64,000 bases of DNA from a virus. The DNA is taken from IMG/VR virus record IMGVR_UViG_3300028920_000022, positions 394,730-458,729 of that record; one strand, 5' to 3'. A model generated the notes under the pieces. That model did not search any database and had not been told where the DNA came from. It saw only the letters and a list, made by a program, of their open reading frames with translations. The translations under genes and the position numbers were made by a program. This document shows positions 1 to 64,000 of this stretch, piece by piece. Every line of letters starts with the position of its first letter. Within the stretch, counting starts at the first letter, position 1.

Positions 1-1
1 A

Positions 2-415
2 ATTTTATATATTTGTTTTATATTGTTTGCGTTATGGACAGATAATGAAAAATTTATATTTGGTACGTTAGTTATTAGTACGATATTAATAATGATAGCG
101 TGGATATTTCACGGGGGTGGCACGGGATATGATAATGTCGCCAGATTGTTAGCGGGAGTAGTGATTTGGGTAACTGGGCTATTGTCAATTCAAAGAAAGC
201 AGGTGGAAAACCGACTAAAGATGTTAAACGAAACATTAGAGCTTAGAGTAATGGCTAGAACCGCGGCATCAGAAGAAAAGTCTCGCCGATTAGAATTGCA
301 GATTAAAGCCCTACAAGGTATTCGACATGCTGGGACAAAGAATTCATTATCTCAATTAGATGAAATTATCCACAATTTGCAGGAAATTAGCAAACTTGAG
401 GCTTTTGATGAGTAA
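2..415 (+). CDS. Membrane protein with C-terminal coiled coil (5' end outside window)
   Basis: The frame is open to the window edge, so the true start probably lies upstream; a TTG at 23 is the only start-like codon near the edge. The product has hydrophobic segments at its start, at about residues 12-30 after the TTG (FGTLVISTILIMIAW) and at about 40-56, followed by a charged helical region rich in Glu, Lys and Leu that should form a coiled coil. It overlaps the next gene by 8 bases. Two or three membrane segments plus a cytoplasmic coiled coil would fit a holin accessory or an anchored scaffold, but no family is recognised. Confidence 0.6.
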   Translation: MLYICFILFALWTDNEKFIFGTLVISTILIMIAWIFHGGGTGYDNVARLLAGVVIWVTGLLSIQRKQVENRLKMLNETLELRVMARTAASEEKSRRLELQIKALQGIRHAGTKNSLSQLDEIIHNLQEISKLEAFDE

Positions 416-815
416 TAGTAGTACACCACCATATAGTAATGGAATTACTTTGAGATTTCTTGCTGATCAATTTGCGCGCGGTTTTCAAGAATTACGTGAT
501 GCTGTAAATAATATACAAACCCAGGTTCAAGCTGGTGCTATAGATATGGCAGGAGTAAAAGCTGAGATATCTAACATGCAAGACAAAGTTGATGAATTAC
601 AGGTTTTAGTGCGTGGTTCTAATGATAGCTCGCTTACTTCAAAACTTCATACAATTGAAAAAGAATTGAAACTTATTAATGAATGGGTAATCAATCAGAA
701 AGCAATAAAATCTGAAAGTAGTAAAAATAAATTAGCTATCAAGGTTGCGGTAATAACTGGTAGTTTTGCTTTGTTGGCACAAATAGTAATGCAAATTATT
801 CATTGGTTTAATTGA
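408..815 (+). CDS. Coiled-coil protein with C-terminal membrane anchor
   Basis: 135 residues. The ATG at 408 lies in the end of the preceding gene (TTGATGAG overlap) and is preferred to an in-frame ATG at 360 deep inside it. A polar N terminus is followed by heptad-like helices (about residues 20-100) and one C-terminal hydrophobic segment (VAVITGSFALLAQIVMQII). This order, coiled coil then tail anchor, resembles small lysis-associated XhlA-type proteins, but the match is only architectural. The upstream neighbour is also a membrane/coiled-coil protein, so the pair may work together at the host membrane. Confidence 0.65.
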   Translation: MSNSSTPPYSNGITLRFLADQFARGFQELRDAVNNIQTQVQAGAIDMAGVKAEISNMQDKVDELQVLVRGSNDSSLTSKLHTIEKELKLINEWVINQKAIKSESSKNKLAIKVAVITGSFALLAQIVMQIIHWFN

Positions 816-910
816 TTGGTGTTGTCGAGTGGCGTAAAAATGATTAACCATTAATAGTGGATGGGCGTTTTTCCTTGACATGGGAGCTTCGTTCGGCTAG
901 CGTAGGTGGT
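816..910. other. Intergenic stretch, nothing recognisable
   Basis: Between the anchored coiled-coil gene and the first structured RNA repeat. It contains the near-palindromic pieces AACCATTAATAGTGGATGG and TAGCGTAGG but no ORF, no T-loop signature and no terminator that I can support. It begins the 816-1739 non-coding cluster, which is described by separate entries. Confidence 0.4.
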
Positions 911-967
911 GTAACGCGAGGTTGATCTTTCATCTGCATTTTGTGGGTCTTCCGATTATTTCGTTAC
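911..967 (+). ncRNA. Structured RNA repeat copy 1 (GATCTTTCATC motif)
   Basis: First of three related 57-64 nt elements in this cluster. The outer stem is GTAACG (911-916) with CGTTAC (962-967), and the conserved core GATCTTTCATC is followed by GGGTCT. The inner helix that is perfect in copies 2 and 3 is weaker here, with two U-U mismatches. No known RNA family is recognised. It is more likely a structured RNA than DNA repeats because stems, not sequences, are preserved. Confidence 0.5.
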
Positions 968-978
968 ATTTTCTTTTT

Positions 979-1053
979 GTGCATGGTGAGACTTGAACTT
1001 ACAAATCCTCGGAAGATAGCGGTTTTTTAGACCGCCGTGTTTTCGCCATGTAC
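979..1053 (-). tRNA. Degenerate class-II (Leu-like) tRNA or tRNA-like element
   Basis: Reading the minus strand, an acceptor helix GTACATG/CATGCAC (one A-C mismatch) encloses a short 11-nt segment instead of a normal D arm, an anticodon arm GCGGT-CTAAAAA-ACCGC, a long variable arm and a T arm GTAAG-TTCAAGT-CTCAC with one mismatch. The loop gives anticodon AAA, odd for any tRNA, while the long variable arm looks Leu/Ser-like. It may be a decayed tRNA or a deliberate tRNA mimic. It lies on the strand opposite the neighbouring genes. Confidence 0.45.
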
Positions 1054-1067
1054 ACATTTCCAAACAC

Positions 1068-1241
1068 ATGATTTCTCAACACATGATTTCTCAACTAAAA
1101 CACTGGGGTTATTTTTCACTAGGAACAACGTTATTTTTGATACCATTTATTTTAATGCTAAGACCACCGTGGTATCTTAATGCGATGATGATGGTTGGTT
1201 TGGTAATGGTAATCCAAAGTACTAAGGTTGGAGAGAAGTAA
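1068..1241 (+). CDS. Two-pass membrane microprotein
   Basis: A 57-residue product (52 if the ATG at 1083 is used) with two hydrophobic segments, around SLGTTLFLIPFILML and AMMMVGLVMVI, linked by a short RPPWYLN turn. The start region contains an exact 15-bp in-frame tandem duplication (ATGATTTCTCAACAC at 1068 and again at 1083), which duplicates the start codon. There is no clear ribosome binding site. It sits alone among RNA genes. Small double-spanning phage proteins are often holins or superinfection-exclusion proteins; nothing in the sequence decides between them. Confidence 0.5.
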   Translation: MISQHMISQLKHWGYFSLGTTLFLIPFILMLRPPWYLNAMMMVGLVMVIQSTKVGEK

Positions 1242-1270
1242 TTTCTACGCATATTTAGGATTCAGATTTG

Positions 1271-1331
1271 GGACGCGAGATTAGATCTTTCATCATTCAT
1301 AGATATTTCGGGTCTAGTCGTTTTTTCGTCC
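1271..1331 (+). ncRNA. Structured RNA repeat copy 2
   Basis: The outer stem is GGACG (1271-1275) with CGTCC (1327-1331), a compensated replacement of the GTAACG/CGTTAC stem of copies 1 and 3. The inner helix GATTAGATC with GGGTCTAGTC gives nine pairs including G-U pairs that only work on the plus-strand transcript. The loop keeps the TTTCATC motif and the 3' side has TTTTTTCG. This is the best single piece of evidence that the repeats are RNAs transcribed rightward. Confidence 0.55.
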
Positions 1332-1336
1332 ATTTT

Positions 1337-1421
1337 GCGTTGTTCGTCTAAGTTAAGACATCCTTGTTAGAGCTTCTAAGCTATTACACAGGAAGATAGA
1401 GTATCGAATCTCTGCGACGCG
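1337..1421 (+). tRNA. Decayed tRNA-like element
   Basis: A possible acceptor helix (GCGTTGT with GCGACGC, two G-U pairs), a D-arm-like hairpin GTC-TAAGTTAA-GAC and a T-loop-like AGAG-TATCGAAT-CTCT can be traced. The expected anticodon arm is replaced by a TTAGA-GCT-TCTAA triloop hairpin, so no functional anticodon can be assigned; CTTCTAA would suggest Arg(UCU). I regard it as a tRNA remnant or tRNA-like RNA between repeat copies 2 and 3. Confidence 0.3.
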
Positions 1422-1425
1422 CTAG

Positions 1426-1489
1426 GTAACGCGAAGTTAGATCTTTCATCATTTTCCAAGGTAAACGGGTCTAACTGTTTTTTCGTTAC
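1426..1489 (+). ncRNA. Structured RNA repeat copy 3
   Basis: The outer stem is GTAACG (1426-1431) with CGTTAC (1484-1489). The inner helix AGTTAGATC with GGGTCTAACT gives nine pairs and differs from copy 2 at paired positions in a compensated way. The TTTCATC loop motif and the TTTTTTCG on the 3' side are kept. It directly follows the decayed tRNA element and precedes the terminator and tRNA-Met. Confidence 0.55.
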
Positions 1490-1562
1490 ACTAATTTGAC
1501 CCCTTTAAGACCATAAAAGGTTTGTTTTCGAAATACATTTAGACACAACATATCTTTTTAAA

Positions 1563-1593
1563 AGGCATGCCCTTTAAGGGTGTGCTTTTTTTG
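1563..1593 (+). terminator. Rho-independent terminator
   Basis: GCATGCCCT pairs with AGGGTGTGC (two G-U pairs) around a TTA loop and is followed by a run of seven T. It would end transcription of the RNA repeat cluster just before tRNA-Met. Confidence 0.6.
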
Positions 1594-1596
1594 TAT

Positions 1597-1679
1597 TGCG
1601 GGAATGTAGCAAAGGCGGCTAGCCAGTCTCATAAGCTGGCGTCCATTGATCGCGAAGGGTTCGATTCCCTCTCCCGCAA
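1597..1679 (+). tRNA. tRNA with CAT anticodon (Met, or Ile2)
   Basis: The acceptor TGCGGGA/TCCCGCA is perfect, the D arm is TAGC-AAAGGCG-GCTA, and the anticodon arm CCAGT-CTCATAA-GCTGG carries CAT at 1630-1632. A 15-nt variable region, unusually long for Met, is followed by a T arm with TTCGATT. Discriminator A is followed by encoded CCA (1680-1682). CAT can be elongator Met, initiator Met or lysidine-modified Ile; the sequence alone does not decide. Confidence 0.85.
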
Positions 1680-1739
1680 CCAGCTTGACATCGGGCATTA
1701 TTTTTAGTATCATGGACCATCTTCTAAGGTGGTTATTTT

Positions 1740-3146
1740 ATGGGAAAATTGAAGGTGTGGAAAGTTGGCGCAGCTGGAGAACCCAGTTTTCCTGCCAATT
1801 TTGAGGTGGCTAAAAAAGCCGTTCTCCAAGTTACAGATATTAAAACAAATCGTAATAAGTATTATGCCATAGAACTACACTCTGCTGGCAATAAATATAG
1901 AGTGTTTACTCATTATGGTCGAACAGATGATCTGGACACGAATCCTAATGCTGGGGTGCGCGAGGTTCGTTACGGCAACTTGTCTGAATGTGAAGCAACC
2001 TATCATCAGATATATAGTCAAAAAACTAGCGCAAGAAAAGGATATAAGGAACTTAGCTTAGCATCTTCGCGTATTGGTTCGTCTCAATCGGTTGGTAAAT
2101 CTAGCGGACATGTTGATGACAAAACGCTTGAAAAACTAAACAACGGTAACAAGAAAGTGATAAAAAACAAAGTTTCTACACTTTCTCCCGTTGTACAAGA
2201 TTTTGTTTCTTATATTTATGCTGAAGCCACTAATGCCCTAACTAGCACAATTAATGCCAGCATTACCGCTAATGGTATCGAAACGCCTCTTGGTGTTTTG
2301 ACACTGGGTCAGATTGATAAGGGGCAAAAGATTTTGGATGAGCTTTATGATTTATTCAATTCAAAAAAGAGCCAATCAATACGTGACCATATGGTAGAAC
2401 TGAGTGGTGAGTTTTATACAGTAATTCCTCACAGAATAGGCAGAACTAGGGCTGCTGTAGAAGCTGCTGTTATTGATAGTTTAGTAGATTTTAATGCTAA
2501 GCAAGACACATTACAACTTATGCGAGACATGTTAAGTGTTTCGGGTAAAGACTCCCAGGTACTTATTAACCCTGAAATTGATAAGAAATATAATGCTTTG
2601 GGTTGCGAAATTAAAACTGTAGATAATAAAAAGTATCAAGAATTGAAGGATTATGTAGAGAAATCACAAATAAAAACCAGAAATATTAAAGTAAAGAATA
2701 TATATTCATTATGCAGACCAGAAGAACAAAAGGTTTTTGCTGATAATATTTCAAATAAACGATTACTTTTTCACGGTTCTAGGGCAAAAAACTGGGTAGG
2801 TATTCTTTCCCGTGGTTTGTTGCTTCCTAAGATTGTGGTTAGCTTGGGTGTAAACCGAACTGACGCAGGTTGGCTTGGAAATGGTATTTATTTCGGAGAT
2901 GCTGTTTGCACTACATTATACTACACGTCTCCTGGAAGGCAGAGAAACACCCGGATGATGGCGATAGCGAATGTAGCATTAGGAAAGATGAAGGATTTTA
3001 ATAGAATTACGTATGGATTAAAAGGACCACCCGCTGGATATCATAGTTGTCATGGTGTACGTGGAACCTCATTTGCAGATGATGAATATGTAATTTATGA
3101 CCAGAAACAGCAGAAACTTGAGTATTTAGTGGAGTATGTGTCATGA
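1740..3146 (+). CDS. WGR-domain poly(ADP-ribose) polymerase-like ADP-ribosyltransferase
   Basis: 468 residues. The N-terminal ~20-105 is a WGR domain (FTHYGRTDD core); a helical PARP regulatory domain follows, then the catalytic ART domain. The H-Y-E triad of true PARPs is visible: His345 in LLFHGSR, Tyr384 in GNGIYFGD, Glu449 in DDEYVIYD, the position equivalent to the polymerase Glu988 of human PARP1. It should transfer ADP-ribose from NAD+, in PARP1-like enzymes after DNA binding. The ATG at 1740 follows AAGGTGG. It heads a plus-strand operon that also encodes nicotinate phosphoribosyltransferase and ADP-ribosylglycohydrolase. No zinc fingers or BRCT domain are present, so it resembles compact bacterial and viral PARPs. 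Confidence 0.9.
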   Translation: MGKLKVWKVGAAGEPSFPANFEVAKKAVLQVTDIKTNRNKYYAIELHSAGNKYRVFTHYGRTDDLDTNPNAGVREVRYGNLSECEATYHQIYSQKTSARKGYKELSLASSRIGSSQSVGKSSGHVDDKTLEKLNNGNKKVIKNKVSTLSPVVQDFVSYIYAEATNALTSTINASITANGIETPLGVLTLGQIDKGQKILDELYDLFNSKKSQSIRDHMVELSGEFYTVIPHRIGRTRAAVEAAVIDSLVDFNAKQDTLQLMRDMLSVSGKDSQVLINPEIDKKYNALGCEIKTVDNKKYQELKDYVEKSQIKTRNIKVKNIYSLCRPEEQKVFADNISNKRLLFHGSRAKNWVGILSRGLLLPKIVVSLGVNRTDAGWLGNGIYFGDAVCTTLYYTSPGRQRNTRMMAIANVALGKMKDFNRITYGLKGPPAGYHSCHGVRGTSFADDEYVIYDQKQQKLEYLVEYVS

Positions 3147-3373
3147 GAACATCAGAACGTTTTAAAAATGCCCTTGTTGATTTTCCGGATATAGACGGTA
3201 TTCCCATCACATTTACACGTGACGAGCTGCGCATAATGCTGATGTTATGCCAGTCTGTAGAACAATTGTGTAACGAGGCGGAATCGTACATAGACATTGG
3301 GTTTGATACGGACAATGAATCGGTTCGTTTACGGGAAGCTGTGCGTATTGTTCGAGAAACATTGTATGAATAA
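3143..3373 (+). CDS. Small helical protein, unknown
   Basis: 76 residues, coupled to the PARP gene by an ATGA overlap. Predicted mostly helical and acidic, with no cysteines arranged as a metal site and no recognised motif. Because translation is coupled to the PARP it could be an accessory or inhibitor, but this is only context. Confidence 0.6.
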   Translation: MRTSERFKNALVDFPDIDGIPITFTRDELRIMLMLCQSVEQLCNEAESYIDIGFDTDNESVRLREAVRIVRETLYE

Positions 3374-3397
3374 TTGATTCAAAGGGGAAGAGCTGCT

Positions 3398-3670
3398 ATG
3401 ATTAAGTTCACACAATATTTGCGACCGAACGGAATTAAACAAGCGGTAGAAATCAAAAGACCCAAAGCTGTTGAAGAAATGGCGGATAAGATTATAGAAG
3501 CCGGAGGAGAGTTTGAGGTAGAGGTTTTAAGCACCGGTACAATTTCGTTGGAGGTGGTGCGGGAAAAAGATGGAGATATGGAAACGTTGTCTGCAGAAAT
3601 TTGTGACAATGGTCCTGCTGTTTTGATTGCCGTAGACAAACTGGTAAAAGCGGCTTTTGATGCTTGTTAA
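3398..3670 (+). CDS. Small alpha/beta protein, unknown
   Basis: 90 residues from the ATG at 3398, chosen because AAAGGGGAAG lies just upstream; an in-frame TTG at 3374 is less likely. The pattern suggests a helix (VEEMADKIIEAGG) flanked by strands (FEVEVLSTGTISLEVV). The C-terminal VKAAFDAC is echoed by a partial copy further downstream near 4307-4331. Function unknown. Confidence 0.6.
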   Translation: MIKFTQYLRPNGIKQAVEIKRPKAVEEMADKIIEAGGEFEVEVLSTGTISLEVVREKDGDMETLSAEICDNGPAVLIAVDKLVKAAFDAC

Positions 3671-3697
3671 GTTAGACGGGTTGTGGAGGAGTACATC

Positions 3698-4309
3698 ATG
3701 AGTGCTGATTTTTCAAAATGCTGGTTCAATACTTGGGAAATAGAAGGATACATTAAATCACGCCCATGGCGTGATTGTTGGGGAAACCACCAACCAAACT
3801 TCAATTGTTTCTTTAGAAATAGTTGTGGCAAATTATTTCCAATGAACGATGCTGTTAAAGATGTCATGTCGTCCCACGCTCGTGAAATATTGAGCAGGCA
3901 TCCACAGGTTCAGTTGTCAGAGTTTTTGGCAAGATTAGAAGATTCAAACAATTACATCTCTTTGCGGGATGGAATACTAGAATGGAAACGTCAATGTTTT
4001 GAGGAATATAAAAAATCTTTGGAACAAGAAGAATGTTACATCAAACATGCCCTGAAATATGGATATGATAAAGTTTTAGAATTGCCCATAGAAGATCAGG
4101 AATCGATAGATTTTACAGAAGGATCTGTGTTGTTGGAAGATGGCAAATTCTCTACCACCTTTCGCGATCATAATGGTGATATTTTTATCATAAGTGGCGA
4201 CACTGAGTTACCTCTTTCGATTAAAGAAGAATTTTTGAGCACCTATAATGGGCTAGGATCTGCCCAATATTCAGAAAACAGCGAGAAGCCCGAAGATGAT
4301 CAAAGATGA
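3698..4309 (+). CDS. Hypothetical protein, 203 residues
   Basis: The ATG at 3698 is preceded by GTGGAGGAG, a strong ribosome binding site, so the GTG at 3683 is rejected. The product is soluble, Trp/Phe-rich at the N terminus (WFNTWEIEGYIKSRPWRDCW) and acidic toward the C terminus, with no recognised domain. It lies between two small genes and upstream of two paralogous zinc-ribbon genes. The 3' end runs into a short duplicated stretch (GATGATCAAA twice). Confidence 0.6.
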   Translation: MSADFSKCWFNTWEIEGYIKSRPWRDCWGNHQPNFNCFFRNSCGKLFPMNDAVKDVMSSHAREILSRHPQVQLSEFLARLEDSNNYISLRDGILEWKRQCFEEYKKSLEQEECYIKHALKYGYDKVLELPIEDQESIDFTEGSVLLEDGKFSTTFRDHNGDIFIISGDTELPLSIKEEFLSTYNGLGSAQYSENSEKPEDDQR

Positions 4310-4331
4310 TCAAAGCAGCTTTTGATGCGAT

Positions 4332-4574
4332 ATGAGAAATCACAGTTTCATTCGGGTGGAAACACCACAAAGTTACTCCGCTCACAAAACAGCACAGTAT
4401 TATAGATGTCAAAGATGTAATTTATTAATGTATGACACTGGCATTTCTCGTTACGTTTCTTGTCTGCATGATACTGGCATTATGCCAACGCCGCTTATGT
4501 CGCCAGACACAATAGACTGTGAAATGCAAGAAATAATATGGAAAGAAGAAATTATTAAGGACATAATAGAATGA
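4332..4574 (+). CDS. Zinc-ribbon-like protein with IKDIIE tail (copy A)
   Basis: 80 residues. An N-terminal HSF segment is followed by YYRCQRCNLLMY (a CxxC knuckle), a second cysteine pair region and SPDTIDC, ending with EEIIKDIIE. The next gene encodes a clear paralogue with the same order of motifs. The last codons ATT-AAG-GAC-ATA-ATA-GAA-TGA contain AAGGA, which is correctly placed to be the ribosome binding site of the following ATGA-overlapped gene. The role is unknown; a small metal-binding regulatory protein is likely. Confidence 0.65.
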   Translation: MRNHSFIRVETPQSYSAHKTAQYYRCQRCNLLMYDTGISRYVSCLHDTGIMPTPLMSPDTIDCEMQEIIWKEEIIKDIIE

Positions 4575-4819
4575 AACTTGGCACCCACGATTTTGTTGAA
4601 ATATGCGAACCTATAAATAGTCCAATTTTTAACGCAGAATGTCAATATTATCGATGTATACGATGTAATCTTTTGATTTATAAAAGTAAGCTTTATCATC
4701 CGGGAGAGTGTGTTACATCATTGGTAGAGAGTAGTAGAACAGTCTCACCAGATAGTATCAACTGTGCCGAACAAGAGAAAAAGTTTCGGTTACAATCGAT
4801 TAAGGACATAATAGAATGA
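4571..4819 (+). CDS. Zinc-ribbon-like protein with IKDIIE tail (copy B)
   Basis: 82 residues, paralogous to the preceding gene: THDFVEI, YYRCIRCNLLIY, SPDSINC and a terminal LQSIKDIIE. Start and stop both overlap neighbours through ATGA. Again the tail codons contain AAGGA upstream of the next start. Four other proteins in the window (near 19.7, 20.8, 27.3 and 58.7 kb) share the H-F, CxxC and tail layout, so this is an expanded family of unknown function. Confidence 0.65.
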   Translation: MKLGTHDFVEICEPINSPIFNAECQYYRCIRCNLLIYKSKLYHPGECVTSLVESSRTVSPDSINCAEQEKKFRLQSIKDIIE

Positions 4820-5013
4820 ATCGAATGCACACCTGTGCTGAATGTGGAAATCTGTTATTAATTAGCAAAGGCCCAGACAGAACAAGAACAAACCGAGGAA
4901 AAACCATAATTTTACCTAACGATTTTGAATACGAATATTGCCCCAACTGCAAGGCTGAATGGATGACAGCAACACAAATTAACGATCTAAGCGATTTGTT
5001 TGATGGTAAATAA
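4816..5013 (+). CDS. YgiT-type zinc-finger protein
   Basis: 65 residues with two CxxC knuckles, CAECG near the N terminus and CPNC in YEYCPNCKAEWMT, followed by a short helix. This matches the YgiT/MqsA-type zinc-binding module that in cellular genomes is usually the N-terminal half of an antitoxin or a stand-alone regulator. No toxin partner or DNA-binding HTH is seen here. Coupled by ATGA to the upstream zinc-ribbon gene. Confidence 0.65.
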   Translation: MNRMHTCAECGNLLLISKGPDRTRTNRGKTIILPNDFEYEYCPNCKAEWMTATQINDLSDLFDGK

Positions 5014-5470
5014 TAATACAACCCGCGAGTTCGGAACCATTGTTGGGACTTTGTTTGGTAAGGAACCAGAACGTGGGTTTCTGGTGTGTTCAATAGATAT
5101 TGAATTCGACAGCGGAGGAAGACAAACATTTTGTTTTGGCGTGCCAGATCTGAAATTTATTCCTATTCTGCGTAGAGAAATATGTGGTATGTTTGGGGTT
5201 ACGAAAGAGAAAGCGCTGCTAAATCAAAAATGTTATGCTTTGAGATGTTTCCCTGGTAGAACTGAAATAATAGAAGGTATCGCCACAGAATCTGGCGCAA
5301 AGTTTACACGTGTAGGTTGGGCTAAGAGAATGGGGCTGGAACAGGAAACAGTAATACAAGAAAAGTATACTGAGTACCAAAAATTAAAACAGTACCATCG
5401 TAAATGCCTAGATGAAATTGAAGACAAGATGACCAAAATAATGTTTGAATACGTAGATTGGGAAAAATAA
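5003..5470 (+). CDS. Hypothetical protein, 155 residues
   Basis: Start ATG at 5003, overlapping the end of the previous gene. The N-terminal half is beta-rich (FGTIVGTLFGKEP, QTFCFGVPDLKFI), and the C-terminal 50 residues are a charged helix ending FEYVDWEK. No known domain. The stop overlaps the next start (TAATG). Confidence 0.55.
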   Translation: MVNNNTTREFGTIVGTLFGKEPERGFLVCSIDIEFDSGGRQTFCFGVPDLKFIPILRREICGMFGVTKEKALLNQKCYALRCFPGRTEIIEGIATESGAKFTRVGWAKRMGLEQETVIQEKYTEYQKLKQYHRKCLDEIEDKMTKIMFEYVDWEK

Positions 5471-6132
5471 TGGGCGGAGAACTGTTTTTAGGAATCAAAC
5501 GCGCAGACGGCAGAGAACAATGTTCTTTGCGTTGGACGAATATTATTCCTTATTTTTTTGCACATCCCGAAATGTATGAGGAAGGAGCTATGTTTGAGGA
5601 GTTGTGGGATAGACCTAGCCCCAATAATAGTTGGCCACAATCTGTTTTAGTTACAAAAATAGTGCCGTCTGAATATGGTGCAATTTTCTATGATGGTGTC
5701 AACAAAAAGATTTTATCACTACAAGATTATTGCTCGATTGGATTATATTCGGTATCATTGCTGACGGAAGATAGTTACGATTTGTTTGGTGTTCTACTAA
5801 AAGAAGGTAGAATTAATGGCTCAAAAGTTTTGGGAAACCATAGTTTCGAAGATGTTGACAAGAATACCACCATTTCTGAGGTTCAACGGTGGATTAAGGA
5901 ACGTCTTGATTATCCTGTTCAGTATTGCCAATTGGAAATTGACACCAGACCGTTTGATGTGGTACATAGGGGAGTATCTGCAGCACACAAATGGGGATAT
6001 GTTCTAAACTGGCTGAAAGAAAATAATTGGAAAAGTTCGGCTTTGTCTCTAGACGAAGTGTGGGATCAGAAAGATATGCTTGAACATTATGACGACAAAC
6101 AGTCATATACAAAACAATCTATGGAGTTGTAA
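5470..6132 (+). CDS. Hypothetical protein, 220 residues
   Basis: Begins at the ATG formed by TAATG at the end of the preceding gene. Soluble and mixed alpha/beta, with no motif I can assign. It directly precedes the nicotinate phosphoribosyltransferase gene with a two-base gap, so it is probably co-translated with NAD metabolism genes. Confidence 0.55.
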   Translation: MGGELFLGIKRADGREQCSLRWTNIIPYFFAHPEMYEEGAMFEELWDRPSPNNSWPQSVLVTKIVPSEYGAIFYDGVNKKILSLQDYCSIGLYSVSLLTEDSYDLFGVLLKEGRINGSKVLGNHSFEDVDKNTTISEVQRWIKERLDYPVQYCQLEIDTRPFDVVHRGVSAAHKWGYVLNWLKENNWKSSALSLDEVWDQKDMLEHYDDKQSYTKQSMEL

Positions 6133-6134
6133 AA

Positions 6135-7277
6135 ATGATTAAATCTATGTTTGATGATGATCTTTACAAGTTCACAATGCAACAGATTATTTTGCATTTC
6201 TATGGAGACAAGAAAGCCGAATATAGATTTAAAAATCGTGGGAACACCAAGTTTAATGACAAGTTTGCTGATAGACTTCAGGATGAGATAGAGAACCTTT
6301 CTCTGTTGGTTCCCGACAAATATGAACTAGAAGAGTTTGCGAAGATTCCGTTTATTAGAGGAGATTATGTAGAGTACTTATCAAGGTATCGTTATGATCC
6401 ACGGCAGGTACAGTTTTCTTTGCGAGATGGAGATTTAGATCTTCGTATAAAGGGTCCATGGCATTCCGCTATATTGTGGGAAGTCAAACTGATGGCGCTA
6501 ATTAGTGAGATTTATTTTGCCCAACATAAAGCTACCTGGACAATGGATGGTCAAAAAGAAAAGCTTGATCGAAAAGCTCTTCTTTTAGAGGCGGTAGATG
6601 CTAAGTATGCCGATTTTGGTACTCGTCGCAGGCGTAGTTTTGAGGTTCAAGATTTGGTGGTAAGAAACCTTGTCAACAAACATGGGTTCCTGGGTACATC
6701 AAATGTACATTTAGCCATTAAACATGGTGTTTCCGCCGTGGGCACTATGGCTCACGAATGGGTTCAGGGTGTATCGGTAGCTGAGGATTTATTGCATGCT
6801 AATGGTATTATGATGGACAGATGGAATTCTTTTTATCAGGGACAGTTGGGTGTTGCTTTAACTGATACATTTACCACTCCGCACTTTTTATACAACAGTT
6901 TTGATGCCAAGCGCGCTGCTGCATTTTCTGGAGTTAGACAAGATTCGGGCGATCCGTTTTGGTTTGCGAATCAGGTGATAAATCGATACCTACAACTAGG
7001 AATTAACCCCAAAACCAAAACCATTATTTTTAGCGATAGTTTAGATGCCAAAACTGCCGCCAAACTACAGATCCATTGTGATGGAAAGATTAACTGTGCT
7101 TTTGGCATTGGCACCAATCTAACTAATGATTTTGACAATTTGAAACCAATTAATATGGTGATCAAGTTGTGGTCAATTGACGGAATTCCGGTAGTAAAGT
7201 TGTCAGATAATGCTGGCAAAAACAATGGCGATCTATGGATGCTTGGGGTTGCGAAGAGGGTGTTTGGGGTATCATGA
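6135..7277 (+). CDS. pncB: Nicotinate phosphoribosyltransferase
   Basis: 380 residues, close to the usual ~400. It converts nicotinate plus PRPP to nicotinate mononucleotide, the committed step of the Preiss-Handler NAD+ salvage route. Family signatures are present along the length: ADFGTRRRRSFEVQ, GFLGTSNVHLA, VGTMAHEW (with the His that is phosphorylated in PncB enzymes), LTDTFTT, RQDSGDP, FGIGTNLTND and VKLSDNAGKN. Upstream GGAG provides a ribosome site. It shares an operon with PARP and ADP-ribosylglycohydrolase, suggesting phage control of host NAD+. No nicotinamidase or NAD synthetase is seen in the window. Confidence 0.93.
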   Translation: MIKSMFDDDLYKFTMQQIILHFYGDKKAEYRFKNRGNTKFNDKFADRLQDEIENLSLLVPDKYELEEFAKIPFIRGDYVEYLSRYRYDPRQVQFSLRDGDLDLRIKGPWHSAILWEVKLMALISEIYFAQHKATWTMDGQKEKLDRKALLLEAVDAKYADFGTRRRRSFEVQDLVVRNLVNKHGFLGTSNVHLAIKHGVSAVGTMAHEWVQGVSVAEDLLHANGIMMDRWNSFYQGQLGVALTDTFTTPHFLYNSFDAKRAAAFSGVRQDSGDPFWFANQVINRYLQLGINPKTKTIIFSDSLDAKTAAKLQIHCDGKINCAFGIGTNLTNDFDNLKPINMVIKLWSIDGIPVVKLSDNAGKNNGDLWMLGVAKRVFGVS

Positions 7278-7525
7278 GTACAGAAAAAAAGATACGTAAG
7301 GTGCTCCGAAAAATCAAAACTGCTGATAATGTTTTGCAATCTGAAACCGATTGGGAGTTCAAATATAACATAATTTTTGGAATGGGCATCGTTGATGATT
7401 TGAACAATATAGGAATTCAACTTAATTATTACGATCCTGACACAACCTACGAGGAAGATGTGAGAGCATTTGTAGAAGCGTTGAATTGCATTAGTGGCGA
7501 TCTTGAAAAAGCGTTAATGTTATGA
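7274..7525 (+). CDS. Small acidic protein, unknown
   Basis: 83 residues starting MSTEKKIRKVL at the ATGA overlap with pncB. Helical and acidic, with YYDPDTTYEEDVRAF resembling a loop-helix. No recognised family. Translationally coupled to pncB and to the downstream membrane protein. Confidence 0.6.
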   Translation: MSTEKKIRKVLRKIKTADNVLQSETDWEFKYNIIFGMGIVDDLNNIGIQLNYYDPDTTYEEDVRAFVEALNCISGDLEKALML

Positions 7526-7779
7526 TTACCATATTTGAAGCAATCATGTTATTAATAATGTTCCTGATTATTATAGGGGTGTATTTCGAAAAAAATATTC
7601 CTCGTTTAACGCAAGGTTCTACAATATTGATTGCGTTTAGTGTTTATGGCATTCTATGTGTTTTGGATTGGGTCGTATATGGTAGGAGTTCTTTAGTTTC
7701 ATATGTTGCTGTTTGTATTGGAATAATAATTTCCATAAAGCGAATGAGGTTTGAAAAGAAATGGCAAAAAACGAAATAG
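7522..7779 (+). CDS. Three-pass membrane protein
   Basis: 85 residues with three hydrophobic segments (about 4-21, 31-50, 56-72) and a basic C terminus (KRMRFEKKWQKTK). ATGA overlap with the upstream gene and 19-base overlap with the downstream one. Likely inserted in the host inner membrane. Function unknown. Confidence 0.6.
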   Translation: MITIFEAIMLLIMFLIIIGVYFEKNIPRLTQGSTILIAFSVYGILCVLDWVVYGRSSLVSYVAVCIGIIISIKRMRFEKKWQKTK

Positions 7780-8291
7780 ACAATATGACCTCCGCCCAGC
7801 TATATGAGTTGGCAGAAAAAAAGAAAAAGGAAGAAGAATCCAGTTTTCTAATTGAACTGATGCGTAGTGAATCAAAATTCAAGAAAAGCATAGAAGACAA
7901 GGTTCCAGCAAACACCTTATCATCGTTAGTCAAAACGTATAATACTGTTGTGGAAGGAGTTTCGTGGGATCAAGACGTTGTACTTAGAGTTACCGTTTCT
8001 ACTAGTTTCTGGGCGGCTGTTAATGTTTCGTTAGAAAATAATTTATATTTTGAGTGGGAATGGTACAACTTAGAAGAAGTTGTCAATAAACAGTTAAATG
8101 AATGCGGAAAAAATAACAAAAAATTTCGTGATCTTACTAAGCGCATAGATGGTTTGAAAACAAAAATAAAAGAATGTGCCAAAAAGTACAAAGTGAAAGA
8201 AAAAGATTTGAAAAAATATTTAGAAAACTGTCGCAAAAAACCGCCTCCAACTTTCGAGTTAAATCAGCTTCCTCCAGGTACAACACTTTAG
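7761..8291 (+). CDS. Lysine-rich hypothetical protein
   Basis: 176 residues with alternating Lys/Glu-rich helices (residues ~1-30 and ~120-165) around a central, more hydrophobic beta region (VVLRVTVSTSFWAAVNVSL). No known domain. It sits immediately before the ADP-ribosylglycohydrolase gene with a 13-base gap. Confidence 0.6.
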   Translation: MAKNEIDNMTSAQLYELAEKKKKEEESSFLIELMRSESKFKKSIEDKVPANTLSSLVKTYNTVVEGVSWDQDVVLRVTVSTSFWAAVNVSLENNLYFEWEWYNLEEVVNKQLNECGKNNKKFRDLTKRIDGLKTKIKECAKKYKVKEKDLKKYLENCRKKPPPTFELNQLPPGTTL

Positions 8292-8304
8292 GAAAAAAAA
8301 TACT

Positions 8305-9321
8305 ATGTCAAAGCGAAATCTGGTTAAGTCTCGTGTTCGTGGAGCTATTTTGGGAACCGCAATTGGAGACGCCCTAGGTGCTCCATTTGAAATGATGGAA
8401 AAAGAACAAATACATAACCTATTGCCGGTTCCGTGGACATGGGGACAACAGCAGAAGGGTATAGTGTTTTCCGAAAACTTTGCTCATCCAAATCTAGGAA
8501 TCGGTCAATGGACCGATGATACTCAATTAATGCGCACTATTTTGTGGTCGATTATTGACGATCATGCCATTGATCCATATGGTATTGCTAAATATACCAG
8601 TGAGGTTTTTGAGAAAGAACAGCTTCGAGGATGGAGCAAATCCGTAATTTCTGCAGCAAAACGACTTTCTCGTGGGGTTCCGTGGTACGATTCTGCCAAC
8701 GAATCCATCGGTATTGGCAACGGTATCGCCATGAAAGCTGCTCCTTTGGGTATTTACCTGGCTAAATACCTGAAAAACGATTACAACTATTCTACCCATG
8801 AGTTTGGCGCCAACCTTAGACATGCCATTGTGTCTATTGTTGGTGTAGGACAAATTACCCACCATGAGCTGGGAATCATGGGTGGCGTAATGCAAAGTGT
8901 CTTAGTTGGTCTTTCGTTCAATAATGTCAAGAACAAGAAGTTGATTCTTAAGGTTCTGGGCAATATTGAAAAGGAATTTTCTGGTGCCACACGGTTTACA
9001 GATAAGCTAAGAATTGCGCTAAAATACAATAGTATTGCGGATGTGGCTGATAATATTGGAACAGACAGCAAGGCAGACAAATCCTGGGTAACTGCAGCTG
9101 CTGTTTTTCTCAACACCAAGAGGCGCAGTGATGCTGCAAAACGCATGATGGAGCTAATCTGCCAGGGCGGCGATTGTGATACTACCGGAGCAATGTTCGG
9201 AGCCTTAGCTGGAGCCCGTTGGGGAATTTCTGCTTTTCCCACGAATCTCAGGAAAGAAGTCGAGGCAAGCAAGGAACTGTTAAAGTTAGCAGATGGTTTG
9301 TATGGAGTGGTTTCTACTTGA
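8305..9321 (+). CDS. ADP-ribosylglycohydrolase (ARH/DraG family)
   Basis: 338 residues, full length for the family. It should remove ADP-ribose from proteins, or hydrolyse related ADP-ribose linkages, using two Mg2+ ions. Hallmarks: GAILGTAIGDALGAPFE at the N terminus, GQWTDDTQL (metal-binding Thr-Asp-Asp), GNGIAMKAAPLG, and GGDCDTTGAMFGALAGA near the C terminus (the second Asp pair). AGGA precedes the ATG. Encoded six genes downstream of the WGR-PARP, it could reverse that enzyme's marks or counter host ADP-ribosylating defences. Confidence 0.92.
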   Translation: MSKRNLVKSRVRGAILGTAIGDALGAPFEMMEKEQIHNLLPVPWTWGQQQKGIVFSENFAHPNLGIGQWTDDTQLMRTILWSIIDDHAIDPYGIAKYTSEVFEKEQLRGWSKSVISAAKRLSRGVPWYDSANESIGIGNGIAMKAAPLGIYLAKYLKNDYNYSTHEFGANLRHAIVSIVGVGQITHHELGIMGGVMQSVLVGLSFNNVKNKKLILKVLGNIEKEFSGATRFTDKLRIALKYNSIADVADNIGTDSKADKSWVTAAAVFLNTKRRSDAAKRMMELICQGGDCDTTGAMFGALAGARWGISAFPTNLRKEVEASKELLKLADGLYGVVST

Positions 9322-9497
9322 AAACCGGTGATTTTGTTGTTGTGGGGAAGGGGAATGAGGTCGAATTGCTGCGAATTTCGGGTGGAAAAATATACGTTTT
9401 AGGCAAACTGGTTAATACCCAAAAACAACAAACTGAGGCATTGGCATTTATGTTGGCGTCGCCTATGTTTCAACCCAACGAATATGAACCAAGTTGA
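9318..9497 (+). CDS. Small beta-barrel-like protein
   Basis: 59 residues beginning with TTG at 9318 in a TTGA overlap with the glycohydrolase stop; longer in-frame starts lie deep inside that gene. The sequence TGDFVVVGKGNEVELLRISGGKIYVLGKL is typical of a small SH3/KOW-like barrel. The C-terminal QQTEALAFMLASPMF is faintly echoed by a minus-strand fragment near 61.7 kb. Function unknown. Confidence 0.55.
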   Translation: MKTGDFVVVGKGNEVELLRISGGKIYVLGKLVNTQKQQTEALAFMLASPMFQPNEYEPS

Positions 9498-10191
9498 GAC
9501 CCTTAAAAGAATTCACCAAAGCAGGGGAGCCAATGGGTTTCTGGTAGATCTATATGGCGATTCTACGCCGGTTCCGTATGGGTGTGAAGCAAAACACCCA
9601 TTAAATGCCACTTTGGCAGTTCACATGTTGGCACAAACAAGAATACCCGTATATGTGGTTTCTTATGAAGGACAATTGCCCCACAAGAAAAAGAATTTTC
9701 TTGTACGATACGGGTCTTCGAGGATTAACGGATCTTTATCGCCAGAATCCTGGGAATCATTAATAACGTGCGCTAATTCGTATAATCTAGTTGTTGCAGG
9801 AGTATTGGACAAATGTGAGCTTGAACTTTTAAGGAACTGGGATCATTTTACCTTGATTGCCGATGCGTTTCTATTTCAGGACTATATGAAGTCAGAAATA
9901 GAGGCTATGTATCAGGAAAACATGGACCTTACCCAATCTTATGAAAAAGAGGTATGGGAAGGTCGTCCTAAACAGGATGACACAATAAAAGACTTAGATA
10001 TTACTTACAAAGAATTGGAGTGGGCATATACCAACAACCAGCGCACGCATATTTTAGACGGTGGTGATCCTGCAAAAAATGACAAGTGGTTTAAGTACAC
10101 TGGAAGGCAGAAAAAGGTGCTGTCTAAGGTGTACAATATAGAAAGATCTACACGTTATAAAAAGCCATATTTGTATGACCAAAAAGTATGA
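9484..10191 (+). CDS. Hypothetical protein, 235 residues
   Basis: Mixed alpha/beta in the first 130 residues (VPVYVVSYEG-like strands) and long charged helices afterwards. No catalytic motif is recognised. It overlaps the start of the helicase gene by 17 bases, so it may be a helicase partner. Confidence 0.6.
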   Translation: MNQVETLKRIHQSRGANGFLVDLYGDSTPVPYGCEAKHPLNATLAVHMLAQTRIPVYVVSYEGQLPHKKKNFLVRYGSSRINGSLSPESWESLITCANSYNLVVAGVLDKCELELLRNWDHFTLIADAFLFQDYMKSEIEAMYQENMDLTQSYEKEVWEGRPKQDDTIKDLDITYKELEWAYTNNQRTHILDGGDPAKNDKWFKYTGRQKKVLSKVYNIERSTRYKKPYLYDQKV

Positions 10192-12169
10192 AAAACGCCG
10201 TTATCAAGAGAGAACGGTTGAAGCGTTTAAACAGTGGTTTCCCAGTGATGAGAAGCTGGCTACTATTATATTACCCACAGGCGCAGGAAAAAGTTTTGTT
10301 ACAGCGTTGTGTTTGTCCAACGTCCCAGATAAAAAAATTCTTTGGGTAGCACACAGAGAAGAATTAATCAGTCAAGCACAGGACACGTTAGAAGAGGTTA
10401 TTGAAAATCGTATTATAGACCGGGAAATGGCGGAGTATAAAGCTTCGTATCAAGCGGATATTATTGTAGGTTCTGTACAAACGCTTGCCAGAAAGCGTAA
10501 ACATTTGGATAAATTTATTCCAGACATTATCGTTGTAGATGAATACCATCATCGTTCGGAAAAAAACGTTACATACCAGGGTTTATTAGAAAGATTCCCG
10601 GAAGCTAAAGTTGTAGGACTTACAGCCACCCCATGGAGATTTTCTGGGGACCCACTTCCTTTAGGTGAAGTCCTATTTGATATGGACATTGGTACCGCCG
10701 TTGCTCATGGCTATTTAGTACCACCAAAACCAGAAGTTCTTAAATCAAACACTAGCCTAGCAAACGTTAAAACTAGAATGGGCGATTTTGCTATTAAGGA
10801 TTTATCTAACGCTGTAAATAATGAGAAAAGAAACCTTTTAATTGCTAAAAAAGTTTTAGAATACATTAAAGATGATAAAAGGCAAGGTATATTGTTTGGC
10901 GTTGATGTTGCCCACGCCCATACGATGTATGAGCTTTTAAAGAATGATTGTAGGGCAATTGAAATATACGGAGACACTGATAAAGATGAACGTCGTTACA
11001 ACATGGAAAAGTTACGTAATGGTGATGTTGACATCCTGATCAATAATCTTTGCGGGACCGAGGGGTTTGATGTTCCTCATCTTTCCTTTGCTGCAATTGC
11101 AAGACCAACCAGATCTCTAGGTTTATATATTCAAATGGCTGGTCGTGTATTAAGAACCTCTCCAAACAAAACTGATGCTATAATACTAGACATCTTTGAT
11201 AAAATTAAGGTAAAACAGTCGCGAGCAACGTTTGTTGATATGGCAGCAGAGGGAGATTTATATGGGGAAAGAAAACGTGCCACTAGCTTGCTAGATGCAG
11301 AACTGGATGTTAAAAAGGTATCAAAAGGTTCTAGACCCGGCAAAGATGATGGCAAATATGCTAAAACGCTTGAACACTTTCCCGTGTTTATGCTTAAAAA
11401 TGAAAACGATCGTTGGACGGCAGATGATGATTTTTTGCCCGTGACTTCTTGGGCTATTGCTACAGATCAGAGAATTGTTACTTGGACCGAAGAAGAGTTT
11501 GACCAAGATCTCCTAACCAAAGAAAAATATTCAGCATTCCTACGAAAACCCACACCATCCCAATGTAGGGAAAGAACGATAATAGTAAAACATGATAGGT
11601 TCGGAAAAGGTACAATTATAGACGACGGTATTGGAATTGAAGTAAGAGTTGAATTTCCTGCCACCGGTTGGAGACCAGAAAGACGCCTTTACATTCCTAT
11701 TCATGACCTAAAACAACACGGTATAGTAAAGGAAATCAATCCTAATCCTAAAAAACGAAAAGTAGATAAGCTGTTCTATTTCTGTTTTCCTTCCGGAGCA
11801 GCACAGGGAAGAGTTATCGAAATGACCCGGGATAAATGGGAACTTATTGTTGACTCGGATCAAAAAATGACCCTGGATGAAGCAAAATTCTTTATTGTCA
11901 AAAAAGCCAAAGACGCCGGAGTATTACCGCTGGTACGTTCTGATGCTTATTGGAAAAAAGCTACCGCCAGCGATAAACAAAAGGATTTATTAAAGAATTG
12001 GATAAAAGGCGGCAAGGTTGGTTTTGACCTTGATACCTCTGATGTAAGTAAAGGTGAGGCATCTGCAGTAATTGATCAGTTAAAGTGGCAAACATTGATT
12101 AATAGAAAGTTTGGAACCAAATCTAAAGAGAAACTGTTAGGTTACGACAGATCTGCTGAAGATGTATAG
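10175..12169 (+). CDS. SF2 DEAD/DEAH-type helicase (RAD25/UvrB-like core)
   Basis: 664 residues. ATP-dependent nucleic-acid translocase: Walker A PTGAGKS (34-40), motif II DEYH (122-125), motif III-like LTATPWRF (~150), and motif VI QMAGRVLR in the second RecA domain. The segment after ~370 contains GKGTIIDDG and VEFPATGW, a small beta module seen next to DEAD helicases, and a C-terminal ASDKQKDLL...KGEASAVIDQLKW helical motif found in several bacterial and phage helicases. Likely acts in DNA or RNA remodelling of the phage genome. Start ATG lies inside the upstream gene. Confidence 0.9.
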   Translation: MTKKYEKRRYQERTVEAFKQWFPSDEKLATIILPTGAGKSFVTALCLSNVPDKKILWVAHREELISQAQDTLEEVIENRIIDREMAEYKASYQADIIVGSVQTLARKRKHLDKFIPDIIVVDEYHHRSEKNVTYQGLLERFPEAKVVGLTATPWRFSGDPLPLGEVLFDMDIGTAVAHGYLVPPKPEVLKSNTSLANVKTRMGDFAIKDLSNAVNNEKRNLLIAKKVLEYIKDDKRQGILFGVDVAHAHTMYELLKNDCRAIEIYGDTDKDERRYNMEKLRNGDVDILINNLCGTEGFDVPHLSFAAIARPTRSLGLYIQMAGRVLRTSPNKTDAIILDIFDKIKVKQSRATFVDMAAEGDLYGERKRATSLLDAELDVKKVSKGSRPGKDDGKYAKTLEHFPVFMLKNENDRWTADDDFLPVTSWAIATDQRIVTWTEEEFDQDLLTKEKYSAFLRKPTPSQCRERTIIVKHDRFGKGTIIDDGIGIEVRVEFPATGWRPERRLYIPIHDLKQHGIVKEINPNPKKRKVDKLFYFCFPSGAAQGRVIEMTRDKWELIVDSDQKMTLDEAKFFIVKKAKDAGVLPLVRSDAYWKKATASDKQKDLLKNWIKGGKVGFDLDTSDVSKGEASAVIDQLKWQTLINRKFGTKSKEKLLGYDRSAEDV

Positions 12170-12180
12170 TATTATCTTCC

Positions 12181-12192
12181 CATATTAATATG
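12181..12192. promoter_or_regulatory. CATATTAATATG palindrome over a start codon
   Basis: A perfect 12-bp palindrome, extended to 16 bp here as CCCATATTAATATGGG (12179-12194), whose last three bases are the ATG of the thioredoxin-like lipoprotein gene. The same 12-mer covers the start codon of the other large lipoprotein gene at 51945. It could be an operator or part of the initiation region. Confidence 0.4.
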
Positions 12193-12771
12193 GGACTAAA
12201 AAATCTGTTTTTGTTAGCAGGTTTGCTTGTATGTTGTTCCTCAAAACCATCTTTACCGGTAAAAGATACTACATCGCCGGTAGTTGTAGAAAAAACTTCT
12301 TTTGCCAAAACTGATACTCTTGAGGAATCGGTTACTGGTGCAGTTTCTTCTATAAACTCAGCACAGTCGGTAATAGATTCATTATCTGCACAGTCAGCGG
12401 GGATAAACTGGAATGCGTTCGATTTAAACGAAGTAATGGATGTTATACATTCTGGCGGAATGGTGTTTGCATATTTCTATATGAAAGACTGTCAGGCATG
12501 TAATAAAACAGAGAAAGAGATTTTTTCCGATGAAGAAATAATTTCTCTGATAAACGATCATACTTATCCAGTAAAAGCCGATGTTATTGAACGAACGGAT
12601 TTGATACCGATTTATTCTGAAAAAGGAAGAGTTGTAACTCCAACTTTTATTATCATTCTTCCTAACGGAGTAGCAGTTAAAATAATGGGTTATGTCGAGC
12701 CAGAAAAGTTCAAATACCTTCTTCAGAAAATCATCAGCGTGAAAGAAGGATGGATCGTAGTAAAGCGCTAA
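12190..12771 (+). CDS. Thioredoxin-like lipoprotein
   Basis: 193 residues. The signal peptide with lipobox (GLLVCC, acylated Cys15 or 16) is followed by a Ser/Thr-rich linker to ~75 and a thioredoxin-fold domain. The redox motif is CQAC (Cys101, Cys104) and the cis-Pro loop is VTPTF. Should be anchored in a periplasm-facing membrane and act on disulfides or as a thiol reductase. Exported thioredoxins are unusual phage cargo and suggest remodelling of the host envelope or virion disulfides. The start codon lies in a perfect palindrome shared with another lipoprotein gene. Confidence 0.8.
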   Translation: MGLKNLFLLAGLLVCCSSKPSLPVKDTTSPVVVEKTSFAKTDTLEESVTGAVSSINSAQSVIDSLSAQSAGINWNAFDLNEVMDVIHSGGMVFAYFYMKDCQACNKTEKEIFSDEEIISLINDHTYPVKADVIERTDLIPIYSEKGRVVTPTFIIILPNGVAVKIMGYVEPEKFKYLLQKIISVKEGWIVVKR

Positions 12772-13370
12772 CCAACGTTCAAGCATATCTGCCTAATGAC
12801 TCCGAAATCAATGACATAATAGAATTGTGTGATTTGGAGCCGGTTGGAGATTCTTGGCGTTTGTGGACCGATAATGGCGGCTATACGCTTATTATTAAAA
12901 ACGACAAAAATGTTATTGCTAAAAAAGATAACCCTACAGATAGACAGAATATTAAAATAAAAGATATTCACTTCAAGTCTACCGCAAAACAAATTTCAAA
13001 TAATAGCAAATGGGCAATGCTGTCTGTTGCTAAAAATACAGAAGATCCCAATGTAAATATGTGTTATATTTGGTTTTTGGGAAAAGATAACAAGTTGAGA
13101 TTATTATGTTTTTTAAGAAATGAATGGGTCGAGAATCAAATGCCACTCAGTTCAGGTATTGGTTCTTTGAGAACTGTGGTACAAAATATCGAAATTGACG
13201 ATTATAAAGTAATTTCAGGATCTCGATATATAAAAGGTACGTACTCAGGAAATGTGCTAAAATCCTGGGCAACTAGGTGGCCACCCTCAAACCGTGTGAC
13301 GTTAGATATGCTGTTGACAAATAGGACGCTTTTGCATAGAATCCTGACTGACTGTGGGGTACTCTCCTAA
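12750..13370 (+). CDS. Hypothetical protein, 206 residues
   Basis: Overlaps the lipoprotein gene by 22 bases and the IF-1 gene by one. Soluble, with a beta-rich centre (GYTLIIKNDKNVIAKKD) and no recognised domain. Context between an exported redox protein and a translation factor gives no functional clue. Confidence 0.55.
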   Translation: MDRSKALTNVQAYLPNDSEINDIIELCDLEPVGDSWRLWTDNGGYTLIIKNDKNVIAKKDNPTDRQNIKIKDIHFKSTAKQISNNSKWAMLSVAKNTEDPNVNMCYIWFLGKDNKLRLLCFLRNEWVENQMPLSSGIGSLRTVVQNIEIDDYKVISGSRYIKGTYSGNVLKSWATRWPPSNRVTLDMLLTNRTLLHRILTDCGVLS

Positions 13371-13597
13371 TGGCTGGCGACAAGATGGAATTCGTAGGGG
13401 TGGTAGAAAAAGCCCTGGGAAATGGCAACTTTCGGGTCAATGCCGAAGGTGTGTCCGTACCATTAAAATGTACGCTATCTGGTAAAATTCGTAAAAATAC
13501 AATTCGAATTATCGAAGGTGATAGCGTTAGAATAGAAGTTTCTCCATATGATATTTCTCGTGGAGTAATAGTTTACCGACTGAAATCGAAAGGTTGA
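13370..13597 (+). CDS. infA: Translation initiation factor IF-1 homologue
   Basis: 75 residues, against 72 for cellular IF-1. An S1-like OB fold runs through the protein: FVGVVEKALGNGNFRVN, LSGKIRKNTIRIIEGDSVRIEVSPYDISRGVIVYRL; the SGK-RKN-IRI-GD and SPYD-RG- -YR signatures are those of IF-1. IF-1 binds the ribosomal A site during initiation and stimulates IF-2 and IF-3. A phage-borne copy could bias initiation on phage mRNAs or leaders. Starts with an A-TG overlap after the upstream TAA. Confidence 0.88.
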   Translation: MAGDKMEFVGVVEKALGNGNFRVNAEGVSVPLKCTLSGKIRKNTIRIIEGDSVRIEVSPYDISRGVIVYRLKSKG

Positions 13598-13599
13598 TC

Positions 13600-14079
13600 A
13601 TGGAATATAATAATCCATTCATGTTAGGCAAAATTAAAGAGGTAAAAGGTTGTGCATCTTTACCTCACACTTCAGATAGCCGCACTATTATAACAATAAA
13701 CAATATGTCCGGCGAATATGAAAGTGTCGCTGGAAACGTTCCTATAGCAAAAGTATATCCCAGAGCCAAGGATGAATATCGTAAATGGTGGAGAAACCAA
13801 CAGGGATTTAAGTTGGGAGAAATTTTAACCACCCAGGTTCAAAGTGATACAGAAATTGCAAACGTCTTAATTTGTGTCACAGATGAAGACGGTGACGATA
13901 GCTTAGAAGAAACAGCAGTAAAAGCTGCATTAAATAAATTAGGACAACATTGTTCTTATAATAAGCTAAACGCACATATCAACAAGTTGCCAAACGATGA
14001 TGCATGGAAAATTGTTGAAGACGGACTCAAAGAATACTTGGTAAAACGTGGAGTAAATGTAACCGTATATTCGGAGTGA
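13600..14079 (+). CDS. Hypothetical protein, 159 residues
   Basis: The ATG at 13600 follows GAAAGG; a TTG six bases upstream overlaps the IF-1 stop. Mixed alpha/beta with an acidic stretch (DEDGDDSLEETA). No recognised family. Position right after IF-1 suggests co-expression with translation genes. Confidence 0.55.
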   Translation: MEYNNPFMLGKIKEVKGCASLPHTSDSRTIITINNMSGEYESVAGNVPIAKVYPRAKDEYRKWWRNQQGFKLGEILTTQVQSDTEIANVLICVTDEDGDDSLEETAVKAALNKLGQHCSYNKLNAHINKLPNDDAWKIVEDGLKEYLVKRGVNVTVYSE

Positions 14080-14084
14080 TTTAG

Positions 14085-14453
14085 ATGCTATCTGAAATTC
14101 GTACCATGACCGGTGTTTATTCCGGTTCAATTAAGCCGCAATCTGGAATGGCGGTTTCTGTTGGTGTTGTTAGCCACAAGATGCACTTTATACCGAAAGA
14201 CAAAGCGCATCCTTTGGTGGGATACGTTGACAGAACGTGGTCAAATGGTAAGGAAATTTGGATAGTGGTGGTGTTAGCTTATCATACGTTTGTAACCACC
14301 GCTTATGATAAAAAAGCAAAATACCCACTAAACGCTAATTTGTTTATCAACGATGAGTGTTTGTTGACAACCGCTCGTCCAAGTGAAGATTCTGAGCCAT
14401 ATGGTGTGGTTATTAATTACGACAGTGGCGATCTAACATTTGTGCAAACATGA
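14085..14453 (+). CDS. Beta-rich hypothetical protein
   Basis: 122 residues dominated by alternating hydrophobic strands (EIWIVVVLAYHTFVTTAYD) and turn residues, suggesting a small beta sandwich or barrel. No known motif. Five bases separate it from the upstream gene. Confidence 0.55.
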   Translation: MLSEIRTMTGVYSGSIKPQSGMAVSVGVVSHKMHFIPKDKAHPLVGYVDRTWSNGKEIWIVVVLAYHTFVTTAYDKKAKYPLNANLFINDECLLTTARPSEDSEPYGVVINYDSGDLTFVQT

Positions 14454-14481
14454 CTCAATTAAGAAGTTTTAGTGAGGATCC

Positions 14482-14991
14482 GTGATCTATTGCATTCTCA
14501 CTACTGGCGGATATGTTGAGTCTGCCCAGATAGCCACAATTATGTGGTGTACGGATCCTAGTTTGGTTATTCCGGCTCAGGCTGAAACAGCCGAAGATGC
14601 CTTAAAAAGCCTTGCAAACGATCTTCTAATGGAATATTTGGAAGAATGGATGAGAGATCATTTTGAGCCGGAAGAGTTTAGTGCCTGGGTTTATGACTTG
14701 GTTAAGATGGATTCTTGTAACGATGGTTTTCGTAGGTATGGAAAAGCAGCTGCTCCGGGACCGGACCATTGGTGGCCATATGTAAATTTGTCGACTTTTA
14801 GATCTTTTGATGTTGACCAAATATTGAATATACCTGAGAATTTTGAGATACTAGCAACGATGGCAATAGACCCATTACTTATCAAGGACAAAGAGGGAAG
14901 AAAACATCTTATTCAATATCAAAAAGAATATGACGTAACCTATAAACAGGACGAGGACGGATATTGGGTGGCGGAGTTGGAGTATAAATAA
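14482..14991 (+). CDS. Hypothetical protein, 169 residues
   Basis: GTG start at 14482, preceded by GTGAGGATCC, the only start giving a sensible length. Aromatic and acidic; contains an amphipathic helix (LANDLLMEYLEEWMRDHF) and a His/Trp-rich segment (PDHWWPYVN). No recognised domain. Confidence 0.55.
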   Translation: MIYCILTTGGYVESAQIATIMWCTDPSLVIPAQAETAEDALKSLANDLLMEYLEEWMRDHFEPEEFSAWVYDLVKMDSCNDGFRRYGKAAAPGPDHWWPYVNLSTFRSFDVDQILNIPENFEILATMAIDPLLIKDKEGRKHLIQYQKEYDVTYKQDEDGYWVAELEYK

Positions 14992-15305
14992 TGTCAGGCA
15001 ACAAATTTGTACGCAAAATTTATGTGGATATTTGCAGAAATGATCCGGTAGATATCAGGTGTGGTGGTGCTCCGGTTTTGGGTTTTGACTATACTGTAGA
15101 CGCAGCATTACACAAAGAAGCGCTGAAAACCATTAAAGAAGAATTAGAACGCCAAGGTGTTAAGCCTATGGGAATACACTCTACTGGTAGGTATAAAGTT
15201 TTGGCTAGCAAAAAAACTTGGACTTTGTTGGGAATTAAACGCAATATAAGAAAAGAGTTCAAAGATTGGCTTTTAAGCGAATATAAAAGAGGCTCTTATG
15301 TTTGA
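14991..15305 (+). CDS. Basic hypothetical protein, 104 residues
   Basis: A-TG overlap with the upstream TAA. Basic C-terminal half (SKKTWTLLGIKRNIRKEFKDW), suggesting nucleic-acid contact. No known family. Confidence 0.55.
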   Translation: MSGNKFVRKIYVDICRNDPVDIRCGGAPVLGFDYTVDAALHKEALKTIKEELERQGVKPMGIHSTGRYKVLASKKTWTLLGIKRNIRKEFKDWLLSEYKRGSYV

Positions 15306-15543
15306 TTGGCTAAAACGTTTGCGCCATAAACACAAATGGGTAGCCACTCATCCAGGAATTCGGTGTGAGTTTTGTGATTTAGATTTATCTAAATCTTTGT
15401 TTCCCACTGGTCCGCATGGAATGGATACGCAAATTACCAATTATCATATTGAAAAAGGTTTATTTACACACAGGGTACGGTTTGGGATTTTTATTGTAAA
15501 TTACATGTTTCCCAAATGTCCCGGAAAAAAAGAAAAACTATGA
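15298..15543 (+). CDS. Small Cys/His-containing protein
   Basis: 81 residues. HKWVATHPGIRCEFCDLDL holds a possible HxnCxxC half-site, with His residues later and a basic N terminus (MFDWLKRLRHKHKW). Probably a small metal-binding protein; overlaps both neighbours. Confidence 0.55.
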   Translation: MFDWLKRLRHKHKWVATHPGIRCEFCDLDLSKSLFPTGPHGMDTQITNYHIEKGLFTHRVRFGIFIVNYMFPKCPGKKEKL

Positions 15544-15836
15544 GCACCCAGGGTATTGACGCATATACTATAGGTTGTGCTGAAAGTTATAGCCAAGGTT
15601 TGTGTCAAGAAAAAACTTTACGCAAATTGGGTAGAACTGATAATTATGATGGTGGCGCAGTTTTTAGGAGCAAAGAAAGTGCCCAGAAATTCATTGACGA
15701 CAACAACTACAAATGGTATGCTGTTTTTGGACTAACGCTTCCAAATGGTTGGGAAACAGATGTAGACGAATCTAAAGAAAAAGAAGAGGGTTTTTGTCGT
15801 CTGCTGAATAATGCTAAAATTGTGAGTTTAAAATGA
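15540..15836 (+). CDS. Hypothetical protein, 98 residues
   Basis: Start chosen at the ATGA overlap (15540) instead of an ATG at 15516 inside the previous gene. Contains SKESAQKFIDDNNYKWYAVFGL, a helix-strand resembling small phage proteins of unknown role. No active-site motif. Confidence 0.5.
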   Translation: MSTQGIDAYTIGCAESYSQGLCQEKTLRKLGRTDNYDGGAVFRSKESAQKFIDDNNYKWYAVFGLTLPNGWETDVDESKEKEEGFCRLLNNAKIVSLK

Positions 15837-16282
15837 TAGTCAAACTAGGAATGGGACCAACCTCTATATTGCTTGATCAGTATCCGGAACAGCTAGTGGT
15901 TTCCATCTGTATCCGAGCCGACTGGGAACGTGAAGAAAAGGTCGGAGATGCTACGGACTGTGGAGAAGAGGGCATCTGGTATCGAGATCCTGACTTCTCC
16001 GAGGCGGGCAGTACAATCATTAAGCTAAAGCCTTTCCTGACAGAAGACGATCAGCATTTCTACGACATACAACTTCCGTCCTTGGCTAAGCTGCATACTC
16101 TTAGCCAACACCGTTTTTTGGTCAAGTACTGGGATATGGACGTGTACCTTCCGGCGCTTAGGACTGCGAGGTTTTCAGTAGTAGAAGGTGTTGATGAAGA
16201 TAACCAATCTTTTTGGGAACTTAGAGAGATCGGTATAACACTGACGGGATTTTCTTTGCAAACGAAGAACGCTGCGGAGTAA
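15833..16282 (+). CDS. Hypothetical protein, 149 residues
   Basis: ATGA overlap with the upstream gene. Its base composition is noticeably more GC-rich than that of its neighbours, so it may be a recent acquisition. Beta-rich with conserved-looking acidic segments (WYRDPDFSEAGSTIIKLKPF). Family not recognised. Confidence 0.55.
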   Translation: MIVKLGMGPTSILLDQYPEQLVVSICIRADWEREEKVGDATDCGEEGIWYRDPDFSEAGSTIIKLKPFLTEDDQHFYDIQLPSLAKLHTLSQHRFLVKYWDMDVYLPALRTARFSVVEGVDEDNQSFWELREIGITLTGFSLQTKNAAE

Positions 16283-16284
16283 AA

Positions 16285-16395
16285 TTGACTCAAACACTTT
16301 TGATCTGTCTTTTCTGTGGGTTGCACAACTACTGTGTGGATAACCCAGGATGTACAATAGTTGGCGAAACTGACGAATTAAGCGAGGACGAATAA
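16285..16395 (+). CDS. Cysteine microprotein
   Basis: 36 residues from a TTG start two bases after the upstream stop; the TAA stop overlaps the deoC start as TAATG. Four cysteines (ICLFCGLHNYCVDNPGC) could form a small zinc knuckle, and the C terminus is acidic. Coupling on both sides supports it as a real gene despite its size. Confidence 0.5.
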   Translation: MTQTLLICLFCGLHNYCVDNPGCTIVGETDELSEDE

Positions 16396-17072
16396 TGACT
16401 AAAATAGAACTAGCTCAAACTATAGAACATACCATATTGAAAGCTGGCGCTACAGAAAGAGAAGTGCGCAAGGTTCTCAATGAGGTAGAAGAGTTTGGTT
16501 TTTGGGGCGCCTGTGTAAACCCTATTTATGTAAAATTAGCTAGAAAAGTACTATCAGAACATTTTCATGTTATTACTGTGGTGAATTTCCCACTCGGAGC
16601 GTCTACTCTTTTTTCAGTTTGTGAGGATATGGCAAAAGCCTTTGATCATGGGGCTGACGAAATAGATATTGTAGCGCCACTTAATTTAGCTAAAGAACAT
16701 AAATGGGATGCGCTTGGTGGATTTTTTGATTTAATACGAGATAAATTTATATTATCTAATAACTTAAAAGTTATTTTAGAAACAGGATTATTCACTCACA
16801 ACGAACTATATGATTTAGTGGATGCTGTTTCTCCCATAGGTTTTTTAAAAACTTCTACAGGTTTTGGTCCAAGAGGAGCGTCGGTCACTGACATACAGTT
16901 TTTGTCAAATGTACTGAAAAGAAGAGAAAACTACACAAATACTAAAATTAAAGCATCTGGTGGTATAAAGAACACCGAACAAGCCATTTCAATGATAGAA
17001 GCCGGAGCTTCTAGAATTGGAACATCTAGCGGAGTAGAGATTATTCGAGGTTTAGATGACAAAAATACTTAA
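16395..17072 (+). CDS. deoC: Deoxyribose-phosphate aldolase
   Basis: 225 residues, typical for DeoC. A TIM barrel with the Schiff-base lysine in LKTSTGFGPRGAS and the second conserved lysine in KASGGIKN; VVNFPLGAS and GADEIDIV are also family signatures. It cleaves 2-deoxyribose-5-phosphate to acetaldehyde and glyceraldehyde-3-phosphate, feeding host DNA sugar into central metabolism or, with a salvage enzyme such as HPRT elsewhere in the window, supporting nucleotide recycling. Confidence 0.93.
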   Translation: MTKIELAQTIEHTILKAGATEREVRKVLNEVEEFGFWGACVNPIYVKLARKVLSEHFHVITVVNFPLGASTLFSVCEDMAKAFDHGADEIDIVAPLNLAKEHKWDALGGFFDLIRDKFILSNNLKVILETGLFTHNELYDLVDAVSPIGFLKTSTGFGPRGASVTDIQFLSNVLKRRENYTNTKIKASGGIKNTEQAISMIEAGASRIGTSSGVEIIRGLDDKNT

Positions 17073-17076
17073 AAAC

Positions 17077-17286
17077 ATGGCGCAATGCAAACTGTGTGGT
17101 GATATAATAGAATCTACACATGTGTACGATTTTAAGTTTTGCAAATGTGGCGCTATTTTTGTAGATGGTGGTAAAGAATATTTGCGTCGAGGTGGTAAAG
17201 ATTTGAACTTAATTATAGAATTGAGCGTTAAAGAAGGTGAAAACAATATCATAACCGTAGGAGAACACAAATGTCTGATTCAGTAG
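17077..17286 (+). CDS. Small phage zinc-ribbon protein
   Basis: 69 residues. CKLCGDIIESTHVYDFKFCKCGAIFVDGG with a following YLRRGG matches a common family of short phage proteins with two Cx1-2C knuckles; function unknown. An earlier in-frame ATG at 17056 would overlap deoC by 17 bases. Its 3' end overlaps the release-factor start by 16 bases. Confidence 0.7.
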   Translation: MAQCKLCGDIIESTHVYDFKFCKCGAIFVDGGKEYLRRGGKDLNLIIELSVKEGENNIITVGEHKCLIQ

Positions 17287-17943
17287 TAATAGAAATTAGA
17301 GCTGCCGAAGGTGGCAAAGATGCACAACTTCTAGTAGAAGATCAGCTTAGGGCTTATACCAAAGCTGCGGAGCGGGAGTGTCTTTGACGCTACTCTGTTA
17401 GAACATAGACAGGCATTTGTTTCTGTATTATTTGAGGGAAAAGGGGCAAATAATTTATTCAAAAATGAGGCGGGAGGACATCGGTTTCAACGAGTCTCTC
17501 CCACCGAAAAACGAGGGCGTGTCCATACCTCTACCATTACCGTAGCAGTATTGGACGCCGATACCAAGCCTCAGTTCGAGCTTGACGAACGTGATGTAGA
17601 AATCATTACATCACGTGGCAGCGGACCGGGCGGTCAACACAGAAATATGACAGATAGCTGTGTTGTAGCTAAACACATACCAACTGGTATATCTGCTAAG
17701 ATCGATTATAGATCTCAGTCACAAAGTAAACAGCTGGCGCTCAAAATTCTTGCCTCTCGTGTGGAGAATATACAGCAAGAACAATGGGCAAATGACCGAG
17801 ATAAAAAGAGGAAACGACAGGTGGGTCGTGGACAACGTGGAGATAAGCGGAGAACGTATCGGGAACGGGACGATCAAATTGTTGATCATGTAACCGGCAA
17901 GAAATGGAAGTTTAGTCGTTGGATGCGAGGGATTTGGTCCTAA
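17271..17943 (+). CDS. Short class-I release-factor homologue with programmed +1 frameshift
   Basis: Read as 17271-17384 joined to 17386-17943, 223 residues. Frame 0 encodes VVIEIRAAEGGKDAQLLVEDQ and stops at TGA (17385-17387, codon 39); shifting +1 at CTT-TGA-C continues with EAGGHRFQRVSPTEKRGRVH and the peptidyl-transfer motif GSGPGGQHRN, then a basic C terminus ending RRTYRERDDQIVDHV. It lacks the N-terminal domain of RF1/RF2, as known short release factors do. The stop-recognition tripeptide position reads SPT, between PAT of RF1 and SPF of RF2. It should hydrolyse peptidyl-tRNA on the ribosome. The shift site duplicates bacterial prfB control. Confidence 0.85.
17373..17388 (+). promoter_or_regulatory. 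RF2-type +1 frameshift site
   Basis: CGGGAG (17373-17378), three bases TGT, then CTT TGA C (17382-17388). In E. coli prfB the element is AGGGGG, three bases TAT, then CTT TGA C: the same slip codon, the same stop, the same following C and the same spacing of the internal Shine-Dalgarno-like sequence. Low release-factor activity at UGA would favour the shift and so more factor. Confidence 0.8.
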
Positions 17944-18632
17944 ACCCCAGGTTGTCTAAGAAAGTTTAGCTTTCCTTCGTGGGAAACAATTTTTGCCAAA
18001 TCTTTGTCCTGCAATATGTTGGATAAATCAACCATTTCCCATGTGCCACTATCATGAAGCCTTAAAGTACATTTGGGATTGACTAACCTTAATACCTGAC
18101 TGGCGTCCCGGTGTACATCGTTATGTGCAAAACCGGGAGATTGCCAACATTTTAACCCACGGGTAACGGCATTGTATCTGGCTGTGGGATGAACCCAGCC
18201 ATAGTTACAAGCTGTGTGGATGCCGTATTTTCCTTGCCCCAAACGGTTGCTGAGAACCCAGCTTTTTCCAATAGTAGAAATTAGTTTTCCGGCACTATCT
18301 TTATCTAATTTTTTATCAATAGCAGCGCTGTAATCTTCAGAAGACGCTAATGCGGTTATTTTTCCGTTTATTTGGGTTATTGGAGAAATACTAACCTCAG
18401 CATCAATAGAAATTAGATCCTCTATTTTTGGAGTGGTCATCATTAAACCAAGAGCATCAGCTAATTCTTGGGTTTCAATTGCTGTAACCATAAATCTGAT
18501 CCCATCGATTTTGGCGGCATCAGAAAATACCTCAAAACATAACTCATCTCCATCTTCACCTACAGCCGTGATTGACGAAAATGTGTATTTTATCTTGCCG
18601 TTATCCAGAGCGTTTTTGATATAGTCTCTCAT
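17940..18632 (-). CDS. Hypothetical protein next to amidase
   Basis: 230 residues. Its stop overlaps the release-factor stop on the other strand. The start is taken as the ATG at 18632; a TTG at 18638 in a TTGA overlap is possible. The C-terminal half contains IGKSWVLSNRLGQGKYG and ACNYGWVHPTARYNAVT, Trp/His-rich and typical of cell-wall or virion-associated enzymes, but I cannot name the family. Coupled to an amidase gene. Confidence 0.6.
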   Translation of the reverse strand: MRDYIKNALDNGKIKYTFSSITAVGEDGDELCFEVFSDAAKIDGIRFMVTAIETQELADALGLMMTTPKIEDLISIDAEVSISPITQINGKITALASSEDYSAAIDKKLDKDSAGKLISTIGKSWVLSNRLGQGKYGIHTACNYGWVHPTARYNAVTRGLKCWQSPGFAHNDVHRDASQVLRLVNPKCTLRLHDSGTWEMVDLSNILQDKDLAKIVSHEGKLNFLRQPGV

Positions 18633-18634
18633 TT

Positions 18635-19363
18635 TCAATACCCCAATCTGTGCATGGAATCTACGATTTCTTCGATTTCTTTCATATCGATTCCAGCTGT
18701 ATCTATTTTACCACGCTTTAAGTGGTAATGGTTAACCAATCCTGTGTATTTTTCTGGTTCACTTAACACTGTAGTTATATAATTACCGTTTTTATCTCTA
18801 GGAAATTTTGAAGGTATTTTGGGGAACAGTTCTGTATATCCCCAAATCAAAGCCTTCAGCGAATTCATTTGAGCTTTTGTAGGCAAAAATACCTTCAGTT
18901 TGGTGCCATGTATTGGGGCTGTTACTGTATCATGGTCTGGTACATCATATTTTTTGCGATTAGTTTTCGAGTATAAATTTGGGTGTGACCATTTCTGTGG
19001 CATGTAGGAAATTTCTACACCAGCACCTAAAGCATTAAATTTTCCACCTTGACTCCACCCACCGTGTTGTATGGGCAAACACTGGTAAATTGTAGCATAT
19101 CCGCTTTCATCTTTATCGTCATCGATCATGAAGTTGCAGGACAACCCTCGGGCAATTAGTCCGCTTTCCATATGTTTGGCACGATACGTTACAGACCAAT
19201 GGACAGTAAACTGGGTCAATATATTAGATAGTTGATCAAAGCTTATGTCTCTTTTTGTATAACGATTATGTGGAAGGAAATTTATTCCTTCTTTTTCATC
19301 CCACAGGATTACACGGCAGCCAATATTGAAAGTTTTGTCGCAGGCAACTATACTAGTGTTCAT
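18635..19363 (-). CDS. N-acetylmuramoyl-L-alanine amidase (Amidase_2/PGRP type)
   Basis: 242 residues. Zinc-ligand His55 in FTVHWSVTYRA, LSCNFMIDDD and GYATIYQCLP..QHGGWSQGG with the core GAGVEISYM; a later VNHYHLKRGK may give the second His. It should cut the bond between MurNAc and the stem peptide, as a lysis or entry enzyme. No signal peptide. One of four peptidoglycan-active enzymes in the window. Confidence 0.8.
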   Translation of the reverse strand: MNTSIVACDKTFNIGCRVILWDEKEGINFLPHNRYTKRDISFDQLSNILTQFTVHWSVTYRAKHMESGLIARGLSCNFMIDDDKDESGYATIYQCLPIQHGGWSQGGKFNALGAGVEISYMPQKWSHPNLYSKTNRKKYDVPDHDTVTAPIHGTKLKVFLPTKAQMNSLKALIWGYTELFPKIPSKFPRDKNGNYITTVLSEPEKYTGLVNHYHLKRGKIDTAGIDMKEIEEIVDSMHRLGY

Positions 19364-19695
19364 TGCGCTTTCCTCATCACTATGGACTTAAATTCTGGCG
19401 GACCACCAATCACAACAACATCTTCAGCATTATACTGGCATGGAACTTTTTCAAACCATAAGTTATCAAAAACTGTATCTGTACTTGGGCTTCCTATAAT
19501 ATATGAGTTGAATACACGTATCGTTATTGGGTTAATTTGTGAGTAAGGAAACGCAAAGTTAGCCTTAAAGACATGTTTAAGTCTGCATATATCAAAACGA
19601 ATAATATCGCTAAAGAACAGATTATTGTCTCTCCACAGATTTCTGGCGGTACCGACAATCACCCCTTCACATTCAATTAGAATGTTTGTTGACAT
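19360..19695 (-). CDS. Hypothetical protein, 111 residues
   Basis: Begins at TAATG after the upstream zinc-ribbon gene and overlaps the amidase start by ATGA. Beta-rich; no motif recognised. Probably cotranscribed with the wall enzymes. Confidence 0.55.
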   Translation of the reverse strand: MSTNILIECEGVIVGTARNLWRDNNLFFSDIIRFDICRLKHVFKANFAFPYSQINPITIRVFNSYIIGSPSTDTVFDNLWFEKVPCQYNAEDVVVIGGPPEFKSIVMRKAQ

Positions 19696-19958
19696 TATTG
19701 TATTATGTTTTTTATAACGTATTCGTCACAAGAATACAAATCACCAACACAAGAATATAAATCACCAACATATATAATGTTATTTTCTGTTTTTAAACTG
19801 CACGCGAAAAACCCACACTTTTTACATTGATATTGTATAGCAACCTCAAACACATTATTATCTATAACCTCAAAATCATGTGTGCTTAATTTTTCATTAT
19901 TTATGGGATAATGATTCCACCGTCTTTTTATGATTTCGGAAATATTAATTTTGTGCAT
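19695..19958 (-). CDS. Zinc-ribbon-like protein with IKNIIQ tail
   Basis: 87 residues from the TGATG overlap at 19958. Layout as in the 4.3-4.8 kb family: STHDFEVI, YQCKKCGFFAC, a terminal VIKNIIQ. A 15-bp exact tandem duplication encodes VGDLYSC twice just before the tail. The tail codons here contain no AAGGA, so the tail is not simply a ribosome binding site for the next gene. Confidence 0.6.
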   Translation of the reverse strand: MHKINISEIIKRRWNHYPINNEKLSTHDFEVIDNNVFEVAIQYQCKKCGFFACSLKTENNIIYVGDLYSCVGDLYSCDEYVIKNIIQ

Positions 19959-20782
19959 CACCAGCAGCCTTCAAATAGCGTAGATAACCAAGCCAAAATT
20001 CCACCAAAGAGTAGAATAACTGCTGCTGTGGATCCTTTATGTGATTTTGGGTCATCGTAGTAGTCTGATTCTTCGTCATTTTCCACCGTGCGGTCTGCGT
20101 TTACAAAGTATTCGTATATTGAATTTAACTGTAGTTCGGCTGCTTGTACTCTAACTTCCTTCAACTCTTCTTCAGTAAAGGTTTCTTCTGATTCTATTTC
20201 TACTGGCTTTGTTGGCTTCCAGGATAATAGTTTTTTGGCTTTTTTGTTAAATTCATTAGTTAGTCTTACTACACCCTTTGTGTATAGAGACACCGAAGCA
20301 GTGTAATATCCGGCCAGGCTTAGCTCTTTTGAATATGCTTCTGGATTCCCCTTTATTACTTCTTGCCACGCTTTAGCGTAACGGCTTTTTTTAGATACAA
20401 AACGTATGTAATCTTCTGCTCCGTCAGTTGAGGTTTTGTACGCCCTAAAATGGGTTTGAATGTGGGGCGGATCAAACATTACCTGCTTTTTATTTATAAT
20501 TTCTCCACACCTGAACATTGTAAATAATTGTCCGTCATCAGTAATTTTATATTTAGGATTTGCATGACGCTTTTTTATATTACCAAAATTATAATTTCTA
20601 ATTATTGACCATCTTCCTGTTTCCAATGCACTCTGAGCCCACAACAAAGCAAGGGATTTATTACTAGGATAAGACTTATATATACGTTTCCAGGCATTTC
20701 TGAGAGCAACAGCTGCCTCTCCTTCGCTGAGTTCTGTAATCTGTAACGGAATGTATTGTTTATCTTTGTAATAATTAACCAT
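19958..20782 (-). CDS. Glucosaminidase-like wall hydrolase with C-terminal membrane anchor
   Basis: 274 residues with GGAG upstream of the ATG. The glucosaminidase/FlgJ-like fold is indicated by LWAQSALETGRW (catalytic Glu), NYNFGNIKK, FRAYKTSTDGAEDYIRFV and RYAKAW. A Glu-rich linker follows and a single hydrophobic C-terminal segment (AAVILLFGGILAWLSTLF) would anchor it. It should cleave glycan strands. Anchoring suggests activity during infection or in a membrane-bound lysis complex instead of as a free endolysin. Confidence 0.75.
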   Translation of the reverse strand: MVNYYKDKQYIPLQITELSEGEAAVALRNAWKRIYKSYPSNKSLALLWAQSALETGRWSIIRNYNFGNIKKRHANPKYKITDDGQLFTMFRCGEIINKKQVMFDPPHIQTHFRAYKTSTDGAEDYIRFVSKKSRYAKAWQEVIKGNPEAYSKELSLAGYYTASVSLYTKGVVRLTNEFNKKAKKLLSWKPTKPVEIESEETFTEEELKEVRVQAAELQLNSIYEYFVNADRTVENDEESDYYDDPKSHKGSTAAVILLFGGILAWLSTLFEGCW

Positions 20783-20819
20783 TGTATTCTCCTTACTTTA
20801 GAAGAATACTGTACTATTG

Positions 20820-21251
20820 CTACACAATTATATCCTCAATAACCACATCATCGTCGGTGTACGAACAAGGAATTGTCCACCACTCTAGTGCTTCATTTAG
20901 AACTGCATTTCCGCTGGGATGATAACAAGAACCACCAGCAATACTTTTCAAATATGGAACTACTATTTGCTCACCTTGGATGGCGCTAGCATGCAAATGT
21001 TTACCGGGGTTAGTTGAAGCCAATATTCTACATTTTTTGCATATACAACTATATTCTCCAAAATTCCATATTGTTGTTGCACTAACCGACCTGCCTTTTA
21101 CAATAATCTGTGCCAAATCGTGTTTTTCGTCAAACTCACCGTAACGCAAACTTGTTACACATCCTTTTGAATCACGTGCATACCAACGAACCCCACACTT
21201 CACACAGAAATCATAAGTCATTCCGTTATAACTAAATTGATGCGGTTTCAT
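20820..21251 (-). CDS. Zinc-ribbon protein with VIEDIIV tail
   Basis: 143 residues from the ATG overlapping the upstream TAA (TAATG). KPHQFSYN, FCVKCGVRWYA and a central YSCICKKCRIL pair give two CxxC knuckles. The C terminus DDVVIEDIIV is a variant of the IKDIIE tail. Longer than the other family members. Function unknown. Confidence 0.6.
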   Translation of the reverse strand: MKPHQFSYNGMTYDFCVKCGVRWYARDSKGCVTSLRYGEFDEKHDLAQIIVKGRSVSATTIWNFGEYSCICKKCRILASTNPGKHLHASAIQGEQIVVPYLKSIAGGSCYHPSGNAVLNEALEWWTIPCSYTDDDVVIEDIIV

Positions 21252-21910
21252 TATTTTAGGAATTCGTAATCCCAATTTTCCGTATCATCGTATAGTTTTT
21301 CGTATAATCCACGCAATTCCATTTTTATATTTCTTTCCGCTTTGTTATAATACTTTTCTTGAAAATACATCGTATAGAAAATTGGTCCTTTCAATATGCG
21401 CTCCAACAACGCCGCTCTTCCTAAAGCAAAATCCCGTGGCGATACATTGGTTCTGGAATACTCTTTGATAATTCCTTTGCGGTACTGTTCATATTCCTCT
21501 TCCCCCGCCCCTAAAATTGACATATCTACATCGGCAACAATCTTTGCTTCTGCCCTTTCTGGCTCTAAATCGTGCTTTGTTGCAATAATGAATTCGGCAG
21601 TGTCGTTTATTAATTTCTGATCAGATTTTCCTGCCATCAAACACACTCTAGCGATTGCTGCACTTTTCTCTTCGTTTTCCGTACCAAGAGGATCCAAAAT
21701 GATATCGTGGAACCAAATAGCCATCAGTGTGTTTTTTAAATCTAGTTTTTCCGCAATACCACTTAATTCCTGTCGGCATCGTAATATATGGTTTAGGTTG
21801 TGATAAGCTCTTCCTTCGTACATCAGTTCAATCGAACGCCATATACTTAAAACACAATTAACGTCAAGTCCCAGCGTATTCCAATCTTCTTTGAAAATAT
21901 CCTCTTCCAT
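21251..21910 (-). CDS. HD-domain phosphohydrolase
   Basis: 219 residues. Metal-binding signature of the predicted HD family related to COG4339: AYHNLNHI, WFHDIILD and later VADVDMSILG. Members hydrolyse phosphomonoesters or nucleotides in a metal-dependent way; the substrate cannot be read from sequence. A nucleotide role would fit HPRT, MazG-like and deoC genes in the window. TAATG coupling on the upstream side. Confidence 0.75.
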   Translation of the reverse strand: MEEDIFKEDWNTLGLDVNCVLSIWRSIELMYEGRAYHNLNHILRCRQELSGIAEKLDLKNTLMAIWFHDIILDPLGTENEEKSAAIARVCLMAGKSDQKLINDTAEFIIATKHDLEPERAEAKIVADVDMSILGAGEEEYEQYRKGIIKEYSRTNVSPRDFALGRAALLERILKGPIFYTMYFQEKYYNKAERNIKMELRGLYEKLYDDTENWDYEFLK

Positions 21911-22464
21911 TACAGCTCCAAATAACAGGTAATCAGACCCCAGTGCAATATTATGTTGTCCTCACCAAATCGTTTATTCAAATCATTAATAAGTTGGCTA
22001 TATTTTTGTTTGGCTTCGTTTATTTCTTGCTGGATATCTTCTGGTGCCCAGTTTGTTGCCATCGAATTACGATCTATAGAAAACGTCCTATACATTAGCG
22101 GCAAATAGTAAGCTACTTGTTCATCTTCTTCTTCGGGGAAATTGTCGCCGAAATGTAATGGTTCTATATGGTGTTTTTCGCATATATCATCTACTTTAAT
22201 AGGTGGTAATAGTTTTGGGTCGGATTGTTCAATGTTAGCCTTAATTTTACCACCGCAACATGAACAAAACTTCTCTACCGGTTCACCATCTATGGAAAAC
22301 CATTTAGGATAAAATTGGCGATTGCATTTGTTGCATTTATAGATAGTTATTGGCTCCGTTAATAGTTGTAATTTGCCATAAACACACTCCAAATATGGAC
22401 CAATATAAAACCCTGTAGTTGGAGCGTAATGTAAGTTTGACTTAATTGGTTGGCTTTTAAACAT
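21910..22464 (-). CDS. Zinc-ribbon hypothetical protein
   Basis: 184 residues. YKCNKCNRQFY and CSCCGGKIK form one likely zinc ribbon (residues ~43-77). The rest is acidic and helical. AAAGGAAA precedes the start. No specific function recognised. Confidence 0.6.
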   Translation of the reverse strand: MFKSQPIKSNLHYAPTTGFYIGPYLECVYGKLQLLTEPITIYKCNKCNRQFYPKWFSIDGEPVEKFCSCCGGKIKANIEQSDPKLLPPIKVDDICEKHHIEPLHFGDNFPEEEDEQVAYYLPLMYRTFSIDRNSMATNWAPEDIQQEINEAKQKYSQLINDLNKRFGEDNIILHWGLITCYLEL

Positions 22465-22714
22465 CTGTTTCCTTTCTAGGATCGCGAAATGGTCTCAACC
22501 ACTTATCATCTTCAGGATCGTTTGCTCCATGCCGGCACGAATGACAAAACCCCTCTTTTGCTACTATTCCACCACACCCAGGACAGTTTAAATCCCTAGC
22601 CCTTCTCCTTGGATATGGAGACCACGCTTTTTCGGCTCTTAATTGGCGTAGCTCCTTGAGCCACTCAATCAACTGCTCGTCTTTATAATGATCTATTGCT
22701 TCGTCTAATGTCAT
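22457..22714 (-). CDS. Small zinc-binding protein
   Basis: 85 residues: an N-terminal helix, an Arg-rich stretch (YPRRRARD) and a CPGCGG...CHSCRHG ribbon. Start overlaps the upstream stop (ATGA). Probably nucleic-acid or protein binding; family unknown. Confidence 0.6.
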   Translation of the reverse strand: MTLDEAIDHYKDEQLIEWLKELRQLRAEKAWSPYPRRRARDLNCPGCGGIVAKEGFCHSCRHGANDPEDDKWLRPFRDPRKETDV

Positions 22715-23118
22715 TTGTTTTCCAAATATTCCGGAGGAAACGTTCCCTTGACCGCCATCTTATATGCTTCACTCTTATTCCTTGGAGGTTTTTTACCTCG
22801 CTTCCAGGGAATCGATACAACAAATAAATGATTTGGCCAAATCCTGCCAATGGGCTCGGCACTAACTAAATTAGGCTCTCCGACCAGTATTTGATACCCA
22901 CATCCCCAACCCCGCTCAGCAAACCCACAATCCGCACAAATCCTATACGGAGGAGTATGATTGTATCCGTATGGGTCGTGTTTGTACTCTATTTCTGTAG
23001 TGTTCTTATGCTCACAGTTAAGCTGCATTTCAATGCGAGCTTCTTCAAGTGTCGCCGAAGCTACCTGAAGTGCTTGTTTTGCGCGATTGTACTTATTCCT
23101 CAGATTTAGCTTCTTCAT
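22711..23118 (-). CDS. Coiled-coil and zinc-knuckle protein
   Basis: 135 residues. Helical N terminus (about 1-35), then CEH..(N) and ICADCGFAERGWGC Cys-rich centre, then a basic C terminus. Resembles small phage proteins of unknown role. Weak ribosome site. Confidence 0.55.
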   Translation of the reverse strand: MKKLNLRNKYNRAKQALQVASATLEEARIEMQLNCEHKNTTEIEYKHDPYGYNHTPPYRICADCGFAERGWGCGYQILVGEPNLVSAEPIGRIWPNHLFVVSIPWKRGKKPPRNKSEAYKMAVKGTFPPEYLENK

Positions 23119-23144
23119 ATCAAGATTCGAAATTGTTTATGGTT

Positions 23145-23642
23145 TTAATACCAACTTTTTTCAGGAGTTTCCCAATCGAAAAATACCGTGTCGCAAATTA
23201 ATGAAAAGATTCTATCCTGTGGAGGAAGGGTGTCGACTTCATATTTTACGTCTAATCGTGCACATTTATTTTCCAATCGTTTAATATCACGATTGAAAAC
23301 GTTTAGCTTCGTTTGCGTTTTCTTTGCAACCGCCTTTAGAACTTCAGAACCGATGTGAACATCCGCATCTTCCTGATCCATATCCAACCTAGCAGTCATT
23401 CCATCATCCCAAACCAGATAAGTCGTTATATCGACACTAGTTTTAACGTTTACTTGACAAGATATTTTTTGCGGTTCAGATAAACGTAAACATTCCCGAA
23501 TAAGCGGATATAACTCGGTTTTCGTTGGCGCCTTTAAATCTTCTTTTTCTAGTTTTTCTATTACTGCATCATAAACAGCTCTAGGTCTCTGGTTTTTGTT
23601 TAGGTATTTGATTCCTTTGCCAAACGAAAAATCCATGCTCAT
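23145..23642 (-). CDS. Hypothetical protein coupled to AAA+ ATPase
   Basis: 165 residues beginning MSMDFSFGKG at an ATGA overlap with the ATPase stop. Mixed helices and strands with a charged centre; no domain recognised. Tight coupling suggests an ATPase partner or substrate adaptor. Confidence 0.55.
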   Translation of the reverse strand: MSMDFSFGKGIKYLNKNQRPRAVYDAVIEKLEKEDLKAPTKTELYPLIRECLRLSEPQKISCQVNVKTSVDITTYLVWDDGMTARLDMDQEDADVHIGSEVLKAVAKKTQTKLNVFNRDIKRLENKCARLDVKYEVDTLPPQDRIFSLICDTVFFDWETPEKSWY

Positions 23643-24460
23643 TCCTCTCCCTCAATCTCATCACCCATGTTCTGTAACCGTACTATCGCTTCCCGATAGT
23701 CCGTATCAAAAAACGCCACAGATATGAATAACTCCTTCAAATGAGCTAAACTTAATCCCTCGGAATCTTTTGACCACACATCAATGGGAAGTTGACTAAA
23801 ATCCTCAGATTGATTTATTAAATGCTGTAAATAAGCAAATCTCACCTTTTCACTAGGATACCCAATCTCTACACACCGATCAAATCTGCTCGGTCTGTCC
23901 TTTATTCGCCCAGCTAATGCCCCAATGTTGTTCGTTGTAGCTAAAAACACTACCTTGTCATATCCACCAATTCCATCCAACATGTTGAGAATGTCAGATT
24001 CGTCATAATACTCCAGCAAATGATCTATATCTTCCATCACTACTACTATGGGAGTCTCCGGTTGAACATTCCTAAATGACCCCATGTTGGCGGTAAAAAC
24101 ATTATAATTTTTGCAAAGAACCCCTATTCCTCCAGCCGCCACTACATCATTTAATATCATCTTGATCGCACAGCTTTTGCCAGTCCCGTGCGGTCCATAA
24201 AATAAAATCCCCCGCCTAAATGTAAAATTGTTTCGCCTGAATAATTCTTCTTTTTTCCAAAATGACGATATTTCTTTTACTATTTCATCGATTATTGAAT
24301 CTTCAAATTTAACTAAATCTGTGTTTTCTTCAATTTTAGATAGATAAGCCTCTCCCATCCCGTTGGCAGACGGTAAGTATATCCCAGATGGCAGATTCTC
24401 AAATTTAGTGTGCTCTTGCCTGGGAAAAAAATCTATGTTGTTCTTGGTCTGCCAGTGCAT
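23639..24460 (-). CDS. AAA+ ATPase
   Basis: 273 residues, single AAA+ module. Walker A GPHGTGKS (89-96), Walker B VVVMEDID (~139-146), sensor ATTNN (~170) and arginine-finger region RPSRFDR. The sequence resembles BCS1/FtsH/proteasomal ATPase cores. No protease or transmembrane segment is attached, so it may remodel a protein complex with the coupled downstream protein. Confidence 0.85.
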   Translation of the reverse strand: MHWQTKNNIDFFPRQEHTKFENLPSGIYLPSANGMGEAYLSKIEENTDLVKFEDSIIDEIVKEISSFWKKEELFRRNNFTFRRGILFYGPHGTGKSCAIKMILNDVVAAGGIGVLCKNYNVFTANMGSFRNVQPETPIVVVMEDIDHLLEYYDESDILNMLDGIGGYDKVVFLATTNNIGALAGRIKDRPSRFDRCVEIGYPSEKVRFAYLQHLINQSEDFSQLPIDVWSKDSEGLSLAHLKELFISVAFFDTDYREAIVRLQNMGDEIEGEE

Positions 24461-24507
24461 CCTAGTCCCAGCCGAAACGCAATCCTACCACCCACTTCGC
24501 CTTAAAG

Positions 24508-24648
24508 TCAAGCACAAATTAATACTCTTTTTCTTAGCTTCCATTTCCATAATACATTAGATGTGTCAACCGTTTTTATATGGGATGTGTCAATCGTTCC
24601 TATTACTTTCCCATTAACTATAATGTCTACTTTGTCGGAGATTTCCAT
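24508..24648 (-). CDS. ICA-tailed microprotein 1 (KRVLICA)
   Basis: 46 residues from the ATG at 24648, inside the 3' end of the upstream transglycosylase gene. Beta-like repeats (GTIDTSHIKTVDTS) and a basic C terminus ending LRKRVLICA, codons ATT-TGT-GCT-TGA. It stands 19 kb away from the other ICA ORFs, showing that the tail is not confined to one repeat cluster. Function unknown. Confidence 0.6.
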   Translation of the reverse strand: MEISDKVDIIVNGKVIGTIDTSHIKTVDTSNVLWKWKLRKRVLICA

Positions 24649-25331
24649 GTTCTGCAACTCCAATTTTCCGGAACTATAAATTCAGGATCCTGCTCCGCTA
24701 TCTTCTTTACAAAATTGTCCACATGCCGACATCGACGAATTGCTTTCTTGCCTACCCAATATTTGCCGTTCCGCCGTGGTGAACATTTTCCCCTGCCATA
24801 AGAATCTATCCATACCGCAGGAGGTCCCCCACAATCCCTCTTGTATTTCTCCAATAAAGCATAAGCAAATGCTACATTCGTTGCTGGATCCCTTAGTTTC
24901 TTTAATGTTAAGCCCGCCCAAGGTCTCCCAATCTGTGGATCCATCTCTTCCCATGTTTTAACCCAGCTAGGAGCCATTCTACTAATCTGCATCGGTCCAA
25001 TGCTCTGCCCTACACTTTTGGGTTTTAAACTTATATTACAGGGTCCTGGACGGGTACATGATAAATATCCTCCCACTACCCTCGGATCCCCGTCCCTCCC
25101 ATGCCGACGATACCTCGATTCCTCAAATGACATCGCCGCCAATATCGTCGGATCTATGTACTCGTTTACTAATTTCCCACGAGATCCAGTCTCACTGAAA
25201 TATTCCCCCAACGCTTGAACATCTTCTCGGTGTTGGATATGAATCTTTTTCTGAGAATGTTCAATTGTGGGAGCTTCTTTGTACAATAAAGAAAACATGC
25301 ATAAAATTAATAGTTTAGTGTAGGTTATCAT
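24627..25331 (-). CDS. Exported lytic transglycosylase (SLT-like)
   Basis: 234 residues with an N-terminal hydrophobic signal (ITYTKLLILCMFSLLY). The lysozyme-like fold shows the catalytic Glu in AAMSFEESRY and the SIGPMQISRMAP motif, with DPATNVAFAYALLEKY helices. It should cleave between MurNAc and GlcNAc forming anhydro ends. Five scattered Cys may form disulfides after export. Start overlaps the HNH gene stop (ATGA). Confidence 0.8.
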   Translation of the reverse strand: MITYTKLLILCMFSLLYKEAPTIEHSQKKIHIQHREDVQALGEYFSETGSRGKLVNEYIDPTILAAMSFEESRYRRHGRDGDPRVVGGYLSCTRPGPCNISLKPKSVGQSIGPMQISRMAPSWVKTWEEMDPQIGRPWAGLTLKKLRDPATNVAFAYALLEKYKRDCGGPPAVWIDSYGRGKCSPRRNGKYWVGKKAIRRCRHVDNFVKKIAEQDPEFIVPENWSCRTWKSPTK

Positions 25332-26104
25332 TCGTTGTCCTCCAATAGTTGTTTTTGCTCTTCAAGACATAATCTGGTTATTACTGTCCTCGATACACCT
25401 AAGTTTTTTGCCATGTCCCGCCTGGATACTTTGGCTCGTCTCCATTCCCTAATCTTCGTTAATAACTCAGGTGTACTCTCTAAATATACATTCTGCTTTC
25501 GATTCTCTATCTTGGCATGCTTTATCCCAGTAACAGAAGATCGGTTCCTGCCACTTAGAATTGCTTGAACCGTTGCCATCGAAATATCAAATATTCCCGC
25601 TAATTCGTCCTGAGTCTTGTCCGTTTCCTTGGACATTCTTACCAACTCTAATACCTCTTTGTCGTCTAATTGTTTGCGAGGTGGCGTTATTATGGCGGTC
25701 ACTGGGTCCCATCCATTTCTAATTCTTAAGTATAAAGCATTAGGGCTTAACCCCTTTACTTCCGCCCACTCTGGAATTGTTTTTGTTACGCTTCCAATAG
25801 TTATTTTAACCGTATCTTCGCGATTTAGGTTTTGCTCCTGATTTGTTGCCCAACGGCAATTACCGGGTTCATAGTTTCCATTATTATCTATACGTTCAAT
25901 AGATTGTTCTGATGAGCGTTCTCCCATATCTTCTTTAAATGCTTCAAAAGAATTCCTCCACCTTTCACAAATTTGAACCCCTCTACCCCCGTATCGGTGG
26001 TAACTTTTATGTTTGGGGTTTGTGCATCTTTGAATCATTGCCATCCAGGTGATGTAAGTTGGGGTTCTAAAACCGGGTGCTGCGTGTCCGTGATGTTTTG
26101 ACAT
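25328..26104 (-). CDS. HNH homing-type endonuclease with C-terminal HTH repeats
   Basis: 258 residues. The N-terminal ~1-95 is the common phage HNH type: TPTYITWMAMIQRCTNP, YHRYGGRGVQICERW, SIERIDNNGNYEPGNCRWAT. Residues ~95-250 hold several short helix-turn-helix-like modules (NALYLRIRNGWDPVTAI, TQDELAGIFDISMATVQAIL, SRRDMAKNLGVSRTVITRL) that likely read the target. AAGGAA upstream of the ATG. Such genes spread as free-standing homing elements. Confidence 0.85.
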   Translation of the reverse strand: MSKHHGHAAPGFRTPTYITWMAMIQRCTNPKHKSYHRYGGRGVQICERWRNSFEAFKEDMGERSSEQSIERIDNNGNYEPGNCRWATNQEQNLNREDTVKITIGSVTKTIPEWAEVKGLSPNALYLRIRNGWDPVTAIITPPRKQLDDKEVLELVRMSKETDKTQDELAGIFDISMATVQAILSGRNRSSVTGIKHAKIENRKQNVYLESTPELLTKIREWRRAKVSRRDMAKNLGVSRTVITRLCLEEQKQLLEDNE

Positions 26105-26121
26105 TTTTTATTCCTTATGTT

Positions 26122-26155
26122 AGGGGGAACGGAACTGTTCCCTACTCTAACATAT
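26122..26155 (-). terminator. Hairpin before the HNH gene
   Basis: On the minus strand TGTTAG with CTAACA and GGGAAC with GTTCCC form a long stem-loop between the FGE-like gene and the HNH ribosome site. No U-run follows, so it may be an attenuator or mRNA-processing hairpin and not a true terminator. Confidence 0.4.
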
Positions 26156-26178
26156 ATCACGGCAACGTCAAGGCTGCA

Positions 26179-26859
26179 TCATAATTTTTTTTCGTTTTTT
26201 TCGGTAAAGCAACATCTTCCCGATGTGTCATAGTAATGCCAATATGGGGAATGAGAAGTAATCAAAGCAGCGCAACTTCTCGGTTCAGCCCAAAATCTAG
26301 AAGCCAAGCACCAACCTTCTTGCCCCTGGTTACACCGCACCCACTCTTCGGCATTTCCCATCATATCCCAAGCGCCACTTTGGGAAACGCAGGATTTACG
26401 ATTACCAGCAGGTTCGCTTTGATCCAGGTATTCCATTTCTTTTTCATCGCGAATAAAGACTTTATATTCATCAGCTCCGCGATATCTTTTATCATAATTG
26501 CACAAACCGGTATTATCGCCAGGAACGAATTTAGGCAATTCATCGCCGAAGGGATATTTTTTACCTTGAGGACCTTCGCAGGCAGCGATCCATTCTTCTG
26601 CGGTACAGGGTCTTTTTCCTACGGATTTACAAAGTTCATCAATATTCATTATTTTATCGTCATCGTAAGGTTCTGGCAGGGCACTCAGACCTAGGAGAGG
26701 TTTATGACCTTTAATATTTGGCCATTCGTATTTATCTATACAGGCGGTTGGGGTAGCTGGGACCATACCTTCTGGGCAAGGATTTTTAGGAGTAAAAGTG
26801 CCACCTAAACTACTAAATAGTAAAACGGCGGTCAGAGTTGTGTAAGCAATTCGTTTCAT
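26179..26859 (-). CDS. Exported formylglycine-generating-enzyme-like protein
   Basis: 226 residues with a signal peptide (AYTTLTAVLLFSSLGG). FGE-sulfatase (SUMF1) fold: IDKYEWPN, GKRPCTAEEWIAACEGP, YPFGD, GAWDMMGNAEEWV and a C-terminal GRCCF. True FGE oxidises a sulfatase Cys to formylglycine; many relatives are secreted carbohydrate- or ligand-binding proteins. Several extra Cys suggest disulfides. The style resembles Myxococcota proteins. AGGAGACC precedes the ATG. Confidence 0.75.
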   Translation of the reverse strand: MKRIAYTTLTAVLLFSSLGGTFTPKNPCPEGMVPATPTACIDKYEWPNIKGHKPLLGLSALPEPYDDDKIMNIDELCKSVGKRPCTAEEWIAACEGPQGKKYPFGDELPKFVPGDNTGLCNYDKRYRGADEYKVFIRDEKEMEYLDQSEPAGNRKSCVSQSGAWDMMGNAEEWVRCNQGQEGWCLASRFWAEPRSCAALITSHSPYWHYYDTSGRCCFTEKNEKKL

Positions 26860-26867
26860 GGTCTCCT

Positions 26868-26965
26868 TTTGAGGTGTAAAACGGACCGTACTTCTCTTTC
26901 GAAAAGGTCTCTCCTGGACAGTCGCACCGGCAGAATTCCTCGCCTAAGCGGACCTAGTGCTTTCT
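26868..26965 (-). promoter_or_regulatory. GC-rich structured leader upstream of the FGE-like gene
   Basis: The ~100 nt before the start are clearly richer in G+C than the surroundings and contain CTTTTC-GAAA-GAGAAG (a GAAA tetraloop hairpin), CGC-TTAG-GCG, and two GGTCCG copies in the same orientation. The piece GGAGAGACC recalls the glycine riboswitch, but the rest of that aptamer is missing. Probably a structured 5' leader of unknown type. Confidence 0.35.
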
Positions 26966-27013
26966 ATGTTATTTATGATTAATAATTAGCATATTTGAGG
27001 TAGGGAAATGTAA

Positions 27014-27259
27014 TTATTTGTAGTTTTTCCAATCTGCGGTAGATTTGAAGATTGGTGGATTTTGTTTTTCTTTTTTGACTCTTTGTTCGCTTTCTTGTTT
27101 AAGGCGGGCGATTTCTTTTGCTGCGATTTGATCCAGATATCCGCACATATCGCATGCATACCCTGGAGTATATATTCCCAGATATTGTCCTTTAGTTGGG
27201 TAGCCACATTTGGGACAATCTTCGTTACTAGCGGTGTGATATTTTTTGAACCAAGACAT
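27014..27259 (-). CDS. Small zinc-ribbon protein
   Basis: 81 residues: CPKCGYP near the N terminus and CDMCGYLDQ, spaced as a zinc ribbon, then a Lys/Glu-rich helix. AAAGG precedes the start. Follows an IKDIIE-family gene in the same operon. Confidence 0.6.
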   Translation of the reverse strand: MSWFKKYHTASNEDCPKCGYPTKGQYLGIYTPGYACDMCGYLDQIAAKEIARLKQESEQRVKKEKQNPPIFKSTADWKNYK

Positions 27260-27270
27260 TTTGACCTTTG

Positions 27271-27525
27271 TTATGTAATTATGTTCTGAATTATAAAATC
27301 ATTACAATTTATTTGTTCAGGATTCAATGCCGTAGCAATACTTATCTGAGAAATATAAAAATTTATTTCATTTTGAAATATTCCTTTAAATATTATTAAT
27401 CCGCAATTCTGGCATTGCCAATATTTTGGACGAATATCGTTAATCAAATTAATACCATCATTAAGTTTTGCAACCTCTTCTGCTGTTAACTCCTTCAGTT
27501 CGTGTGTACCTATTTTGAGACTCAT
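27271..27525 (-). CDS. Zinc-ribbon-like protein with IIQNIIT tail
   Basis: 84 residues with the family order GTHELKEL, YWQCQNCGLIIF, LNPEQINC and a terminal IIQNIIT. The tail codons contain no Shine-Dalgarno; the ribosome site of the next gene (AAAGG) lies after the stop. This separates the protein tail from any role as a translation signal. Confidence 0.65.
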   Translation of the reverse strand: MSLKIGTHELKELTAEEVAKLNDGINLINDIRPKYWQCQNCGLIIFKGIFQNEINFYISQISIATALNPEQINCNDFIIQNIIT

Positions 27526-27929
27526 TCTATTATATCTTTGATTATTTTTTCATTTTCGGTTAAAAATTCTTCTCTATACACGTTATCTGCTACCCACGAT
27601 ACTCTTAAAGAATTGCTATGAGAATATCCAGTTAAGATAGCGTTACAAACATGGGTAATATATTTTTTATGATTTTCTTTCCAACCGAACATAAAATGAA
27701 ATTTATTATCCACACTGGTTCCACGAAAACGTTCTTTTACAAAATGTTCGATATCAAAGTTTTCGTCAAATAAAATCAAACCTTCTAATTCACCATGAAC
27801 ATCTTCATATCTTCCGCAATATTCGACGGTCATGGTGAGGCTATAAGCCCAACCGATAATTTCTTCGTTGTACAGTACTTGAACACTATTCGATAATGTA
27901 GCGAATGTCGATATTAGTTCTACAGGCAT
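27522..27929 (-). CDS. Hypothetical protein with IIKDIIE tail
   Basis: 135 residues, not zinc-ribbon like: beta-rich with FDENFDIEHFVKERFRG and HFMFGWKENHKKYI. It ends ENEKIIKDIIE, so the tail is attached to a different fold. The ATG at 27929 lies 44 bases inside the upstream gene; no better start is seen. Confidence 0.55.
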   Translation of the reverse strand: MPVELISTFATLSNSVQVLYNEEIIGWAYSLTMTVEYCGRYEDVHGELEGLILFDENFDIEHFVKERFRGTSVDNKFHFMFGWKENHKKYITHVCNAILTGYSHSNSLRVSWVADNVYREEFLTENEKIIKDIIE

Positions 27930-28272
27930 CGCACAGAGTACGATGCCAGCTTAATTCGTCTCGAAGTTTTCCTGGTTTACCACAATCTTCGCAAACGTGG
28001 TCGCTTTTATTTTCGGCTTCCATAACCAAATCTTGAACTATTTTAATTTCTTGTTCCGTTACATTTGGGTAACTTAAATATCTATAACCAAATCTCAAAC
28101 CTCCCAACTTTTCTTTAATGTAGGTAGCTTCAATTTTAATATCTGTTTTTTGAATTTCTATACATAATTCACGCAGGAGTTCGTACCAACCATCTCCGCA
28201 CCCTATGTAGACGTGGGATACAAAGATTTTGGGGAATTCTTGACGCAATTTGTCGGTTAATTCTGGGCTCAT
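27886..28272 (-). CDS. Treble-clef-like hypothetical protein with RYIIE end
   Basis: 128 residues. LPN-like N terminus, KLGGLRFGYRYL core and VCEDCGKPG...LCDAC near the C terminus, giving two CxxC pairs. Ends NIDIRYIIE, a divergent member of the IKDIIE set. Its start lies in the ATTAAGGATATAATAGAATGA junction at the end of the upstream gene. The motif order resembles widespread bacterial proteins of unknown role. Confidence 0.6.
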   Translation of the reverse strand: MSPELTDKLRQEFPKIFVSHVYIGCGDGWYELLRELCIEIQKTDIKIEATYIKEKLGGLRFGYRYLSYPNVTEQEIKIVQDLVMEAENKSDHVCEDCGKPGKLRDELSWHRTLCDACRTNIDIRYIIE

Positions 28273-28703
28273 TCTATTATATCCTTAATGATACGTTCGT
28301 TTTCGTTTTTTTCTACGTCTTGTGGAAGGAACTTGTAAATTATAAACATGCATGGTTCGGTCAAAATATTCTTTGCATTACACTTTTCTAAAATGTCAAA
28401 AATAATAATTATAATAATAGGCAGTAAAACTATTGGATATGCCCACAAAAGTAAAAACAGAATTATCGGCGGGTATTCTTTGAAAAAACCATTAATACCA
28501 GCCTGGACATCTGTTTTGTATATTTTGTCGCCTGCGTGTAATTCTATTTTGTATATCATTTCTGTAAGTATAAATGCCAAACAAAAAGGGAATCCCATAA
28601 GATACATAGTCAGCAATCCCCACGGCATAGGGGACAATTTAGCAACTCCCATGCCGGCGAGGAAGAAAATGATGCTACCTATTAGAAAGTTTCTTATTTT
28701 CAT
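28269..28703 (-). CDS. Three- to four-pass membrane protein with IIKDIIE tail
   Basis: 144 residues, hydrophobic segments at about 6-23, 30-47, 78-112. The cytoplasmic C terminus ends ENERIIKDIIE. It shows that the tail occurs on an integral membrane protein as well as on soluble ones. Tail codons carry AAGGA as the ribosome site of the next gene. Confidence 0.6.
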   Translation of the reverse strand: MKIRNFLIGSIIFFLAGMGVAKLSPMPWGLLTMYLMGFPFCLAFILTEMIYKIELHAGDKIYKTDVQAGINGFFKEYPPIILFLLLWAYPIVLLPIIIIIIFDILEKCNAKNILTEPCMFIIYKFLPQDVEKNENERIIKDIIE

Positions 28704-28857
28704 TTCTAGCTTTTTCGCTAATGCCCGTCCCCAAACAGCCTGGACATGTCTTCATTTTTCCTGTAAAAACGCATTCTATAAACTCTGAGCCAAATGTAGA
28801 GCGGTATATTACTTCGCATACCGTTTTGTTCCCCTCACAAATTCCGCAATAAATCAT
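28675..28857 (-). CDS. DnaJ-type CxxCxG microprotein
   Basis: 60 residues starting at the ATGA overlap with the TrpF-like gene. CGICEGN and CPGCLGTG are two CxxCxG knuckles as in the DnaJ zinc domain. Small stand-alone versions occur in phages without known function. Confidence 0.55.
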   Translation of the reverse strand: MIYCGICEGNKTVCEVIYRSTFGSEFIECVFTGKMKTCPGCLGTGISEKARNENKKLSNR

Positions 28858-29600
28858 TCCACATAAGGCGCCGCTATTTTCAAACATGCCTCAACCTTTT
28901 CTAAATCAAATTGGAGATCGTTATCACTTCTGACATTGGTTTCCATATCGATCCATATAGGATGATCACCTACCAATGCCGATATTTTCTCCAATTGTTG
29001 CTGTAAGTTGTTTGGTCCAAGCCCACCAGCGTATCCGCACATTACGTTTGGAAAAGGTTTTGGCCAATCTTCTGGCAAAACACCACCCCCATGAGATAAA
29101 TCAAAGAGAGGTACAGCATCAACATTTCTTCGGAGCATCCCCCAGAATAGGGTTTCGTTTACTCCATCTGCTTGGAAGATGTATTGTTTCCCAGAGTTCT
29201 TTAGCTGAGTTGGCAGATCTTGGTAGAATTCTGGTGTTGGGGTTTGAGGAATTCCGTGGAAATTGATTTGGATCCTTTGGAACATATCAAAAATCCATGG
29301 TTCCATTTCCGACTCATCAGGCAGTTTTCCTCTCACAAAATTGCTTACAAGTTTACCACAGAAATGTCCGGAAAGTTCCAGTTTAGTGGAGAGAGGTGGC
29401 GGGATTCTAGAGGGTGGATATTTAATTATTGAGTTTAGATCGTGTAGCCAACCACCAGAGGGGAATCTTGGAAAACCTTGAGATTTTGAGGACAGCAACA
29501 GAGCCCATTCAACGAATGGGTATTTTTGTTTTAGAACGAAGAGTTCTACGGGTTGGATACTATCATCTGCACCAGTAATGGTTACTTTACGGAGTCTCAT
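28854..29600 (-). CDS. TIM-barrel protein, TrpF (phosphoribosylanthranilate isomerase)-like
   Basis: 248 residues. The second half, FDLSHGGGVLPEDW, CGYAGGLGPNNLQQQLEKI and IWIDMETNVRSDN, has the pattern of the TrpF phosphate-binding end. The N-terminal catalytic Cys region of true TrpF is not evident, so the reaction is uncertain; it may act on another phosphoribosyl compound. Nucleotide and PRPP enzymes elsewhere in the window give some context. Confidence 0.65.
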   Translation of the reverse strand: MRLRKVTITGADDSIQPVELFVLKQKYPFVEWALLLSSKSQGFPRFPSGGWLHDLNSIIKYPPSRIPPPLSTKLELSGHFCGKLVSNFVRGKLPDESEMEPWIFDMFQRIQINFHGIPQTPTPEFYQDLPTQLKNSGKQYIFQADGVNETLFWGMLRRNVDAVPLFDLSHGGGVLPEDWPKPFPNVMCGYAGGLGPNNLQQQLEKISALVGDHPIWIDMETNVRSDNDLQFDLEKVEACLKIAAPYVE

Positions 29601-29988
29601 TTATACCTTTTAGTTTCTTTTCTGCCGTTACAACAATGGGCTTAGATTCTAGTGACTCAACACATTTGCCGCATTCTGCGCATTCAATAATTTCTTTTTC
29701 ATTCAAACTATCAAGCGTTTTAGTTGTGCCAGAAATGGTAACATCCTTTTTTGATTTGTCACATACATCTCGCACAAATCGGAGTGCCATAGCGGCTACT
29801 TGAATAGCTTCCTCTCGCATGCGTTTATTGCGGTTTTCACATTCTTGCATGCGAACAGCTTCCCACAGCTCATCAACTTCTTCTAGAAGAACAGCATATC
29901 CTTCATGCCCATTATGAAAAGAGCCGAATTTCTTTTCAGCTCTTTGTAATTCTGCGGCAATTTCTTTTAGTTGAGGTATTTTTCTCAT
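29587..29988 (-). CDS. MazG-like nucleotide pyrophosphohydrolase
   Basis: 133 residues. FGSFHNGHEGYAVLLEEVDELWEAV contains the ExxE metal-binding helix and REEAIQVAAMALRFV the second, the layout of MazG-like all-alpha NTP pyrophosphatases. The C-terminal third adds a CAECGKC knuckle. It could lower ppGpp-related or non-canonical nucleotides. Overlaps both neighbours. Confidence 0.75.
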   Translation of the reverse strand: MRKIPQLKEIAAELQRAEKKFGSFHNGHEGYAVLLEEVDELWEAVRMQECENRNKRMREEAIQVAAMALRFVRDVCDKSKKDVTISGTTKTLDSLNEKEIIECAECGKCVESLESKPIVVTAEKKLKGINETP

Positions 29989-30341
29989 TTGATATTTCCT
30001 CTGCGGCGCGATCGTTCTACAACGAGTCTGTCTCTATATTTGCGCCATTCGTCTTCTTTTACTCTTTGCAAAGCAGGACGCCAAGGCTCGATTTCTTCTC
30101 CTCCAATATAATCTCTTACCTCAACTGGTATTTGGAATTTTTCAAATAACCAGTCTAGGCAAAATTCGCATAAAGAAAACCTATATTCAACGGTATCATC
30201 TAAGGCGCCATATCCGTTTCCGGCGGTAGAATCATAACCGCCACACACATATGCGTCTATGAGACCCATATCATTGTTGAGAGAGGATTCTTCCGGCGGA
30301 GAACAAGGAAAACCGCACAAATTACAGATATGCTTACCCAT
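29985..30341 (-). CDS. Zinc-knuckle hypothetical protein
   Basis: 118 residues. HICNLCGFPC at the N terminus and SLCEFCLDWLF form a likely zinc site; the C terminus is basic (YRDRLVVERSRRRGN). The gene follows tRNA-Arg. Function unknown. Confidence 0.6.
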   Translation of the reverse strand: MGKHICNLCGFPCSPPEESSLNNDMGLIDAYVCGGYDSTAGNGYGALDDTVEYRFSLCEFCLDWLFEKFQIPVEVRDYIGGEEIEPWRPALQRVKEDEWRKYRDRLVVERSRRRGNIK

Positions 30342-30345
30342 CAGG

Positions 30346-30420
30346 TCCCCCAGATAGGATTCGAACCTATATTATTCACAGATTAGAAATCTGGTGCCAT
30401 GTCCATTAGGCGACTGGGGG
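30346..30420 (-). tRNA. tRNA-Arg (anticodon TCT)
   Basis: Acceptor CCCCCAG/CTGGGGG, anticodon arm CCAGA-TTTCTAA-TCTGT with anticodon TCT, T arm ATAGG-TTCGAAT-CCTAT. It reads AGA, a favoured Arg codon in this AT-rich genome. It abuts the stop codon of the next gene without a gap. Confidence 0.9.
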
Positions 30421-30927
30421 CTACGTTATATACTGTCGGAAACTCTTATAGTCCCCAAACTCTTGCCTAATTTCTTTCAAAACTTTTTCTTGGTTGCCGC
30501 CAACATATTTCTTTAACAAATAGGCAACCAAATCATCCTGAGCAATTTCTTTTAGTTGACACAGTGGACACCGTTCGCTGGGAAGATCATATCCACTACT
30601 TTCTGGCTCATACAGATCATTAATAGCATCTTCGTGATCTTTATATAGCTCTTCGATTACATCGTCTCCTGCTGATTCGAGCATTTTTAATTTGACGTCA
30701 TCGTGGCGAAATATTTGATTTAGATCTGCACGTTTTCCCTCAAGTGACAGATCTCTTTCTATTTCCTCGCCGGGGAGCAAATATTCTGCCAAAAACTCAT
30801 GTCCGCAAACACATTCGGCAGTAGGTTCCTCATATTCTCCATCCCAGCCCGCAAGTGTAATTCCGCTTACTTGGCATGTGAAGCTGCTAGAACTGCTGTT
30901 AGAAACGAATCCTGTTCTTATTTTCAC
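30421..30927 (-). CDS. MKIRTGFVSNSSSSSF protein with zinc-binding domain (1)
   Basis: 168 residues, GTG start with GGAGG upstream. The N terminus is MKIRTGFVSNSSSSSF. Then CVCGHEFLAEYLLP and, 70-80 residues later, RCPLCQLKEI suggest a split zinc site. The C terminus QEFGDYKSFRQYI matches two neighbours. Three tandem genes share this whole layout, so this is a local gene-family expansion. Function unknown. Confidence 0.75.
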   Translation of the reverse strand: MKIRTGFVSNSSSSSFTCQVSGITLAGWDGEYEEPTAECVCGHEFLAEYLLPGEEIERDLSLEGKRADLNQIFRHDDVKLKMLESAGDDVIEELYKDHEDAINDLYEPESSGYDLPSERCPLCQLKEIAQDDLVAYLLKKYVGGNQEKVLKEIRQEFGDYKSFRQYIT

Positions 30928-30928
30928 G

Positions 30929-31297
30929 CTAATATCCTCCTTCGTGTTCCATTATGAAATCTTCGGTACGTATGTTCAAATCGGTATTACACAGTAACGA
31001 TTCTACTTCTTCTCCACCATTACCACAATCATCAAAACTTCCGATATAAACGAATTTGCCCTTTTTCTTTAATTCTTCTTGGTATTCTGGCTCGTAATAA
31101 TTCCAGTCTTCAGAATCTTGACACAATTTTGCTTTAGTAAAAATGGTATCAATTATTTCTGAAATCACCTCACGTAGTGGGTGTCGTTTAGTGACACCGA
31201 AAGATTTGATTAGCATCTGTTTTGTAAGTTTTCGTTTTGTAACAATAACGAAAGATGAGGAAGATGAATTAGAAACGAATCCTGTACGTATTTTCAC
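30929..31297 (-). CDS. MKIRTGFVSNSSSSSF protein (2), no zinc site
   Basis: 122 residues, GTG start in a GTGA overlap. It shares only the first 16 residues with its neighbours; the remainder (KRKLTKQMLIKSFGVTKRH; FVYIGSFDDCGNGGEEV) is different and has no paired Cys. This shows the N terminus is a detachable module. Confidence 0.7.
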   Translation of the reverse strand: MKIRTGFVSNSSSSSFVIVTKRKLTKQMLIKSFGVTKRHPLREVISEIIDTIFTKAKLCQDSEDWNYYEPEYQEELKKKGKFVYIGSFDDCGNGGEEVESLLCNTDLNIRTEDFIMEHEGGY

Positions 31298-31818
31298 AGC
31301 TCTACCTTTTCCACATATTTTGCAAACTCTTTATACGAAGAAAAACGGGAGAATATTTCCTTATCAACAGCTTCTAAAGTGCCCTTGTCTCCCAGTAATT
31401 CTTTTACTAGAAAGCGTATTCTGTCATTTATAGCGATTTTTTCAAAATGACAAATGGGACAACAAGTAGACGGCAGCTCATAAAATCTATATTCTCCCCA
31501 GGAATCACTTAATGCGTCGTTTAGCGAACCGATAGAATTATCGAAAATTCTATTTATAGCAGCATCATCAAGTTCGTCGCCATAATCGCAAAAATACCGA
31601 CTCAACTCTTCAGAGGTTAGAAATTCTTTCTTTTCATCGGTGGTTAGATTTTTATCCAGCTTTCTCACAAAGTTGGGAGCAAAGGCGTGACCACAAAGAC
31701 ATTCCATTGGATAAAAGTCTTCATATTCGCCGTCACGTCCGGAAGTAACATCCCCACTTATCTGACATACGAAACTACTGGAACTACTATTTGAAACAAA
31801 ACTGGTACGTATTTTCAT
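31294..31818 (-). CDS. MKIRTSFVSNSSSSSF protein with zinc-binding domain (3)
   Basis: 174 residues, paralogue of the gene ending at 30421: CLCGHAFAPNFV, CCPICHFEKIA and RFSSYKEFAKYV. ATG start in an ATGA overlap. Serine codons in the N-terminal run differ from those in the sister genes. Confidence 0.75.
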   Translation of the reverse strand: MKIRTSFVSNSSSSSFVCQISGDVTSGRDGEYEDFYPMECLCGHAFAPNFVRKLDKNLTTDEKKEFLTSEELSRYFCDYGDELDDAAINRIFDNSIGSLNDALSDSWGEYRFYELPSTCCPICHFEKIAINDRIRFLVKELLGDKGTLEAVDKEIFSRFSSYKEFAKYVEKVEL

Positions 31819-32384
31819 TTTTTATTGTCCATTGCTTTTTTGAAGGCACTATACGTGCCGAATTTATTTCGTAGTTCTTTTATGACAGTTTTTCTGGCAC
31901 GTCTTCCCAACAGGTATTTCAGCAACTCATCATCTGGCACATCATCAAAAGCACAAACTGGGCACATGAACCCAGGAAGTTCGCCAATGTATGAATCGTA
32001 CTTATCTTTTTGAGCATTTATGTGGCTCAAGAAAGATTTTGTATTTAGGTGCGTAAATGCCTCATCTATTTTAGCATCGGCTCGTTTTTTGTTATATCCC
32101 CACATTTTGTTTACGAGGTTATGTCCGTCTTCTGACAGTATTTCGGTATCGAAATCGCCGTCAACTTCAAAAGCCAAGGAAATCATCTGCCACTTATCTT
32201 CCGAGGACATATTACGTGGTATTTCACACTTAATATATTCGTAAAGAAAGTTGTGTCCATTACAGCAACTTGCCATCGGTGGACCATCCCAACATCCATG
32301 GGAATTCACGCTAGTGGTACCGCTAATATCGCAAGTGTAACTTGAGGAGCTAGAATTTGAAACAAAACCCAATCTAATCTTCAT
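31815..32384 (-). CDS. MKIRLGFVSNSSSSSY protein with zinc-binding domain (4)
   Basis: 189 residues, third zinc-type paralogue: CCNGHNFLYEYI, MCPVCAFDDVP and NKFGTYSAFKKAM. Likely founder or most diverged copy. Its start lies inside the 58-residue gene upstream. Confidence 0.75.
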   Translation of the reverse strand: MKIRLGFVSNSSSSSYTCDISGTTSVNSHGCWDGPPMASCCNGHNFLYEYIKCEIPRNMSSEDKWQMISLAFEVDGDFDTEILSEDGHNLVNKMWGYNKKRADAKIDEAFTHLNTKSFLSHINAQKDKYDSYIGELPGFMCPVCAFDDVPDDELLKYLLGRRARKTVIKELRNKFGTYSAFKKAMDNKK

Positions 32385-32550
32385 TCTTTTGATCTCCGCA
32401 CTTTTTGATCATTTTCCAAAACGATTTTTTGCTGAGAATTAAAACAGCATCGGCAAGATAGGGAGCTTCTAGATCCTCAATGTGAACTGAGTCAGAATAT
32501 TGAGTAATTTTAATGTGTTTGTCTTCAAATAGTGTTTTAAATTTTGGCAT
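32374..32550 (-). CDS. Hypothetical protein, 58 residues
   Basis: ATG at 32550 preceded by GAAGGG. Encodes MPKFKTLFEDKHIKITQYSD and, further on, APYLADAVLILSKKSFWKMI, ending acidic. Overlaps the next gene by 11 bases. The good ribosome site and coupling support it; no family recognised. Confidence 0.55.
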   Translation of the reverse strand: MPKFKTLFEDKHIKITQYSDSVHIEDLEAPYLADAVLILSKKSFWKMIKKCGDQKNED

Positions 32551-32574
32551 ACTTATTGCCCTTCAAAAGATTTT

Positions 32575-32847
32575 CTACCGTTTCACGTCAATTACATGAA
32601 AGGCGTATGCATTATTTAATACAAGTTCAGCTACGCTTTCAATTTTACGACATTTGGCAATATCGTCCCAAACTCCATTTTCAGACATGTTGCGGCAGCA
32701 TGCGTATACACCATCAGGCAACTTTGGAACGGCAACTTCCGCAATTGACTCATATCCGCCAGAAGCATCCATTTCCACAAGACGTTTTCTGTTTTTAAAC
32801 AACCATTTGGTTATTTGCTTTACCCAAGGCTGTACCACAAATCTCAT
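32575..32847 (-). CDS. Hypothetical protein, 90 residues
   Basis: Basic N-terminal helix (VKQITKWLFKNRKRL) followed by a small alpha/beta body with VYACCRNM. No motif recognised. Its 5' end lies 22 bases from the TnpB element's left hairpin, so the element may have separated it from its promoter. Confidence 0.5.
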   Translation of the reverse strand: MRFVVQPWVKQITKWLFKNRKRLVEMDASGGYESIAEVAVPKLPDGVYACCRNMSENGVWDDIAKCRKIESVAELVLNNAYAFHVIDVKR

Positions 32848-32868
32848 TTAACCTAATCAAAAAAGAAG

Positions 32869-34077
32869 TCCTCTACTTTTAAGTGGAGGATGAATTTTTT
32901 CTTCCGTATCTACGCATAATTATTCATATTTTTGAAGATATGTTGGTTTACAAATACAGACTCTATCCCAGTAAAAAGCAGCAAGAAAAACTGTGGATAC
33001 ATGCGAATAAATTGAATTGGATCTATAACCAGTTTCTAGATCAGAAAATTAACACATATAAGAATACAAAAAAGAATCTCTCCAGATACGATCTACAAGC
33101 GCAATTACCGAAACTTAAACAACGAGATCCAGTAATTAAAGAAATACATTCGCAAGTTTTGCAACAGGTGCCCAAGCGTTTAAACCAAGCATTTAAAGAT
33201 TTTTACAAAAGAGGAAACAAAGGATTTCCAAACTTCAGATCTAGTTTGAACTTCTTCGGTATTTGTTATCCTCAGAGCGGATACTCTATATCAGGAAATG
33301 TCTTTAGAACGAAAATATACGGTAAAATGTCGTTTCTCAAATATCGCCCTATTCGTGGGAATATTCGACAAGTGTATATTACTAGTGAGAAAAATGGCTG
33401 GTTCATTTGTATAACAACTGACTATGAAAAAGATATTCCGAAAGCAACGGATAAGATCGGTATTGATGTAGGATTAAAGGATTTGGTTGTAACATCCGAA
33501 GGAAAACATATTAAAAACTGTAGTCATGCGAAATATTTTGACAAACAGATAGCGAAGATATCGTCAAGAATAGATAAGAAAAAGAATAAGAAATCCAGAT
33601 CTCGAAAGTTTCTGTGTAAAGTTCGGCGCAGATTGTATGATGTGAAAAAACGTAAGATTAACGATTTTCAACATAAAGTCTCGAAGAGACTTAGTTCCGA
33701 ATGCGATACAATATTTGCTGAGAATTTGAGTGTAAAGAAGATGAGTGAAGGAGAATTGCGGAACTTAAACAAGAGCATTCGAAATGCCAAATTAGCTAAT
33801 TTCATTTCGTATCTATCATACAAGACCAACACATTGGTGTTGGTCAATCCGAAGAACACAAGCAAGACATGTAATCATTGTGGGAATATTCGAGAGAATT
33901 TGAAGTTATCCGAGAGGACGATTACATGTGACAAATGTGGTGAAGTATATGATAGGGACGAAAATGCCGCTAAGAACGTTTATTGCCTGGGACAGGCTAT
34001 TCAGGATCTACAGTTAGAACCTGAGTATGCTGAATTATTTACGATTCAGGAAGCTCTTGCCTTAAGGCAAGAGTAGT
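32869..34077 (+). mobile_element. IS200/IS605-type element with TnpB only
   Basis: Bounded on the left by the subterminal hairpin TCCTCTACTT-TT-AAGTGGAGGA (32869-32890) and on the right by the perfect inverted repeat CTCTTGCCTT-AAGGCAAGAG (34054-34073). It carries tnpB but no tnpA transposase, so movement would need TnpA in trans. It lies opposite to the flanking minus-strand genes and inserts neatly between two coding regions. Confidence 0.75.
32940..34076 (+). CDS. tnpB: TnpB RNA-guided nuclease
   Basis: 378 residues from the ATG at 32940 (MLVYKYRLYP, the normal family start). RuvC-like residues: Asp in KIGIDVGLKDLV, Glu in IFAENLSV, Asp in DRDENAAKN; a zinc ribbon CNHCG...CDKCG lies between the last two. 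TnpB binds an RNA from the element's right end and cuts DNA next to a short TAM. The coding end overlaps the right-end hairpin, the expected place of the guide-RNA scaffold. Confidence 0.92.
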   Translation: MLVYKYRLYPSKKQQEKLWIHANKLNWIYNQFLDQKINTYKNTKKNLSRYDLQAQLPKLKQRDPVIKEIHSQVLQQVPKRLNQAFKDFYKRGNKGFPNFRSSLNFFGICYPQSGYSISGNVFRTKIYGKMSFLKYRPIRGNIRQVYITSEKNGWFICITTDYEKDIPKATDKIGIDVGLKDLVVTSEGKHIKNCSHAKYFDKQIAKISSRIDKKKNKKSRSRKFLCKVRRRLYDVKKRKINDFQHKVSKRLSSECDTIFAENLSVKKMSEGELRNLNKSIRNAKLANFISYLSYKTNTLVLVNPKNTSKTCNHCGNIRENLKLSERTITCDKCGEVYDRDENAAKNVYCLGQAIQDLQLEPEYAELFTIQEALALRQE

Positions 34078-34431
34078 TCACTCCTCCGCCAGGGTTTGGA
34101 TTACTTTAGGTTCAGTTACTACGCCATTTTTTATGCGTAAACCGCTAGCAGATCCGTCTTCCCAGGTTAAGATTACTTCTAAATGCCCCTGAATTTTTGG
34201 CGCAATGTTCTTAACAAAATTATCCCAAAAGTGTCCAGAACATGTACCACCCCACATAAAGTCTTTTAGAACAAACTTGCCTTCTTGTGCTATTTTGAAC
34301 GGCTTTGCTTCGTACAAGAAGTGTGTTTCTGGCAAAAGGTCTTCTTCGTTATCTAAAATCCACTCCACGTCCGTGGCTGAAATCCAGGCATCACACTTTA
34401 GTGTGTGGCAATGATTTATGTTACAACTCAT
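34078..34431 (-). CDS. Hypothetical protein, 117 residues
   Basis: GAGGT precedes the ATG. N-terminal Cys/His cluster (CNINHCHTLKCDAW), then FMWGGTCSGHFWDNFVKNI, which looks like an active or binding site in a small beta protein. Downstream of the radical SAM gene by two bases, so likely the last gene of that operon before the TnpB insertion. Confidence 0.6.
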   Translation of the reverse strand: MSCNINHCHTLKCDAWISATDVEWILDNEEDLLPETHFLYEAKPFKIAQEGKFVLKDFMWGGTCSGHFWDNFVKNIAPKIQGHLEVILTWEDGSASGLRIKNGVVTEPKVIQTLAEE

Positions 34432-34433
34432 TT

Positions 34434-35483
34434 TTATACCTCAAACAACGGACATGTTCTACAAGAAAACGAATTGCTTTCCCTGGTTTTTAATAAACTA
34501 TTACGGAATGCAACCATTCTTTCGTGGTTCCACACATCTTCAATAAATGAATTGCAGGAGACTACGTCCATTCCCCGCGCCCACTCTACACAACCCTCGG
34601 CAAAAGAGCAAGGAAAAGCTTCACCCTTCCAGTTGATAAATATGGAAAACAATGAACTCTCGCAAGGCTCCACATACTCAGCTATCTTGTCAAAATCTTT
34701 ATGGTTTTTAATTGTGTTCAAGAATTTGAAAGCGGAACAACTATCGAAACCAAGCCCAACATTATTTGAAGTAGCTTGGTAAACCAAGTAAGCAAACTTG
34801 TTTTGTGACAGTTTGTGATAATGTTTCCCTCGCCCCTTTTGCTTTAAAGATAGCATAACAATAGCTTTTACAGGATCCAAACGAGAATCTTTTACCTTGT
34901 CTCTAATGGTTTCCCGAGTAAGATTAAATGTTTCCTCACTGATCATACAATGAATGTTAATTTGTTGCAACCCATGTTTGTGCAATTTTTGAATAGAATC
35001 GTAGCAAATATTTTTATTTTCGTAACGGCTGACAGCAACAGCCCCACAAACTTCTGCTAGTTTTGCTGCAGTTTCGTCTGAAATATCGGCAACGGTGATG
35101 TTTGGTATAACCCCATTGTTTCGACAATACCACATCATATCGAAAAGTTCGGGGTTTGATGTGGCATTACTATCCGCACCAAAAGCAATTTGCGTTAGTA
35201 TTCGGTTTTCTGTAATTTTGTCGAAAACTTTTTTAAAGGTATCCAGGGACATGTTGTTGCCAACCGGAGTATTAGATTTGTAGCAATGTTTACAAACCTT
35301 TCCACCTACACCTTTACATATGGTGGTTACTTCGATGTCAGCAATCTCGGGAGACGGCGACATCTCCGGGTCTTCTTTTTTAGAGCTGCCCCAACGAATA
35401 AAATATCCAGAACCTTTATGGAACCGGTAATTATAATTAGGAGAGCGAACTGTTTTATGGTGTTTGCTTTCAGTAATTTTCAT
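34434..35483 (-). CDS. Radical SAM enzyme with SPASM-like C terminus
   Basis: 349 residues. The [4Fe-4S] site is an expanded Cys56-x7-Cys64-x2-Cys67 (CKGVGGKVCKHC) in place of CxxxCxxC. Later Cys (DSCSAF, EPCESS, FPCSFAEG, SCRTCPLF) resemble SPASM auxiliary cluster ligands. Radical SAM-SPASM proteins typically modify peptides. The start overlaps the stop of the 1724-residue Cys-rich giant (GGATGA), so that protein or a small peptide nearby could be the substrate. Confidence 0.82.
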   Translation of the reverse strand: MKITESKHHKTVRSPNYNYRFHKGSGYFIRWGSSKKEDPEMSPSPEIADIEVTTICKGVGGKVCKHCYKSNTPVGNNMSLDTFKKVFDKITENRILTQIAFGADSNATSNPELFDMMWYCRNNGVIPNITVADISDETAAKLAEVCGAVAVSRYENKNICYDSIQKLHKHGLQQINIHCMISEETFNLTRETIRDKVKDSRLDPVKAIVMLSLKQKGRGKHYHKLSQNKFAYLVYQATSNNVGLGFDSCSAFKFLNTIKNHKDFDKIAEYVEPCESSLFSIFINWKGEAFPCSFAEGCVEWARGMDVVSCNSFIEDVWNHERMVAFRNSLLKTRESNSFSCRTCPLFEV

Positions 35484-38400
35484 CCATTGCGTACCCTTCG
35501 GAGATATTGCGCCAAGTTTTCATTAGGTTTCGGCGCGTAATCTCCAAGGTACTCTAGCTTTTCTTCCATGTCAACACCAATAATTTTTCCAAAATTTTCC
35601 AGCTCTTTCTTTGCGTTTCCCCACAAAGCATTCTTATTTTTGAGGAACCAAACCAGCGCTATTTCTTCAATATTTTTACCATTAAATCTGGCATCCGGAT
35701 TCAGAATATAGGTAGAAAAGAATATTTCCATAGCCTCAGCAAATTCGTTTTCTCGTTCTTGGTAAGCTATATTGCGTGCCATTCCTTTTGGAATATTGGC
35801 AACCATTTCTTTATATTCTTCTGGCAATTGGTATACATTTTTTGCAATCAGTCGTAAAGCGGTTCCTATAGGCATCCATTTTGTTTTATCTTGTTCGAAA
35901 AGTCCGCTCATTTCTGCTGGGTTAATTTGTCCTATTTCTTTTCCTTGCAGCTGAATTCCCTTAATATTTTTGATATTAATTGGTCTGTGAACAACGCCCT
36001 GATTTTCTCCCAAATCGTTCATTTCGCCTTTTTCGTTATGTCTGGTGTCGTCTGGGTCAATCTCTATCCAATTGAGCGGAATTGCCATTTCCAGTACCAC
36101 TGGATCTCCGCCATCTTCTTTCGCGGTGTGATTAGCATAGAGCCAGGCGCCTGTAAAGCCTTCCAGCTGACGGGTGACGTAGATACCTGGGCTTACTGAT
36201 TCCCAATTAACGTAATTTTCGGCAATAGAGGGGTCCAGGGAGCCATGTTGAACAATAAGTGCCAATTTCTTAGACGAGGTACCGTGGTAAACAATTACCT
36301 TGTGTTTTCCAGCAGCCTCTCTAAATTCGGGATCGTGTAAACTTCGGACTCTACCCAGCTCTAGTGGCAAAGCCCTCTTAGAAAAAGCCAGGGACTGTTT
36401 CAATAAATTATGTCGTATAAATGCCTTTATTGTTGTATCAGTTTCTTTTTTCAACATTTCTTTAAGGTTATTATTATCAAGCTTTGTGGCAATTTTAATT
36501 CTTTCTTTTTTGTCTTTTTTAGATATTAATTTAACCAAAGGGTCTTTGGTGTCATTGGTATCTTCCTCGTCTTCATCTTCTCCGCAGCCACATTCTTCAC
36601 AATGTTCAGTTTCGCATGGGCAATCTTCACAATGACATCCACAGTTTAGACAATCATCGAAGCCACATCCACAATTTGGACATTCTTCAGTTTCGCAAGT
36701 GCAGTCTTCACAATGGCAGCCACAATTTTCACAGTTATCATAGCCACATCCACAATCTGGACACTGTTCTGTTTCGCAAGTACAATCTGGACAATGACAT
36801 CCACAGTTAGGACATGGGTCTAATCCACAACCACACTCTTCACATTGCTCTTCATCGCAATTACAATCCTCACAATGACATCCACAATTTTCACAGTTAT
36901 CAAACCCACATCCACAATTTGGACATTCTTCAGTCTCGCAAGTGCAGTCTTCACAGTCACACTCGCAATGTGGACAAATGGCTTCAGGTTTTATTCTCAT
37001 ACGAACGGCTCTAAACTTAGCATAAAGCTTGGCATATTCATTGCCTACCATCTTGTCTTTTATGATATTTAATACTGAATATTGAGCTTTATGGTTTAGA
37101 ATTTCATTACCCAGCATTTTACGTAGATATTGGTAATCAATTCTTTTTGCAACAGCTCCGCGAACATCTACTGAAGGATCATCCATGAGTAATGTTAAAT
37201 ATTTTTTATCTACTCTTTGGGCCACAGCATAACGCACCAGTTGGGTATCCCATATGGGGCTATCAATGAGAAGGTGTAAACTTTTCTCTGGCAAGCGTTG
37301 AGCCAGCTTTCCTAAAGCATCCAAGTTTTTAATATTTTTTGTCAAGATTTGTGGGAGATATTTTTCCAGCAGCTCGGGTTTTGTTTTCATAAACAACTGC
37401 CCCATTGCCATATATTCAATTGGTCCCAAGTCTTGCCTATTCAATAATTCTTCAAATACATTAGAAGTATCTTTCATTTTATGTAATGCAGCAGACACTG
37501 TGTCTAAATTATCACTTTTGACCATTGCTTCCAAATCTGATTCGTCAGCAACCTGTTGAACAAAAAGCTGTTGCACTCTAAAATTATTGTCATGCATCAT
37601 AAAAGACTTAAGTACTTTATGATATTTTTTAGCTATATTTTTGTCGTAAACCAGTTTACTATATGCTGATAAACGTACATTTTCATCTTCCGATCTCACA
37701 AAATGGAAAGCTTCAAGTATTGGTAGGCGATTAATGGCTGCTTGTTGTGCGTTTGGTGTTGTGTTTTTTAATAAATCTATATGATCTTGCAGATCCTGGT
37801 AGTTCATTGACGTAGCTGCATAATATTGATTTGACGGATCGTCAGAAGACAGATGTTCAACTCGCCTCATACGCTCTCGTAACACCTCTAATACTCGTGG
37901 GTTTTTTTCCGTCTTCATCATTAAAGATATTTGGTTGTAAGGTATTCGTTGTGCTACGGAATCTCGTACAGTTTCGGACTGGTCTTTCACCATTAATATC
38001 AAACGATCTCTGGGTATTTTTTGTGCTACTATGTTGCGAACACCAACGCTGGGATCTTTCATCATTTCAGGTAGATATTTTTCATCTATAGTGTTAGCTA
38101 TTTGAACTCGTATAGGCTCAAATTCATCATGAATAAATTTAGGCAAATATTTTTTATCCACTTGTTTGATGGCAGCGTATCTTGCGTTATCATTAGTGCT
38201 TTCAAGTAGTCTTACCCAAGGAATTTTACTATATATAACCTGTGTTACAGCAAGATCTATATCTCCATTTTTGCGATCAAGAATTTTGTTTAAATACTCT
38301 TCAGAATATTCCTCATAACGATGGTTATCTATATAAGCAACAACCACATCATCATCCGGGTCGTTTTTTAATGTTGTTAGTTTTTCTTTCAACTCTTGTG

Positions 38401-40654
38401 TTTGAGCAGGAACGTTTTGTGCTATCCACATGCGGATTTTAGTGATTGGACTTGTGGATAGCTTTACTAATATATCTACGGTTTCTTCATTGTATCCATA
38501 TACATTCGTAAGAGTTTTTAGGGCGTATATCCTGGTATCAACATTCATGTTTTCATCAGTGGATATTTGGTGTAGCTCTTCTTCTGAAGCATGAGAGAGA
38601 GCCTCTCCTTTAATATACAGATAACCTTCTGACAAACTATCATCGTGTAGTATTAATTTTAGAATTTCTGAATCTATATCGCTACGCAACGCAATTGCTG
38701 CTTTTATTTTATCGGTACCATTTAGATACATTTCTTTAAGGTACTTTGCGTCTATTCTTTTTGCTACAATTCTTCGAACATCTTCATCTGGATGATCTTT
38801 GAAAGGAACCACCTTATCTTCTGGAACATATACCAAAGCCGTTAAAACCACAGAAACGCTTGGGTCATTAAGCAGTTTTACACATATTTCTGGAGGAGCC
38901 ACACTTGCCAACTCTGCCCTTACACTTGGGTTTGGATCATTCAACATTCCTGCTAGAACTGCCACATCCCCGTTAGCAGCCAAAACTTTTACAGCTTCCT
39001 TGCGCACACGAGTGCTTTTCATAAATTTAGCTAATTGGTGAGGATATTTTCTTACAACATCACTTAAAAACACTTCAGATGAATAATTTTCTTCGTTAAT
39101 ATTTGTTTTATTATAAAGAGCCTCCATGTACGCTAGTATAGTGTTTTCATTGGCGTTTGCGTTCAAAAACTCTCTGAAGGGTATCAGGTTATAGGTGCGT
39201 GCAGCCGTCCACACTTCTTCCGGTACTGATTGTGATATTATTTTTTTACTTTGTTCTAATAGCGTATTTCTATATGATTCATTTATATGTGGATTTTGGG
39301 CGGCAGCGATAACTACTGGATAATCTCTAATGTGTCGTTTTAAAACCCTATAAAACAAATCCCCATCATATCGCTTGATAAGTTCGGCAAGAACAGATAT
39401 ACTGGAATCATTATACATGGTTTCGATAATGTCCATATCAGCTCGCTGTGCCACCTCTAGGCGTACTTTTTCCGATGGATCATCTACCAACAACCCCAGA
39501 TCTCTGGATAAAAGACGTTTTGCTATAAATAACCGTTCAGCTGGAGTGGCTTCTTCTGTAATTAAATGAATTAAATGTTCTTTTTTAGTTTTTTTATATT
39601 TACCTAAGTCTATAGGTCCAGTGGATTCTGTTAATAATTCTTTTAATTCATTTTCAACTTTATATACGGGTTTTTTTGTTTTAGGATTAATTCCTTCCCA
39701 TTTTGGTTTTTCTCTATAAGGGTTTTTGATAATATCGATCACATCTATGGCATTTGTTCCAAAGTAGGCGCCCTGATAAGGTTCGTTGGTATGTATTGTT
39801 CCGGTTCCTGGATCATGTACCCCAGAATAGCCCAAACTGGTAAGAATACGTCTAAACAAAAACTTATTCTCAATATTCAATCCCAGCTTTCCAACCGAAT
39901 TATGAACAAACCTTACAATATAAAATAATTGTGACGCAACCGTGGCTACATTTCTAGAACCTTCGCTTTTATTATACAACTTGTCAACAATTTTATTTAT
40001 TTGGTTGGGGACCTTAGAGGTATCATCTCCCAGATATTTTTGTTTTAATTGATGTAATTCGTTTTGAAGTTTGTATTCTGATTGATTAGCTTTTACTAAC
40101 TCCAAAGACGCTTGGGACATACCTTCTTTATCGTCTTTTTCTTCAAAACTTCTGTAACGTTCAGCAAAACCAGCCTTCTCTTCTTGTATTTTTTGTAATC
40201 TAATTTCTGCTTCTTCTATTTCTTTCTTTCGTTTTTGTTGAGTGCCTAAAACATAAGGCACAAGTATGTTTTTTATTTTTTCTACATCTCTTTCTAGATC
40301 GCCCTCGTTATACTTGCCAACGTCTAAAACAGTTTCGGGATTTCTGGCTTTAAATATAATAACACCAGGGCTATCAGCTTTAAAACGAATAATTTTTCTA
40401 GTACCATTAATAAAGTCTTCAACGGTTTTTTCTATAATAGGAAAACCATAAATTCCTACAGGAGTATCATAATGAGATTGTAGATATAATCCCCAAATGA
40501 GTTTTTTATCTTGATTTCGGTTTGCCCAAGGATTTACGGTTTCAGAAAAATGCAAATAATGATAGGGTTTAACATAATTCTTGATAATTCCCACCGCAGG
40601 AGGAATGTGGATATCCTCTTTTATATGCCTACGTTTCGCTTGTTTATAACTCAT
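35480..40654 (-). CDS. Giant HEAT-repeat protein with Cys-rich repeats and ART-like domains
   Basis: 1724 residues from the ATG in an ATGA overlap. Order: an N-terminal domain (YHYLHFSE..., TPVGIYGFPI) shared with the 58.9 kb gene; a coiled coil (~125-210); SGVHDPGTGTIHTNEP (~275); about twenty HEAT-like repeats (~350-1200, typical unit DPSVDVRGAVAKRIDYQYL); a Cys-rich block (~1220-1365, CPNCGCGFDNCENCGCHC units); an ART-like domain (~1455-1560: VYHGTSSKKL, SPGIYVTRQ, NQGVVHRPI); and a helical end. It resembles phage polyvalent proteins. Such proteins may be virion-injected or act as scaffolds. Confidence 0.8.
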   Translation of the reverse strand: MSYKQAKRRHIKEDIHIPPAVGIIKNYVKPYHYLHFSETVNPWANRNQDKKLIWGLYLQSHYDTPVGIYGFPIIEKTVEDFINGTRKIIRFKADSPGVIIFKARNPETVLDVGKYNEGDLERDVEKIKNILVPYVLGTQQKRKKEIEEAEIRLQKIQEEKAGFAERYRSFEEKDDKEGMSQASLELVKANQSEYKLQNELHQLKQKYLGDDTSKVPNQINKIVDKLYNKSEGSRNVATVASQLFYIVRFVHNSVGKLGLNIENKFLFRRILTSLGYSGVHDPGTGTIHTNEPYQGAYFGTNAIDVIDIIKNPYREKPKWEGINPKTKKPVYKVENELKELLTESTGPIDLGKYKKTKKEHLIHLITEEATPAERLFIAKRLLSRDLGLLVDDPSEKVRLEVAQRADMDIIETMYNDSSISVLAELIKRYDGDLFYRVLKRHIRDYPVVIAAAQNPHINESYRNTLLEQSKKIISQSVPEEVWTAARTYNLIPFREFLNANANENTILAYMEALYNKTNINEENYSSEVFLSDVVRKYPHQLAKFMKSTRVRKEAVKVLAANGDVAVLAGMLNDPNPSVRAELASVAPPEICVKLLNDPSVSVVLTALVYVPEDKVVPFKDHPDEDVRRIVAKRIDAKYLKEMYLNGTDKIKAAIALRSDIDSEILKLILHDDSLSEGYLYIKGEALSHASEEELHQISTDENMNVDTRIYALKTLTNVYGYNEETVDILVKLSTSPITKIRMWIAQNVPAQTQELKEKLTTLKNDPDDDVVVAYIDNHRYEEYSEEYLNKILDRKNGDIDLAVTQVIYSKIPWVRLLESTNDNARYAAIKQVDKKYLPKFIHDEFEPIRVQIANTIDEKYLPEMMKDPSVGVRNIVAQKIPRDRLILMVKDQSETVRDSVAQRIPYNQISLMMKTEKNPRVLEVLRERMRRVEHLSSDDPSNQYYAATSMNYQDLQDHIDLLKNTTPNAQQAAINRLPILEAFHFVRSEDENVRLSAYSKLVYDKNIAKKYHKVLKSFMMHDNNFRVQQLFVQQVADESDLEAMVKSDNLDTVSAALHKMKDTSNVFEELLNRQDLGPIEYMAMGQLFMKTKPELLEKYLPQILTKNIKNLDALGKLAQRLPEKSLHLLIDSPIWDTQLVRYAVAQRVDKKYLTLLMDDPSVDVRGAVAKRIDYQYLRKMLGNEILNHKAQYSVLNIIKDKMVGNEYAKLYAKFRAVRMRIKPEAICPHCECDCEDCTCETEECPNCGCGFDNCENCGCHCEDCNCDEEQCEECGCGLDPCPNCGCHCPDCTCETEQCPDCGCGYDNCENCGCHCEDCTCETEECPNCGCGFDDCLNCGCHCEDCPCETEHCEECGCGEDEDEEDTNDTKDPLVKLISKKDKKERIKIATKLDNNNLKEMLKKETDTTIKAFIRHNLLKQSLAFSKRALPLELGRVRSLHDPEFREAAGKHKVIVYHGTSSKKLALIVQHGSLDPSIAENYVNWESVSPGIYVTRQLEGFTGAWLYANHTAKEDGGDPVVLEMAIPLNWIEIDPDDTRHNEKGEMNDLGENQGVVHRPINIKNIKGIQLQGKEIGQINPAEMSGLFEQDKTKWMPIGTALRLIAKNVYQLPEEYKEMVANIPKGMARNIAYQERENEFAEAMEIFFSTYILNPDARFNGKNIEEIALVWFLKNKNALWGNAKKELENFGKIIGVDMEEKLEYLGDYAPKPNENLAQYLRRVRNG
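36560..37000 (-). repeat. Cysteine-rich coding repeat block
   Basis: About six degenerate units of roughly 20-25 residues with CxxCxC, CxxCxCxC and CxxCGCG spacing inside the giant protein. The acidic residues between the cysteines (CETEECPNCGCGFD) suggest metal binding or iron-sulfur clusters. Nucleotide identity between units is high, indicating recent tandem expansion. Confidence 0.75.
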
Positions 40655-41496
40655 TTGTCCCATAAATCTGGATTGAATTCTGTAACCGTGATTTCTCCAC
40701 CATATCTTCCACGCAACATTTTACCCACATATTTAGCATTCTGAGACGCTTCTTCGATTGTTGGATAGCCCGTTACACCTGCTAAAACCGGAACACTACC
40801 AATCAGTATCTTCTTAGCCGTAGCTCCGGCACGATGCACCTTTTTCTCATATATAACCCCATTATCGGTTATATGGATCCTTCGCCGTGGTAATACTCTA
40901 GCTGCTACCCAGGCAGGGTAAATATACATCGAGACGCCGTCAGGATGGTTTTTTTTATATAGTGCATACATCTTCTGCGCCTTTTCAAAAAGATCCAGAG
41001 AAAACTCCATATAGTTTTTGCCTGAAAATAATCTTTCTATTTGTTGGTCTACCGCTTGTTTTGCAGCTTTAACCTGAGATAGCTTCATACCCTCCATAGG
41101 CTTTAGAGCAAACATCTGTACCCGGTTGTTGTTGTGTCCTTGTTTAATCCCAGAAATAGCCAAAACTGTATCCGTATCTCGGTCAATCGTAATTACTACT
41201 TGGCTAATCTTACCCAACAGTTTGTGAAATAATTCGTCCGGAATAAACTTAAGAGCACCTAAAAATGGGATGATTTGCATCCCCAATTCTTGTCCATAAC
41301 GCTTTTGTATAATTTTGAAGATTTGGTCTTTATACTTCATTAACAGCGGGTCATGTGCATCAACGGTAATGGTTTCCACATTAGATGCTAGTTTTTTAAT
41401 GAACGAATTCGCAAGTTTGGCTACATTTTGGTGCACATTGTCTCCAGAGCGTATTAGAGCGTACAGTTTTATGCAAAACCATGCATACTTCGCCAT
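40651..41496 (-). CDS. Hypothetical protein upstream of the giant gene
   Basis: 281 residues. N-terminal helices, a beta segment VVITIDRDTDTVLAI, an Arg-rich VLPRRRIHITDNGVIYE and a helical C terminus. Coupled to the giant gene by ATGA. Its start is only six bases from the divergent lipoprotein start, leaving no intergenic promoter space. Confidence 0.6.
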   Translation of the reverse strand: MAKYAWFCIKLYALIRSGDNVHQNVAKLANSFIKKLASNVETITVDAHDPLLMKYKDQIFKIIQKRYGQELGMQIIPFLGALKFIPDELFHKLLGKISQVVITIDRDTDTVLAISGIKQGHNNNRVQMFALKPMEGMKLSQVKAAKQAVDQQIERLFSGKNYMEFSLDLFEKAQKMYALYKKNHPDGVSMYIYPAWVAARVLPRRRIHITDNGVIYEKKVHRAGATAKKILIGSVPVLAGVTGYPTIEEASQNAKYVGKMLRGRYGGEITVTEFNPDLWDK

Positions 41497-41502
41497 TTTC
41501 GC

Positions 41503-41835
41503 ATGAAAAGCTATATTATGTTGATTTCGTTGGTACTGTTAGCATGTGGAGGAATAAGTGTATTTTCTTCAGATACGAACGATGCCCCAGATCCGGAAGT
41601 GCTAAAACATTACCTGGAACTATGCCAGGCTGGTTGCCAGCAATTAGAAAAATTAACCGAAGAGGTGGATGGAAAATCACCATGCCTTCAGGCACGTGAC
41701 CACGAAGGTATGGATTGTGTAGAATACTGTGTTCACAAAATGCAGGTCGATTCAAACACCGATCCTGAGTGCTGGAAAGAACTAAAAGCCTGTGATGACT
41801 TTGAGGAACAGTGTCACTTTGGCGAACTGTACTAG
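41503..41835 (+). CDS. Cys-rich lipoprotein
   Basis: 110 residues. Signal peptide with lipobox LVLLAC (Cys15). The mature part has eight cysteines (LCQAGCQQL, SPCLQ, DCVEYC, PECW, KACDDF, QCHF) that likely form disulfides outside the cytoplasm. One of the few plus-strand genes in this half; its stop overlaps the stop of the converging neighbour. Function unknown, possibly host-surface modification. Confidence 0.7.
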   Translation: MKSYIMLISLVLLACGGISVFSSDTNDAPDPEVLKHYLELCQAGCQQLEKLTEEVDGKSPCLQARDHEGMDCVEYCVHKMQVDSNTDPECWKELKACDDFEEQCHFGELY

Positions 41836-42167
41836 CCCCGCCAAGATTTTGAAAACGGCAGTTTTTCTTCCGCTCTTTTGTTGTGTTTCACATCTTCTGT
41901 GGTGGAGTGATAATAACGATAACAATTGTTGCACTTTGTTACACCTTTGTATAGTCGATAATCACAACTAACAAGATCTTCAACTGTATCAAATAGTTTT
42001 CTTGGGATTACTGTGCGTATAAATCCTAGACGTGTTCTTGTTAAACCGGCGCGGTATGCATAATAATGCAGCTTTTCACTAAGTATTTTGTGTCGTCGAA
42101 ACTTAAACACATATTCAGTTTTTACAGTTTCACTAACATCTTTGGAGCCACAATATTTGCAGAACAT
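41832..42167 (-). CDS. Zinc-knuckle hypothetical protein
   Basis: 111 residues starting at the TGATG overlap (MFCKYCGSKDV). A basic centre (FKFRRHKILSEKL) and a second CNNCYRYYH knuckle. Earlier start at 42212 would lie inside the neighbour. Function unknown. Confidence 0.6.
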   Translation of the reverse strand: MFCKYCGSKDVSETVKTEYVFKFRRHKILSEKLHYYAYRAGLTRTRLGFIRTVIPRKLFDTVEDLVSCDYRLYKGVTKCNNCYRYYHSTTEDVKHNKRAEEKLPFSKSWRG

Positions 42168-42478
42168 CAGTCTTCTTCGTTTGCGATCCAGGCTAGCACA
42201 TGACCGTGGCATAATTTAGGACTACAAAAACAACCGAGAACTTTGCCTTTTAGTTCGCGTTTGATATTCGCAACCATTTCCGGCTGACTACGAACCCACT
42301 CCTCATATTTTGCTACCGCCTCTTCTCTAGTATTCGTTTTGAATTTAGCTAAAGTGCCTTCTTTGTGTGAGTACATGTTTCCCCATTTCGAAGGTCTTCC
42401 TATATAGACATCATACGGTTTTTTGCTTTTATTAACGACCAAATGCCATATCTTAATGAATTCTATATCGGAAATCAT
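42167..42478 (-). CDS. DUF4326-type protein
   Basis: 103 residues. VYIGRPSKWGNMY, REEAVAKYEEWV and LKGKVLGCFCSPKLCHGHVLA are the signatures of the DUF4326 family, common in phages, with a Cys-Cys-His metal site. Biochemical role not known to me. ATGA coupling with the upstream gene. Confidence 0.85.
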   Translation of the reverse strand: MISDIEFIKIWHLVVNKSKKPYDVYIGRPSKWGNMYSHKEGTLAKFKTNTREEAVAKYEEWVRSQPEMVANIKRELKGKVLGCFCSPKLCHGHVLAWIANEED

Positions 42479-43134
42479 TCACAACTCCGATTATATACAT
42501 CCACAATACTCGCGATGAATTCTTCATACTTCACGGCATCATTTTCGTATTCAAATTCCACCAACTTCTCTCCACAAGAAGAATAAGCTTGCATTTCGTC
42601 TTCTACTACAAGCGAAGGGTATCCTTTTTTATGTAGGGCGTCTTTTACCCTGGTAAATACGTTATATGGTAATTTTCCAATAAGATTTTTGGTATTCATT
42701 TGATAGGTGGAATTAGTATAAAACAATCCGTGTGCTATTTCGTGCCTGAGGTACCGATCATAATCTTGTCCTTCAAAAGTGCCAATTAGATAAGCATCTT
42801 CGGCACCATCGTCTTTAATCATACCCAACAATCCGCGCATTAGATAGTCGTAATGATTTGGGTCAGAAATACCTTTATCCCACACTTCTTGTATTATTTT
42901 TGCAGGAAAATTAAACCCACCCCAATCTTCAGGATAAGAAAAATATCCCTTATTTCTATCTTTAGAATACCAGGACATGTATTCGGTTAGTGTAAACGAA
43001 TTATTGCGAAACCTTGGGTTGGGTGATTCGTAATATTCTTGATATCTGAGAAACAACATTGTGGTGTCGTAGTGGCTACCACAAGTAACTAGATATATTC
43101 GATCTTTAATATTCTGCAATTGAAATAGGCTCAT
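42475..43134 (-). CDS. Putative zincin-like protein (HExxH)
   Basis: 219 residues. RHEIAHGLFY contains HExxH in a helix (residues ~135-145), and downstream YSSCGEKLVEFE may carry the third ligand. This is compatible with a metallopeptidase fold or an inactive relative; the surrounding sequence is not of a family I can name. Start ATG at 43134 overlaps the upstream gene. Confidence 0.55.
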   Translation of the reverse strand: MSLFQLQNIKDRIYLVTCGSHYDTTMLFLRYQEYYESPNPRFRNNSFTLTEYMSWYSKDRNKGYFSYPEDWGGFNFPAKIIQEVWDKGISDPNHYDYLMRGLLGMIKDDGAEDAYLIGTFEGQDYDRYLRHEIAHGLFYTNSTYQMNTKNLIGKLPYNVFTRVKDALHKKGYPSLVVEDEMQAYSSCGEKLVEFEYENDAVKYEEFIASIVDVYNRSCE

Positions 43135-43474
43135 CAAGATATCGTCTTTCTTTTATCGAAGCATGAGTATCTACAAATTTATAACCACAATTATAACAAT
43201 TATATCCGGGCTCCAACAACACACTTAATTTCTTTTCATGTGTCCGAACACACATTTTTCTGCGAATCTTTTTTCTATTTTTAGTTTTCATATAAATAGA
43301 AAAAATAGATTGGCATGGTATAACCATATCTGGTGGTTTGATTTCTGTAGGATCTGCAATTATTGTCATACATTCGTTTGATACAGGGCTGCCACACATT
43401 TTACACCTTCTGGCGTGTGGAAAATTAATGTTATCAAATATACGATCAAAACTAATGTGTTTATGTTTTACCAT
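43106..43474 (-). CDS. Zinc-ribbon hypothetical protein
   Basis: 122 residues from the ATG at 43474; a longer frame would run into tRNA-Gly. CKMCGSPVS and CYNCGYKFVD knuckles flank a basic region (KTKNRKKIRRKMC). Likely nucleic-acid binding. It starts three bases from the tRNA 3' end. Confidence 0.6.
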   Translation of the reverse strand: MVKHKHISFDRIFDNINFPHARRCKMCGSPVSNECMTIIADPTEIKPPDMVIPCQSIFSIYMKTKNRKKIRRKMCVRTHEKKLSVLLEPGYNCYNCGYKFVDTHASIKERRYLDEPISIAEY

Positions 43475-43476
43475 TG

Positions 43477-43549
43477 AGCACCTGGAGGGAATCGAACCCT
43501 CAGCTGGACCTTGGAAGGGTCCCATGTTAGTCCATTACACCACAGATGC
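43477..43549 (-). tRNA. tRNA-Gly (anticodon TCC)
   Basis: Acceptor GCATCTG/CAGGTGC (one G-U), anticodon arm GGACC-CTTCCAA-GGTCC with anticodon TCC, T arm GAGGG-TTCGATT-CCCTC. Reads GGA. A GCGCCATGGCGC palindrome lies just upstream of its 5' end (43563-43574). Confidence 0.9.
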
Positions 43550-43612
43550 AACTACCAGAAGCGGCGCCATGGCGCTTGATCATTGCACCCAAGTAGCTTG
43601 TGTTGTATATAT

Positions 43613-43696
43613 TTATGCACATATCAGAGTTCTTTTGAGGATAATAGAAACCTGTAATGTTTGTTGATAATAATCATAGTAAGGGAATGGGGGCAT
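43613..43696 (-). CDS. ICA-tailed microprotein 2 (KRTLICA)
   Basis: 27 residues: an aromatic N terminus (MPPFPYYDYYQQT), a hydrophobic stretch and the tail LKRTLICA, codons ATA-TGT-GCA-TAA. No clear ribosome site; in-frame TTG and GTG codons lie upstream. Together with the next entries it forms the main cluster of ICA ORFs. Confidence 0.5.
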   Translation of the reverse strand: MPPFPYYDYYQQTLQVSIILKRTLICA

Positions 43697-43755
43697 AAAT
43701 ACGTACACAACCAATAATAATTGGTGGGTTTAGGTTTCTCGACAAAACCGTACTA

Positions 43756-43944
43756 TTATACCTGTAGATCTTCCGTTTTTTCTTCTTGAGCAGAGGCTAT
43801 TTTGATTATGCTTTTAGATTTTGCTAAATTGATTATTTTTTCATGGCTACGCTTTAGAACGTCAGTTACGTTATCACAATGAGAATAATCATTAATCAAA
43901 TTATTAACTTTTTCTGCTGCTTCAAAATATTCTTCGGAACTCAT
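43756..43944 (-). CDS. Small helical protein A
   Basis: 62 residues, two amphipathic helices (EEYFEAAEKVNNLINDY; VTDVLKRSHEKIINLAKSK). Resembles the adjacent gene in helix pattern, so the two may be diverged duplicates. Function unknown. Confidence 0.55.
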   Translation of the reverse strand: MSSEEYFEAAEKVNNLINDYSHCDNVTDVLKRSHEKIINLAKSKSIIKIASAQEEKTEDLQV

Positions 43945-43954
43945 AATATGCCCT

Positions 43955-44122
43955 TTATTTCTTTTCTTCCAATTCCCTAGCTTTTACATGTAGTTGTGCC
44001 GCAAGCTCTTTTAGAACTTCTTCAAGGTCTTTTAATCCGCCTTTGGCTTCATATTCTTTAGCTAAATCCCAAACGCGGTCTGCTGCCTCGCGGAAACATT
44101 CGTGTTCGTTTTTATGTCGCAT
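43955..44122 (-). CDS. Small helical protein B
   Basis: 55 residues from the ATG at 44122, all-helical and charged (CFREAADRVWDLAKEYEAKG). A TTG-TGC start at 44146, overlapping the ICA codons of the upstream microORF, is also possible and would mimic the MC- starts of other ORFs in this cluster. Confidence 0.5.
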   Translation of the reverse strand: MRHKNEHECFREAADRVWDLAKEYEAKGGLKDLEEVLKELAAQLHVKARELEEKK

Positions 44123-44136
44123 ATCATAATGATTTT

Positions 44137-44187
44137 TTATGCACAAATTATGGTCGTTCTATATAATTTTAGAATTAATTGGGTCAT
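44137..44187 (-). CDS. ICA-tailed microprotein 3 (RTTIICA)
   Basis: 16 residues, MTQLILKLYRTTIICA; ATGA overlap with the upstream ICA ORF. It is little more than a short hydrophobic lead plus the tail. Codons ATT-TGT-GCA-TAA. Confidence 0.5.
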   Translation of the reverse strand: MTQLILKLYRTTIICA

Positions 44188-44342
44188 GCGCAAATCAAAA
44201 CACGTCGGGGTGGAGTGGCGTTTTTTATAAGACGAAAAATATTAGCGTCTTCCTCTTGCTCTATTTCCCATTTGCAACGCTGAACTAATGTGTCCAATAA
44301 GTTCTTAGGCGCAGATGTGTATGGTACGAGAGAATCTGACAT
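44184..44342 (-). CDS. ICA-tailed microprotein 4 (RRVLICA)
   Basis: 52 residues: MSDSLVPYTSAPKNLLDTLV, an acidic helix and the tail PPRRVLICA, codons ATT-TGC-GCA-TGA. Its 5' part overlaps, in another frame, the 3' part of microprotein 5. Balanced charge and a plausible helix make this one of the more protein-like members. Confidence 0.6.
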   Translation of the reverse strand: MSDSLVPYTSAPKNLLDTLVQRCKWEIEQEEDANIFRLIKNATPPRRVLICA

Positions 44343-44376
44343 ATTTAATTAGAATCGGTAACGAGGTTAAGCACAT
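44305..44376 (-). CDS. ICA-tailed microprotein 5 (RTIHICA), overlapping
   Basis: 23 residues, MCLTSLPILIKYVRFSRTIH followed by ICA. The start ATG-TGC lies within the ICA codons of microprotein 6 and the last third overlaps microprotein 4 in a different frame. Two frames of the same DNA thus both end in R-T/V..ICA. It could be translated by re-initiation. Confidence 0.4.
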   Translation of the reverse strand: MCLTSLPILIKYVRFSRTIHICA

Positions 44377-44513
44377 ATATTTGTTGTTCTTTTGTTTCGG
44401 TCGATAATATTGAATCTTCTTCTTTTGACATCTGATATACGAATTGTGGGATTTTGAATTATTTCAAACGATGGAATTTGAACCCGCTTGCCATAAATTT
44501 TGTTTTTACTCAT
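44367..44513 (-). CDS. ICA-tailed microprotein 6 (KRTTNICA)
   Basis: 48 residues, strongly basic: MSKNKIYGKRVQIPSFEI, VKRRRFNIIDRN and the tail KRTTNICA, codons ATA-TGT-GCT-TAA. The basic, strand-like composition would fit nucleic-acid or ribosome contact. Head of the overlapping chain 6-5-4-3. Confidence 0.6.
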   Translation of the reverse strand: MSKNKIYGKRVQIPSFEIIQNPTIRISDVKRRRFNIIDRNKRTTNICA

Positions 44514-44533
44514 CCATAATTAGCGGACTGTAA

Positions 44534-44947
44534 CTATTTTTTGCTCGACTTCTTTTTCTTGAGTTTGCTGCTGTTTCTCCAAGTCTTTTTGCCCTCGAAT
44601 TTATCGCGAACTGAGGCGCAGAAAGCTTCTGGGCTATCCATATGCTTTTTCATTTTTTCTACGCACTCGGTAAAAGGATGTTCTTCACCCTTCATCATAG
44701 TACGCGAGTACTGTTTGACGGACTTTTCTTTCCATCCTGGAGGTTTCTTGCTCCAGGGTTTTCTTTTGGCTATTTTAAGGAAATAATCGGCTAAGGCTAA
44801 TATTGCCTTACTCTTTTTTGATGGAAAATGCTTTGTACAATAAAATCCACCAAATTCGTCACATAATGGATCCCCGGATTCACAGGGGTCATACCAATAA
44901 TTAGTTTCTGCTCCACAAATTGTACATTTACCCACAGTTGCCGCCAT
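44534..44947 (-). CDS. Zinc-finger protein with conserved phage C-terminal motif
   Basis: 137 residues. CTICGAETN and a FYCTKHF element form an N-terminal zinc site. The C-terminal part, HPFTECVEKMKKHMDSPEAF..., matches a motif often found at the ends of phage virion and regulatory proteins; a Lys-rich tail follows. Function unknown. Microprotein 7 lies just upstream. Confidence 0.65.
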   Translation of the reverse strand: MAATVGKCTICGAETNYWYDPCESGDPLCDEFGGFYCTKHFPSKKSKAILALADYFLKIAKRKPWSKKPPGWKEKSVKQYSRTMMKGEEHPFTECVEKMKKHMDSPEAFCASVRDKFEGKKTWRNSSKLKKKKSSKK

Positions 44948-44977
44948 AAAGAATTAAGAATACACTGAAATGCGGCG

Positions 44978-45247
44978 TTATGCACAAATGGTAGTTTTTC
45001 TCTTCGATCCACAAAAGAAACCGGTAGGAAAATATACCGGTTCCACAACTATAGGCATGTAGTCTCGAAAAATATTCGTTTTTTGTTCTACAAATTCTCC
45101 AAACGGAGTTTTTGTAAGAGTTTCGTTAGAAATTAATATTGGAGCTTTTTCGTAATAATACAACTTCCCATAGTGTTTTTCTTTAGGTTTTAGAAGCAAA
45201 CTAGTTGGCGAAACTACTAGGAGTTGTTGCGGAGGAGTTATAATCAC
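44978..45247 (-). CDS. ICA-tailed protein 7 (KRKTTICA)
   Basis: 89 residues, the largest member. GTG start overlaps the upstream stop (GTGA). Proline and aromatic rich (YYEKAPILI, EPVYFPTGFFCGS), ending SKRKTTICA, codons ATT-TGT-GCA-TAA. Because this one is clearly a real coupled gene, it supports the reality of the shorter ICA ORFs. Confidence 0.7.
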   Translation of the reverse strand: MIITPPQQLLVVSPTSLLLKPKEKHYGKLYYYEKAPILISNETLTKTPFGEFVEQKTNIFRDYMPIVVEPVYFPTGFFCGSKRKTTICA

Positions 45248-45822
45248 TTTTTGAATAATTCCATGGCATGTTCATTACAGGCTTCCCAAAACTCCTTAGA
45301 CACACAACAACTTTTTTCAATACCATTGATACAAAGTTTGATTTCAAGTTCTCCGGTAGAATCTAACTCTTTTCCTATACCAAAACCTATTTCGCTAGCA
45401 TCGTCACAAAACTGATCCGCCAATCTGTTTGCCCAAGATTCTATACTTTCGTCGTTTTGTTCAGCACATTTTCGTATAACTTCTCCGGCAAGCTTTTCCA
45501 TTTCTGTGGAAACCGGAGCTGTTATATCAAAGTTTTTAATATACTCTTCTAACTCGGTTAGTTTTTGCTCGATTTGAAGTTGTTCCCAATATTCAGCTGG
45601 CGCCGGTTTTCTGTCATAAAAGTCTAAACCCTTTTTTTCGTCATCGTCCATACACATTTGTATAGCTTCACCAAGGGCTTTTACTGATTGCTGAATCCCT
45701 TTTCCTTGGGAAACTATGTCAGTAGTTAGGCAGTGTCCTACCCAAGTGTCAGGAATATCTTCGCTGGGTGTGAAAACACAAACCAAAGACGGTTTGCTGC
45801 GTACGATCGGGCGCTTTTTCAT
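45244..45822 (-). CDS. HicB-like hypothetical protein
   Basis: 192 residues from the ATG at 45822 (a TTG at 45828 overlaps the upstream stop). The N terminus DTWVGHCLTTDIVSQGKGIQ with SVKALGEAI resembles the HicB-type partial RNase H fold used in antitoxins; the remainder is acidic and helical. No HicA toxin is adjacent. Confidence 0.55.
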   Translation of the reverse strand: MKKRPIVRSKPSLVCVFTPSEDIPDTWVGHCLTTDIVSQGKGIQQSVKALGEAIQMCMDDDEKKGLDFYDRKPAPAEYWEQLQIEQKLTELEEYIKNFDITAPVSTEMEKLAGEVIRKCAEQNDESIESWANRLADQFCDDASEIGFGIGKELDSTGELEIKLCINGIEKSCCVSKEFWEACNEHAMELFKK

Positions 45823-45824
45823 TG

Positions 45825-46421
45825 TCAAATTTTTGTTTGTTCTTTGTAGTTTATGCTACATTTTTCTTGTGTTAAAATCTGATTAAATTCGCTGTTAAGA
45901 GCATTTTCCACAAGATCCAAGTCTTTTCTAGGAAAATACACAGAGATATTTAGCTCATATTGTATTGGCCAAGTTATGTTGCCAGAACCATCTAAGATAA
46001 TGTCTGGATAACCGCTAAAATGCCAAGCGCCAAATGGATTGTTTAAGCTGGCGTATTTTTGTACTATGGTTAGGAACTTGTCTATCGAGGTTTTGTCAAA
46101 TTCAACCCATACCATGTTTACTGGCACCATATTATGGTGTTGGCAACTATTCAAAGTTTTGATTCCCAATTTCCAACACAGCAAAATTATATTTGCAATT
46201 TCTTTATCTATTTCGGCTGACATTTTGTCGTATTGAACGAGAACTGTTTTGTGTGGTTTAAGTTTTTGAGCCCTAATTTTCGTTTGTTCTACCCGCTCCA
46301 TCCACACTTTTCCACGTAAATCTGGAGGATCGCGTTTGATAATGATTTTGGTACCATCGCTCAAATAAATACATGTTGGCGATTGACGAGTAATGTATGC
46401 CTTAGGATTTTGTTTGCTCAT
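45825..46421 (-). CDS. Hypothetical protein, 198 residues
   Basis: Alpha/beta protein with TLNSCQHHN and VWVEFDKTSIDKF, a pattern seen in small phage proteins of unknown role. Contains a possible His-Cys metal site (CQHH). Downstream of a tRNA-like gene. Confidence 0.6.
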   Translation of the reverse strand: MSKQNPKAYITRQSPTCIYLSDGTKIIIKRDPPDLRGKVWMERVEQTKIRAQKLKPHKTVLVQYDKMSAEIDKEIANIILLCWKLGIKTLNSCQHHNMVPVNMVWVEFDKTSIDKFLTIVQKYASLNNPFGAWHFSGYPDIILDGSGNITWPIQYELNISVYFPRKDLDLVENALNSEFNQILTQEKCSINYKEQTKI

Positions 46422-46433
46422 TTTTTTTGTTTG

Positions 46434-46510
46434 TCGGGACGGCTGGAGTTGAACCAGCGTGCAACCAACTACTCTTTCAACCGCTTATCAGGCGGAGGAG
46501 ATACGTCCCG
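46434..46510 (-). tRNA. D-arm-less tRNA-like element (Ile GAT?)
   Basis: Acceptor CGGGACG/CGTCCCG and T arm GCTGG-TTCAACT-CCAGC are perfect, and CCGC-CTGATAA-GCGG is an ideal Ile(GAT) anticodon arm. Between acceptor and anticodon arm only about eight nucleotides remain, so a D arm cannot form, while the segment before the T arm is 22 nt. Either a highly reduced tRNA or a tRNA mimic; the second such element in the window. Confidence 0.6.
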
Positions 46511-46512
46511 CT

Positions 46513-46734
46513 TTATTTCACTTTTTTCAAACTCAATTCAAACTCAGCAGTTGTAGGCTGCCAAGCATCACGGGTAGTCTTGTCCCATACCAATATCCGA
46601 ATAACACCAGGAATAGTAGGATCAAGCCTGTGACTTTCTAAACCTATTGAATACCCTTGCCAATTGATACCATCTCCTAAATAATCTATTGCGGCTCGCA
46701 CAAAAGATTCTACTGAATCGTCTATTTTAGACAT
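46513..46734 (-). CDS. Small beta protein after coaC
   Basis: 73 residues, starting inside the coaC end. GINWQGYSIGLESHRL and GVIRILVWDKTTRD suggest a small beta sheet. No known family. Confidence 0.55.
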   Translation of the reverse strand: MSKIDDSVESFVRAAIDYLGDGINWQGYSIGLESHRLDPTIPGVIRILVWDKTTRDAWQPTTAEFELSLKKVK

Positions 46735-47378
46735 GCCTTAACCATTTCTGCTATATCTTTTACACCAGCCATAGCACCCATACCAACTGTTCCGCAAGCT
46801 AGTTTCTTAGATACAGGATATACTATGGTAAAATTATGTCTACGTACTTCGTTGTAGTTATATGCTTTATCGTAGTGTCGGTAGAAATGCCTTTCCCAAA
46901 GCACATTTAACTGTTCGGTTGTAATCGGATGCTCCCACATGTCTGTGTTCATAGCGGGAGCTACAATAATAGGTTTCGTAATAGGATAAGCTCTATAAAT
47001 ACAAGTTAATAGGTTGTCACATATTCCGTTTGCCATTTTTGCCAGCGTATTTGCTGTTAATGGCGCAATAACAAATACATTCGCCCAATCTTTTAACTCA
47101 ATGTGTAAAACTGGATCCCCTATATCCATCCATAACCATTCTTGTTCGTCAGTTAGAATATCAATACCGCCTCCCCAAAAAGTAAGCTTCTTACCTTGTG
47201 ATATCGGCAGGTTATCGATCAGCTGGCAACGAGTATCTTGGTCTCTGATTTGTTCAACAATATTAAGAGCAGACTTGGTAGCAACAACTTTAACGTCACC
47301 AAGCTTACTGAGTTCCGAATGCAGCTCTATTGTTTTTATTGCAGCAACTGATCCGGTTATTCCAAGTAGAATGTTCAT
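46722..47378 (-). CDS. coaC: Phosphopantothenoylcysteine decarboxylase (flavoprotein)
   Basis: 218 residues. FMN-dependent decarboxylation of 4'-phosphopantothenoylcysteine in coenzyme A synthesis. Signatures: ITGSVAAIK, the active-site His region HIELKDWANVFVIAPLTANT, NGICDNLLT, the PxMNxxMW clamp APAMNTDMW and LACGTVGMG with the catalytic Cys. In bacteria this is usually fused to CoaB; here the two are separate genes 500 bases apart. ATGA overlap with an upstream SNSSSSS gene. Confidence 0.88.
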   Translation of the reverse strand: MNILLGITGSVAAIKTIELHSELSKLGDVKVVATKSALNIVEQIRDQDTRCQLIDNLPISQGKKLTFWGGGIDILTDEQEWLWMDIGDPVLHIELKDWANVFVIAPLTANTLAKMANGICDNLLTCIYRAYPITKPIIVAPAMNTDMWEHPITTEQLNVLWERHFYRHYDKAYNYNEVRRHNFTIVYPVSKKLACGTVGMGAMAGVKDIAEMVKACLK

Positions 47379-47647
47379 TCTCGCTCCGAGAATGAAAGGG
47401 CTTTTTCTGGTATTCCCGCTTGTATGAATTTTTCCCGAAGATCCATGTTGTCCATAGAGGTATAGAATTCGAATTCATCTTTATTTTCAGAAAGTTCCCA
47501 GCCACGATCATAATCCTCCTTCAATATTGCTGAAAAGATTTTATCATAACCACGAACAATGGTTTTTTGAATGTCAGTAAGCCACTTCTTTTTTACAACA
47601 AAAGAAGAGCTAGAAGAGTTTGATACGAATCCGGTTCTAATTTTCAC
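47375..47647 (-). CDS. MKIRTGFVSNSSSSSF protein (5)
   Basis: 90 residues, GTG start in a GTGA overlap. The same 16-residue N terminus as the 30.4-32.4 kb cluster, then an unrelated basic/helical body (VKKKWLTDIQKTIVRGYDK). Located between coaB and coaC, 15 kb away from the others, which argues for functional reuse of the N terminus. Confidence 0.7.
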   Translation of the reverse strand: MKIRTGFVSNSSSSSFVVKKKWLTDIQKTIVRGYDKIFSAILKEDYDRGWELSENKDEFEFYTSMDNMDLREKFIQAGIPEKALSFSERE

Positions 47648-47877
47648 GTTATCACCTCTTTGATAGCACATTCACTACAAGACATTATTTCATTAACTTT
47701 TTTGATTTCTATGTTATTATACACTCCATAATTTGTTTTGTAGGTTATCGTTTGAGATGCATGGGTCGGCTCATTTTTGTCCAACAAATTAAACGCCTCT
47801 GTGCCACAGCATTCGCATATCCATTTGTAGACATGGGCATATAAACGTTCTTTTCTAATCCACACGTGGTCTTGCAT
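47644..47877 (-). CDS. Zinc-ribbon protein with AIKEVIT tail
   Basis: 77 residues: DHVWIRKE, YKWICECCGTEAF and MSCSECAIKEVIT. It keeps the H, CxxC and terminal-tail layout of the IKDIIE family with a more diverged tail. TAATG coupling to coaB. Confidence 0.6.
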   Translation of the reverse strand: MQDHVWIRKERLYAHVYKWICECCGTEAFNLLDKNEPTHASQTITYKTNYGVYNNIEIKKVNEIMSCSECAIKEVIT

Positions 47878-48551
47878 TAGTATGTCTCCAACAGATCAAT
47901 TAGTCGTTTATACAGGTTTTTTCTGTCCACCTCGTAACAATAATTGCCGGTTATTACATAGGCTCTTTCCCGTGACCATTCTAAACAGTTGGCAATCATA
48001 ATGTTAGCATTCGAGGCTTCTCGGCTCTTTTTAGCTATCTCTATTAATTCCTCATCTTTCATTCCAACTTGTAACTTAAATTTTACCAATATTCCCTTGA
48101 AACCCCAAGGGTCACGAATCTTATCTATTATTTTTTCTGTTGGTTTTAGTTTTAAAAACAAATCTGAATGGTTGGATTTAATTTTGGCGCTATTATCCAC
48201 AGATTTCATTGAAAAAGTACGATCTCCATATCTATAAGTCTCTTCTCCAACCAACACTTCGGATACTTGATAATCGCTTATTGCCGCAGAATGAATTATT
48301 ACATCATATTTCTTTTTAGTAATTTCTTTTTCCATAGCAGAATATAATTCGTCGTATGTTTTGAATGCTATAAATTTTACGTCAGGATCTGTTTCAGATT
48401 GCATTGGGGAGTTGTTTAACAGAGTTACTTTATGTTTTTTGATCGCTTCGTTTGCTATATTAACAGCTGTTCTGCCGCGAAATATGTTGGTTATCCCACG
48501 AACCTTATCTATAGGCACAAGGGTGCTTCCGCCGGTAATTAAAATTTTCAT
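47877..48551 (-). CDS. coaB: Phosphopantothenate-cysteine ligase-like protein
   Basis: 224 residues from the ATG in an ATGA overlap at 48551. ITGGSTLVPIDKVRGITNIF and GRTAVNIA at the N terminus, YDVIIHSAAISDYQ and the KIKS..LFLKLKPTEKIIDKIR motif with a late VKFKLQ are those of the CoaB half of Dfp. It joins cysteine to phosphopantothenate with CTP or ATP. Together with coaC two consecutive CoA steps are phage-encoded. Confidence 0.85.
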   Translation of the reverse strand: MKILITGGSTLVPIDKVRGITNIFRGRTAVNIANEAIKKHKVTLLNNSPMQSETDPDVKFIAFKTYDELYSAMEKEITKKKYDVIIHSAAISDYQVSEVLVGEETYRYGDRTFSMKSVDNSAKIKSNHSDLFLKLKPTEKIIDKIRDPWGFKGILVKFKLQVGMKDEELIEIAKKSREASNANIMIANCLEWSRERAYVITGNYCYEVDRKNLYKRLIDLLETY

Positions 48552-48742
48552 GTGGCTCTCAGTTCTAATTTGTTCCAAGTTTCAGTTTGACAAGGAGCCT
48601 TGGTGGTGTGTAAAATAGAAAATCTATATCCCCAATCTATTTTAATAATACAACTAGAAACTGTCCCAAAATCTTGTAAGTGTACGCATAGCGAAGTCTT
48701 CTGAATATCTATTATATTTTTCGTCTCTATTAGCTCCGACAA
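48548..48742 (-). CDS. Hypothetical protein, 64 residues
   Basis: TTG start; stop overlaps the coaB start (ATGA), which supports it. Body IKIDWGYRFSILHTTKAPC looks like a strand-rich protein. It competes for the same DNA with the MCTL... frame at 48654-48782, so one of the two may be spurious. Confidence 0.45.
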   Translation of the reverse strand: MSELIETKNIIDIQKTSLCVHLQDFGTVSSCIIKIDWGYRFSILHTTKAPCQTETWNKLELRAT

Positions 48743-48782
48743 TTAATCCGTCGTAACTCCAGGAGGTAATTAACGTACACAT
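48654..48782 (-). CDS. NRDE/TANGO2-like N-terminal fragment
   Basis: 42 residues, beginning MCTLITSWSYDGLIVGANRD with E-K-Y-N-R following. This matches the start of the NRDE (TANGO2) family: Met-Cys, then strand, then (A/S)NRDE-x-Y-x-R. The family is normally ~250 residues, so this is either a truncated remnant or chance. No continuation is found in other frames. Confidence 0.35.
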   Translation of the reverse strand: MCTLITSWSYDGLIVGANRDEKYNRYSEDFAMRTLTRFWDSF

Positions 48783-48810
48783 ATTTGGCAAACTATTCTG
48801 GTTGGAAACT

Positions 48811-50898
48811 CTATACTAGTTGTGCCAATTTGTAGTAGGAATACGCGCCTTTGTCAAGAGATTTCGCTACCCTGCGTAATTGATACGTTTTTTTCGTCAA
48901 ATCTTCAGGCTTTACTTCTGCTGACTCTGTAGGAAACTGCATTATTTCTGGAATCCTGTCGTATACGTCTTTATTTCTGTCGGGTATGGAATGCCATTTC
49001 TTCTGTTGCATCTCAAAACTGGTTAGATATACTTTTCTTTCTATTTCTTTTCCAAACTTGTTCATGGCATCTAACAATAATGGAACCCAGAACTTCTTTA
49101 TTGCTGATACCCACCACTTTAAGGCATTTAATTCTTTTTTGTTGTTTTGTATCTCTAAATTATGGAATGAGCTTTTAAATGTTTGCGCATCAATGTCTGT
49201 TTGTAAGTTGTCAATAATTATGTTGCCATCACTCATGGAAAAGCGAGCATACGCCAAAGATCCCGGATGATGCCCCTTTAGTTTTATATACTCTCCGTAG
49301 ACTTCTCGGGCTCCCGGTTGTGTTAGTTCAGCGTAATCTAAAAATTCTTTGCTTGGGTATATAGCAAAAACCTTGCCAGCATGATGCCACGCAGAATTCT
49401 CAATTCTAATGTCAACCGGCAAAGGTTTGAAACCCTTGAGTTTTGGGTATTTTTCTTGGAAATTGTTTAATTGCTTTTTGTGATCTTCGAAATAATTATA
49501 TAGGTCATGTAGGGAATCCAGACTTCTACTTTTAACCAGTACAGCGTTTTGTGCTTCCTTTTTCTGTATTCTCTTGATAACGAATTCAATCTGTTTATCA
49601 AATGGCATAGTGGGATTGGCGTTTACCTTTTTTATTCCAGCTTTTATTGCCGGAATAATAGACCCATCTATCATCTTTTCGTCTATGGGAAACATTTTGG
49701 GAAGACTATCTATTATCTCTGCTGCCTCTTCCAAATCTCTGTCTTCTATGTCAGATTCAACCCCTTCTTCCCGATCTTCTTCGTAACAGTTAGCACAAAC
49801 TAAATCTCCACGCTCTTCGTCATAATACATATCTTCTGCGTAGTGATATTCGTTACACCCCTCACAATAACGGTAAACCTCATTAAAACATTCTTGGTGG
49901 TAATAGTCGCCCTCATATTCTATTGTTTCATCATCGTCTTTTAAGACACCTTTATTACACGCTTCACATAAAGCAGCATGCTCCTCGCAATAGGTTTCTG
50001 TGACTTTTAGGTTCCAATGATAATTGTGCTGTGCATCGGGCTCTTTGCGTATGACACGCTCCACCTCAATTATGTCATCGTCATCAGTAGTATAAAAGTC
50101 ACAATCTTCGTGTTGACAATAATATCTATGATCCTCGGCACATGTTTCGCATAATGGGAGTAAAACTTTACTCTTAACCACCTCTATTGCTGCAAGCCCT
50201 TCCAGCGGTTTTAGAGTGTTTATTATTTTTTGACACTCTATGAAAAACGGTTTGTATAATTGTATTATTTTTTCTTCTAGTTGTGGTTTGGCATTATTAG
50301 GGTTTATAGCAGGATTAAGTTCCCTAGCCATTCTGTCGTTATATGTGTGGGGCAAACGGGGAATTTCTATTTTAATGTTATTGACAAACAAAGCAGCATA
50401 CAACTGACTTAGCACACCTTCTATTAGCTGAGCAAGATTGGACATTTTATTACGCATACATTGCAAAACAGTAAAATCAAAAATATAATCATCAGCCCTG
50501 GCTTTGCCCAAACAATCCTCTATGGCTGCTGGAAAATCAGCAATTGTTTTGTTTAGCGTGTTTTGCATCAAACCCAACATAGCATTATCCAACACCGGTC
50601 CCGTTCTTTTTTCTTCATTAATGTAATCTTCGTCAAACTCTTCTATATTTCTGGCGTCCCAGATGGGGTTTCCGGCTTTGTCTAAAATTGGGTTTCGACA
50701 ATCGTGACATAACCAATATGGTGTCCCATTCATCCTGCCATGATAGGGAGCAACCTCATCAGTTAATGTGGCACCTTCTCGGCGCTCACGGTTCCAAGAG
50801 CCGCTACTAATGTCTTTGAATGGAAACGTTAGTTGGTGTTCCCATTTAGCGCGCAAAATTAGCTTGTAGCCATTTGAAGCCGAATATACAAAACGCAT
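48811..50898 (-). CDS. Large protein with LIM/treble-clef-like zinc region
   Basis: 695 residues. CHDC near residue 60, then a dense Cys/His region (~255-385): LCETCAEDHRYYCQHEDC, YCEEHAALCEACNK, YYHQECFNEVYRYCEGC and VCANCYEED. Flanked by long helical segments and a C-terminal basic part (RNKDVYDRIPEIMQF). Similar Cys/His-rich proteins are common in giant phages and may be scaffolds or virion cargo. It contains no recognisable enzyme domain. Confidence 0.65.
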   Translation of the reverse strand: MRFVYSASNGYKLILRAKWEHQLTFPFKDISSGSWNRERREGATLTDEVAPYHGRMNGTPYWLCHDCRNPILDKAGNPIWDARNIEEFDEDYINEEKRTGPVLDNAMLGLMQNTLNKTIADFPAAIEDCLGKARADDYIFDFTVLQCMRNKMSNLAQLIEGVLSQLYAALFVNNIKIEIPRLPHTYNDRMARELNPAINPNNAKPQLEEKIIQLYKPFFIECQKIINTLKPLEGLAAIEVVKSKVLLPLCETCAEDHRYYCQHEDCDFYTTDDDDIIEVERVIRKEPDAQHNYHWNLKVTETYCEEHAALCEACNKGVLKDDDETIEYEGDYYHQECFNEVYRYCEGCNEYHYAEDMYYDEERGDLVCANCYEEDREEGVESDIEDRDLEEAAEIIDSLPKMFPIDEKMIDGSIIPAIKAGIKKVNANPTMPFDKQIEFVIKRIQKKEAQNAVLVKSRSLDSLHDLYNYFEDHKKQLNNFQEKYPKLKGFKPLPVDIRIENSAWHHAGKVFAIYPSKEFLDYAELTQPGAREVYGEYIKLKGHHPGSLAYARFSMSDGNIIIDNLQTDIDAQTFKSSFHNLEIQNNKKELNALKWWVSAIKKFWVPLLLDAMNKFGKEIERKVYLTSFEMQQKKWHSIPDRNKDVYDRIPEIMQFPTESAEVKPEDLTKKTYQLRRVAKSLDKGAYSYYKLAQLV

Positions 50899-50912
50899 AT
50901 ACGAATGCGGAA

Positions 50913-51215
50913 TTATTCAGTTTCCTGCGTTATAACCCTTTTTAGGTCTTCTACGCTTACTATACAGGGCTCTTCGTCTGTATTTTGCTCATCATTATCA
51001 TCCACATATTTCTGCGCAAACATGGATATTTTGGTTTCTTGTTCTTGTGGCAACCTACCGCCCCAATTGTTAGCTACGTTAACCCTGTAACAATCTTGAT
51101 TATAGATTACGCACACCCACAGATGGGAAAATTCTCGAACCAATTCGTGTCTTAGGCTGTTGGCTAACTCACGATTAGTAGTTGTGGCTACAAAAAAATC
51201 TTTGCTATTTTCCAT
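50913..51215 (-). CDS. Hypothetical protein, 100 residues
   Basis: Starts at TAATG following the single-pass microprotein. FFVATTTNRELANSLRHEL and LWVCVIYNQDCYRVNVANN suggest a small alpha/beta fold; the C terminus is acidic. Function unknown. Confidence 0.55.
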   Translation of the reverse strand: MENSKDFFVATTTNRELANSLRHELVREFSHLWVCVIYNQDCYRVNVANNWGGRLPQEQETKISMFAQKYVDDNDEQNTDEEPCIVSVEDLKRVITQETE

Positions 51216-51304
51216 TAAATCACCACTAGTATTACCAATATAGTAAAAAACGCTCCTACCAAAAAATCAAACCTATTCCCATATAACCAACCTGTTTTTT
51301 TCAT
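51215..51304 (-). CDS. Single-pass membrane microprotein
   Basis: 29 residues: a short polar N terminus (MKKTGWLYGNRFDF) and one hydrophobic helix (LVGAFFTILVILVVI) ending at the stop. Start overlaps the upstream stop by ATGA and stop overlaps the next start by TAATG, which makes it very likely a real gene in the membrane-protein operon. Confidence 0.65.
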   Translation of the reverse strand: MKKTGWLYGNRFDFLVGAFFTILVILVVI

Positions 51305-51672
51305 GATTTTAATACTCCAACTAAATTCAGTAATGCCATTCCTGGCCAAAACAAAAATGTAACCAAAAAATTCAAAATAAGAGTTAATACAAATACAATA
51401 ACGAAAGCCGCTGATTTATTAATAGTTTCCGTTTCTACGCCAACAAAATAGGTTTCAAATGTTTCTCGCAGAATTAAACGATCTTCTTTAAATAATAATA
51501 ACCTGGCGGGAAACCATGTTAACCCTAAAAATAAACCTATCAAAAGATAGATTTTCGTTGAAATGAAAAGCGCTACTAAAATAGACGTTAACAGCAACAA
51601 TACGTAATTACTTACTTTAACCATATCTACAAAGGATACTAATTTATGCTGTAGTTCTCGACGGTTAACCAA
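51301..51672 (-). CDS. Four-pass membrane protein
   Basis: 123 residues, TTG start. Hydrophobic segments at about 22-38, 41-56, 87-103 and 105-118, with an amphipathic region between. Likely inner-membrane protein. A reticulon/PRA1-like hairpin arrangement is possible but not demonstrated. Confidence 0.55.
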   Translation of the reverse strand: MVNRRELQHKLVSFVDMVKVSNYVLLLLTSILVALFISTKIYLLIGLFLGLTWFPARLLLFKEDRLILRETFETYFVGVETETINKSAAFVIVFVLTLILNFLVTFLFWPGMALLNLVGVLKS

Positions 51673-51862
51673 CGTTTAAAATTTCTGTTACTTCATTGTT
51701 GGTTACTTTTACATTGATTCTGGTAGGAGAATTTTCGTTTTGTGTCACAAATTTCAAACCATCTTTCTCTACAATACGAAAAGAAAAACCAAGTTCTCGA
51801 ACCAGTTTTGATGCCTCTGTAGGTGTAAGACCGATAATATCTTCTAGAATTTCGTGTTCCAT
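51665..51862 (-). CDS. I78-like peptidase inhibitor fold protein
   Basis: 65 residues: LEDIIGLTPTEASKLVRELGF, a basic-aromatic strand and RINVKVTNNEVTEILNVG. This is the layout of small I78/potato-inhibitor-like proteins (helix, then the RINVxVxxxxVTxI C-terminal strand). It could inhibit a host protease; lacks a signal peptide. Confidence 0.6.
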   Translation of the reverse strand: MEHEILEDIIGLTPTEASKLVRELGFSFRIVEKDGLKFVTQNENSPTRINVKVTNNEVTEILNVG

Positions 51863-51935
51863 TTTATCTTTCCTATGTGTTGAAATGTGGTTGTGACGCG
51901 CTAGTAATGTTCTACTAAAACGTGGTATAAATGCT

Positions 51936-51947
51936 CATATTAATATG
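51936..51947. promoter_or_regulatory. CATATTAATATG palindrome over a start codon (copy 2)
   Basis: Identical 12-bp palindrome to the one at 12181, again with its last three bases serving as the ATG of a lipoprotein gene. Upstream sequence GGTATAAATGC resembles a -10 or T4-late-like TATAAAT box. Confidence 0.4.
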
Positions 51948-53336
51948 CGCATATTTTTCTATCTAACGTTAATTTTTGTAATTTTGTTTTCTGTCAATTG
52001 TGGCAGCAGTTCAGAAAGTTCTCCAAATAAGGAAAACCATGCAACAGGTGGTAGCCAAATAAACGCTGCTGGTAGTGGTGGAGAAGGGGCAATAATGTCT
52101 GGAGCCAGCGGTATATACTCAAATATTAGTAATGGCGGGCAAAGCGGAAGTCAAATTATAGCTTCTGGTGGGGCTGCAGGAATTATTGAAATTACTGGCG
52201 GAAGTTCTACTAGTGATGGTCCCGGTTTAGGAGGGGGAACAACTAGTGATCCTGGTCCTAGCGTTGGTGGGGGCAGCACTCAGGATCCTGGTGGGGTAGG
52301 TGGCGGAACTACCGAAGATCCTGGTTCAGGCGGAGGAAACACTGATGATCCTGGCTCAGGTGGAGGATCTACGGTTGATCCTGGAGTTGGCGGAGGAAAT
52401 ACTGATGACCCAGGAACAGGTGGGGCTACCGCAGATCCCGGCTCAGGTGGAACAACAAGCCCAGGTTTGGGCGGAGCTACAGAAGACCCAGGTACTGGCG
52501 GAACCAATGACCCAGGTACCGGCGGAGCTACAGCAGATGGTGGTACTGGCGGGTACTCTCCTCCTGATGAAGATTGTCCATGGGTGTGTGTTCCTGCGGC
52601 AATTGAAGGTACAAATCTTATTGTTCTCAACGATGCGGCTCCAAGTGGTGCTGACGTAGAAGGTAGAATGTATGTCGGTAATAATGCTGTTTTACCTAGT
52701 GGCTATGCGGTAAATGCAGTAGAAACTATTGTGGGAGCTAATGAATATGCTTTAGTGGTTGGCAATGACCTTACTGTCAATGGCGGTACAGTTCATGGTG
52801 CTATCGCTTTTGGTGGCGAAATGAGCGGATCTATAACCGCAACAGGTGGAATTGTAAATGCTAGCCCAGTAGATTTTGAACAGCTTAGCAATGATATGTT
52901 GTACTGGAGCGATACTCTTGCCGAAACACCAGATAACGGAACGGTAAGCGGATCTTTGGTTTTGACTGGTACCGATTTAGAGGTCAATGTATTTACTGTA
53001 GATGCGTCAGCGTTGGCGGCAGCTAGTGGCTTATCAATTACAGTTCCAGATGATTCTACAGTACTCATTAACGTAACAGGTGCAGAGGTGTCTATCACCA
53101 ACATGGGCTTTAATTATATTGGCACAGATAGCCAACATGTTATGTTTAATATGCCTCAGGCTGAGACTGTCTTTATGAGCGGAATTAGTTTGCAGGGGAC
53201 TTTATTAGCGCCTCGTGCAGATTTGACCTTCGAAAACGGTAACGCTGAGGGACAAGTGATAGTGTATAATCTTGTTACCGGAGGCGGCGAATATCACCCA
53301 TACTACTTCACTGGTTGTCCCTGGGAATGTATATAG
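51945..53336 (+). CDS. Gly-rich choice-of-anchor A lipoprotein
   Basis: 463 residues. Signal peptide with lipobox FSVNC (Cys19). Residues ~30-205 are low complexity with GGG-T-DPG and GTGG repeats; then CPWVC and a choice-of-anchor-A beta domain (GNDLTVNGGTVHGAIAFGG, LTGTDLEVNVFTVDAS, VPDDSTVLINVTG, LLAPRADLTFENG), closing with CPWEC. Surface lipoproteins of this style are common in Myxococcota and relatives. As phage cargo it may decorate the host surface and block superinfection. It is one of few plus-strand genes here. Confidence 0.8.
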   Translation: MRIFFYLTLIFVILFSVNCGSSSESSPNKENHATGGSQINAAGSGGEGAIMSGASGIYSNISNGGQSGSQIIASGGAAGIIEITGGSSTSDGPGLGGGTTSDPGPSVGGGSTQDPGGVGGGTTEDPGSGGGNTDDPGSGGGSTVDPGVGGGNTDDPGTGGATADPGSGGTTSPGLGGATEDPGTGGTNDPGTGGATADGGTGGYSPPDEDCPWVCVPAAIEGTNLIVLNDAAPSGADVEGRMYVGNNAVLPSGYAVNAVETIVGANEYALVVGNDLTVNGGTVHGAIAFGGEMSGSITATGGIVNASPVDFEQLSNDMLYWSDTLAETPDNGTVSGSLVLTGTDLEVNVFTVDASALAAASGLSITVPDDSTVLINVTGAEVSITNMGFNYIGTDSQHVMFNMPQAETVFMSGISLQGTLLAPRADLTFENGNAEGQVIVYNLVTGGGEYHPYYFTGCPWECI

Positions 53337-54159
53337 CCGATACCAACTCTTTAACAGCCTTTTGCCATTTAAGTAAATTATACTGTTTTAGTTTTCTAAA
53401 GAACTTGCTAGCAATGAAATCTTCGCTAGGAGCACCTAAACCGACAAACACTTTTATTGCCTTATTTTTATCATAATCAGGATCGAATAGTGATTTGAAT
53501 AGTAGGAACCTATTTAGTTTTTTAGTTTCCTGTAACAGTAACGGATAAAATTCTATGTCTCTTAATGAGTGTGATTGCTGCTCAAAATTAAGGCGCTGTC
53601 CAGTATTGGGGCTTCGTTTATATCCGTATGGGTCCCGAGTTGAGCGCATTTCTCTAGCGGGTAAACCGAAGTTTTTATTTGATAAAAACGTTTGAGTCAT
53701 ATGTACCAACTCATGCTCAACGACCAAACGAATAGTTTGTAACACATTAGGTATAAAGGCAGAATTATTTAAATCTTTTTCGGTTGGTGCTGGAGTTTTT
53801 ATCACCATAGTGTTAGCGATCCCAGACCAAGCACCTCCCCCGGCAGAAGGGGCAATTATAACATTTATGTCTGGAATGTATTCTTTGTTCTCAAACAACG
53901 GGGCATAGCGCCAACCTTCTAGTTTTAGTGGAAAACTGGCATCAGGCATTTCTTCAATTAAATCAATTGGTGTATCTGCTACAACATGGCTTGTTTTTAA
54001 TTGGGATATGTCTTTCCCAGATTGTTGCATCAACCATAAAACATGAGATAGGTACATTTTCTGTACCCATTCGGTAATCTCTTTTTGTGTGGTAGGAGGC
54101 GCTTCTATCATACCTGCGGTAGAGTATAGACGGGCAGTTTTATAAAGAACCTCATACAT
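53308..54159 (-). CDS. Putative metallopeptidase-like protein (HExxH)
   Basis: 283 residues. VVEHELVHMTQTFL has HExxH in a helix with hydrophobic flanks (residues ~150-160). A Gly-rich APSAGGGAWSG loop precedes it. N terminus helical, C terminus basic. A phage zincin domain is likely; the substrate is unknown. Its 3' end overlaps the convergent lipoprotein gene by 29 bases. Confidence 0.6.
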   Translation of the reverse strand: MYEVLYKTARLYSTAGMIEAPPTTQKEITEWVQKMYLSHVLWLMQQSGKDISQLKTSHVVADTPIDLIEEMPDASFPLKLEGWRYAPLFENKEYIPDINVIIAPSAGGGAWSGIANTMVIKTPAPTEKDLNNSAFIPNVLQTIRLVVEHELVHMTQTFLSNKNFGLPAREMRSTRDPYGYKRSPNTGQRLNFEQQSHSLRDIEFYPLLLQETKKLNRFLLFKSLFDPDYDKNKAIKVFVGLGAPSEDFIASKFFRKLKQYNLLKWQKAVKELVSAIYIPRDNQ

Positions 54160-54163
54160 CTCT

Positions 54164-54658
54164 CTAAATTGCGGAATTATTGCTATTTAAGTCTGGTTGA
54201 GGAGAAATGCGGTAGATCATCTTGTTTTGTTGATGAGCATATCTCATGCAATTTGCCGTTCCTCCGGGGCTACCATTCCAAACCCCAATAACCGCATCTG
54301 CGTTATCTACCATCCATTCGTTTCTTTTCTGCATTTTCCATGGTTCATACCCGCCCTCCGAAACAATTACTATTTCTGCAGCCAAGGATAATAATTGATA
54401 ATATTTGGACTGAGATTCCTGTGGCCAAATATACTCTTGCCCTTTAAAAGGAATGGCGGCAACCCATGGTATATTCAATTCATTACATATCTCTGCACTC
54501 CAGGTATCGATACCAAGAGCCATGCCCGAAATAGCTTTTTGAGGCTTTACTTCTTTTAAAACCCTTTTAATTTCCTTACAAATATGATCGTAAGTAGGAT
54601 TCGGAATAGTAAAACCACCCACCGATTGAGGACGATGTCCAGTAAAACAGACTATCAT
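54164..54658 (-). CDS. SLOG-family (YpsA/DUF1273-like) nucleotide-binding protein
   Basis: 164 residues, AAGGAT ribosome site. VCFTGHRPQSVGGF, ISGMALGIDTWSAEI, NADAVIGVWNGSPGGTANCM are SLOG signatures (Rossmannoid fold with GG-T nucleotide binding). SLOG domains bind nucleotide-derived ligands and some sense or process NAD+-derived signals. In this window with PARP, ARH and macrodomain proteins an ADP-ribose-related ligand is a reasonable guess only. Confidence 0.8.
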   Translation of the reverse strand: MIVCFTGHRPQSVGGFTIPNPTYDHICKEIKRVLKEVKPQKAISGMALGIDTWSAEICNELNIPWVAAIPFKGQEYIWPQESQSKYYQLLSLAAEIVIVSEGGYEPWKMQKRNEWMVDNADAVIGVWNGSPGGTANCMRYAHQQNKMIYRISPQPDLNSNNSAI

Positions 54659-54666
54659 TGTTATCC

Positions 54667-56148
54667 TTAACTAAGAAGATATCGAATTATTCGCTCGATA
54701 ATTCCTTCTTCCTCGACAGGTTTTTCTTCGACAGGTTTTTTGAATTCGTTTGTAGGAGCTTGGGCTACCGGTATCGGTTTTCCTCGCTTGGCTGCATTAT
54801 ACCTGCCCTGTATTGTAGCGGCAATATCGCCCACAGTATAGTAGCCTTTTTTGTTTCTGTCAAATGTCTTATTCCAACCGTACGCTATTGAACCCTCGCG
54901 AGCAGCAACATAATTTGATGGGCGACCCATCAAATTCGGCATAAATACCGCCAAATAAGCATCTTTTACATTATGTATCTTGCCCTTATGAGGCATATAC
55001 CAGCGTTTTACCATATCTAACTGTTTTAATGCACTTTGTGACTTCATCCATTCCGAAGCCATCTTTTTTCCTTGCAAATCTAGTTTGGTTCCCCGTGGTG
55101 GTACTCCATAGTATTTTTGTATATTAGACGGCATCCATTGAATTAAACCGGTAGCATAAGAATATTTATTTACTGCCTTTGGATTAAACCCAGATTCAAG
55201 ACTAATTACTGTAGCTAACATATTAGGATCTATATCTACGTCATTTGCTACTTGAATTAACTTTTGTTTAAACTCAGGAGTGGTTCTCTCTAACCCTCTT
55301 ACAGGAATTAATCCATCAGATCTGTAATTATTGGTTTGGCGTTCTTCTCCGGTAGGATAATGTAAATCTACACCTTTATGCCATTTAGGATTTCTACTGG
55401 TTGGAGGGTGCCAGCTAATTTTTGCTATATATTTTTCACCGCCCAATGTAAAAGCAATCAAAGTTCCTAATGGGCGATCACCAAACCTTTTTAGTATTGC
55501 TACTGCCGCTTTAGAGAGAGCTGGAGTTACCTCGCTGTCCTTCATAGCCCTCATGTTAACATTTGGCGCAGAAGGGCTCTGTTTACCAGTGGTAGCCCAG
55601 CTCCAAATTTCATCTGCCCATTGAGAATATCCCTTGCCGGTTGGGTGAATTTTGTCTACTTTGCTGTGAGGTAAATTAACTTCTCTGCTATCAAAAAAGT
55701 GTTTGGTATTACTCTGTATTGTCCCTAAAATATTTCTTTTGATAGGTACCCCGGCAGATTTATCTGGCAGTGTTGGTGCCCCTATCCATAGAGGAGTGGC
55801 TCCGGATGATTTGATGGTATTTGTTAATTCTTGGGTTAATGAGGCTATTTGTTTGGTGGACATGCCTCCGTAAGCATCATTAGTACCTAGACAAATAAAT
55901 ACGTGGGTTGGTTGAAAGGTTTTTAACTGATGGTTTAACCATTGTCTGCCTTCGCCTTTGGTCCAATACCATACAGTTTTGCTACCTACGCCTTTCCCTT
56001 TATATGGAATGCCTGCGTTTTCTATGCGCTGTTTTAATGGGGCATTTAAGCCCACAGCCAAGGAGTCACCGATCAGTAGGACTTTTTGCTGGGCGGCGAT
56101 TTTGTGGAAGTTGGAACAGGCTTTTTCCAGGGAAGAATAGCGTAACAT
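54667..56148 (-). CDS. SGNH hydrolase fused to a lytic transglycosylase
   Basis: 493 residues. N-terminal SGNH esterase: LLIGDSLAVG (Ser29 nucleophile), CLGTNDAYG and the Asp-His pair in VDKIHPTGKGY. A linker follows, then an SLT lysozyme-like domain with catalytic Glu in VISLESGFNP and ATGLIQWMPS, and a C-terminal Pro/Glu-rich part with an amphipathic helix. It could deacetylate or de-esterify the wall and then cleave glycan, fitting a virion-associated entry enzyme. Confidence 0.82.
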   Translation of the reverse strand: MLRYSSLEKACSNFHKIAAQQKVLLIGDSLAVGLNAPLKQRIENAGIPYKGKGVGSKTVWYWTKGEGRQWLNHQLKTFQPTHVFICLGTNDAYGGMSTKQIASLTQELTNTIKSSGATPLWIGAPTLPDKSAGVPIKRNILGTIQSNTKHFFDSREVNLPHSKVDKIHPTGKGYSQWADEIWSWATTGKQSPSAPNVNMRAMKDSEVTPALSKAAVAILKRFGDRPLGTLIAFTLGGEKYIAKISWHPPTSRNPKWHKGVDLHYPTGEERQTNNYRSDGLIPVRGLERTTPEFKQKLIQVANDVDIDPNMLATVISLESGFNPKAVNKYSYATGLIQWMPSNIQKYYGVPPRGTKLDLQGKKMASEWMKSQSALKQLDMVKRWYMPHKGKIHNVKDAYLAVFMPNLMGRPSNYVAAREGSIAYGWNKTFDRNKKGYYTVGDIAATIQGRYNAAKRGKPIPVAQAPTNEFKKPVEEKPVEEEGIIERIIRYLLS

Positions 56149-56160
56149 CTCAGAATAATG

Positions 56161-56574
56161 CTATTTTATTACGTCCTCGATGATGAAGTTATTTTTCCAC
56201 CCATTGAACCACTTTTCGGCTTTTCTCATGCATAAAATCATGTCAAGTTCGACATTGGAAATGGCTTGGAGTCGGTTGAACCAGTCTAAAAACAATTCAC
56301 GAAAATCTTCGTTTATCTCTTCTGATTTTGTAACAGTGTAAGTTAATTTTCCAGGAATAATTTCATCACTTTTGCAAAACAAAGCAACCTCTAATTTATG
56401 TGCGTAGTGTTCAGGATTAGGATCATCGTAGTATCTTGTCCCTGATACCACTTCTGGAATTAATCTGTACAGGTGCATGTTTAAAACATAACCCGGGCAA
56501 TATATGGAAAACTCTGACCGATCAGCTTTTTGACCGCCTCTGTTTATGTTGATGGTAGTTATATATGGTTTCAC
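56161..56574 (-). CDS. Hypothetical protein with IIEDVIK tail
   Basis: 137 residues, GTG start after GAGGAAA. Not a zinc ribbon; mixed alpha/beta with EDFRELFLDWFNRLQAI. Ends KNNFIIEDVIK, a diverged IKDIIE-type tail, codons ATC-GAG-GAC-GTA-ATA-AAA-TAG. Overlaps the PQ-loop gene. Confidence 0.55.
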   Translation of the reverse strand: MKPYITTININRGGQKADRSEFSIYCPGYVLNMHLYRLIPEVVSGTRYYDDPNPEHYAHKLEVALFCKSDEIIPGKLTYTVTKSEEINEDFRELFLDWFNRLQAISNVELDMILCMRKAEKWFNGWKNNFIIEDVIK

Positions 56575-56833
56575 TTTTCCTCGGAAAATGTTTGTACCAA
56601 GCGATTACAGCTACAATGGAAAAATTCATCACATAATTAACCATCAGCACAAAGTCAGAAGAATAATTAGCTAGAGTATAGCAAATATAGCAGAACTCTC
56701 CAATCAGCCAAAGCCAAATTGTGAGGGTCGCCATCCCATTAGCATGTCCTTCTTTTATGGCTTTCAGCATCTGCGGAAGCCCAGAGAAGGAAAAGCATAC
56801 CATACCGATAAGCCCAACTACCACTAAATTCAT
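56522..56833 (-). CDS. PQ-loop (SemiSWEET-like) membrane protein
   Basis: 103 residues with three hydrophobic helices (about 3-18, 38-57, 62-80). LPQMLKAIKEGHANGMATLTI holds the PQ motif and the xSxxS-like turn of PQ-loop transporters; one triple-helix bundle is the bacterial SemiSWEET size, which dimerises. It may transport a small metabolite. tRNA-Sup lies 28 bases upstream. Confidence 0.65.
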   Translation of the reverse strand: MNLVVVGLIGMVCFSFSGLPQMLKAIKEGHANGMATLTIWLWLIGEFCYICYTLANYSSDFVLMVNYVMNFSIVAVIAWYKHFPRKSETIYNYHQHKQRRSKS

Positions 56834-56860
56834 AACGATAAATGGACAAAAATTAGTAGG

Positions 56861-56933
56861 CGGGTCCTGCGAGATTTGAACTCGCGTCTAAAAGCTTTAA
56901 AGGCTTTCGCTCTCGCCGCTGAGCTAAGGACCC
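56861..56933 (-). tRNA. tRNA-Sup (anticodon TTA), ochre suppressor
   Basis: A textbook cloverleaf: acceptor GGGTCCT/AGGACCC, D arm GCTCAGCGGCGAGAGC, anticodon arm AAAGC-CTTTAAA-GCTTT, variable TAGAC, T arm GCGAG-TTCAAAT-CTCGC, discriminator G. Positions 34-36 are TTA (56898-56900), which pairs with the stop codon UAA. The body looks like bacterial tRNA-Lys (GGGTCxTTAGCTCAG), so a UUU to UUA change is the likely origin. UAA is an ordinary stop for many genes here, so this is not genome-wide recoding. Confidence 0.88.
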
Positions 56934-57253
56934 AGAGCCAAATTAAGTTTGCTACATAGCTTCTTAGATTTCCTACCGGGCTCTAAAGCAATTGCTGTAA
57001 TCTCATCATCGAAATCTGGTTCTCTAAATATAGAAAACTTGATTTCCTTTTCTTTCGCCAATCCCATCAATTCCTTTAAACTATTCTCGTTTTCTGTTTC
57101 TAATATAACTAAGTAGTTTGAGGAATTGAACCACAACAAATCTTCCTGCGGATGATCGTTTACGAAAGCTCTCAGTGCATGACAGGATTGTGCTGCCCTA
57201 GCTCCTGGGGAAAGGTCTGTTCTAGTGACAATATACAGTTTGTTTTAAGCCAT
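56924..57253 (-). CDS. PTH2-type peptidyl-tRNA hydrolase interrupted by UAA at codon 3
   Basis: From ATG at 57253 the frame reads Met-Ala-stop(TAA, 57245-57247)-Asn-Lys-Leu then YIVTRTDLSPGARAAQSCHA, LVILETENENSLKELMGLA, SIFREPDFDDEITAIALEPG and ends at 56924. The ATG has a good ribosome site (GAGGATTGAC); the body has no usual start before YIV, only CTG. The domain matches bacterial PTH2 proteins, which release peptides from tRNA. Its 3' end overlaps the UUA suppressor tRNA by ten bases. Readthrough by that tRNA, CTG initiation, or a pseudogene are the options. Confidence 0.7.
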
Positions 57254-57254
57254 G

Positions 57255-57788
57255 TCAATCCTCGTCATCGTAGTCTGATTCTTCCGCAATTTCTTTCCGT
57301 TCTTGAGCACACGCCCTGAAATAACTGGATATCCTTTCTACTATAGTTTCTGGAATGTCTTGTTTACGAAACTTTTCTTTCCACCCTTCGTATGGTGTGT
57401 CGCCAGAAATCCAATGTCTTTCTCCAACAGTAAAACAGGGAGGGTCGCTATATATCCGACCTAAATCTGTTTCAATATATGGCCAAATCTCAAGTGGTGA
57501 GTCATTACAGCAGCCGCAGTTGTGTCTAATTTCGCAATCATTGACTCGGTTATTGAGTGAAGCAGAACAAAACCTTTCAGTTTTCCACCTATTTATATGA
57601 CGGCGCAAATCCGGGTATTTTTCGCTTCTTTTTATAAGCAAGTCTAGTTCTTGTTGTTTTTTCTGGACCTCTTTTTCTAATTCGTCTATTATACCCGGAA
57701 TACTGTCTTTCCAATTTTGGTATTCCCGTTGTTCTTCGGGGGTCATTTTAAAGTAGTCTTTGTCGGTATATTTGCTGTAGTCTTTCAT
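57255..57788 (-). CDS. Coiled-coil hypothetical protein with Cys cluster
   Basis: 177 residues, GGAGG upstream. Helical N-terminal 65 residues, then NDCEIRHNCGCCND and a Trp-rich middle (VGERHWISGDTPYEGW); acidic end YDDED whose codons include the ribosome site for the PTH2 frame. No known family. Confidence 0.6.
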   Translation of the reverse strand: MKDYSKYTDKDYFKMTPEEQREYQNWKDSIPGIIDELEKEVQKKQQELDLLIKRSEKYPDLRRHINRWKTERFCSASLNNRVNDCEIRHNCGCCNDSPLEIWPYIETDLGRIYSDPPCFTVGERHWISGDTPYEGWKEKFRKQDIPETIVERISSYFRACAQERKEIAEESDYDDED

Positions 57789-58108
57789 GCTGCCTCCTGA
57801 GATATTCTGTTAATTCGTACAAAGAGCCAATCACGAACTTCCTTCCACTCAGGTCCTGAAACAGAAAACTCAATATCAGAGGCTCTGCAAATATATTTTG
57901 CAATATCTAGAGCCAATCCGGTATAAAACGTAGTCCTTCCAGTTGAGCAATGTTTGTCTTCGTTCGTGGTTCGTTCCATAACCTCATAAGGCAAACCACG
58001 CAAAAAACCATATGCCAACAATCTACAGCGTTGTTTCCAACCGCCAGCTTTAGCACCTTCAATCACCCAAAGTCTAAGTTGAGCAATAGCATTTTTTCTT
58101 GTATTCAT
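57785..58108 (-). CDS. Hypothetical protein, 107 residues
   Basis: AGGAG precedes the ATG; ATGA coupling downstream. Helical, with WKQRCRLLAYGFLRGLPYEV and TTFYTGLALDIAKY. Predicted soluble. Family unknown. Confidence 0.55.
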   Translation of the reverse strand: MNTRKNAIAQLRLWVIEGAKAGGWKQRCRLLAYGFLRGLPYEVMERTTNEDKHCSTGRTTFYTGLALDIAKYICRASDIEFSVSGPEWKEVRDWLFVRINRISQEAA

Positions 58109-58242
58109 GTCAATCTCCTAAAAATCAAAAAGTTACAAACAGTTTTTCTGGAAACTTTTGTTTAGGAGGTCCACGAATTTGATTAATTTACGAGTCGTGC
58201 ATGTTGTATTTATTCTTGTTTATTAGTTGACAGCTCGACAAA
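58109..58242. other. Intergenic stretch with a possible UAA-interrupted micro-ORF
   Basis: On the minus strand ATG-CAC-GAC-TCG-TAA is followed in frame by INQIRGPPKQKFPEKLFVTF before TGA. It could be a second UAA-interrupted reading frame near the suppressor tRNA, but 20 codons are too few to be convincing. Otherwise nothing is seen. Confidence 0.25.
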
Positions 58243-58731
58243 TCATCTATGGACCCTATTAATTGCCACATCTGGCTTATCTGGCTTATCTGGCTTATCT
58301 GGCTTATCAGGTTTATCAGGTTTGTCTGGCAAAACAGGTGCAGGTTTATCTACGGAAGCCGTTCCAATAGCTTTAATTTTCTTATCTTTATTATTTTGAA
58401 ATGTTGTCAAACGAGTATCTATTTTTTCTTGAAACAAATTTATAATATCAAGAACATCTTGTTGTCTAGGTCTTTCTGGTAGTGGAATTTGCCGCATTTC
58501 TAGGTAACTATTGTTTAGCTCCTGTTTAATATTATTACAACAGCCAGACTGTATTTGGTTGTATAAAAGCATTAAATCTACTAATGCAGCTTTTGCGTCT
58601 TTATCTAAATTATCTTGTTTTACACCGTATATTCTTCTTCCAATGATTTTGCGCAAACTTTTGTATCCGGCAAGTAGCCTATTTCCGCTTCTTATCGTAT
58701 TTAGAATAATTATTTTATTTTTGGTGTTCAT
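58243..58731 (-). CDS. Helical protein with Asp-Lys-Pro repeat tail
   Basis: 162 residues. The first 120 are helical and basic. The C terminus contains PDKPDKPDKPDKPDKPD, an extended DKP repeat that varies by 9-bp units, then AINRVHR. The repeat may be a spacer or electrostatic brush. ATGA coupling to the zinc-ribbon gene upstream. Confidence 0.6.
   Translation of the reverse strand: MNTKNKIIILNTIRSGNRLLAGYKSLRKIIGRRIYGVKQDNLDKDAKAALVDLMLLYNQIQSGCCNNIKQELNNSYLEMRQIPLPERPRQQDVLDIINLFQEKIDTRLTTFQNNKDKKIKAIGTASVDKPAPVLPDKPDKPDKPDKPDKPDKPDVAINRVHR
58270..58329 (-). repeat. 9-bp tandem repeat encoding Asp-Lys-Pro
   Basis: At least six copies of TCTGGCTTA or TCAGGTTTA (plus strand) in phase with the reading frame. 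Four copies are identical, so copy number probably varies between isolates. Confidence 0.85.
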
Positions 58732-58916
58732 TCTATTATGTTTTTGATATCGAAATCCCTATCAGAAATGGTACAAGGTCTTAGCCTTTTGTGCGGAATA
58801 TAGAAATTTCCTTTATAGACAGTAGTTCGTAGTTGTCTTTTTGTTTTTCCACATTTTAAGCAACGTTTTTGATTCCAGCCATTGTCGGTTTTCCATTTGT
58901 GCTTATAGTTCGCCAT
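58728..58916 (-). CDS. Zinc-knuckle protein with IKNIIE tail
   Basis: 62 residues from the ATG at 58916. HKWKTDNGWNQKRCLKCGKT, a basic loop, CTISDRDFDIKNIIE. Minimal member of the IKDIIE zinc-ribbon family. Tail codons ATC-AAA-AAC-ATA-ATA-GAA lack AAGGA, again separating the tail from a ribosome-site role. Confidence 0.6.
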   Translation of the reverse strand: MANYKHKWKTDNGWNQKRCLKCGKTKRQLRTTVYKGNFYIPHKRLRPCTISDRDFDIKNIIE

Positions 58917-59526
58917 TTTTAGTTGCCTGCATGTAGTGGTTTGCAACCCAAGGAAGATATTTCCTCCACTCTTGGCTCTGTTCATAACGCTTTTTATCAA
59001 AAATAGGATTACGCAACTTATCCAACACGATAAGTTTTGTTGGGTCTAAAACACAAACTTCGTCACGATCACCTGAAGTAATAAACCCCTTTAATGCAGA
59101 ATACCCTTGGGATCGCAAAATTATATTTGTAGCCAAATGTTTGTTTTGAATTTCGCTTTTATCAATTTTATCGATTAATGGTCGTTTTTCGAAAAAACCC
59201 CAGCCTCTAACATCTAAAGCTTTTCCAATAAAATCAAAAATAAACATGTTTTGGTATAAACTTACCGATTGCATATTGCTTTCAAATGAACCTATGTCAT
59301 TATTTCTTAATCTTTCTATGACCCTGTCACTAATTTCATAACCGTAGATACCAACGGGATTAAGTCCAGGATATCTTGGACGTGTATTTATGCCCAATTT
59401 ATCGGCAGAAGTGAAGTGTAAATATTTTCCAACATACTTTTCCAGTGTATAAAATACATCTTCCAGCTCCACACCCTCACGTTCATATCGGGTTTTTCCC
59501 ATTTTCTCCATACCTTTATGTGTCAA
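58903..59526 (-). CDS. ART-like polyvalent-protein domain, stand-alone
   Basis: 207 residues if TTG at 59526 (TTGA overlap) is used; ATGs at 59511 or 59502 are also possible. KYLHFTSADKLGINTRPRYP, NPVGIYGYEI and later GYSALKGFIT..CVLDPTKLIVLDKLRN mirror the N-terminal domain of the giant protein (YLHFSE, TPVGIYGFPI, GYSGVHDPGT, AIDVIDIIKN). An ADP-ribosyltransferase-like fold is suspected from the pattern but catalytic residues are unproven. Confidence 0.6.
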   Translation of the reverse strand: MTHKGMEKMGKTRYEREGVELEDVFYTLEKYVGKYLHFTSADKLGINTRPRYPGLNPVGIYGYEISDRVIERLRNNDIGSFESNMQSVSLYQNMFIFDFIGKALDVRGWGFFEKRPLIDKIDKSEIQNKHLATNIILRSQGYSALKGFITSGDRDEVCVLDPTKLIVLDKLRNPIFDKKRYEQSQEWRKYLPWVANHYMQATKNGEL

Positions 59527-59756
59527 TATTGGATGGAAGGTTGTGTATCTATATCGTCCAGATTTTCTCTTATAAAATATAGATATCGCTCAAATTTCTT
59601 GGGGTTTTCTAGAAGTATTGTATATTCGGCGGGAGAAATTCCTAAGTATTCGTGTAGTGTCAAATTAGATTTGGACAAATTCCAATCTGTGATTTCGTCG
59701 TGGATATCCTCAAACTCAACCTCCCCTCTTAGGTAGCGTGTAAGAAAGTTTTCCAA
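59523..59756 (-). CDS. Small acidic protein
   Basis: 77 residues, TTG start supported by AAAAGGA upstream. Helical and acidic with LHEYLGISPAEYTILLENP, a motif resembling HTH-like antitoxin fragments or Xre helix 2-3 regions. Immediately upstream of the ART-like gene, so a toxin-antitoxin style pairing is conceivable but unproven. Confidence 0.5.
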   Translation of the reverse strand: MENFLTRYLRGEVEFEDIHDEITDWNLSKSNLTLHEYLGISPAEYTILLENPKKFERYLYFIRENLDDIDTQPSIQY

Positions 59757-59766
59757 ACAGTCCTTT

Positions 59767-60273
59767 TTAGAGTATCGTTTTAATTTCCGGCAAATTGCGG
59801 CAGGTTTGTTTATAATCTAAACCATAACCAATCACAAATTTATCTTCAATCGTAAAACCAAGATAATCTATTTTTACTTCTTTCACTGTTTTTGCCGGTT
59901 TATGCAGTAATGAACATAACTTTACGGACTTTGGTTTTCTAGCTGATAGCATATCCAAAAGATATCTGGATGTCAAGCCTGTATCTACTACATCTTCCAC
60001 AATTAACACATGTTCATTTTCTATGGAGAAATTTAGATCGTGTGTAATTTGTACGAGACCACTAGATTTATTATCATCACCATAGCTTTGAACACCCATA
60101 AATCCTATTTTCATCGGTGTTTTTATTTGTCGTGATAAATCAGCCGTAAATATAAAACTACCCTTCAAAATACAAATCAATACTATTGATTTCCCGTCGT
60201 AATCCTTGGTAATCTGTTTGCCTAACTGTTTGATTTTATTACGTATTTTACGTTCTGAAATTAAAGTTTTCAT
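59767..60273 (-). CDS. hpt: Hypoxanthine phosphoribosyltransferase
   Basis: 168 residues from the ATG at 60273, in an ATGA overlap with ICA microprotein 8. PRPP-binding motif VLIVEDVVDTG (residues ~92-102), KGSFIFTADLSR early, and VIGYGLDYKQTCRNLPEI late are HPRT hallmarks. It salvages hypoxanthine and guanine with PRPP to IMP and GMP. With pncB it makes the region a notable user of PRPP. Confidence 0.92.
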   Translation of the reverse strand: MKTLISERKIRNKIKQLGKQITKDYDGKSIVLICILKGSFIFTADLSRQIKTPMKIGFMGVQSYGDDNKSSGLVQITHDLNFSIENEHVLIVEDVVDTGLTSRYLLDMLSARKPKSVKLCSLLHKPAKTVKEVKIDYLGFTIEDKFVIGYGLDYKQTCRNLPEIKTIL

Positions 60274-60341
60274 GCGCAAATTGTAATCCTTCGTGGTCTG
60301 TTCGTTTGTAGCTCATTCAGATAGGCGTATTTGAAAAACAT
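60270..60341 (-). CDS. ICA-tailed microprotein 8 (RRITICA)
   Basis: 23 residues, MFFKYAYLNELQTNRPRRIT plus ICA, directly coupled to hpt by ATGA. Codons ATT-TGC-GCA-TGA. AAGGA lies in the tail codons 12 bases before the hpt ATG, so translation of this ORF may set hpt expression. Confidence 0.55.
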   Translation of the reverse strand: MFFKYAYLNELQTNRPRRITICA

Positions 60342-60360
60342 TTCGAAGATATTTTTTGAG

Positions 60361-60489
60361 TCAAGCACAGATTATGGTCCTTCGTGGGTGGTAATATCTA
60401 ATTGTTTGCCAATCATATTGACTCATCCAAATTTTGGAAGATATTAGGGACCAACTATTGATTTCTTTAAATACTTCTTTCTTGTCCAT
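60361..60489 (-). CDS. ICA-tailed microprotein 9 (RRTIICA)
   Basis: 42 residues: MDKKEVFKEINSWSLISSKI, aromatic WMSQYDWQTIRYY and the tail HPRRTIICA; codons ATC-TGT-GCT-TGA. The ~60 nt upstream (TTATGCTAACAAAAA..., ...AAAAGATTC) are about three-quarters identical to those at the start of microprotein 10. Confidence 0.55.
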   Translation of the reverse strand: MDKKEVFKEINSWSLISSKIWMSQYDWQTIRYYHPRRTIICA

Positions 60490-60532
60490 AACGAATCTTT
60501 TGTGTGAACTTAATGTGACGGTTTTATTTTTG

Positions 60533-61630
60533 TTAGCATAAAACCTTTTTAAAATAGTAAAAGAAACGAGGAAAATCAGATCCGGGTTGTTGTAATGACT
60601 TTTTAATTTTAATGATTTCCAGTTTACCTGCGGTTTTTTCTTCAATCCAGCGTTTGTTAGGATAAGCTAATTTTCTATTACCACTTCCTTTTTGGGGATG
60701 ATCGTTGTTATTATACGTTTCTATCTCAATAATAACAATACCATCAATTTTAACAAGATTACTAACTAATGTAAAAAACTTTTCTTGACTATCTCCAAAA
60801 TAGTGAAACGTGGATGCGCAAAAAACAACATCAAAATTTTCGGAGCTATCAAAATTTAAAGCGTTGCAACATATAAATTTAACATTTTGTTTTCTAAATA
60901 CTCGATTATTTAATCTATTAGCAATACACAAAACATCTGGATTCACATCTATACCTACAATACTGCCCGAAGTCTGCTTGGCAATTTCAAAACAAAAAAA
61001 GCCATTATTACAGCCCACGTCTAAAAATGACTGTCCATCAGTTATTTCTATTTCTGCCAACTGTAATTTCGTTGGTGACATTGAATCACCGCGGTGATTA
61101 AAATCTGTAAATGATTGGTAGTTAATGCCCTTTTTTAATTTAGAAAAATCTATTCGTTTTAAGTCATCATGAGATTTAATACAAGCTTCTGGTATTGTTT
61201 TTTCGTCGTCAGTATGAAAATTAATTAGATTACGTTTATAAACAAGGGTATGTTGTTTTTGGAACTGTAATCTGCATATTTCATTGCACCCTAGTTCTTT
61301 AAGAATTTCAATCAATTCTTTTTCTATAGAAGATATAACGTATCCCTCTATCAAAACATCTACTATGCCTTCGGCTTTCTCGATTCCCTTTTGCAAGATT
61401 TTTTTCGTCACATGCAGATATCTAGTTTTATTCCATCTAAGGCTAGAACAGTGTAGCTGAATGTTTCTAACGAAACCCACCACTTTTTCATATTGAGGAT
61501 CTCTAAAAAAAGTATCCAAACAATATCGTTGTACGTTAGGGTTGTGTTCTTTGTAATAATGAGTCCAAGTTGTTTTCCCAGAATTGGGCATTCCTGCACA
61601 TAAAAACACCCGTAAATATTGAGCTGTCAC
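60533..61630 (-). CDS. P-loop kinase fused to SAM methyltransferase
   Basis: 365 residues, GTG start with AGGG upstream. N-terminal P-loop GMPNSGKTTW (residues ~13-22) of the polynucleotide-kinase-like type, with a helical region; residues ~190-365 are a class-I methyltransferase (FLDVGCNNGFFCFEIA, GIDVNPDV, FDVVFCASTFHYFG). The pairing suggests phosphorylation and methylation of the same nucleic acid or small substrate, possibly RNA repair or modification. Such a fusion is uncommon. Confidence 0.75.
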   Translation of the reverse strand: MTAQYLRVFLCAGMPNSGKTTWTHYYKEHNPNVQRYCLDTFFRDPQYEKVVGFVRNIQLHCSSLRWNKTRYLHVTKKILQKGIEKAEGIVDVLIEGYVISSIEKELIEILKELGCNEICRLQFQKQHTLVYKRNLINFHTDDEKTIPEACIKSHDDLKRIDFSKLKKGINYQSFTDFNHRGDSMSPTKLQLAEIEITDGQSFLDVGCNNGFFCFEIAKQTSGSIVGIDVNPDVLCIANRLNNRVFRKQNVKFICCNALNFDSSENFDVVFCASTFHYFGDSQEKFFTLVSNLVKIDGIVIIEIETYNNNDHPQKGSGNRKLAYPNKRWIEEKTAGKLEIIKIKKSLQQPGSDFPRFFYYFKKVLC

Positions 61631-61761
61631 TGGTATGCCCTATCGCCATATTTCCTAAACAATCTAATCGATAACATTAGTGCTAATGCCTCTGTTTGTT
61701 TACTGGGCTCTAATACTCTTAAAATAATTTAGAATGCAGCAGACGAGAGTAAATTCGTTTT
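61631..61761. other. Intergenic stretch with gene remnant
   Basis: Minus strand encodes, without a good start, LEPSKQTEALALMLSIRLF and then RKYGDRAYQ stop, whose TGA overlaps the kinase GTG. The first part echoes QQTEALAFMLASPMF of the 9.3 kb gene. Probably a remnant or a 16-residue leader (MLSIRLFRKYGDRAYQ) coupled to the kinase. Confidence 0.3.
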
Positions 61762-61920
61762 TTAGGCACAGATTGTTGTGGTCCTTCTCTTGCCCCAATG
61801 TACATTAGAAAAAGCGGAACCCAGCATTAACATGGCTTTTTGCATCTTAATCAAGTTCTGTATATGGACATTGAGAATCTTTTCTGTGAATTTGTGGTGA
61901 CAAGTTGTTTTTGTTAGCAT
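61762..61920 (-). CDS. ICA-tailed microprotein 10 (RRTTTICA)
   Basis: 52 residues, MLTKTTCHHKFTEKILNVHI, a Met/Ala-rich helix and WGKRRTTTICA; codons ATC-TGT-GCC-TAA. Basic throughout. Its 5' end shares a repeated ~60-nt element with microprotein 9. Confidence 0.55.
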   Translation of the reverse strand: MLTKTTCHHKFTEKILNVHIQNLIKMQKAMLMLGSAFSNVHWGKRRTTTICA

Positions 61921-61936
61921 AATGTACAATTTGTGT

Positions 61937-62188
61937 ATGAGAATTTTTGTTACATTTCCTGAGGAAGATTTTGGTAGTGCTACGCTAGAAATACATGCAT
62001 CAACATCTTCTAATGTATTAGAACGATTACCTATAGCTTTGCGGAATATTGGTGTCAAATCTTTCTACGATTATATTTTTCAAAACGGAGATAAACTAAT
62101 TATTCAAGCTAAAATCGTAGACTATGACAAAAATAAACTTTCCTCTACAAAAGCTATAAACATACTAAAATCATTAAGCACAGATTAG
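61937..62188 (+). CDS. Small plus-strand protein
   Basis: 83 residues from the ATG at 61937 (MRIFVTFPEEDFGSATLEIH). Alpha/beta with conserved-looking strands. It is encoded opposite to the surrounding genes and its end overlaps the ICA ORF on the other strand by 15 bases. Function unknown. Confidence 0.5.
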   Translation: MRIFVTFPEEDFGSATLEIHASTSSNVLERLPIALRNIGVKSFYDYIFQNGDKLIIQAKIVDYDKNKLSSTKAINILKSLSTD

Positions 62189-62296
62189 AACTCTATTTGG
62201 AGCGATTTCTATTAGCCCATAATCAACAAGACAATCTAAGAGATTACTAAGAACATCTGTGCAATTCTTTTGGACTATTACATTTCTTACGCACAT
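62174..62296 (-). CDS. ICA-tailed microprotein 11 (NRVLICA)
   Basis: 40 residues, starting MCVRNVIVQK at an ATG that lies within the ICA codons of microprotein 12 (ATATGTGCGTAA). Helical middle (CTDVLSNLLDCLVDYGLIEI) and the tail APNRVLICA; codons ATC-TGT-GCT-TAA. Three Cys in total. Confidence 0.6.
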   Translation of the reverse strand: MCVRNVIVQKNCTDVLSNLLDCLVDYGLIEIAPNRVLICA

Positions 62297-62373
62297 ATTA
62301 AAACCCTTTTGGCGGGAACAATGCTAATTTCTATTATTTGAAAATCGTTGGGTATATAATTCCATCCATTCAT
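62287..62373 (-). CDS. ICA-tailed microprotein 12 (KRVLICA)
   Basis: 28 residues, MNGWNYIPNDFQIIEISIV plus PAKRVLICA; codons ATA-TGT-GCG-TAA. Its start overlaps the stop of an IKDIIE-tailed gene whose tail codons (AAGGA) supply the ribosome site. It links the two tail systems in one operon. Confidence 0.6.
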   Translation of the reverse strand: MNGWNYIPNDFQIIEISIVPAKRVLICA

Positions 62374-62840
62374 TCTATTATATCCTTAATTAACAATTCA
62401 TTATATTTCTGAACGTTTATAAGAAAAACTTTCCAACTATTTCTTGCCCAAATAAATTTACCGCTTAATCTACCACCTTTTTCTAAACCTTCCCTAAAGG
62501 AACTAAAAACAAATTCATCAAATCTAAAATCAAATACAAAACCATCATCGGTTAGTATCTTAAATACAATCCGATCTCTACGATCCTCTAGATCAATAAC
62601 TGTTAGTCCCGAAAATTCGTTGTTTTTAATAATCTTTTTGCCGACTTTATGTTCGGTTTTAGTACCCCAACCGGTTCGCCATGTTTTTGCCCAATTTATT
62701 GCCGTATCATATGACTTCTTGCCTTTTTGAGCAATATCTAAAGGAAAAGCCGGAGTTCCTTCATAAGAATATCCGTAAAGATCTCCCGTTTGTTTCACGC
62801 CTTTAGGAAAAATATAGATAACTTCTTTTGGAATAATCAC
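62370..62840 (-). CDS. Hypothetical protein with LIKDIIE tail
   Basis: 156 residues, GTG start in a GTGA overlap with the macrodomain gene. Basic, beta-rich (AINWAKTWRTGWGTKTEHK; DRIVFKILTDDGFVFDF), ending YNELLIKDIIE. Not a zinc ribbon. Followed directly by two ICA ORFs. Function unknown; possible accessory of the macrodomain protein. Confidence 0.6.
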   Translation of the reverse strand: MIIPKEVIYIFPKGVKQTGDLYGYSYEGTPAFPLDIAQKGKKSYDTAINWAKTWRTGWGTKTEHKVGKKIIKNNEFSGLTVIDLEDRRDRIVFKILTDDGFVFDFRFDEFVFSSFREGLEKGGRLSGKFIWARNSWKVFLINVQKYNELLIKDIIE

Positions 62841-63334
62841 GAATCCTCAGGTCTTTTGACAATGAAAACCTGAGTTTTGTACTTCGCCTCGACATGATCT
62901 GAAAATTTTTCGATAATTCTCTTATATACAGACCAATCTCCACCAGCTAAACCGCATCCTATTTTGTAAGGAAAAGCAATAGATTTAAGATTTTCTATGC
63001 CAGCAACCTTCAATAAACATTTATAGAAAAACTGTTTCCTGTCTTTAACAGAATCTTGCCAATGCAAAAACCGATTATTACTTGGTCTTCCGGGAAATAT
63101 TTGCGCAGTGGCATTAATTACATACCTATTATCTGCGTCACCTCTGATATAAATTTCTTCTGGTAAGTGCACATATTTGCCGTCTTTTCTTTCAGCATAA
63201 ATGTTGGCATAAGGGTATTTTTGAAACAAATACTGCGCCAACCCAGAGTATGTTTTAGAAACACAATTACACTGGTGTATTATATATTGGGCGTCAGATT
63301 CTAACAGGTCTCCGGATATTGTTTCAACCGGCAT
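62837..63334 (-). CDS. Macrodomain protein (TARG1/ALC1-like)
   Basis: 165 residues from the ATG at 63334. ISGDLLESDAQYIIHQCNCV, GLAQYLFQKYPYANIY, YVINATAQIFPGRPS and PYKIGCGLAGGDWSVYKRII are signatures of the TARG1-type macrodomain, which binds ADP-ribose and can remove it from proteins or nucleic acid. A third ADP-ribose enzyme class in this window. Upstream gene overlap suggests co-translation. Confidence 0.88.
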   Translation of the reverse strand: MPVETISGDLLESDAQYIIHQCNCVSKTYSGLAQYLFQKYPYANIYAERKDGKYVHLPEEIYIRGDADNRYVINATAQIFPGRPSNNRFLHWQDSVKDRKQFFYKCLLKVAGIENLKSIAFPYKIGCGLAGGDWSVYKRIIEKFSDHVEAKYKTQVFIVKRPEDS

Positions 63335-64000
63335 TTTGTTGTTCCAGGAAAAGAGACATACCATCTAACATTTTTTTATTCGAATCAGAAGACTGTTCCC
63401 ATAACCAGCCATGGTCTATTTTCTCAATAAAGTATTTATCTATTTTGGAGTTGTTGGATAAGATACTTTTTACATAATCGGGATCTAATGTATACAAAAA
63501 CTCATTTGCCGCTAATACCGAAGGATATTCTCGCCAAACTTCTGTTGGTACTCTTTCTAATATTACTTTTGCGGTTTCTGGCGAATCTGTTTCAGAAGTA
63601 ATGTTTTCTAGAATACTTCTTACAGATTCTGATCCATATTTTCCGTAGTGTTCTTGATATACGGGGTTCTCAATAATTTTCTTTAGATATTCTGTTCTTG
63701 GAGTTCCGTCTAAATCTCTTTGCCGTAACCAAAACACAACAGCATCCTTGTAAGCGCCCAGACCATATTTACCACCATGCATTATTTCGTTCATGTAATC
63801 GTCATTTGTTTGTAGATAGGCGTTGGCGAATTCGTGTTTTAATGGATATATTTGTCTCTTTAATTCTTCTAATAGAGGAACGATATCACTGAACGCAGTA
63901 TGATTTAATCTTTCAATATCATGTGTGGCATTCTGCAAATCCGACACCCAACTATTTAAATCATGTTTTCCCCACCAGACGGAATTTCCCGCATGTGCTG
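63324..64000 (-). CDS. Hypothetical protein, 5' end outside window
   Basis: The frame stays open past a GTG at 63947 to the window edge (AHAGNSVWWGKHDLNSW precedes it), so the gene probably starts beyond 64000. Visible part: HEFANAYLQTNDD, helical repeats resembling the HEAT-like units of the giant (ILERVPTEVWREYPSVLAAN) and an Asn/Asp-rich end. It overlaps the macrodomain gene start. Confidence 0.6.
   Translation of the reverse strand, partial: AHAGNSVWWGKHDLNSWVSDLQNATHDIERLNHTAFSDIVPLLEELKRQIYPLKHEFANAYLQTNDDYMNEIMHGGKYGLGAYKDAVVFWLRQRDLDGTPRTEYLKKIIENPVYQEHYGKYGSESVRSILENITSETDSPETAKVILERVPTEVWREYPSVLAANEFLYTLDPDYVKSILSNNSKIDKYFIEKIDHGWLWEQSSDSNKKMLDGMSLFLEQQNAG

Follow-up and report, generated by a model that had tools for sequence, protein, structure and literature searches.

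Small proteins of a jumbo phage share a C-terminal tail, and many derive from pieces of an HK97-fold capsid protein

The phage G-like jumbo phage record G000 (458,729 b) encodes a set of small proteins that end in a basic residue, the tripeptide ICA and a stop, and we conclude that these tail ORFs encode genuine small proteins of the phage, many derived from pieces of its HK97-fold major capsid protein (MCP). As our best explanation, which we put forward tentatively from comparisons of sequence, they would constitute an array of capsid-mimic microproteins that competes with the MCP for its recogniser, with capsid-sensing immunity as the lead partner. The window, that is the whole 64,000-nucleotide stretch analysed, is the end of this record; the host domain of this giant virus is bacteria.

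Each of the twelve ORFs listed in the original prediction is present on the minus strand with an ICA-stop at the coordinates given below, and twelve window frames of at least 15 codons finish with a basic residue plus ICA-stop. Sixty dinucleotide-preserving shuffles of the window averaged 0.1 such frames and never exceeded 1, against the 12 observed, ruling out a chance origin of the tails. The total was nonetheless incomplete, as G000 holds about 15 tail ORFs, three of them beyond the window on the plus strand (166900, 206393 and 206526). Our tail set comprises 38 ORFs, with 15 from G000, 12 from its relatives G001 and G002, and 11 from a distant relative, G005.

We examined codon use in the 27 tails of G000's own lineage and observed that Ile is encoded by ATC (11), ATT (11) and ATA (5), Cys by TGT (20) and TGC (7) in the genome-wide ratio, and Ala by all four codons, while the stops are TAA (17), TGA (5) and TAG (5). 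Third positions track genome codon use, save for some excess of ATC. Since the tail codons differ only synonymously, the constraint acts on the peptide, as had been proposed, and a DNA element such as a promoter or attachment site was rejected because nucleotides are not kept at synonymous positions. IIE/IIK tails were likewise rejected as embedded promoters, since variation in their codons showed that these too are constrained at the peptide level. A tRNA with a TTA anticodon is present; readthrough of TAA by this tRNA was discarded because tails also stop at TGA and TAG and because TAA is the most frequent stop of long ORFs.

Tail ORFs recur in related genomes, in line with the expected conservation: the 12 in G001 and G002 end in ICA, and the 11 in G005, at a syntenic position, end mostly in VCA. 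The basic-ICA form thus holds in the window, but the residues ahead of ICA are lineage-dependent and the distant relative departs from it. A docking tag for one partner, among the roles first suggested, would stay compatible with these data because orthologous bodies (the sequence ahead of the tail) are followed by ICA or by VCA according to lineage, as would happen if the tail tracked a lineage-specific partner. Synteny is kept across G000, G001 and G005, and orthologous bodies give pN/pS values of 0.29-0.58, indicating purifying selection. The idea that the tail ORFs are functionless, decaying duplicates of the capsid gene would suit fragments that are short and divergent and an endonuclease ORF that adjoins the MCP gene, but it is already contradicted by this purifying selection, sits poorly with the retained synteny and with a tail that stays invariant despite free synonymous change, and is in our judgement very improbable. 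Such a cluster was absent from all other phages examined: a VCA cluster occurred in G005 only, and other phage G-type phages showed ICA tails at background counts only. No further clusters appeared at flanking-gene loci, in a second viral tail scan or among the matches listed in a genome-contig tail scan, and UvrD helicase and methyltransferase used as baits returned no relatives.

The identity of the MCP gene itself is clear from its matches to phrog_2522 (E=1e-78) and PDB 6WKK (E=2.5e-105). By profile matching, at least 8 of the 38 bodies are MCP segments, arranged in MCP order within clusters. When bodies were scored against the MCP with the last 4 residues cut, 8 of 31 beat all 300 shuffles and 12 reached p<0.05, counts in which orthologs are non-independent. 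The strongest case, ORF 44367 (44367..44513, 48 aa; orthologs G001:7462 and G005:145797), has a body corresponding to MCP residues 143-179 (profile E=3e-17), and that of ORF 44184 (44184..44342, 52 aa; orthologs G001:7276 and probably G005:145684) corresponds to residues about 175-203 (E=1e-5). These two ORFs lie in the same frame, and we considered readthrough joining them into one MCP-like protein, which was rejected because two stops intervene and their MCP ranges overlap. ORF 60361 (60361..60489, 42 aa) resembles MCP profile positions 202-232 (p=0.003), and ORF 60270 (60270..60368, 32 aa) weakly resembles positions 18-34 (p=0.03). The original view that the bodies are unrelated consequently fails for the first three of these and probably for the fourth, yet it stands insofar as MCP similarity was not detectable in most bodies, about 26 of the 38. 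No source proteins for the remaining bodies were found at convincing E-values in G000 or G005.

Coverage of the MCP profile reaches at most about 45 of 339 positions per tail ORF, so none spans a full-length capsid fold; the tail ORFs with MCP matches are capsid fragments, not capsid proteins. The segments copied appear to be the long loop, the helix following it, the N-arm, the 202-232 region and the C-terminal region, names that we infer from the HK97 fold; an AlphaFold model of the MCP had a pLDDT of 38 and was left unused. The fragments resemble their own MCP no more than the MCPs of other phages. Extra MCP-segment ORFs recur in related huge phages, where a search for terminase segments as extra ORFs found none, and G006 has a fusion of a C-terminal MCP segment with a glycosyltransferase-like protein. 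Derivation of the N-terminal motif shared by fragments in G010 from the MCP N-terminus was not supported.

In the G000 lineage the resemblance extends to the tail. The MCP of G000 ends KSTIIGA and the MCP family KSVVIGA, and among the C-termini of 363 larger G000 ORFs this MCP ranks first in similarity to the tails. Moreover, the 21 residues preceding the tail of G001:8895, the ortholog of the window's 89-residue ORF 44978 (44978..45247, GTG start), line up with the C-terminal end of the MCP, and the register is kept across the tail; such a match was reached by 4 of 5000 shuffles and, of 1,885 ORFs, by the MCP alone. Given the top-ranked MCP and this in-register member, the tail resembles the C-terminus of a capsid protein with Cys in place of the penultimate Gly. 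Evidence against an MCP-like tail comes from G005, where the MCP has the end KSTLVG, lacking the final Ala, and stands only 65th of 346 in similarity to the G005 tails.

The tail could also be a C-terminal degron, as initially suggested, read by a ClpX-like unfoldase working with host or phage ClpP, leading to degradation of the small proteins or of their MCP-like or sensor binding partners. ClpX reads ssrA -LAA and MuA RRKKAI as C-terminal degrons; the ICA and VCA ends resemble the former and the basic residues the latter, and ClpP is encoded in G000. We consider this unlikely, as ClpP is equally present in relatives without tails, the ClpX-type C-terminal domain PF10431 was not found in G000, G001, G002 or G005, an invariant Cys-Ala is stricter than degrons usually tolerate, and the resemblance to the MCP C-terminus would be left unexplained.

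Eleven of the 38 tail ORFs begin inside the preceding tail. In the window, the ATG of ORF 62174 (62174..62296, 40 aa) falls within the tail codons of ORF 62287 (62287..62373, 28 aa, MNGWNYIPNDFQIIEISIVPAKRVLICA; similar ORFs G001:5873 and G005:375521), the GTG of ORF 60270 lies inside the tail of ORF 60361, and ATG codons inside the tails of ORFs 44367 and 44184 start, respectively, ORF 44305 (44305..44376, 23 aa; similar ORF G001:7388 in the same place) and ORF 44137 (44137..44187, 16 aa, MTQLILKLYRTTIICA), the latter being nearly all tail. The stop of ORF 60270 in turn overlaps the ATG of a phosphoribosyltransferase gene, ahead of which the body differs between G000 (32 aa) and G001 (13 aa), although both retain the tail and the overlap. 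Such coupling would be expected of leader or arrest peptides, whose tail would halt the ribosome or delay termination and thereby couple translation to the next gene, the protein itself not being the product. We nevertheless judge this quite improbable: the bodies show conservation at the protein level and are MCP-derived, the gaps after the other tail ORFs vary in length or no gene starts close by, with no consistent overlap with or fixed spacing to a regulated downstream gene, and ORF 43613 (43613..43696, 27 aa, MPPFPYYDYYQQTLQVSIILKRTLICA) is followed by a tRNA gene. Of the two other window members, ORF 61762 (61762..61920) has 52 aa from its ATG, or more with an upstream TTG, and the tail RRTTTICA, and ORF 24508 (24508..24648, 46 aa) is not MCP-like and lies upstream of an AAA ATPase gene (23639-24460); a similar ORF, G005:142081, ends in ICA there too.

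The window clusters sit amid non-structural genes, opposite in strand to the MCP gene and some 190 kb away from it, near a macro-domain-like gene; NAMPT-like and ADP-ribosylglycohydrolase genes also lie in the window. The position of the clusters bears on whether the small proteins are capsid-assembly modulators or minor virion components, binding the capsid protein of their own phage or of a competitor, the portal or the scaffold, and tuning assembly, poisoning that of competing phages or entering the head. MCP segments with a C-terminal mimic would suit MCP contact surfaces, and the G006 fusion looks as if built for capsid targeting. The distance from structural genes, the opposite strand, the many members without an MCP body and fragments no closer to their own MCP than to those of other phages weigh against such a role, which we regard as doubtful.

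Under the capsid-mimic explanation, the microproteins would act in trans as soluble mimics, the bodies copying MCP surfaces and the tail copying the free MCP C-terminus, and would compete with the MCP for whatever recognises it; tandem coupled genes would raise the dose. Our lead candidate for the partner is a capsid sensor of the host immune system, with CapRel and Thoeris ThsB1/B2 as examples. CapRel senses the MCP (PMC9712102); for Thoeris, both capsid sensing and NAD+ depletion are described (PMC11312562). A decoy role would fit window clusters that lie among non-structural genes, far from the MCP gene, on the other strand and near the macro-domain-like gene, and would also fit the NAMPT-like and ADP-ribosylglycohydrolase genes. 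Body mimicry does not account for everything, since no MCP similarity was detectable in most bodies and some members consist of little more than the tail, and a decoy alone leaves the invariance of the Cys unexplained. For jumbo phages whose MCP belongs to the phage G group, we see a chance not far below even that capsid-mimic arrays, combining MCP segments with a lineage-specific MCP C-terminus, serve as decoys blunting capsid-sensing immunity or as inhibitors of competitors' capsid assembly, and that the lineage-wide shift of the tail from ICA to VCA results from its tracking of a trans partner. A role as decoys or assembly poisons would make the small proteins a new strategy of counter-defence or phage competition and would reveal which MCP surfaces are recognised, and a strict three-residue tail that changes lineage-wide is a direct handle on the partner. 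Our search of the open-licence literature turned up no account of phages that encode such sets of capsid-segment peptides.

Several bacterial immune systems are triggered by capsid proteins. With CapRel-SJ46 and staphylococcal Thoeris ThsB1/B2, the likeness would lie in recognition of MCP surfaces, but those are host sensors whereas the mimics here would be phage-borne. The phage G gp27-type MCP (PDB 6WKK, phrog_2522) is homologous to several bodies, and metagenomic members of its family have a C-terminus resembling the tail, although gp27 itself lacks the KSVVIGA end; unlike that MCP, the tail ORFs are separate, about 13-112 aa long and unable to form the capsid fold alone, with an apparent Gly-to-Cys change in the tail. 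The ssrA and MuA degrons likewise present a short hydrophobic C-terminus ending in Ala, with basic residues ahead of it in the G000 lineage, but the tail differs in its invariant Cys and its likeness to the MCP C-terminus. Arbitrium AimP, a single secreted and imported pre-propeptide of temperate phages, is similarly a short phage ORF with a conserved hexapeptide-like C-terminal end, in contrast to about 15 ORFs per genome with MCP-derived bodies and no signal peptide in the sequence reading of the original prediction. Finally, Fv1, endogenous Gag and satellite capsid interference involve single larger host or satellite proteins; as capsid-derived interference in trans they would be the analogue of the assembly alternative, whereas here arrays of peptide-sized segments are encoded inside the phage itself.

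All twelve short ORFs that the original prediction had described in the window, each ending in a C-terminal tail of basic residues plus ICA, were present where it had placed them, against 0.1 such stop-terminated ends expected from dinucleotide shuffles. Three further tails lie outside the window on the plus strand of the same record, G000 (RRVLICA at 166900, KSVIICA at 206393 and NRVLICA at 206526). Tail cysteines use TGT 20 times and TGC 7 times, in line with genome usage, all four alanine codons and all three kinds of stop occur, and the isoleucine codon ATC is somewhat in excess (11/27 versus 13% genome-wide). The free codon choice at Cys, Ala and stop indicates that the constraint on the tail acts on the peptide, as had been proposed.

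Clusters of tail ORFs were also found in the relatives G001, G002 and G005, bearing out conservation. Scanning IMG/VR with degenerate codons yielded 28 loci, with clusters only in L033 (record G001, 38 kb) and L034 (record G002, 26 kb); G001 has eight ICA tails, excluding one 17-codon frame that lacks a start codon and ends VAICA, and G002 has four. At the syntenic place, the distant relative G005 (435 kb) carries five tandem ORFs ending in FLVCA or FIVCA, and nine of its 11 [IVL]CA tails read VCA. Because our lineage has ICA clusters and G005 mostly VCA, orthologous bodies, the parts preceding the tail, bear lineage-specific tails: ICA in ours, VCA in that of G005. ICA ends occurred only at background numbers in fifteen further huge-phage records and Bacillus phage G, and VCA ends, G005 aside, numbered at most two per record among 29 records searched.

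The window (G000:C1:394730-458729) belongs to a virus record of 458,729 bases, which is probably circular or circularly permuted, since a single G001 gene (26663-28522) matches both the window end and the first 1.4 kb of the record. The major capsid protein (MCP) gene lies at G000 252661-253740 and the large terminase subunit at 229.8-231.7 kb. Matches of the MCP to phrog_2522 (major head protein, E=1e-78), PDB 6WKK (E=2.5e-105) and phage G gp27 (52% identity) place G000 among the phage G-type jumbo phages. Immediately after the MCP gene lies a 645-aa ORF (G000:253758-255695; L015:16158-18095) that combines a LAGLIDADG endonuclease domain with a C-terminal LPG_synthase_C-like region.

Several bodies correspond to segments of this MCP. 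The body of ORF 44367 matches MCP residues 143-179 (22/37 identical; profile E=3e-17), that of ORF 44184 residues about 175-203 (profile E=1e-5), and that of ORF 60361 positions 202-232 of the profile (p=0.003 against shuffles); the G001 orthologs of the first two are 67% and 52% identical. Three consecutive overlapping ORFs in G005 match MCP profile 53-82, 127-159 and, more weakly (p=0.043), 167-182, in MCP order, and G005 ORF 155738 matches 77-91. With the last four residues cut off, 8 of 31 scored bodies exceeded all 300 shuffles and 12 reached p<0.05; a combined Fisher test gave p=3e-11, a value that is no more than indicative because orthologs entered as separate counts. The bodies had been called unrelated, which does not hold for 44367, 44184, 60361 and probably 60270; for the remaining bodies no source protein was detectable. 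Orthologous pairs gave pN/pS of 0.29-0.58, with synonymous sites saturated or nearly so. The fragments appear not to be recent copies, since they resemble their own MCP about as closely as the MCPs of other phages.

The tail itself resembles the MCP C-terminus, which in this group mostly reads KSVVIGA, KSVIIGA or KSTIIGA; cysteine in place of the MCP glycine is constant across tails. Among the C-termini of 363 G000 ORFs of at least 150 codons, the MCP ranked first by a tail position-specific matrix, whereas in the equivalent test within G005 the MCP of that genome, which ends KSTLVG without the final Ala, ranked 65 of 346. The G001 ORF 8895 ends in GWFVHEIQGTFTPGWFGNIPFRRSVLICA, compared with the MCP consensus GWVVSEIIGIGIVNPRGVAAGRKSVVIGA, and its in-register score without the last eight residues was reached by 4/5000 shuffles and, among 1,885 ORFs, only by the MCP. 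The matrix ranks and this in-register match make common descent of tail and MCP C-terminus likely in our lineage and only suggestive in G005. We consider it highly probable that fragments derived from the MCP are part of the set and that the tail is MCP-like. A role for the tail as a degron ranks third among our readings.

Starts of 11 of the 38 tail ORFs in the four genomes sit inside the preceding tail codons (ATG in NTATGTGC, GTG in TGTGC or ATG in GCATGA), an arrangement that probably couples translation along the arrays. That the tail ORFs are leader peptides ranks fourth; in both G000 and G001 one overlaps the start of a phosphoribosyltransferase gene. Nearby genes are non-structural, comprising macro-domain-like (window 62837-63364; E=9e-4, just below Pfam's cut-off), methyltransferase and phosphoribosyltransferase genes. 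The macro-domain-like gene, with NAMPT-like (window 6135-7277) and ADP-ribosylglycohydrolase-like (window 8305-9321) genes, possibly serves NAD or ADP-ribose counter-defence. Elsewhere the phage encodes ClpP (G000:160404-160946), which occurs as two tandem copies in several related phages, and phage G has a ClpX-type C-terminal domain near ClpP. A tRNA with anticodon TTA, reading UAA (window 56859-56933, minus strand), is a candidate ochre suppressor, although long ORFs end most often in TAA.

A C-terminal motif resembling [TS]C[ND][ED]xII[RK][ED]II[EK] is common to about 100 other small ORFs, many of which contain CxxC pairs. Because its codons vary, this motif is again peptide-level. The ORFs lie at G000:1.6-9.4 kb, 27-48 kb and 385-388 kb and are scattered elsewhere (L003-L005, L022, window 62370-62840), occur in G001 and G005 too, and include some bodies with no apparent relation to the others.

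MCP segments outside the MCP gene extend to further huge phages. G001 has a tail-less 57-aa minus-strand ORF (locus L055, about 8735-8907) matching MCP profile 40-83, with a tRNA-like sequence directly upstream. In the 480-kb phage G006, an MCP C-terminal segment (MTDPKKVELGFTVKEKIGIGIVNPRGIYRS) forms the first 30 residues of a fusion (L166:6678-7469), N-terminal to a protein judged glycosyltransferase-like from its sequence. G010 carries three tandem MCP-fragment ORFs (L295:4391-5443) with a common N-terminal motif M[KR]xP[LF][IV]I; putative tRNA genes lie downstream. G011 has two mosaics, one of them weak (L298:4806-5456 and L299:4754-5323), each with several MCP segments and CxxC pairs that resemble zinc ribbons; segment order is scrambled in one, with weak support. 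Extra segments also occur in G014 (MCP 263-338) and G018. The terminase control gave no extra segments but a single match per genome, full length in ten genomes and weakly partial in phage G. Set against these single matches, the extra MCP segments show that capsid fragments recur in these huge phages, with G000, G001, G002 and G005 carrying the variant that has the common tail.

What sequence analysis describes here is the anatomy of the tail-ORF set, with any bound partner at candidate level. Assembly modulation by MCP-like fragments ranks second. Our preferred reading, suggested by the capsid segments, the capsid-like C-terminus, the coupled array and protein-level selection, is that the tail ORFs may compete with MCP for a partner, a decoy mechanism we offer tentatively. 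As the putative partner, an immune sensor of capsid comes first in our ranking, given the gene neighbourhood and the existence of such sensors (PMC9712102, PMC11312562).
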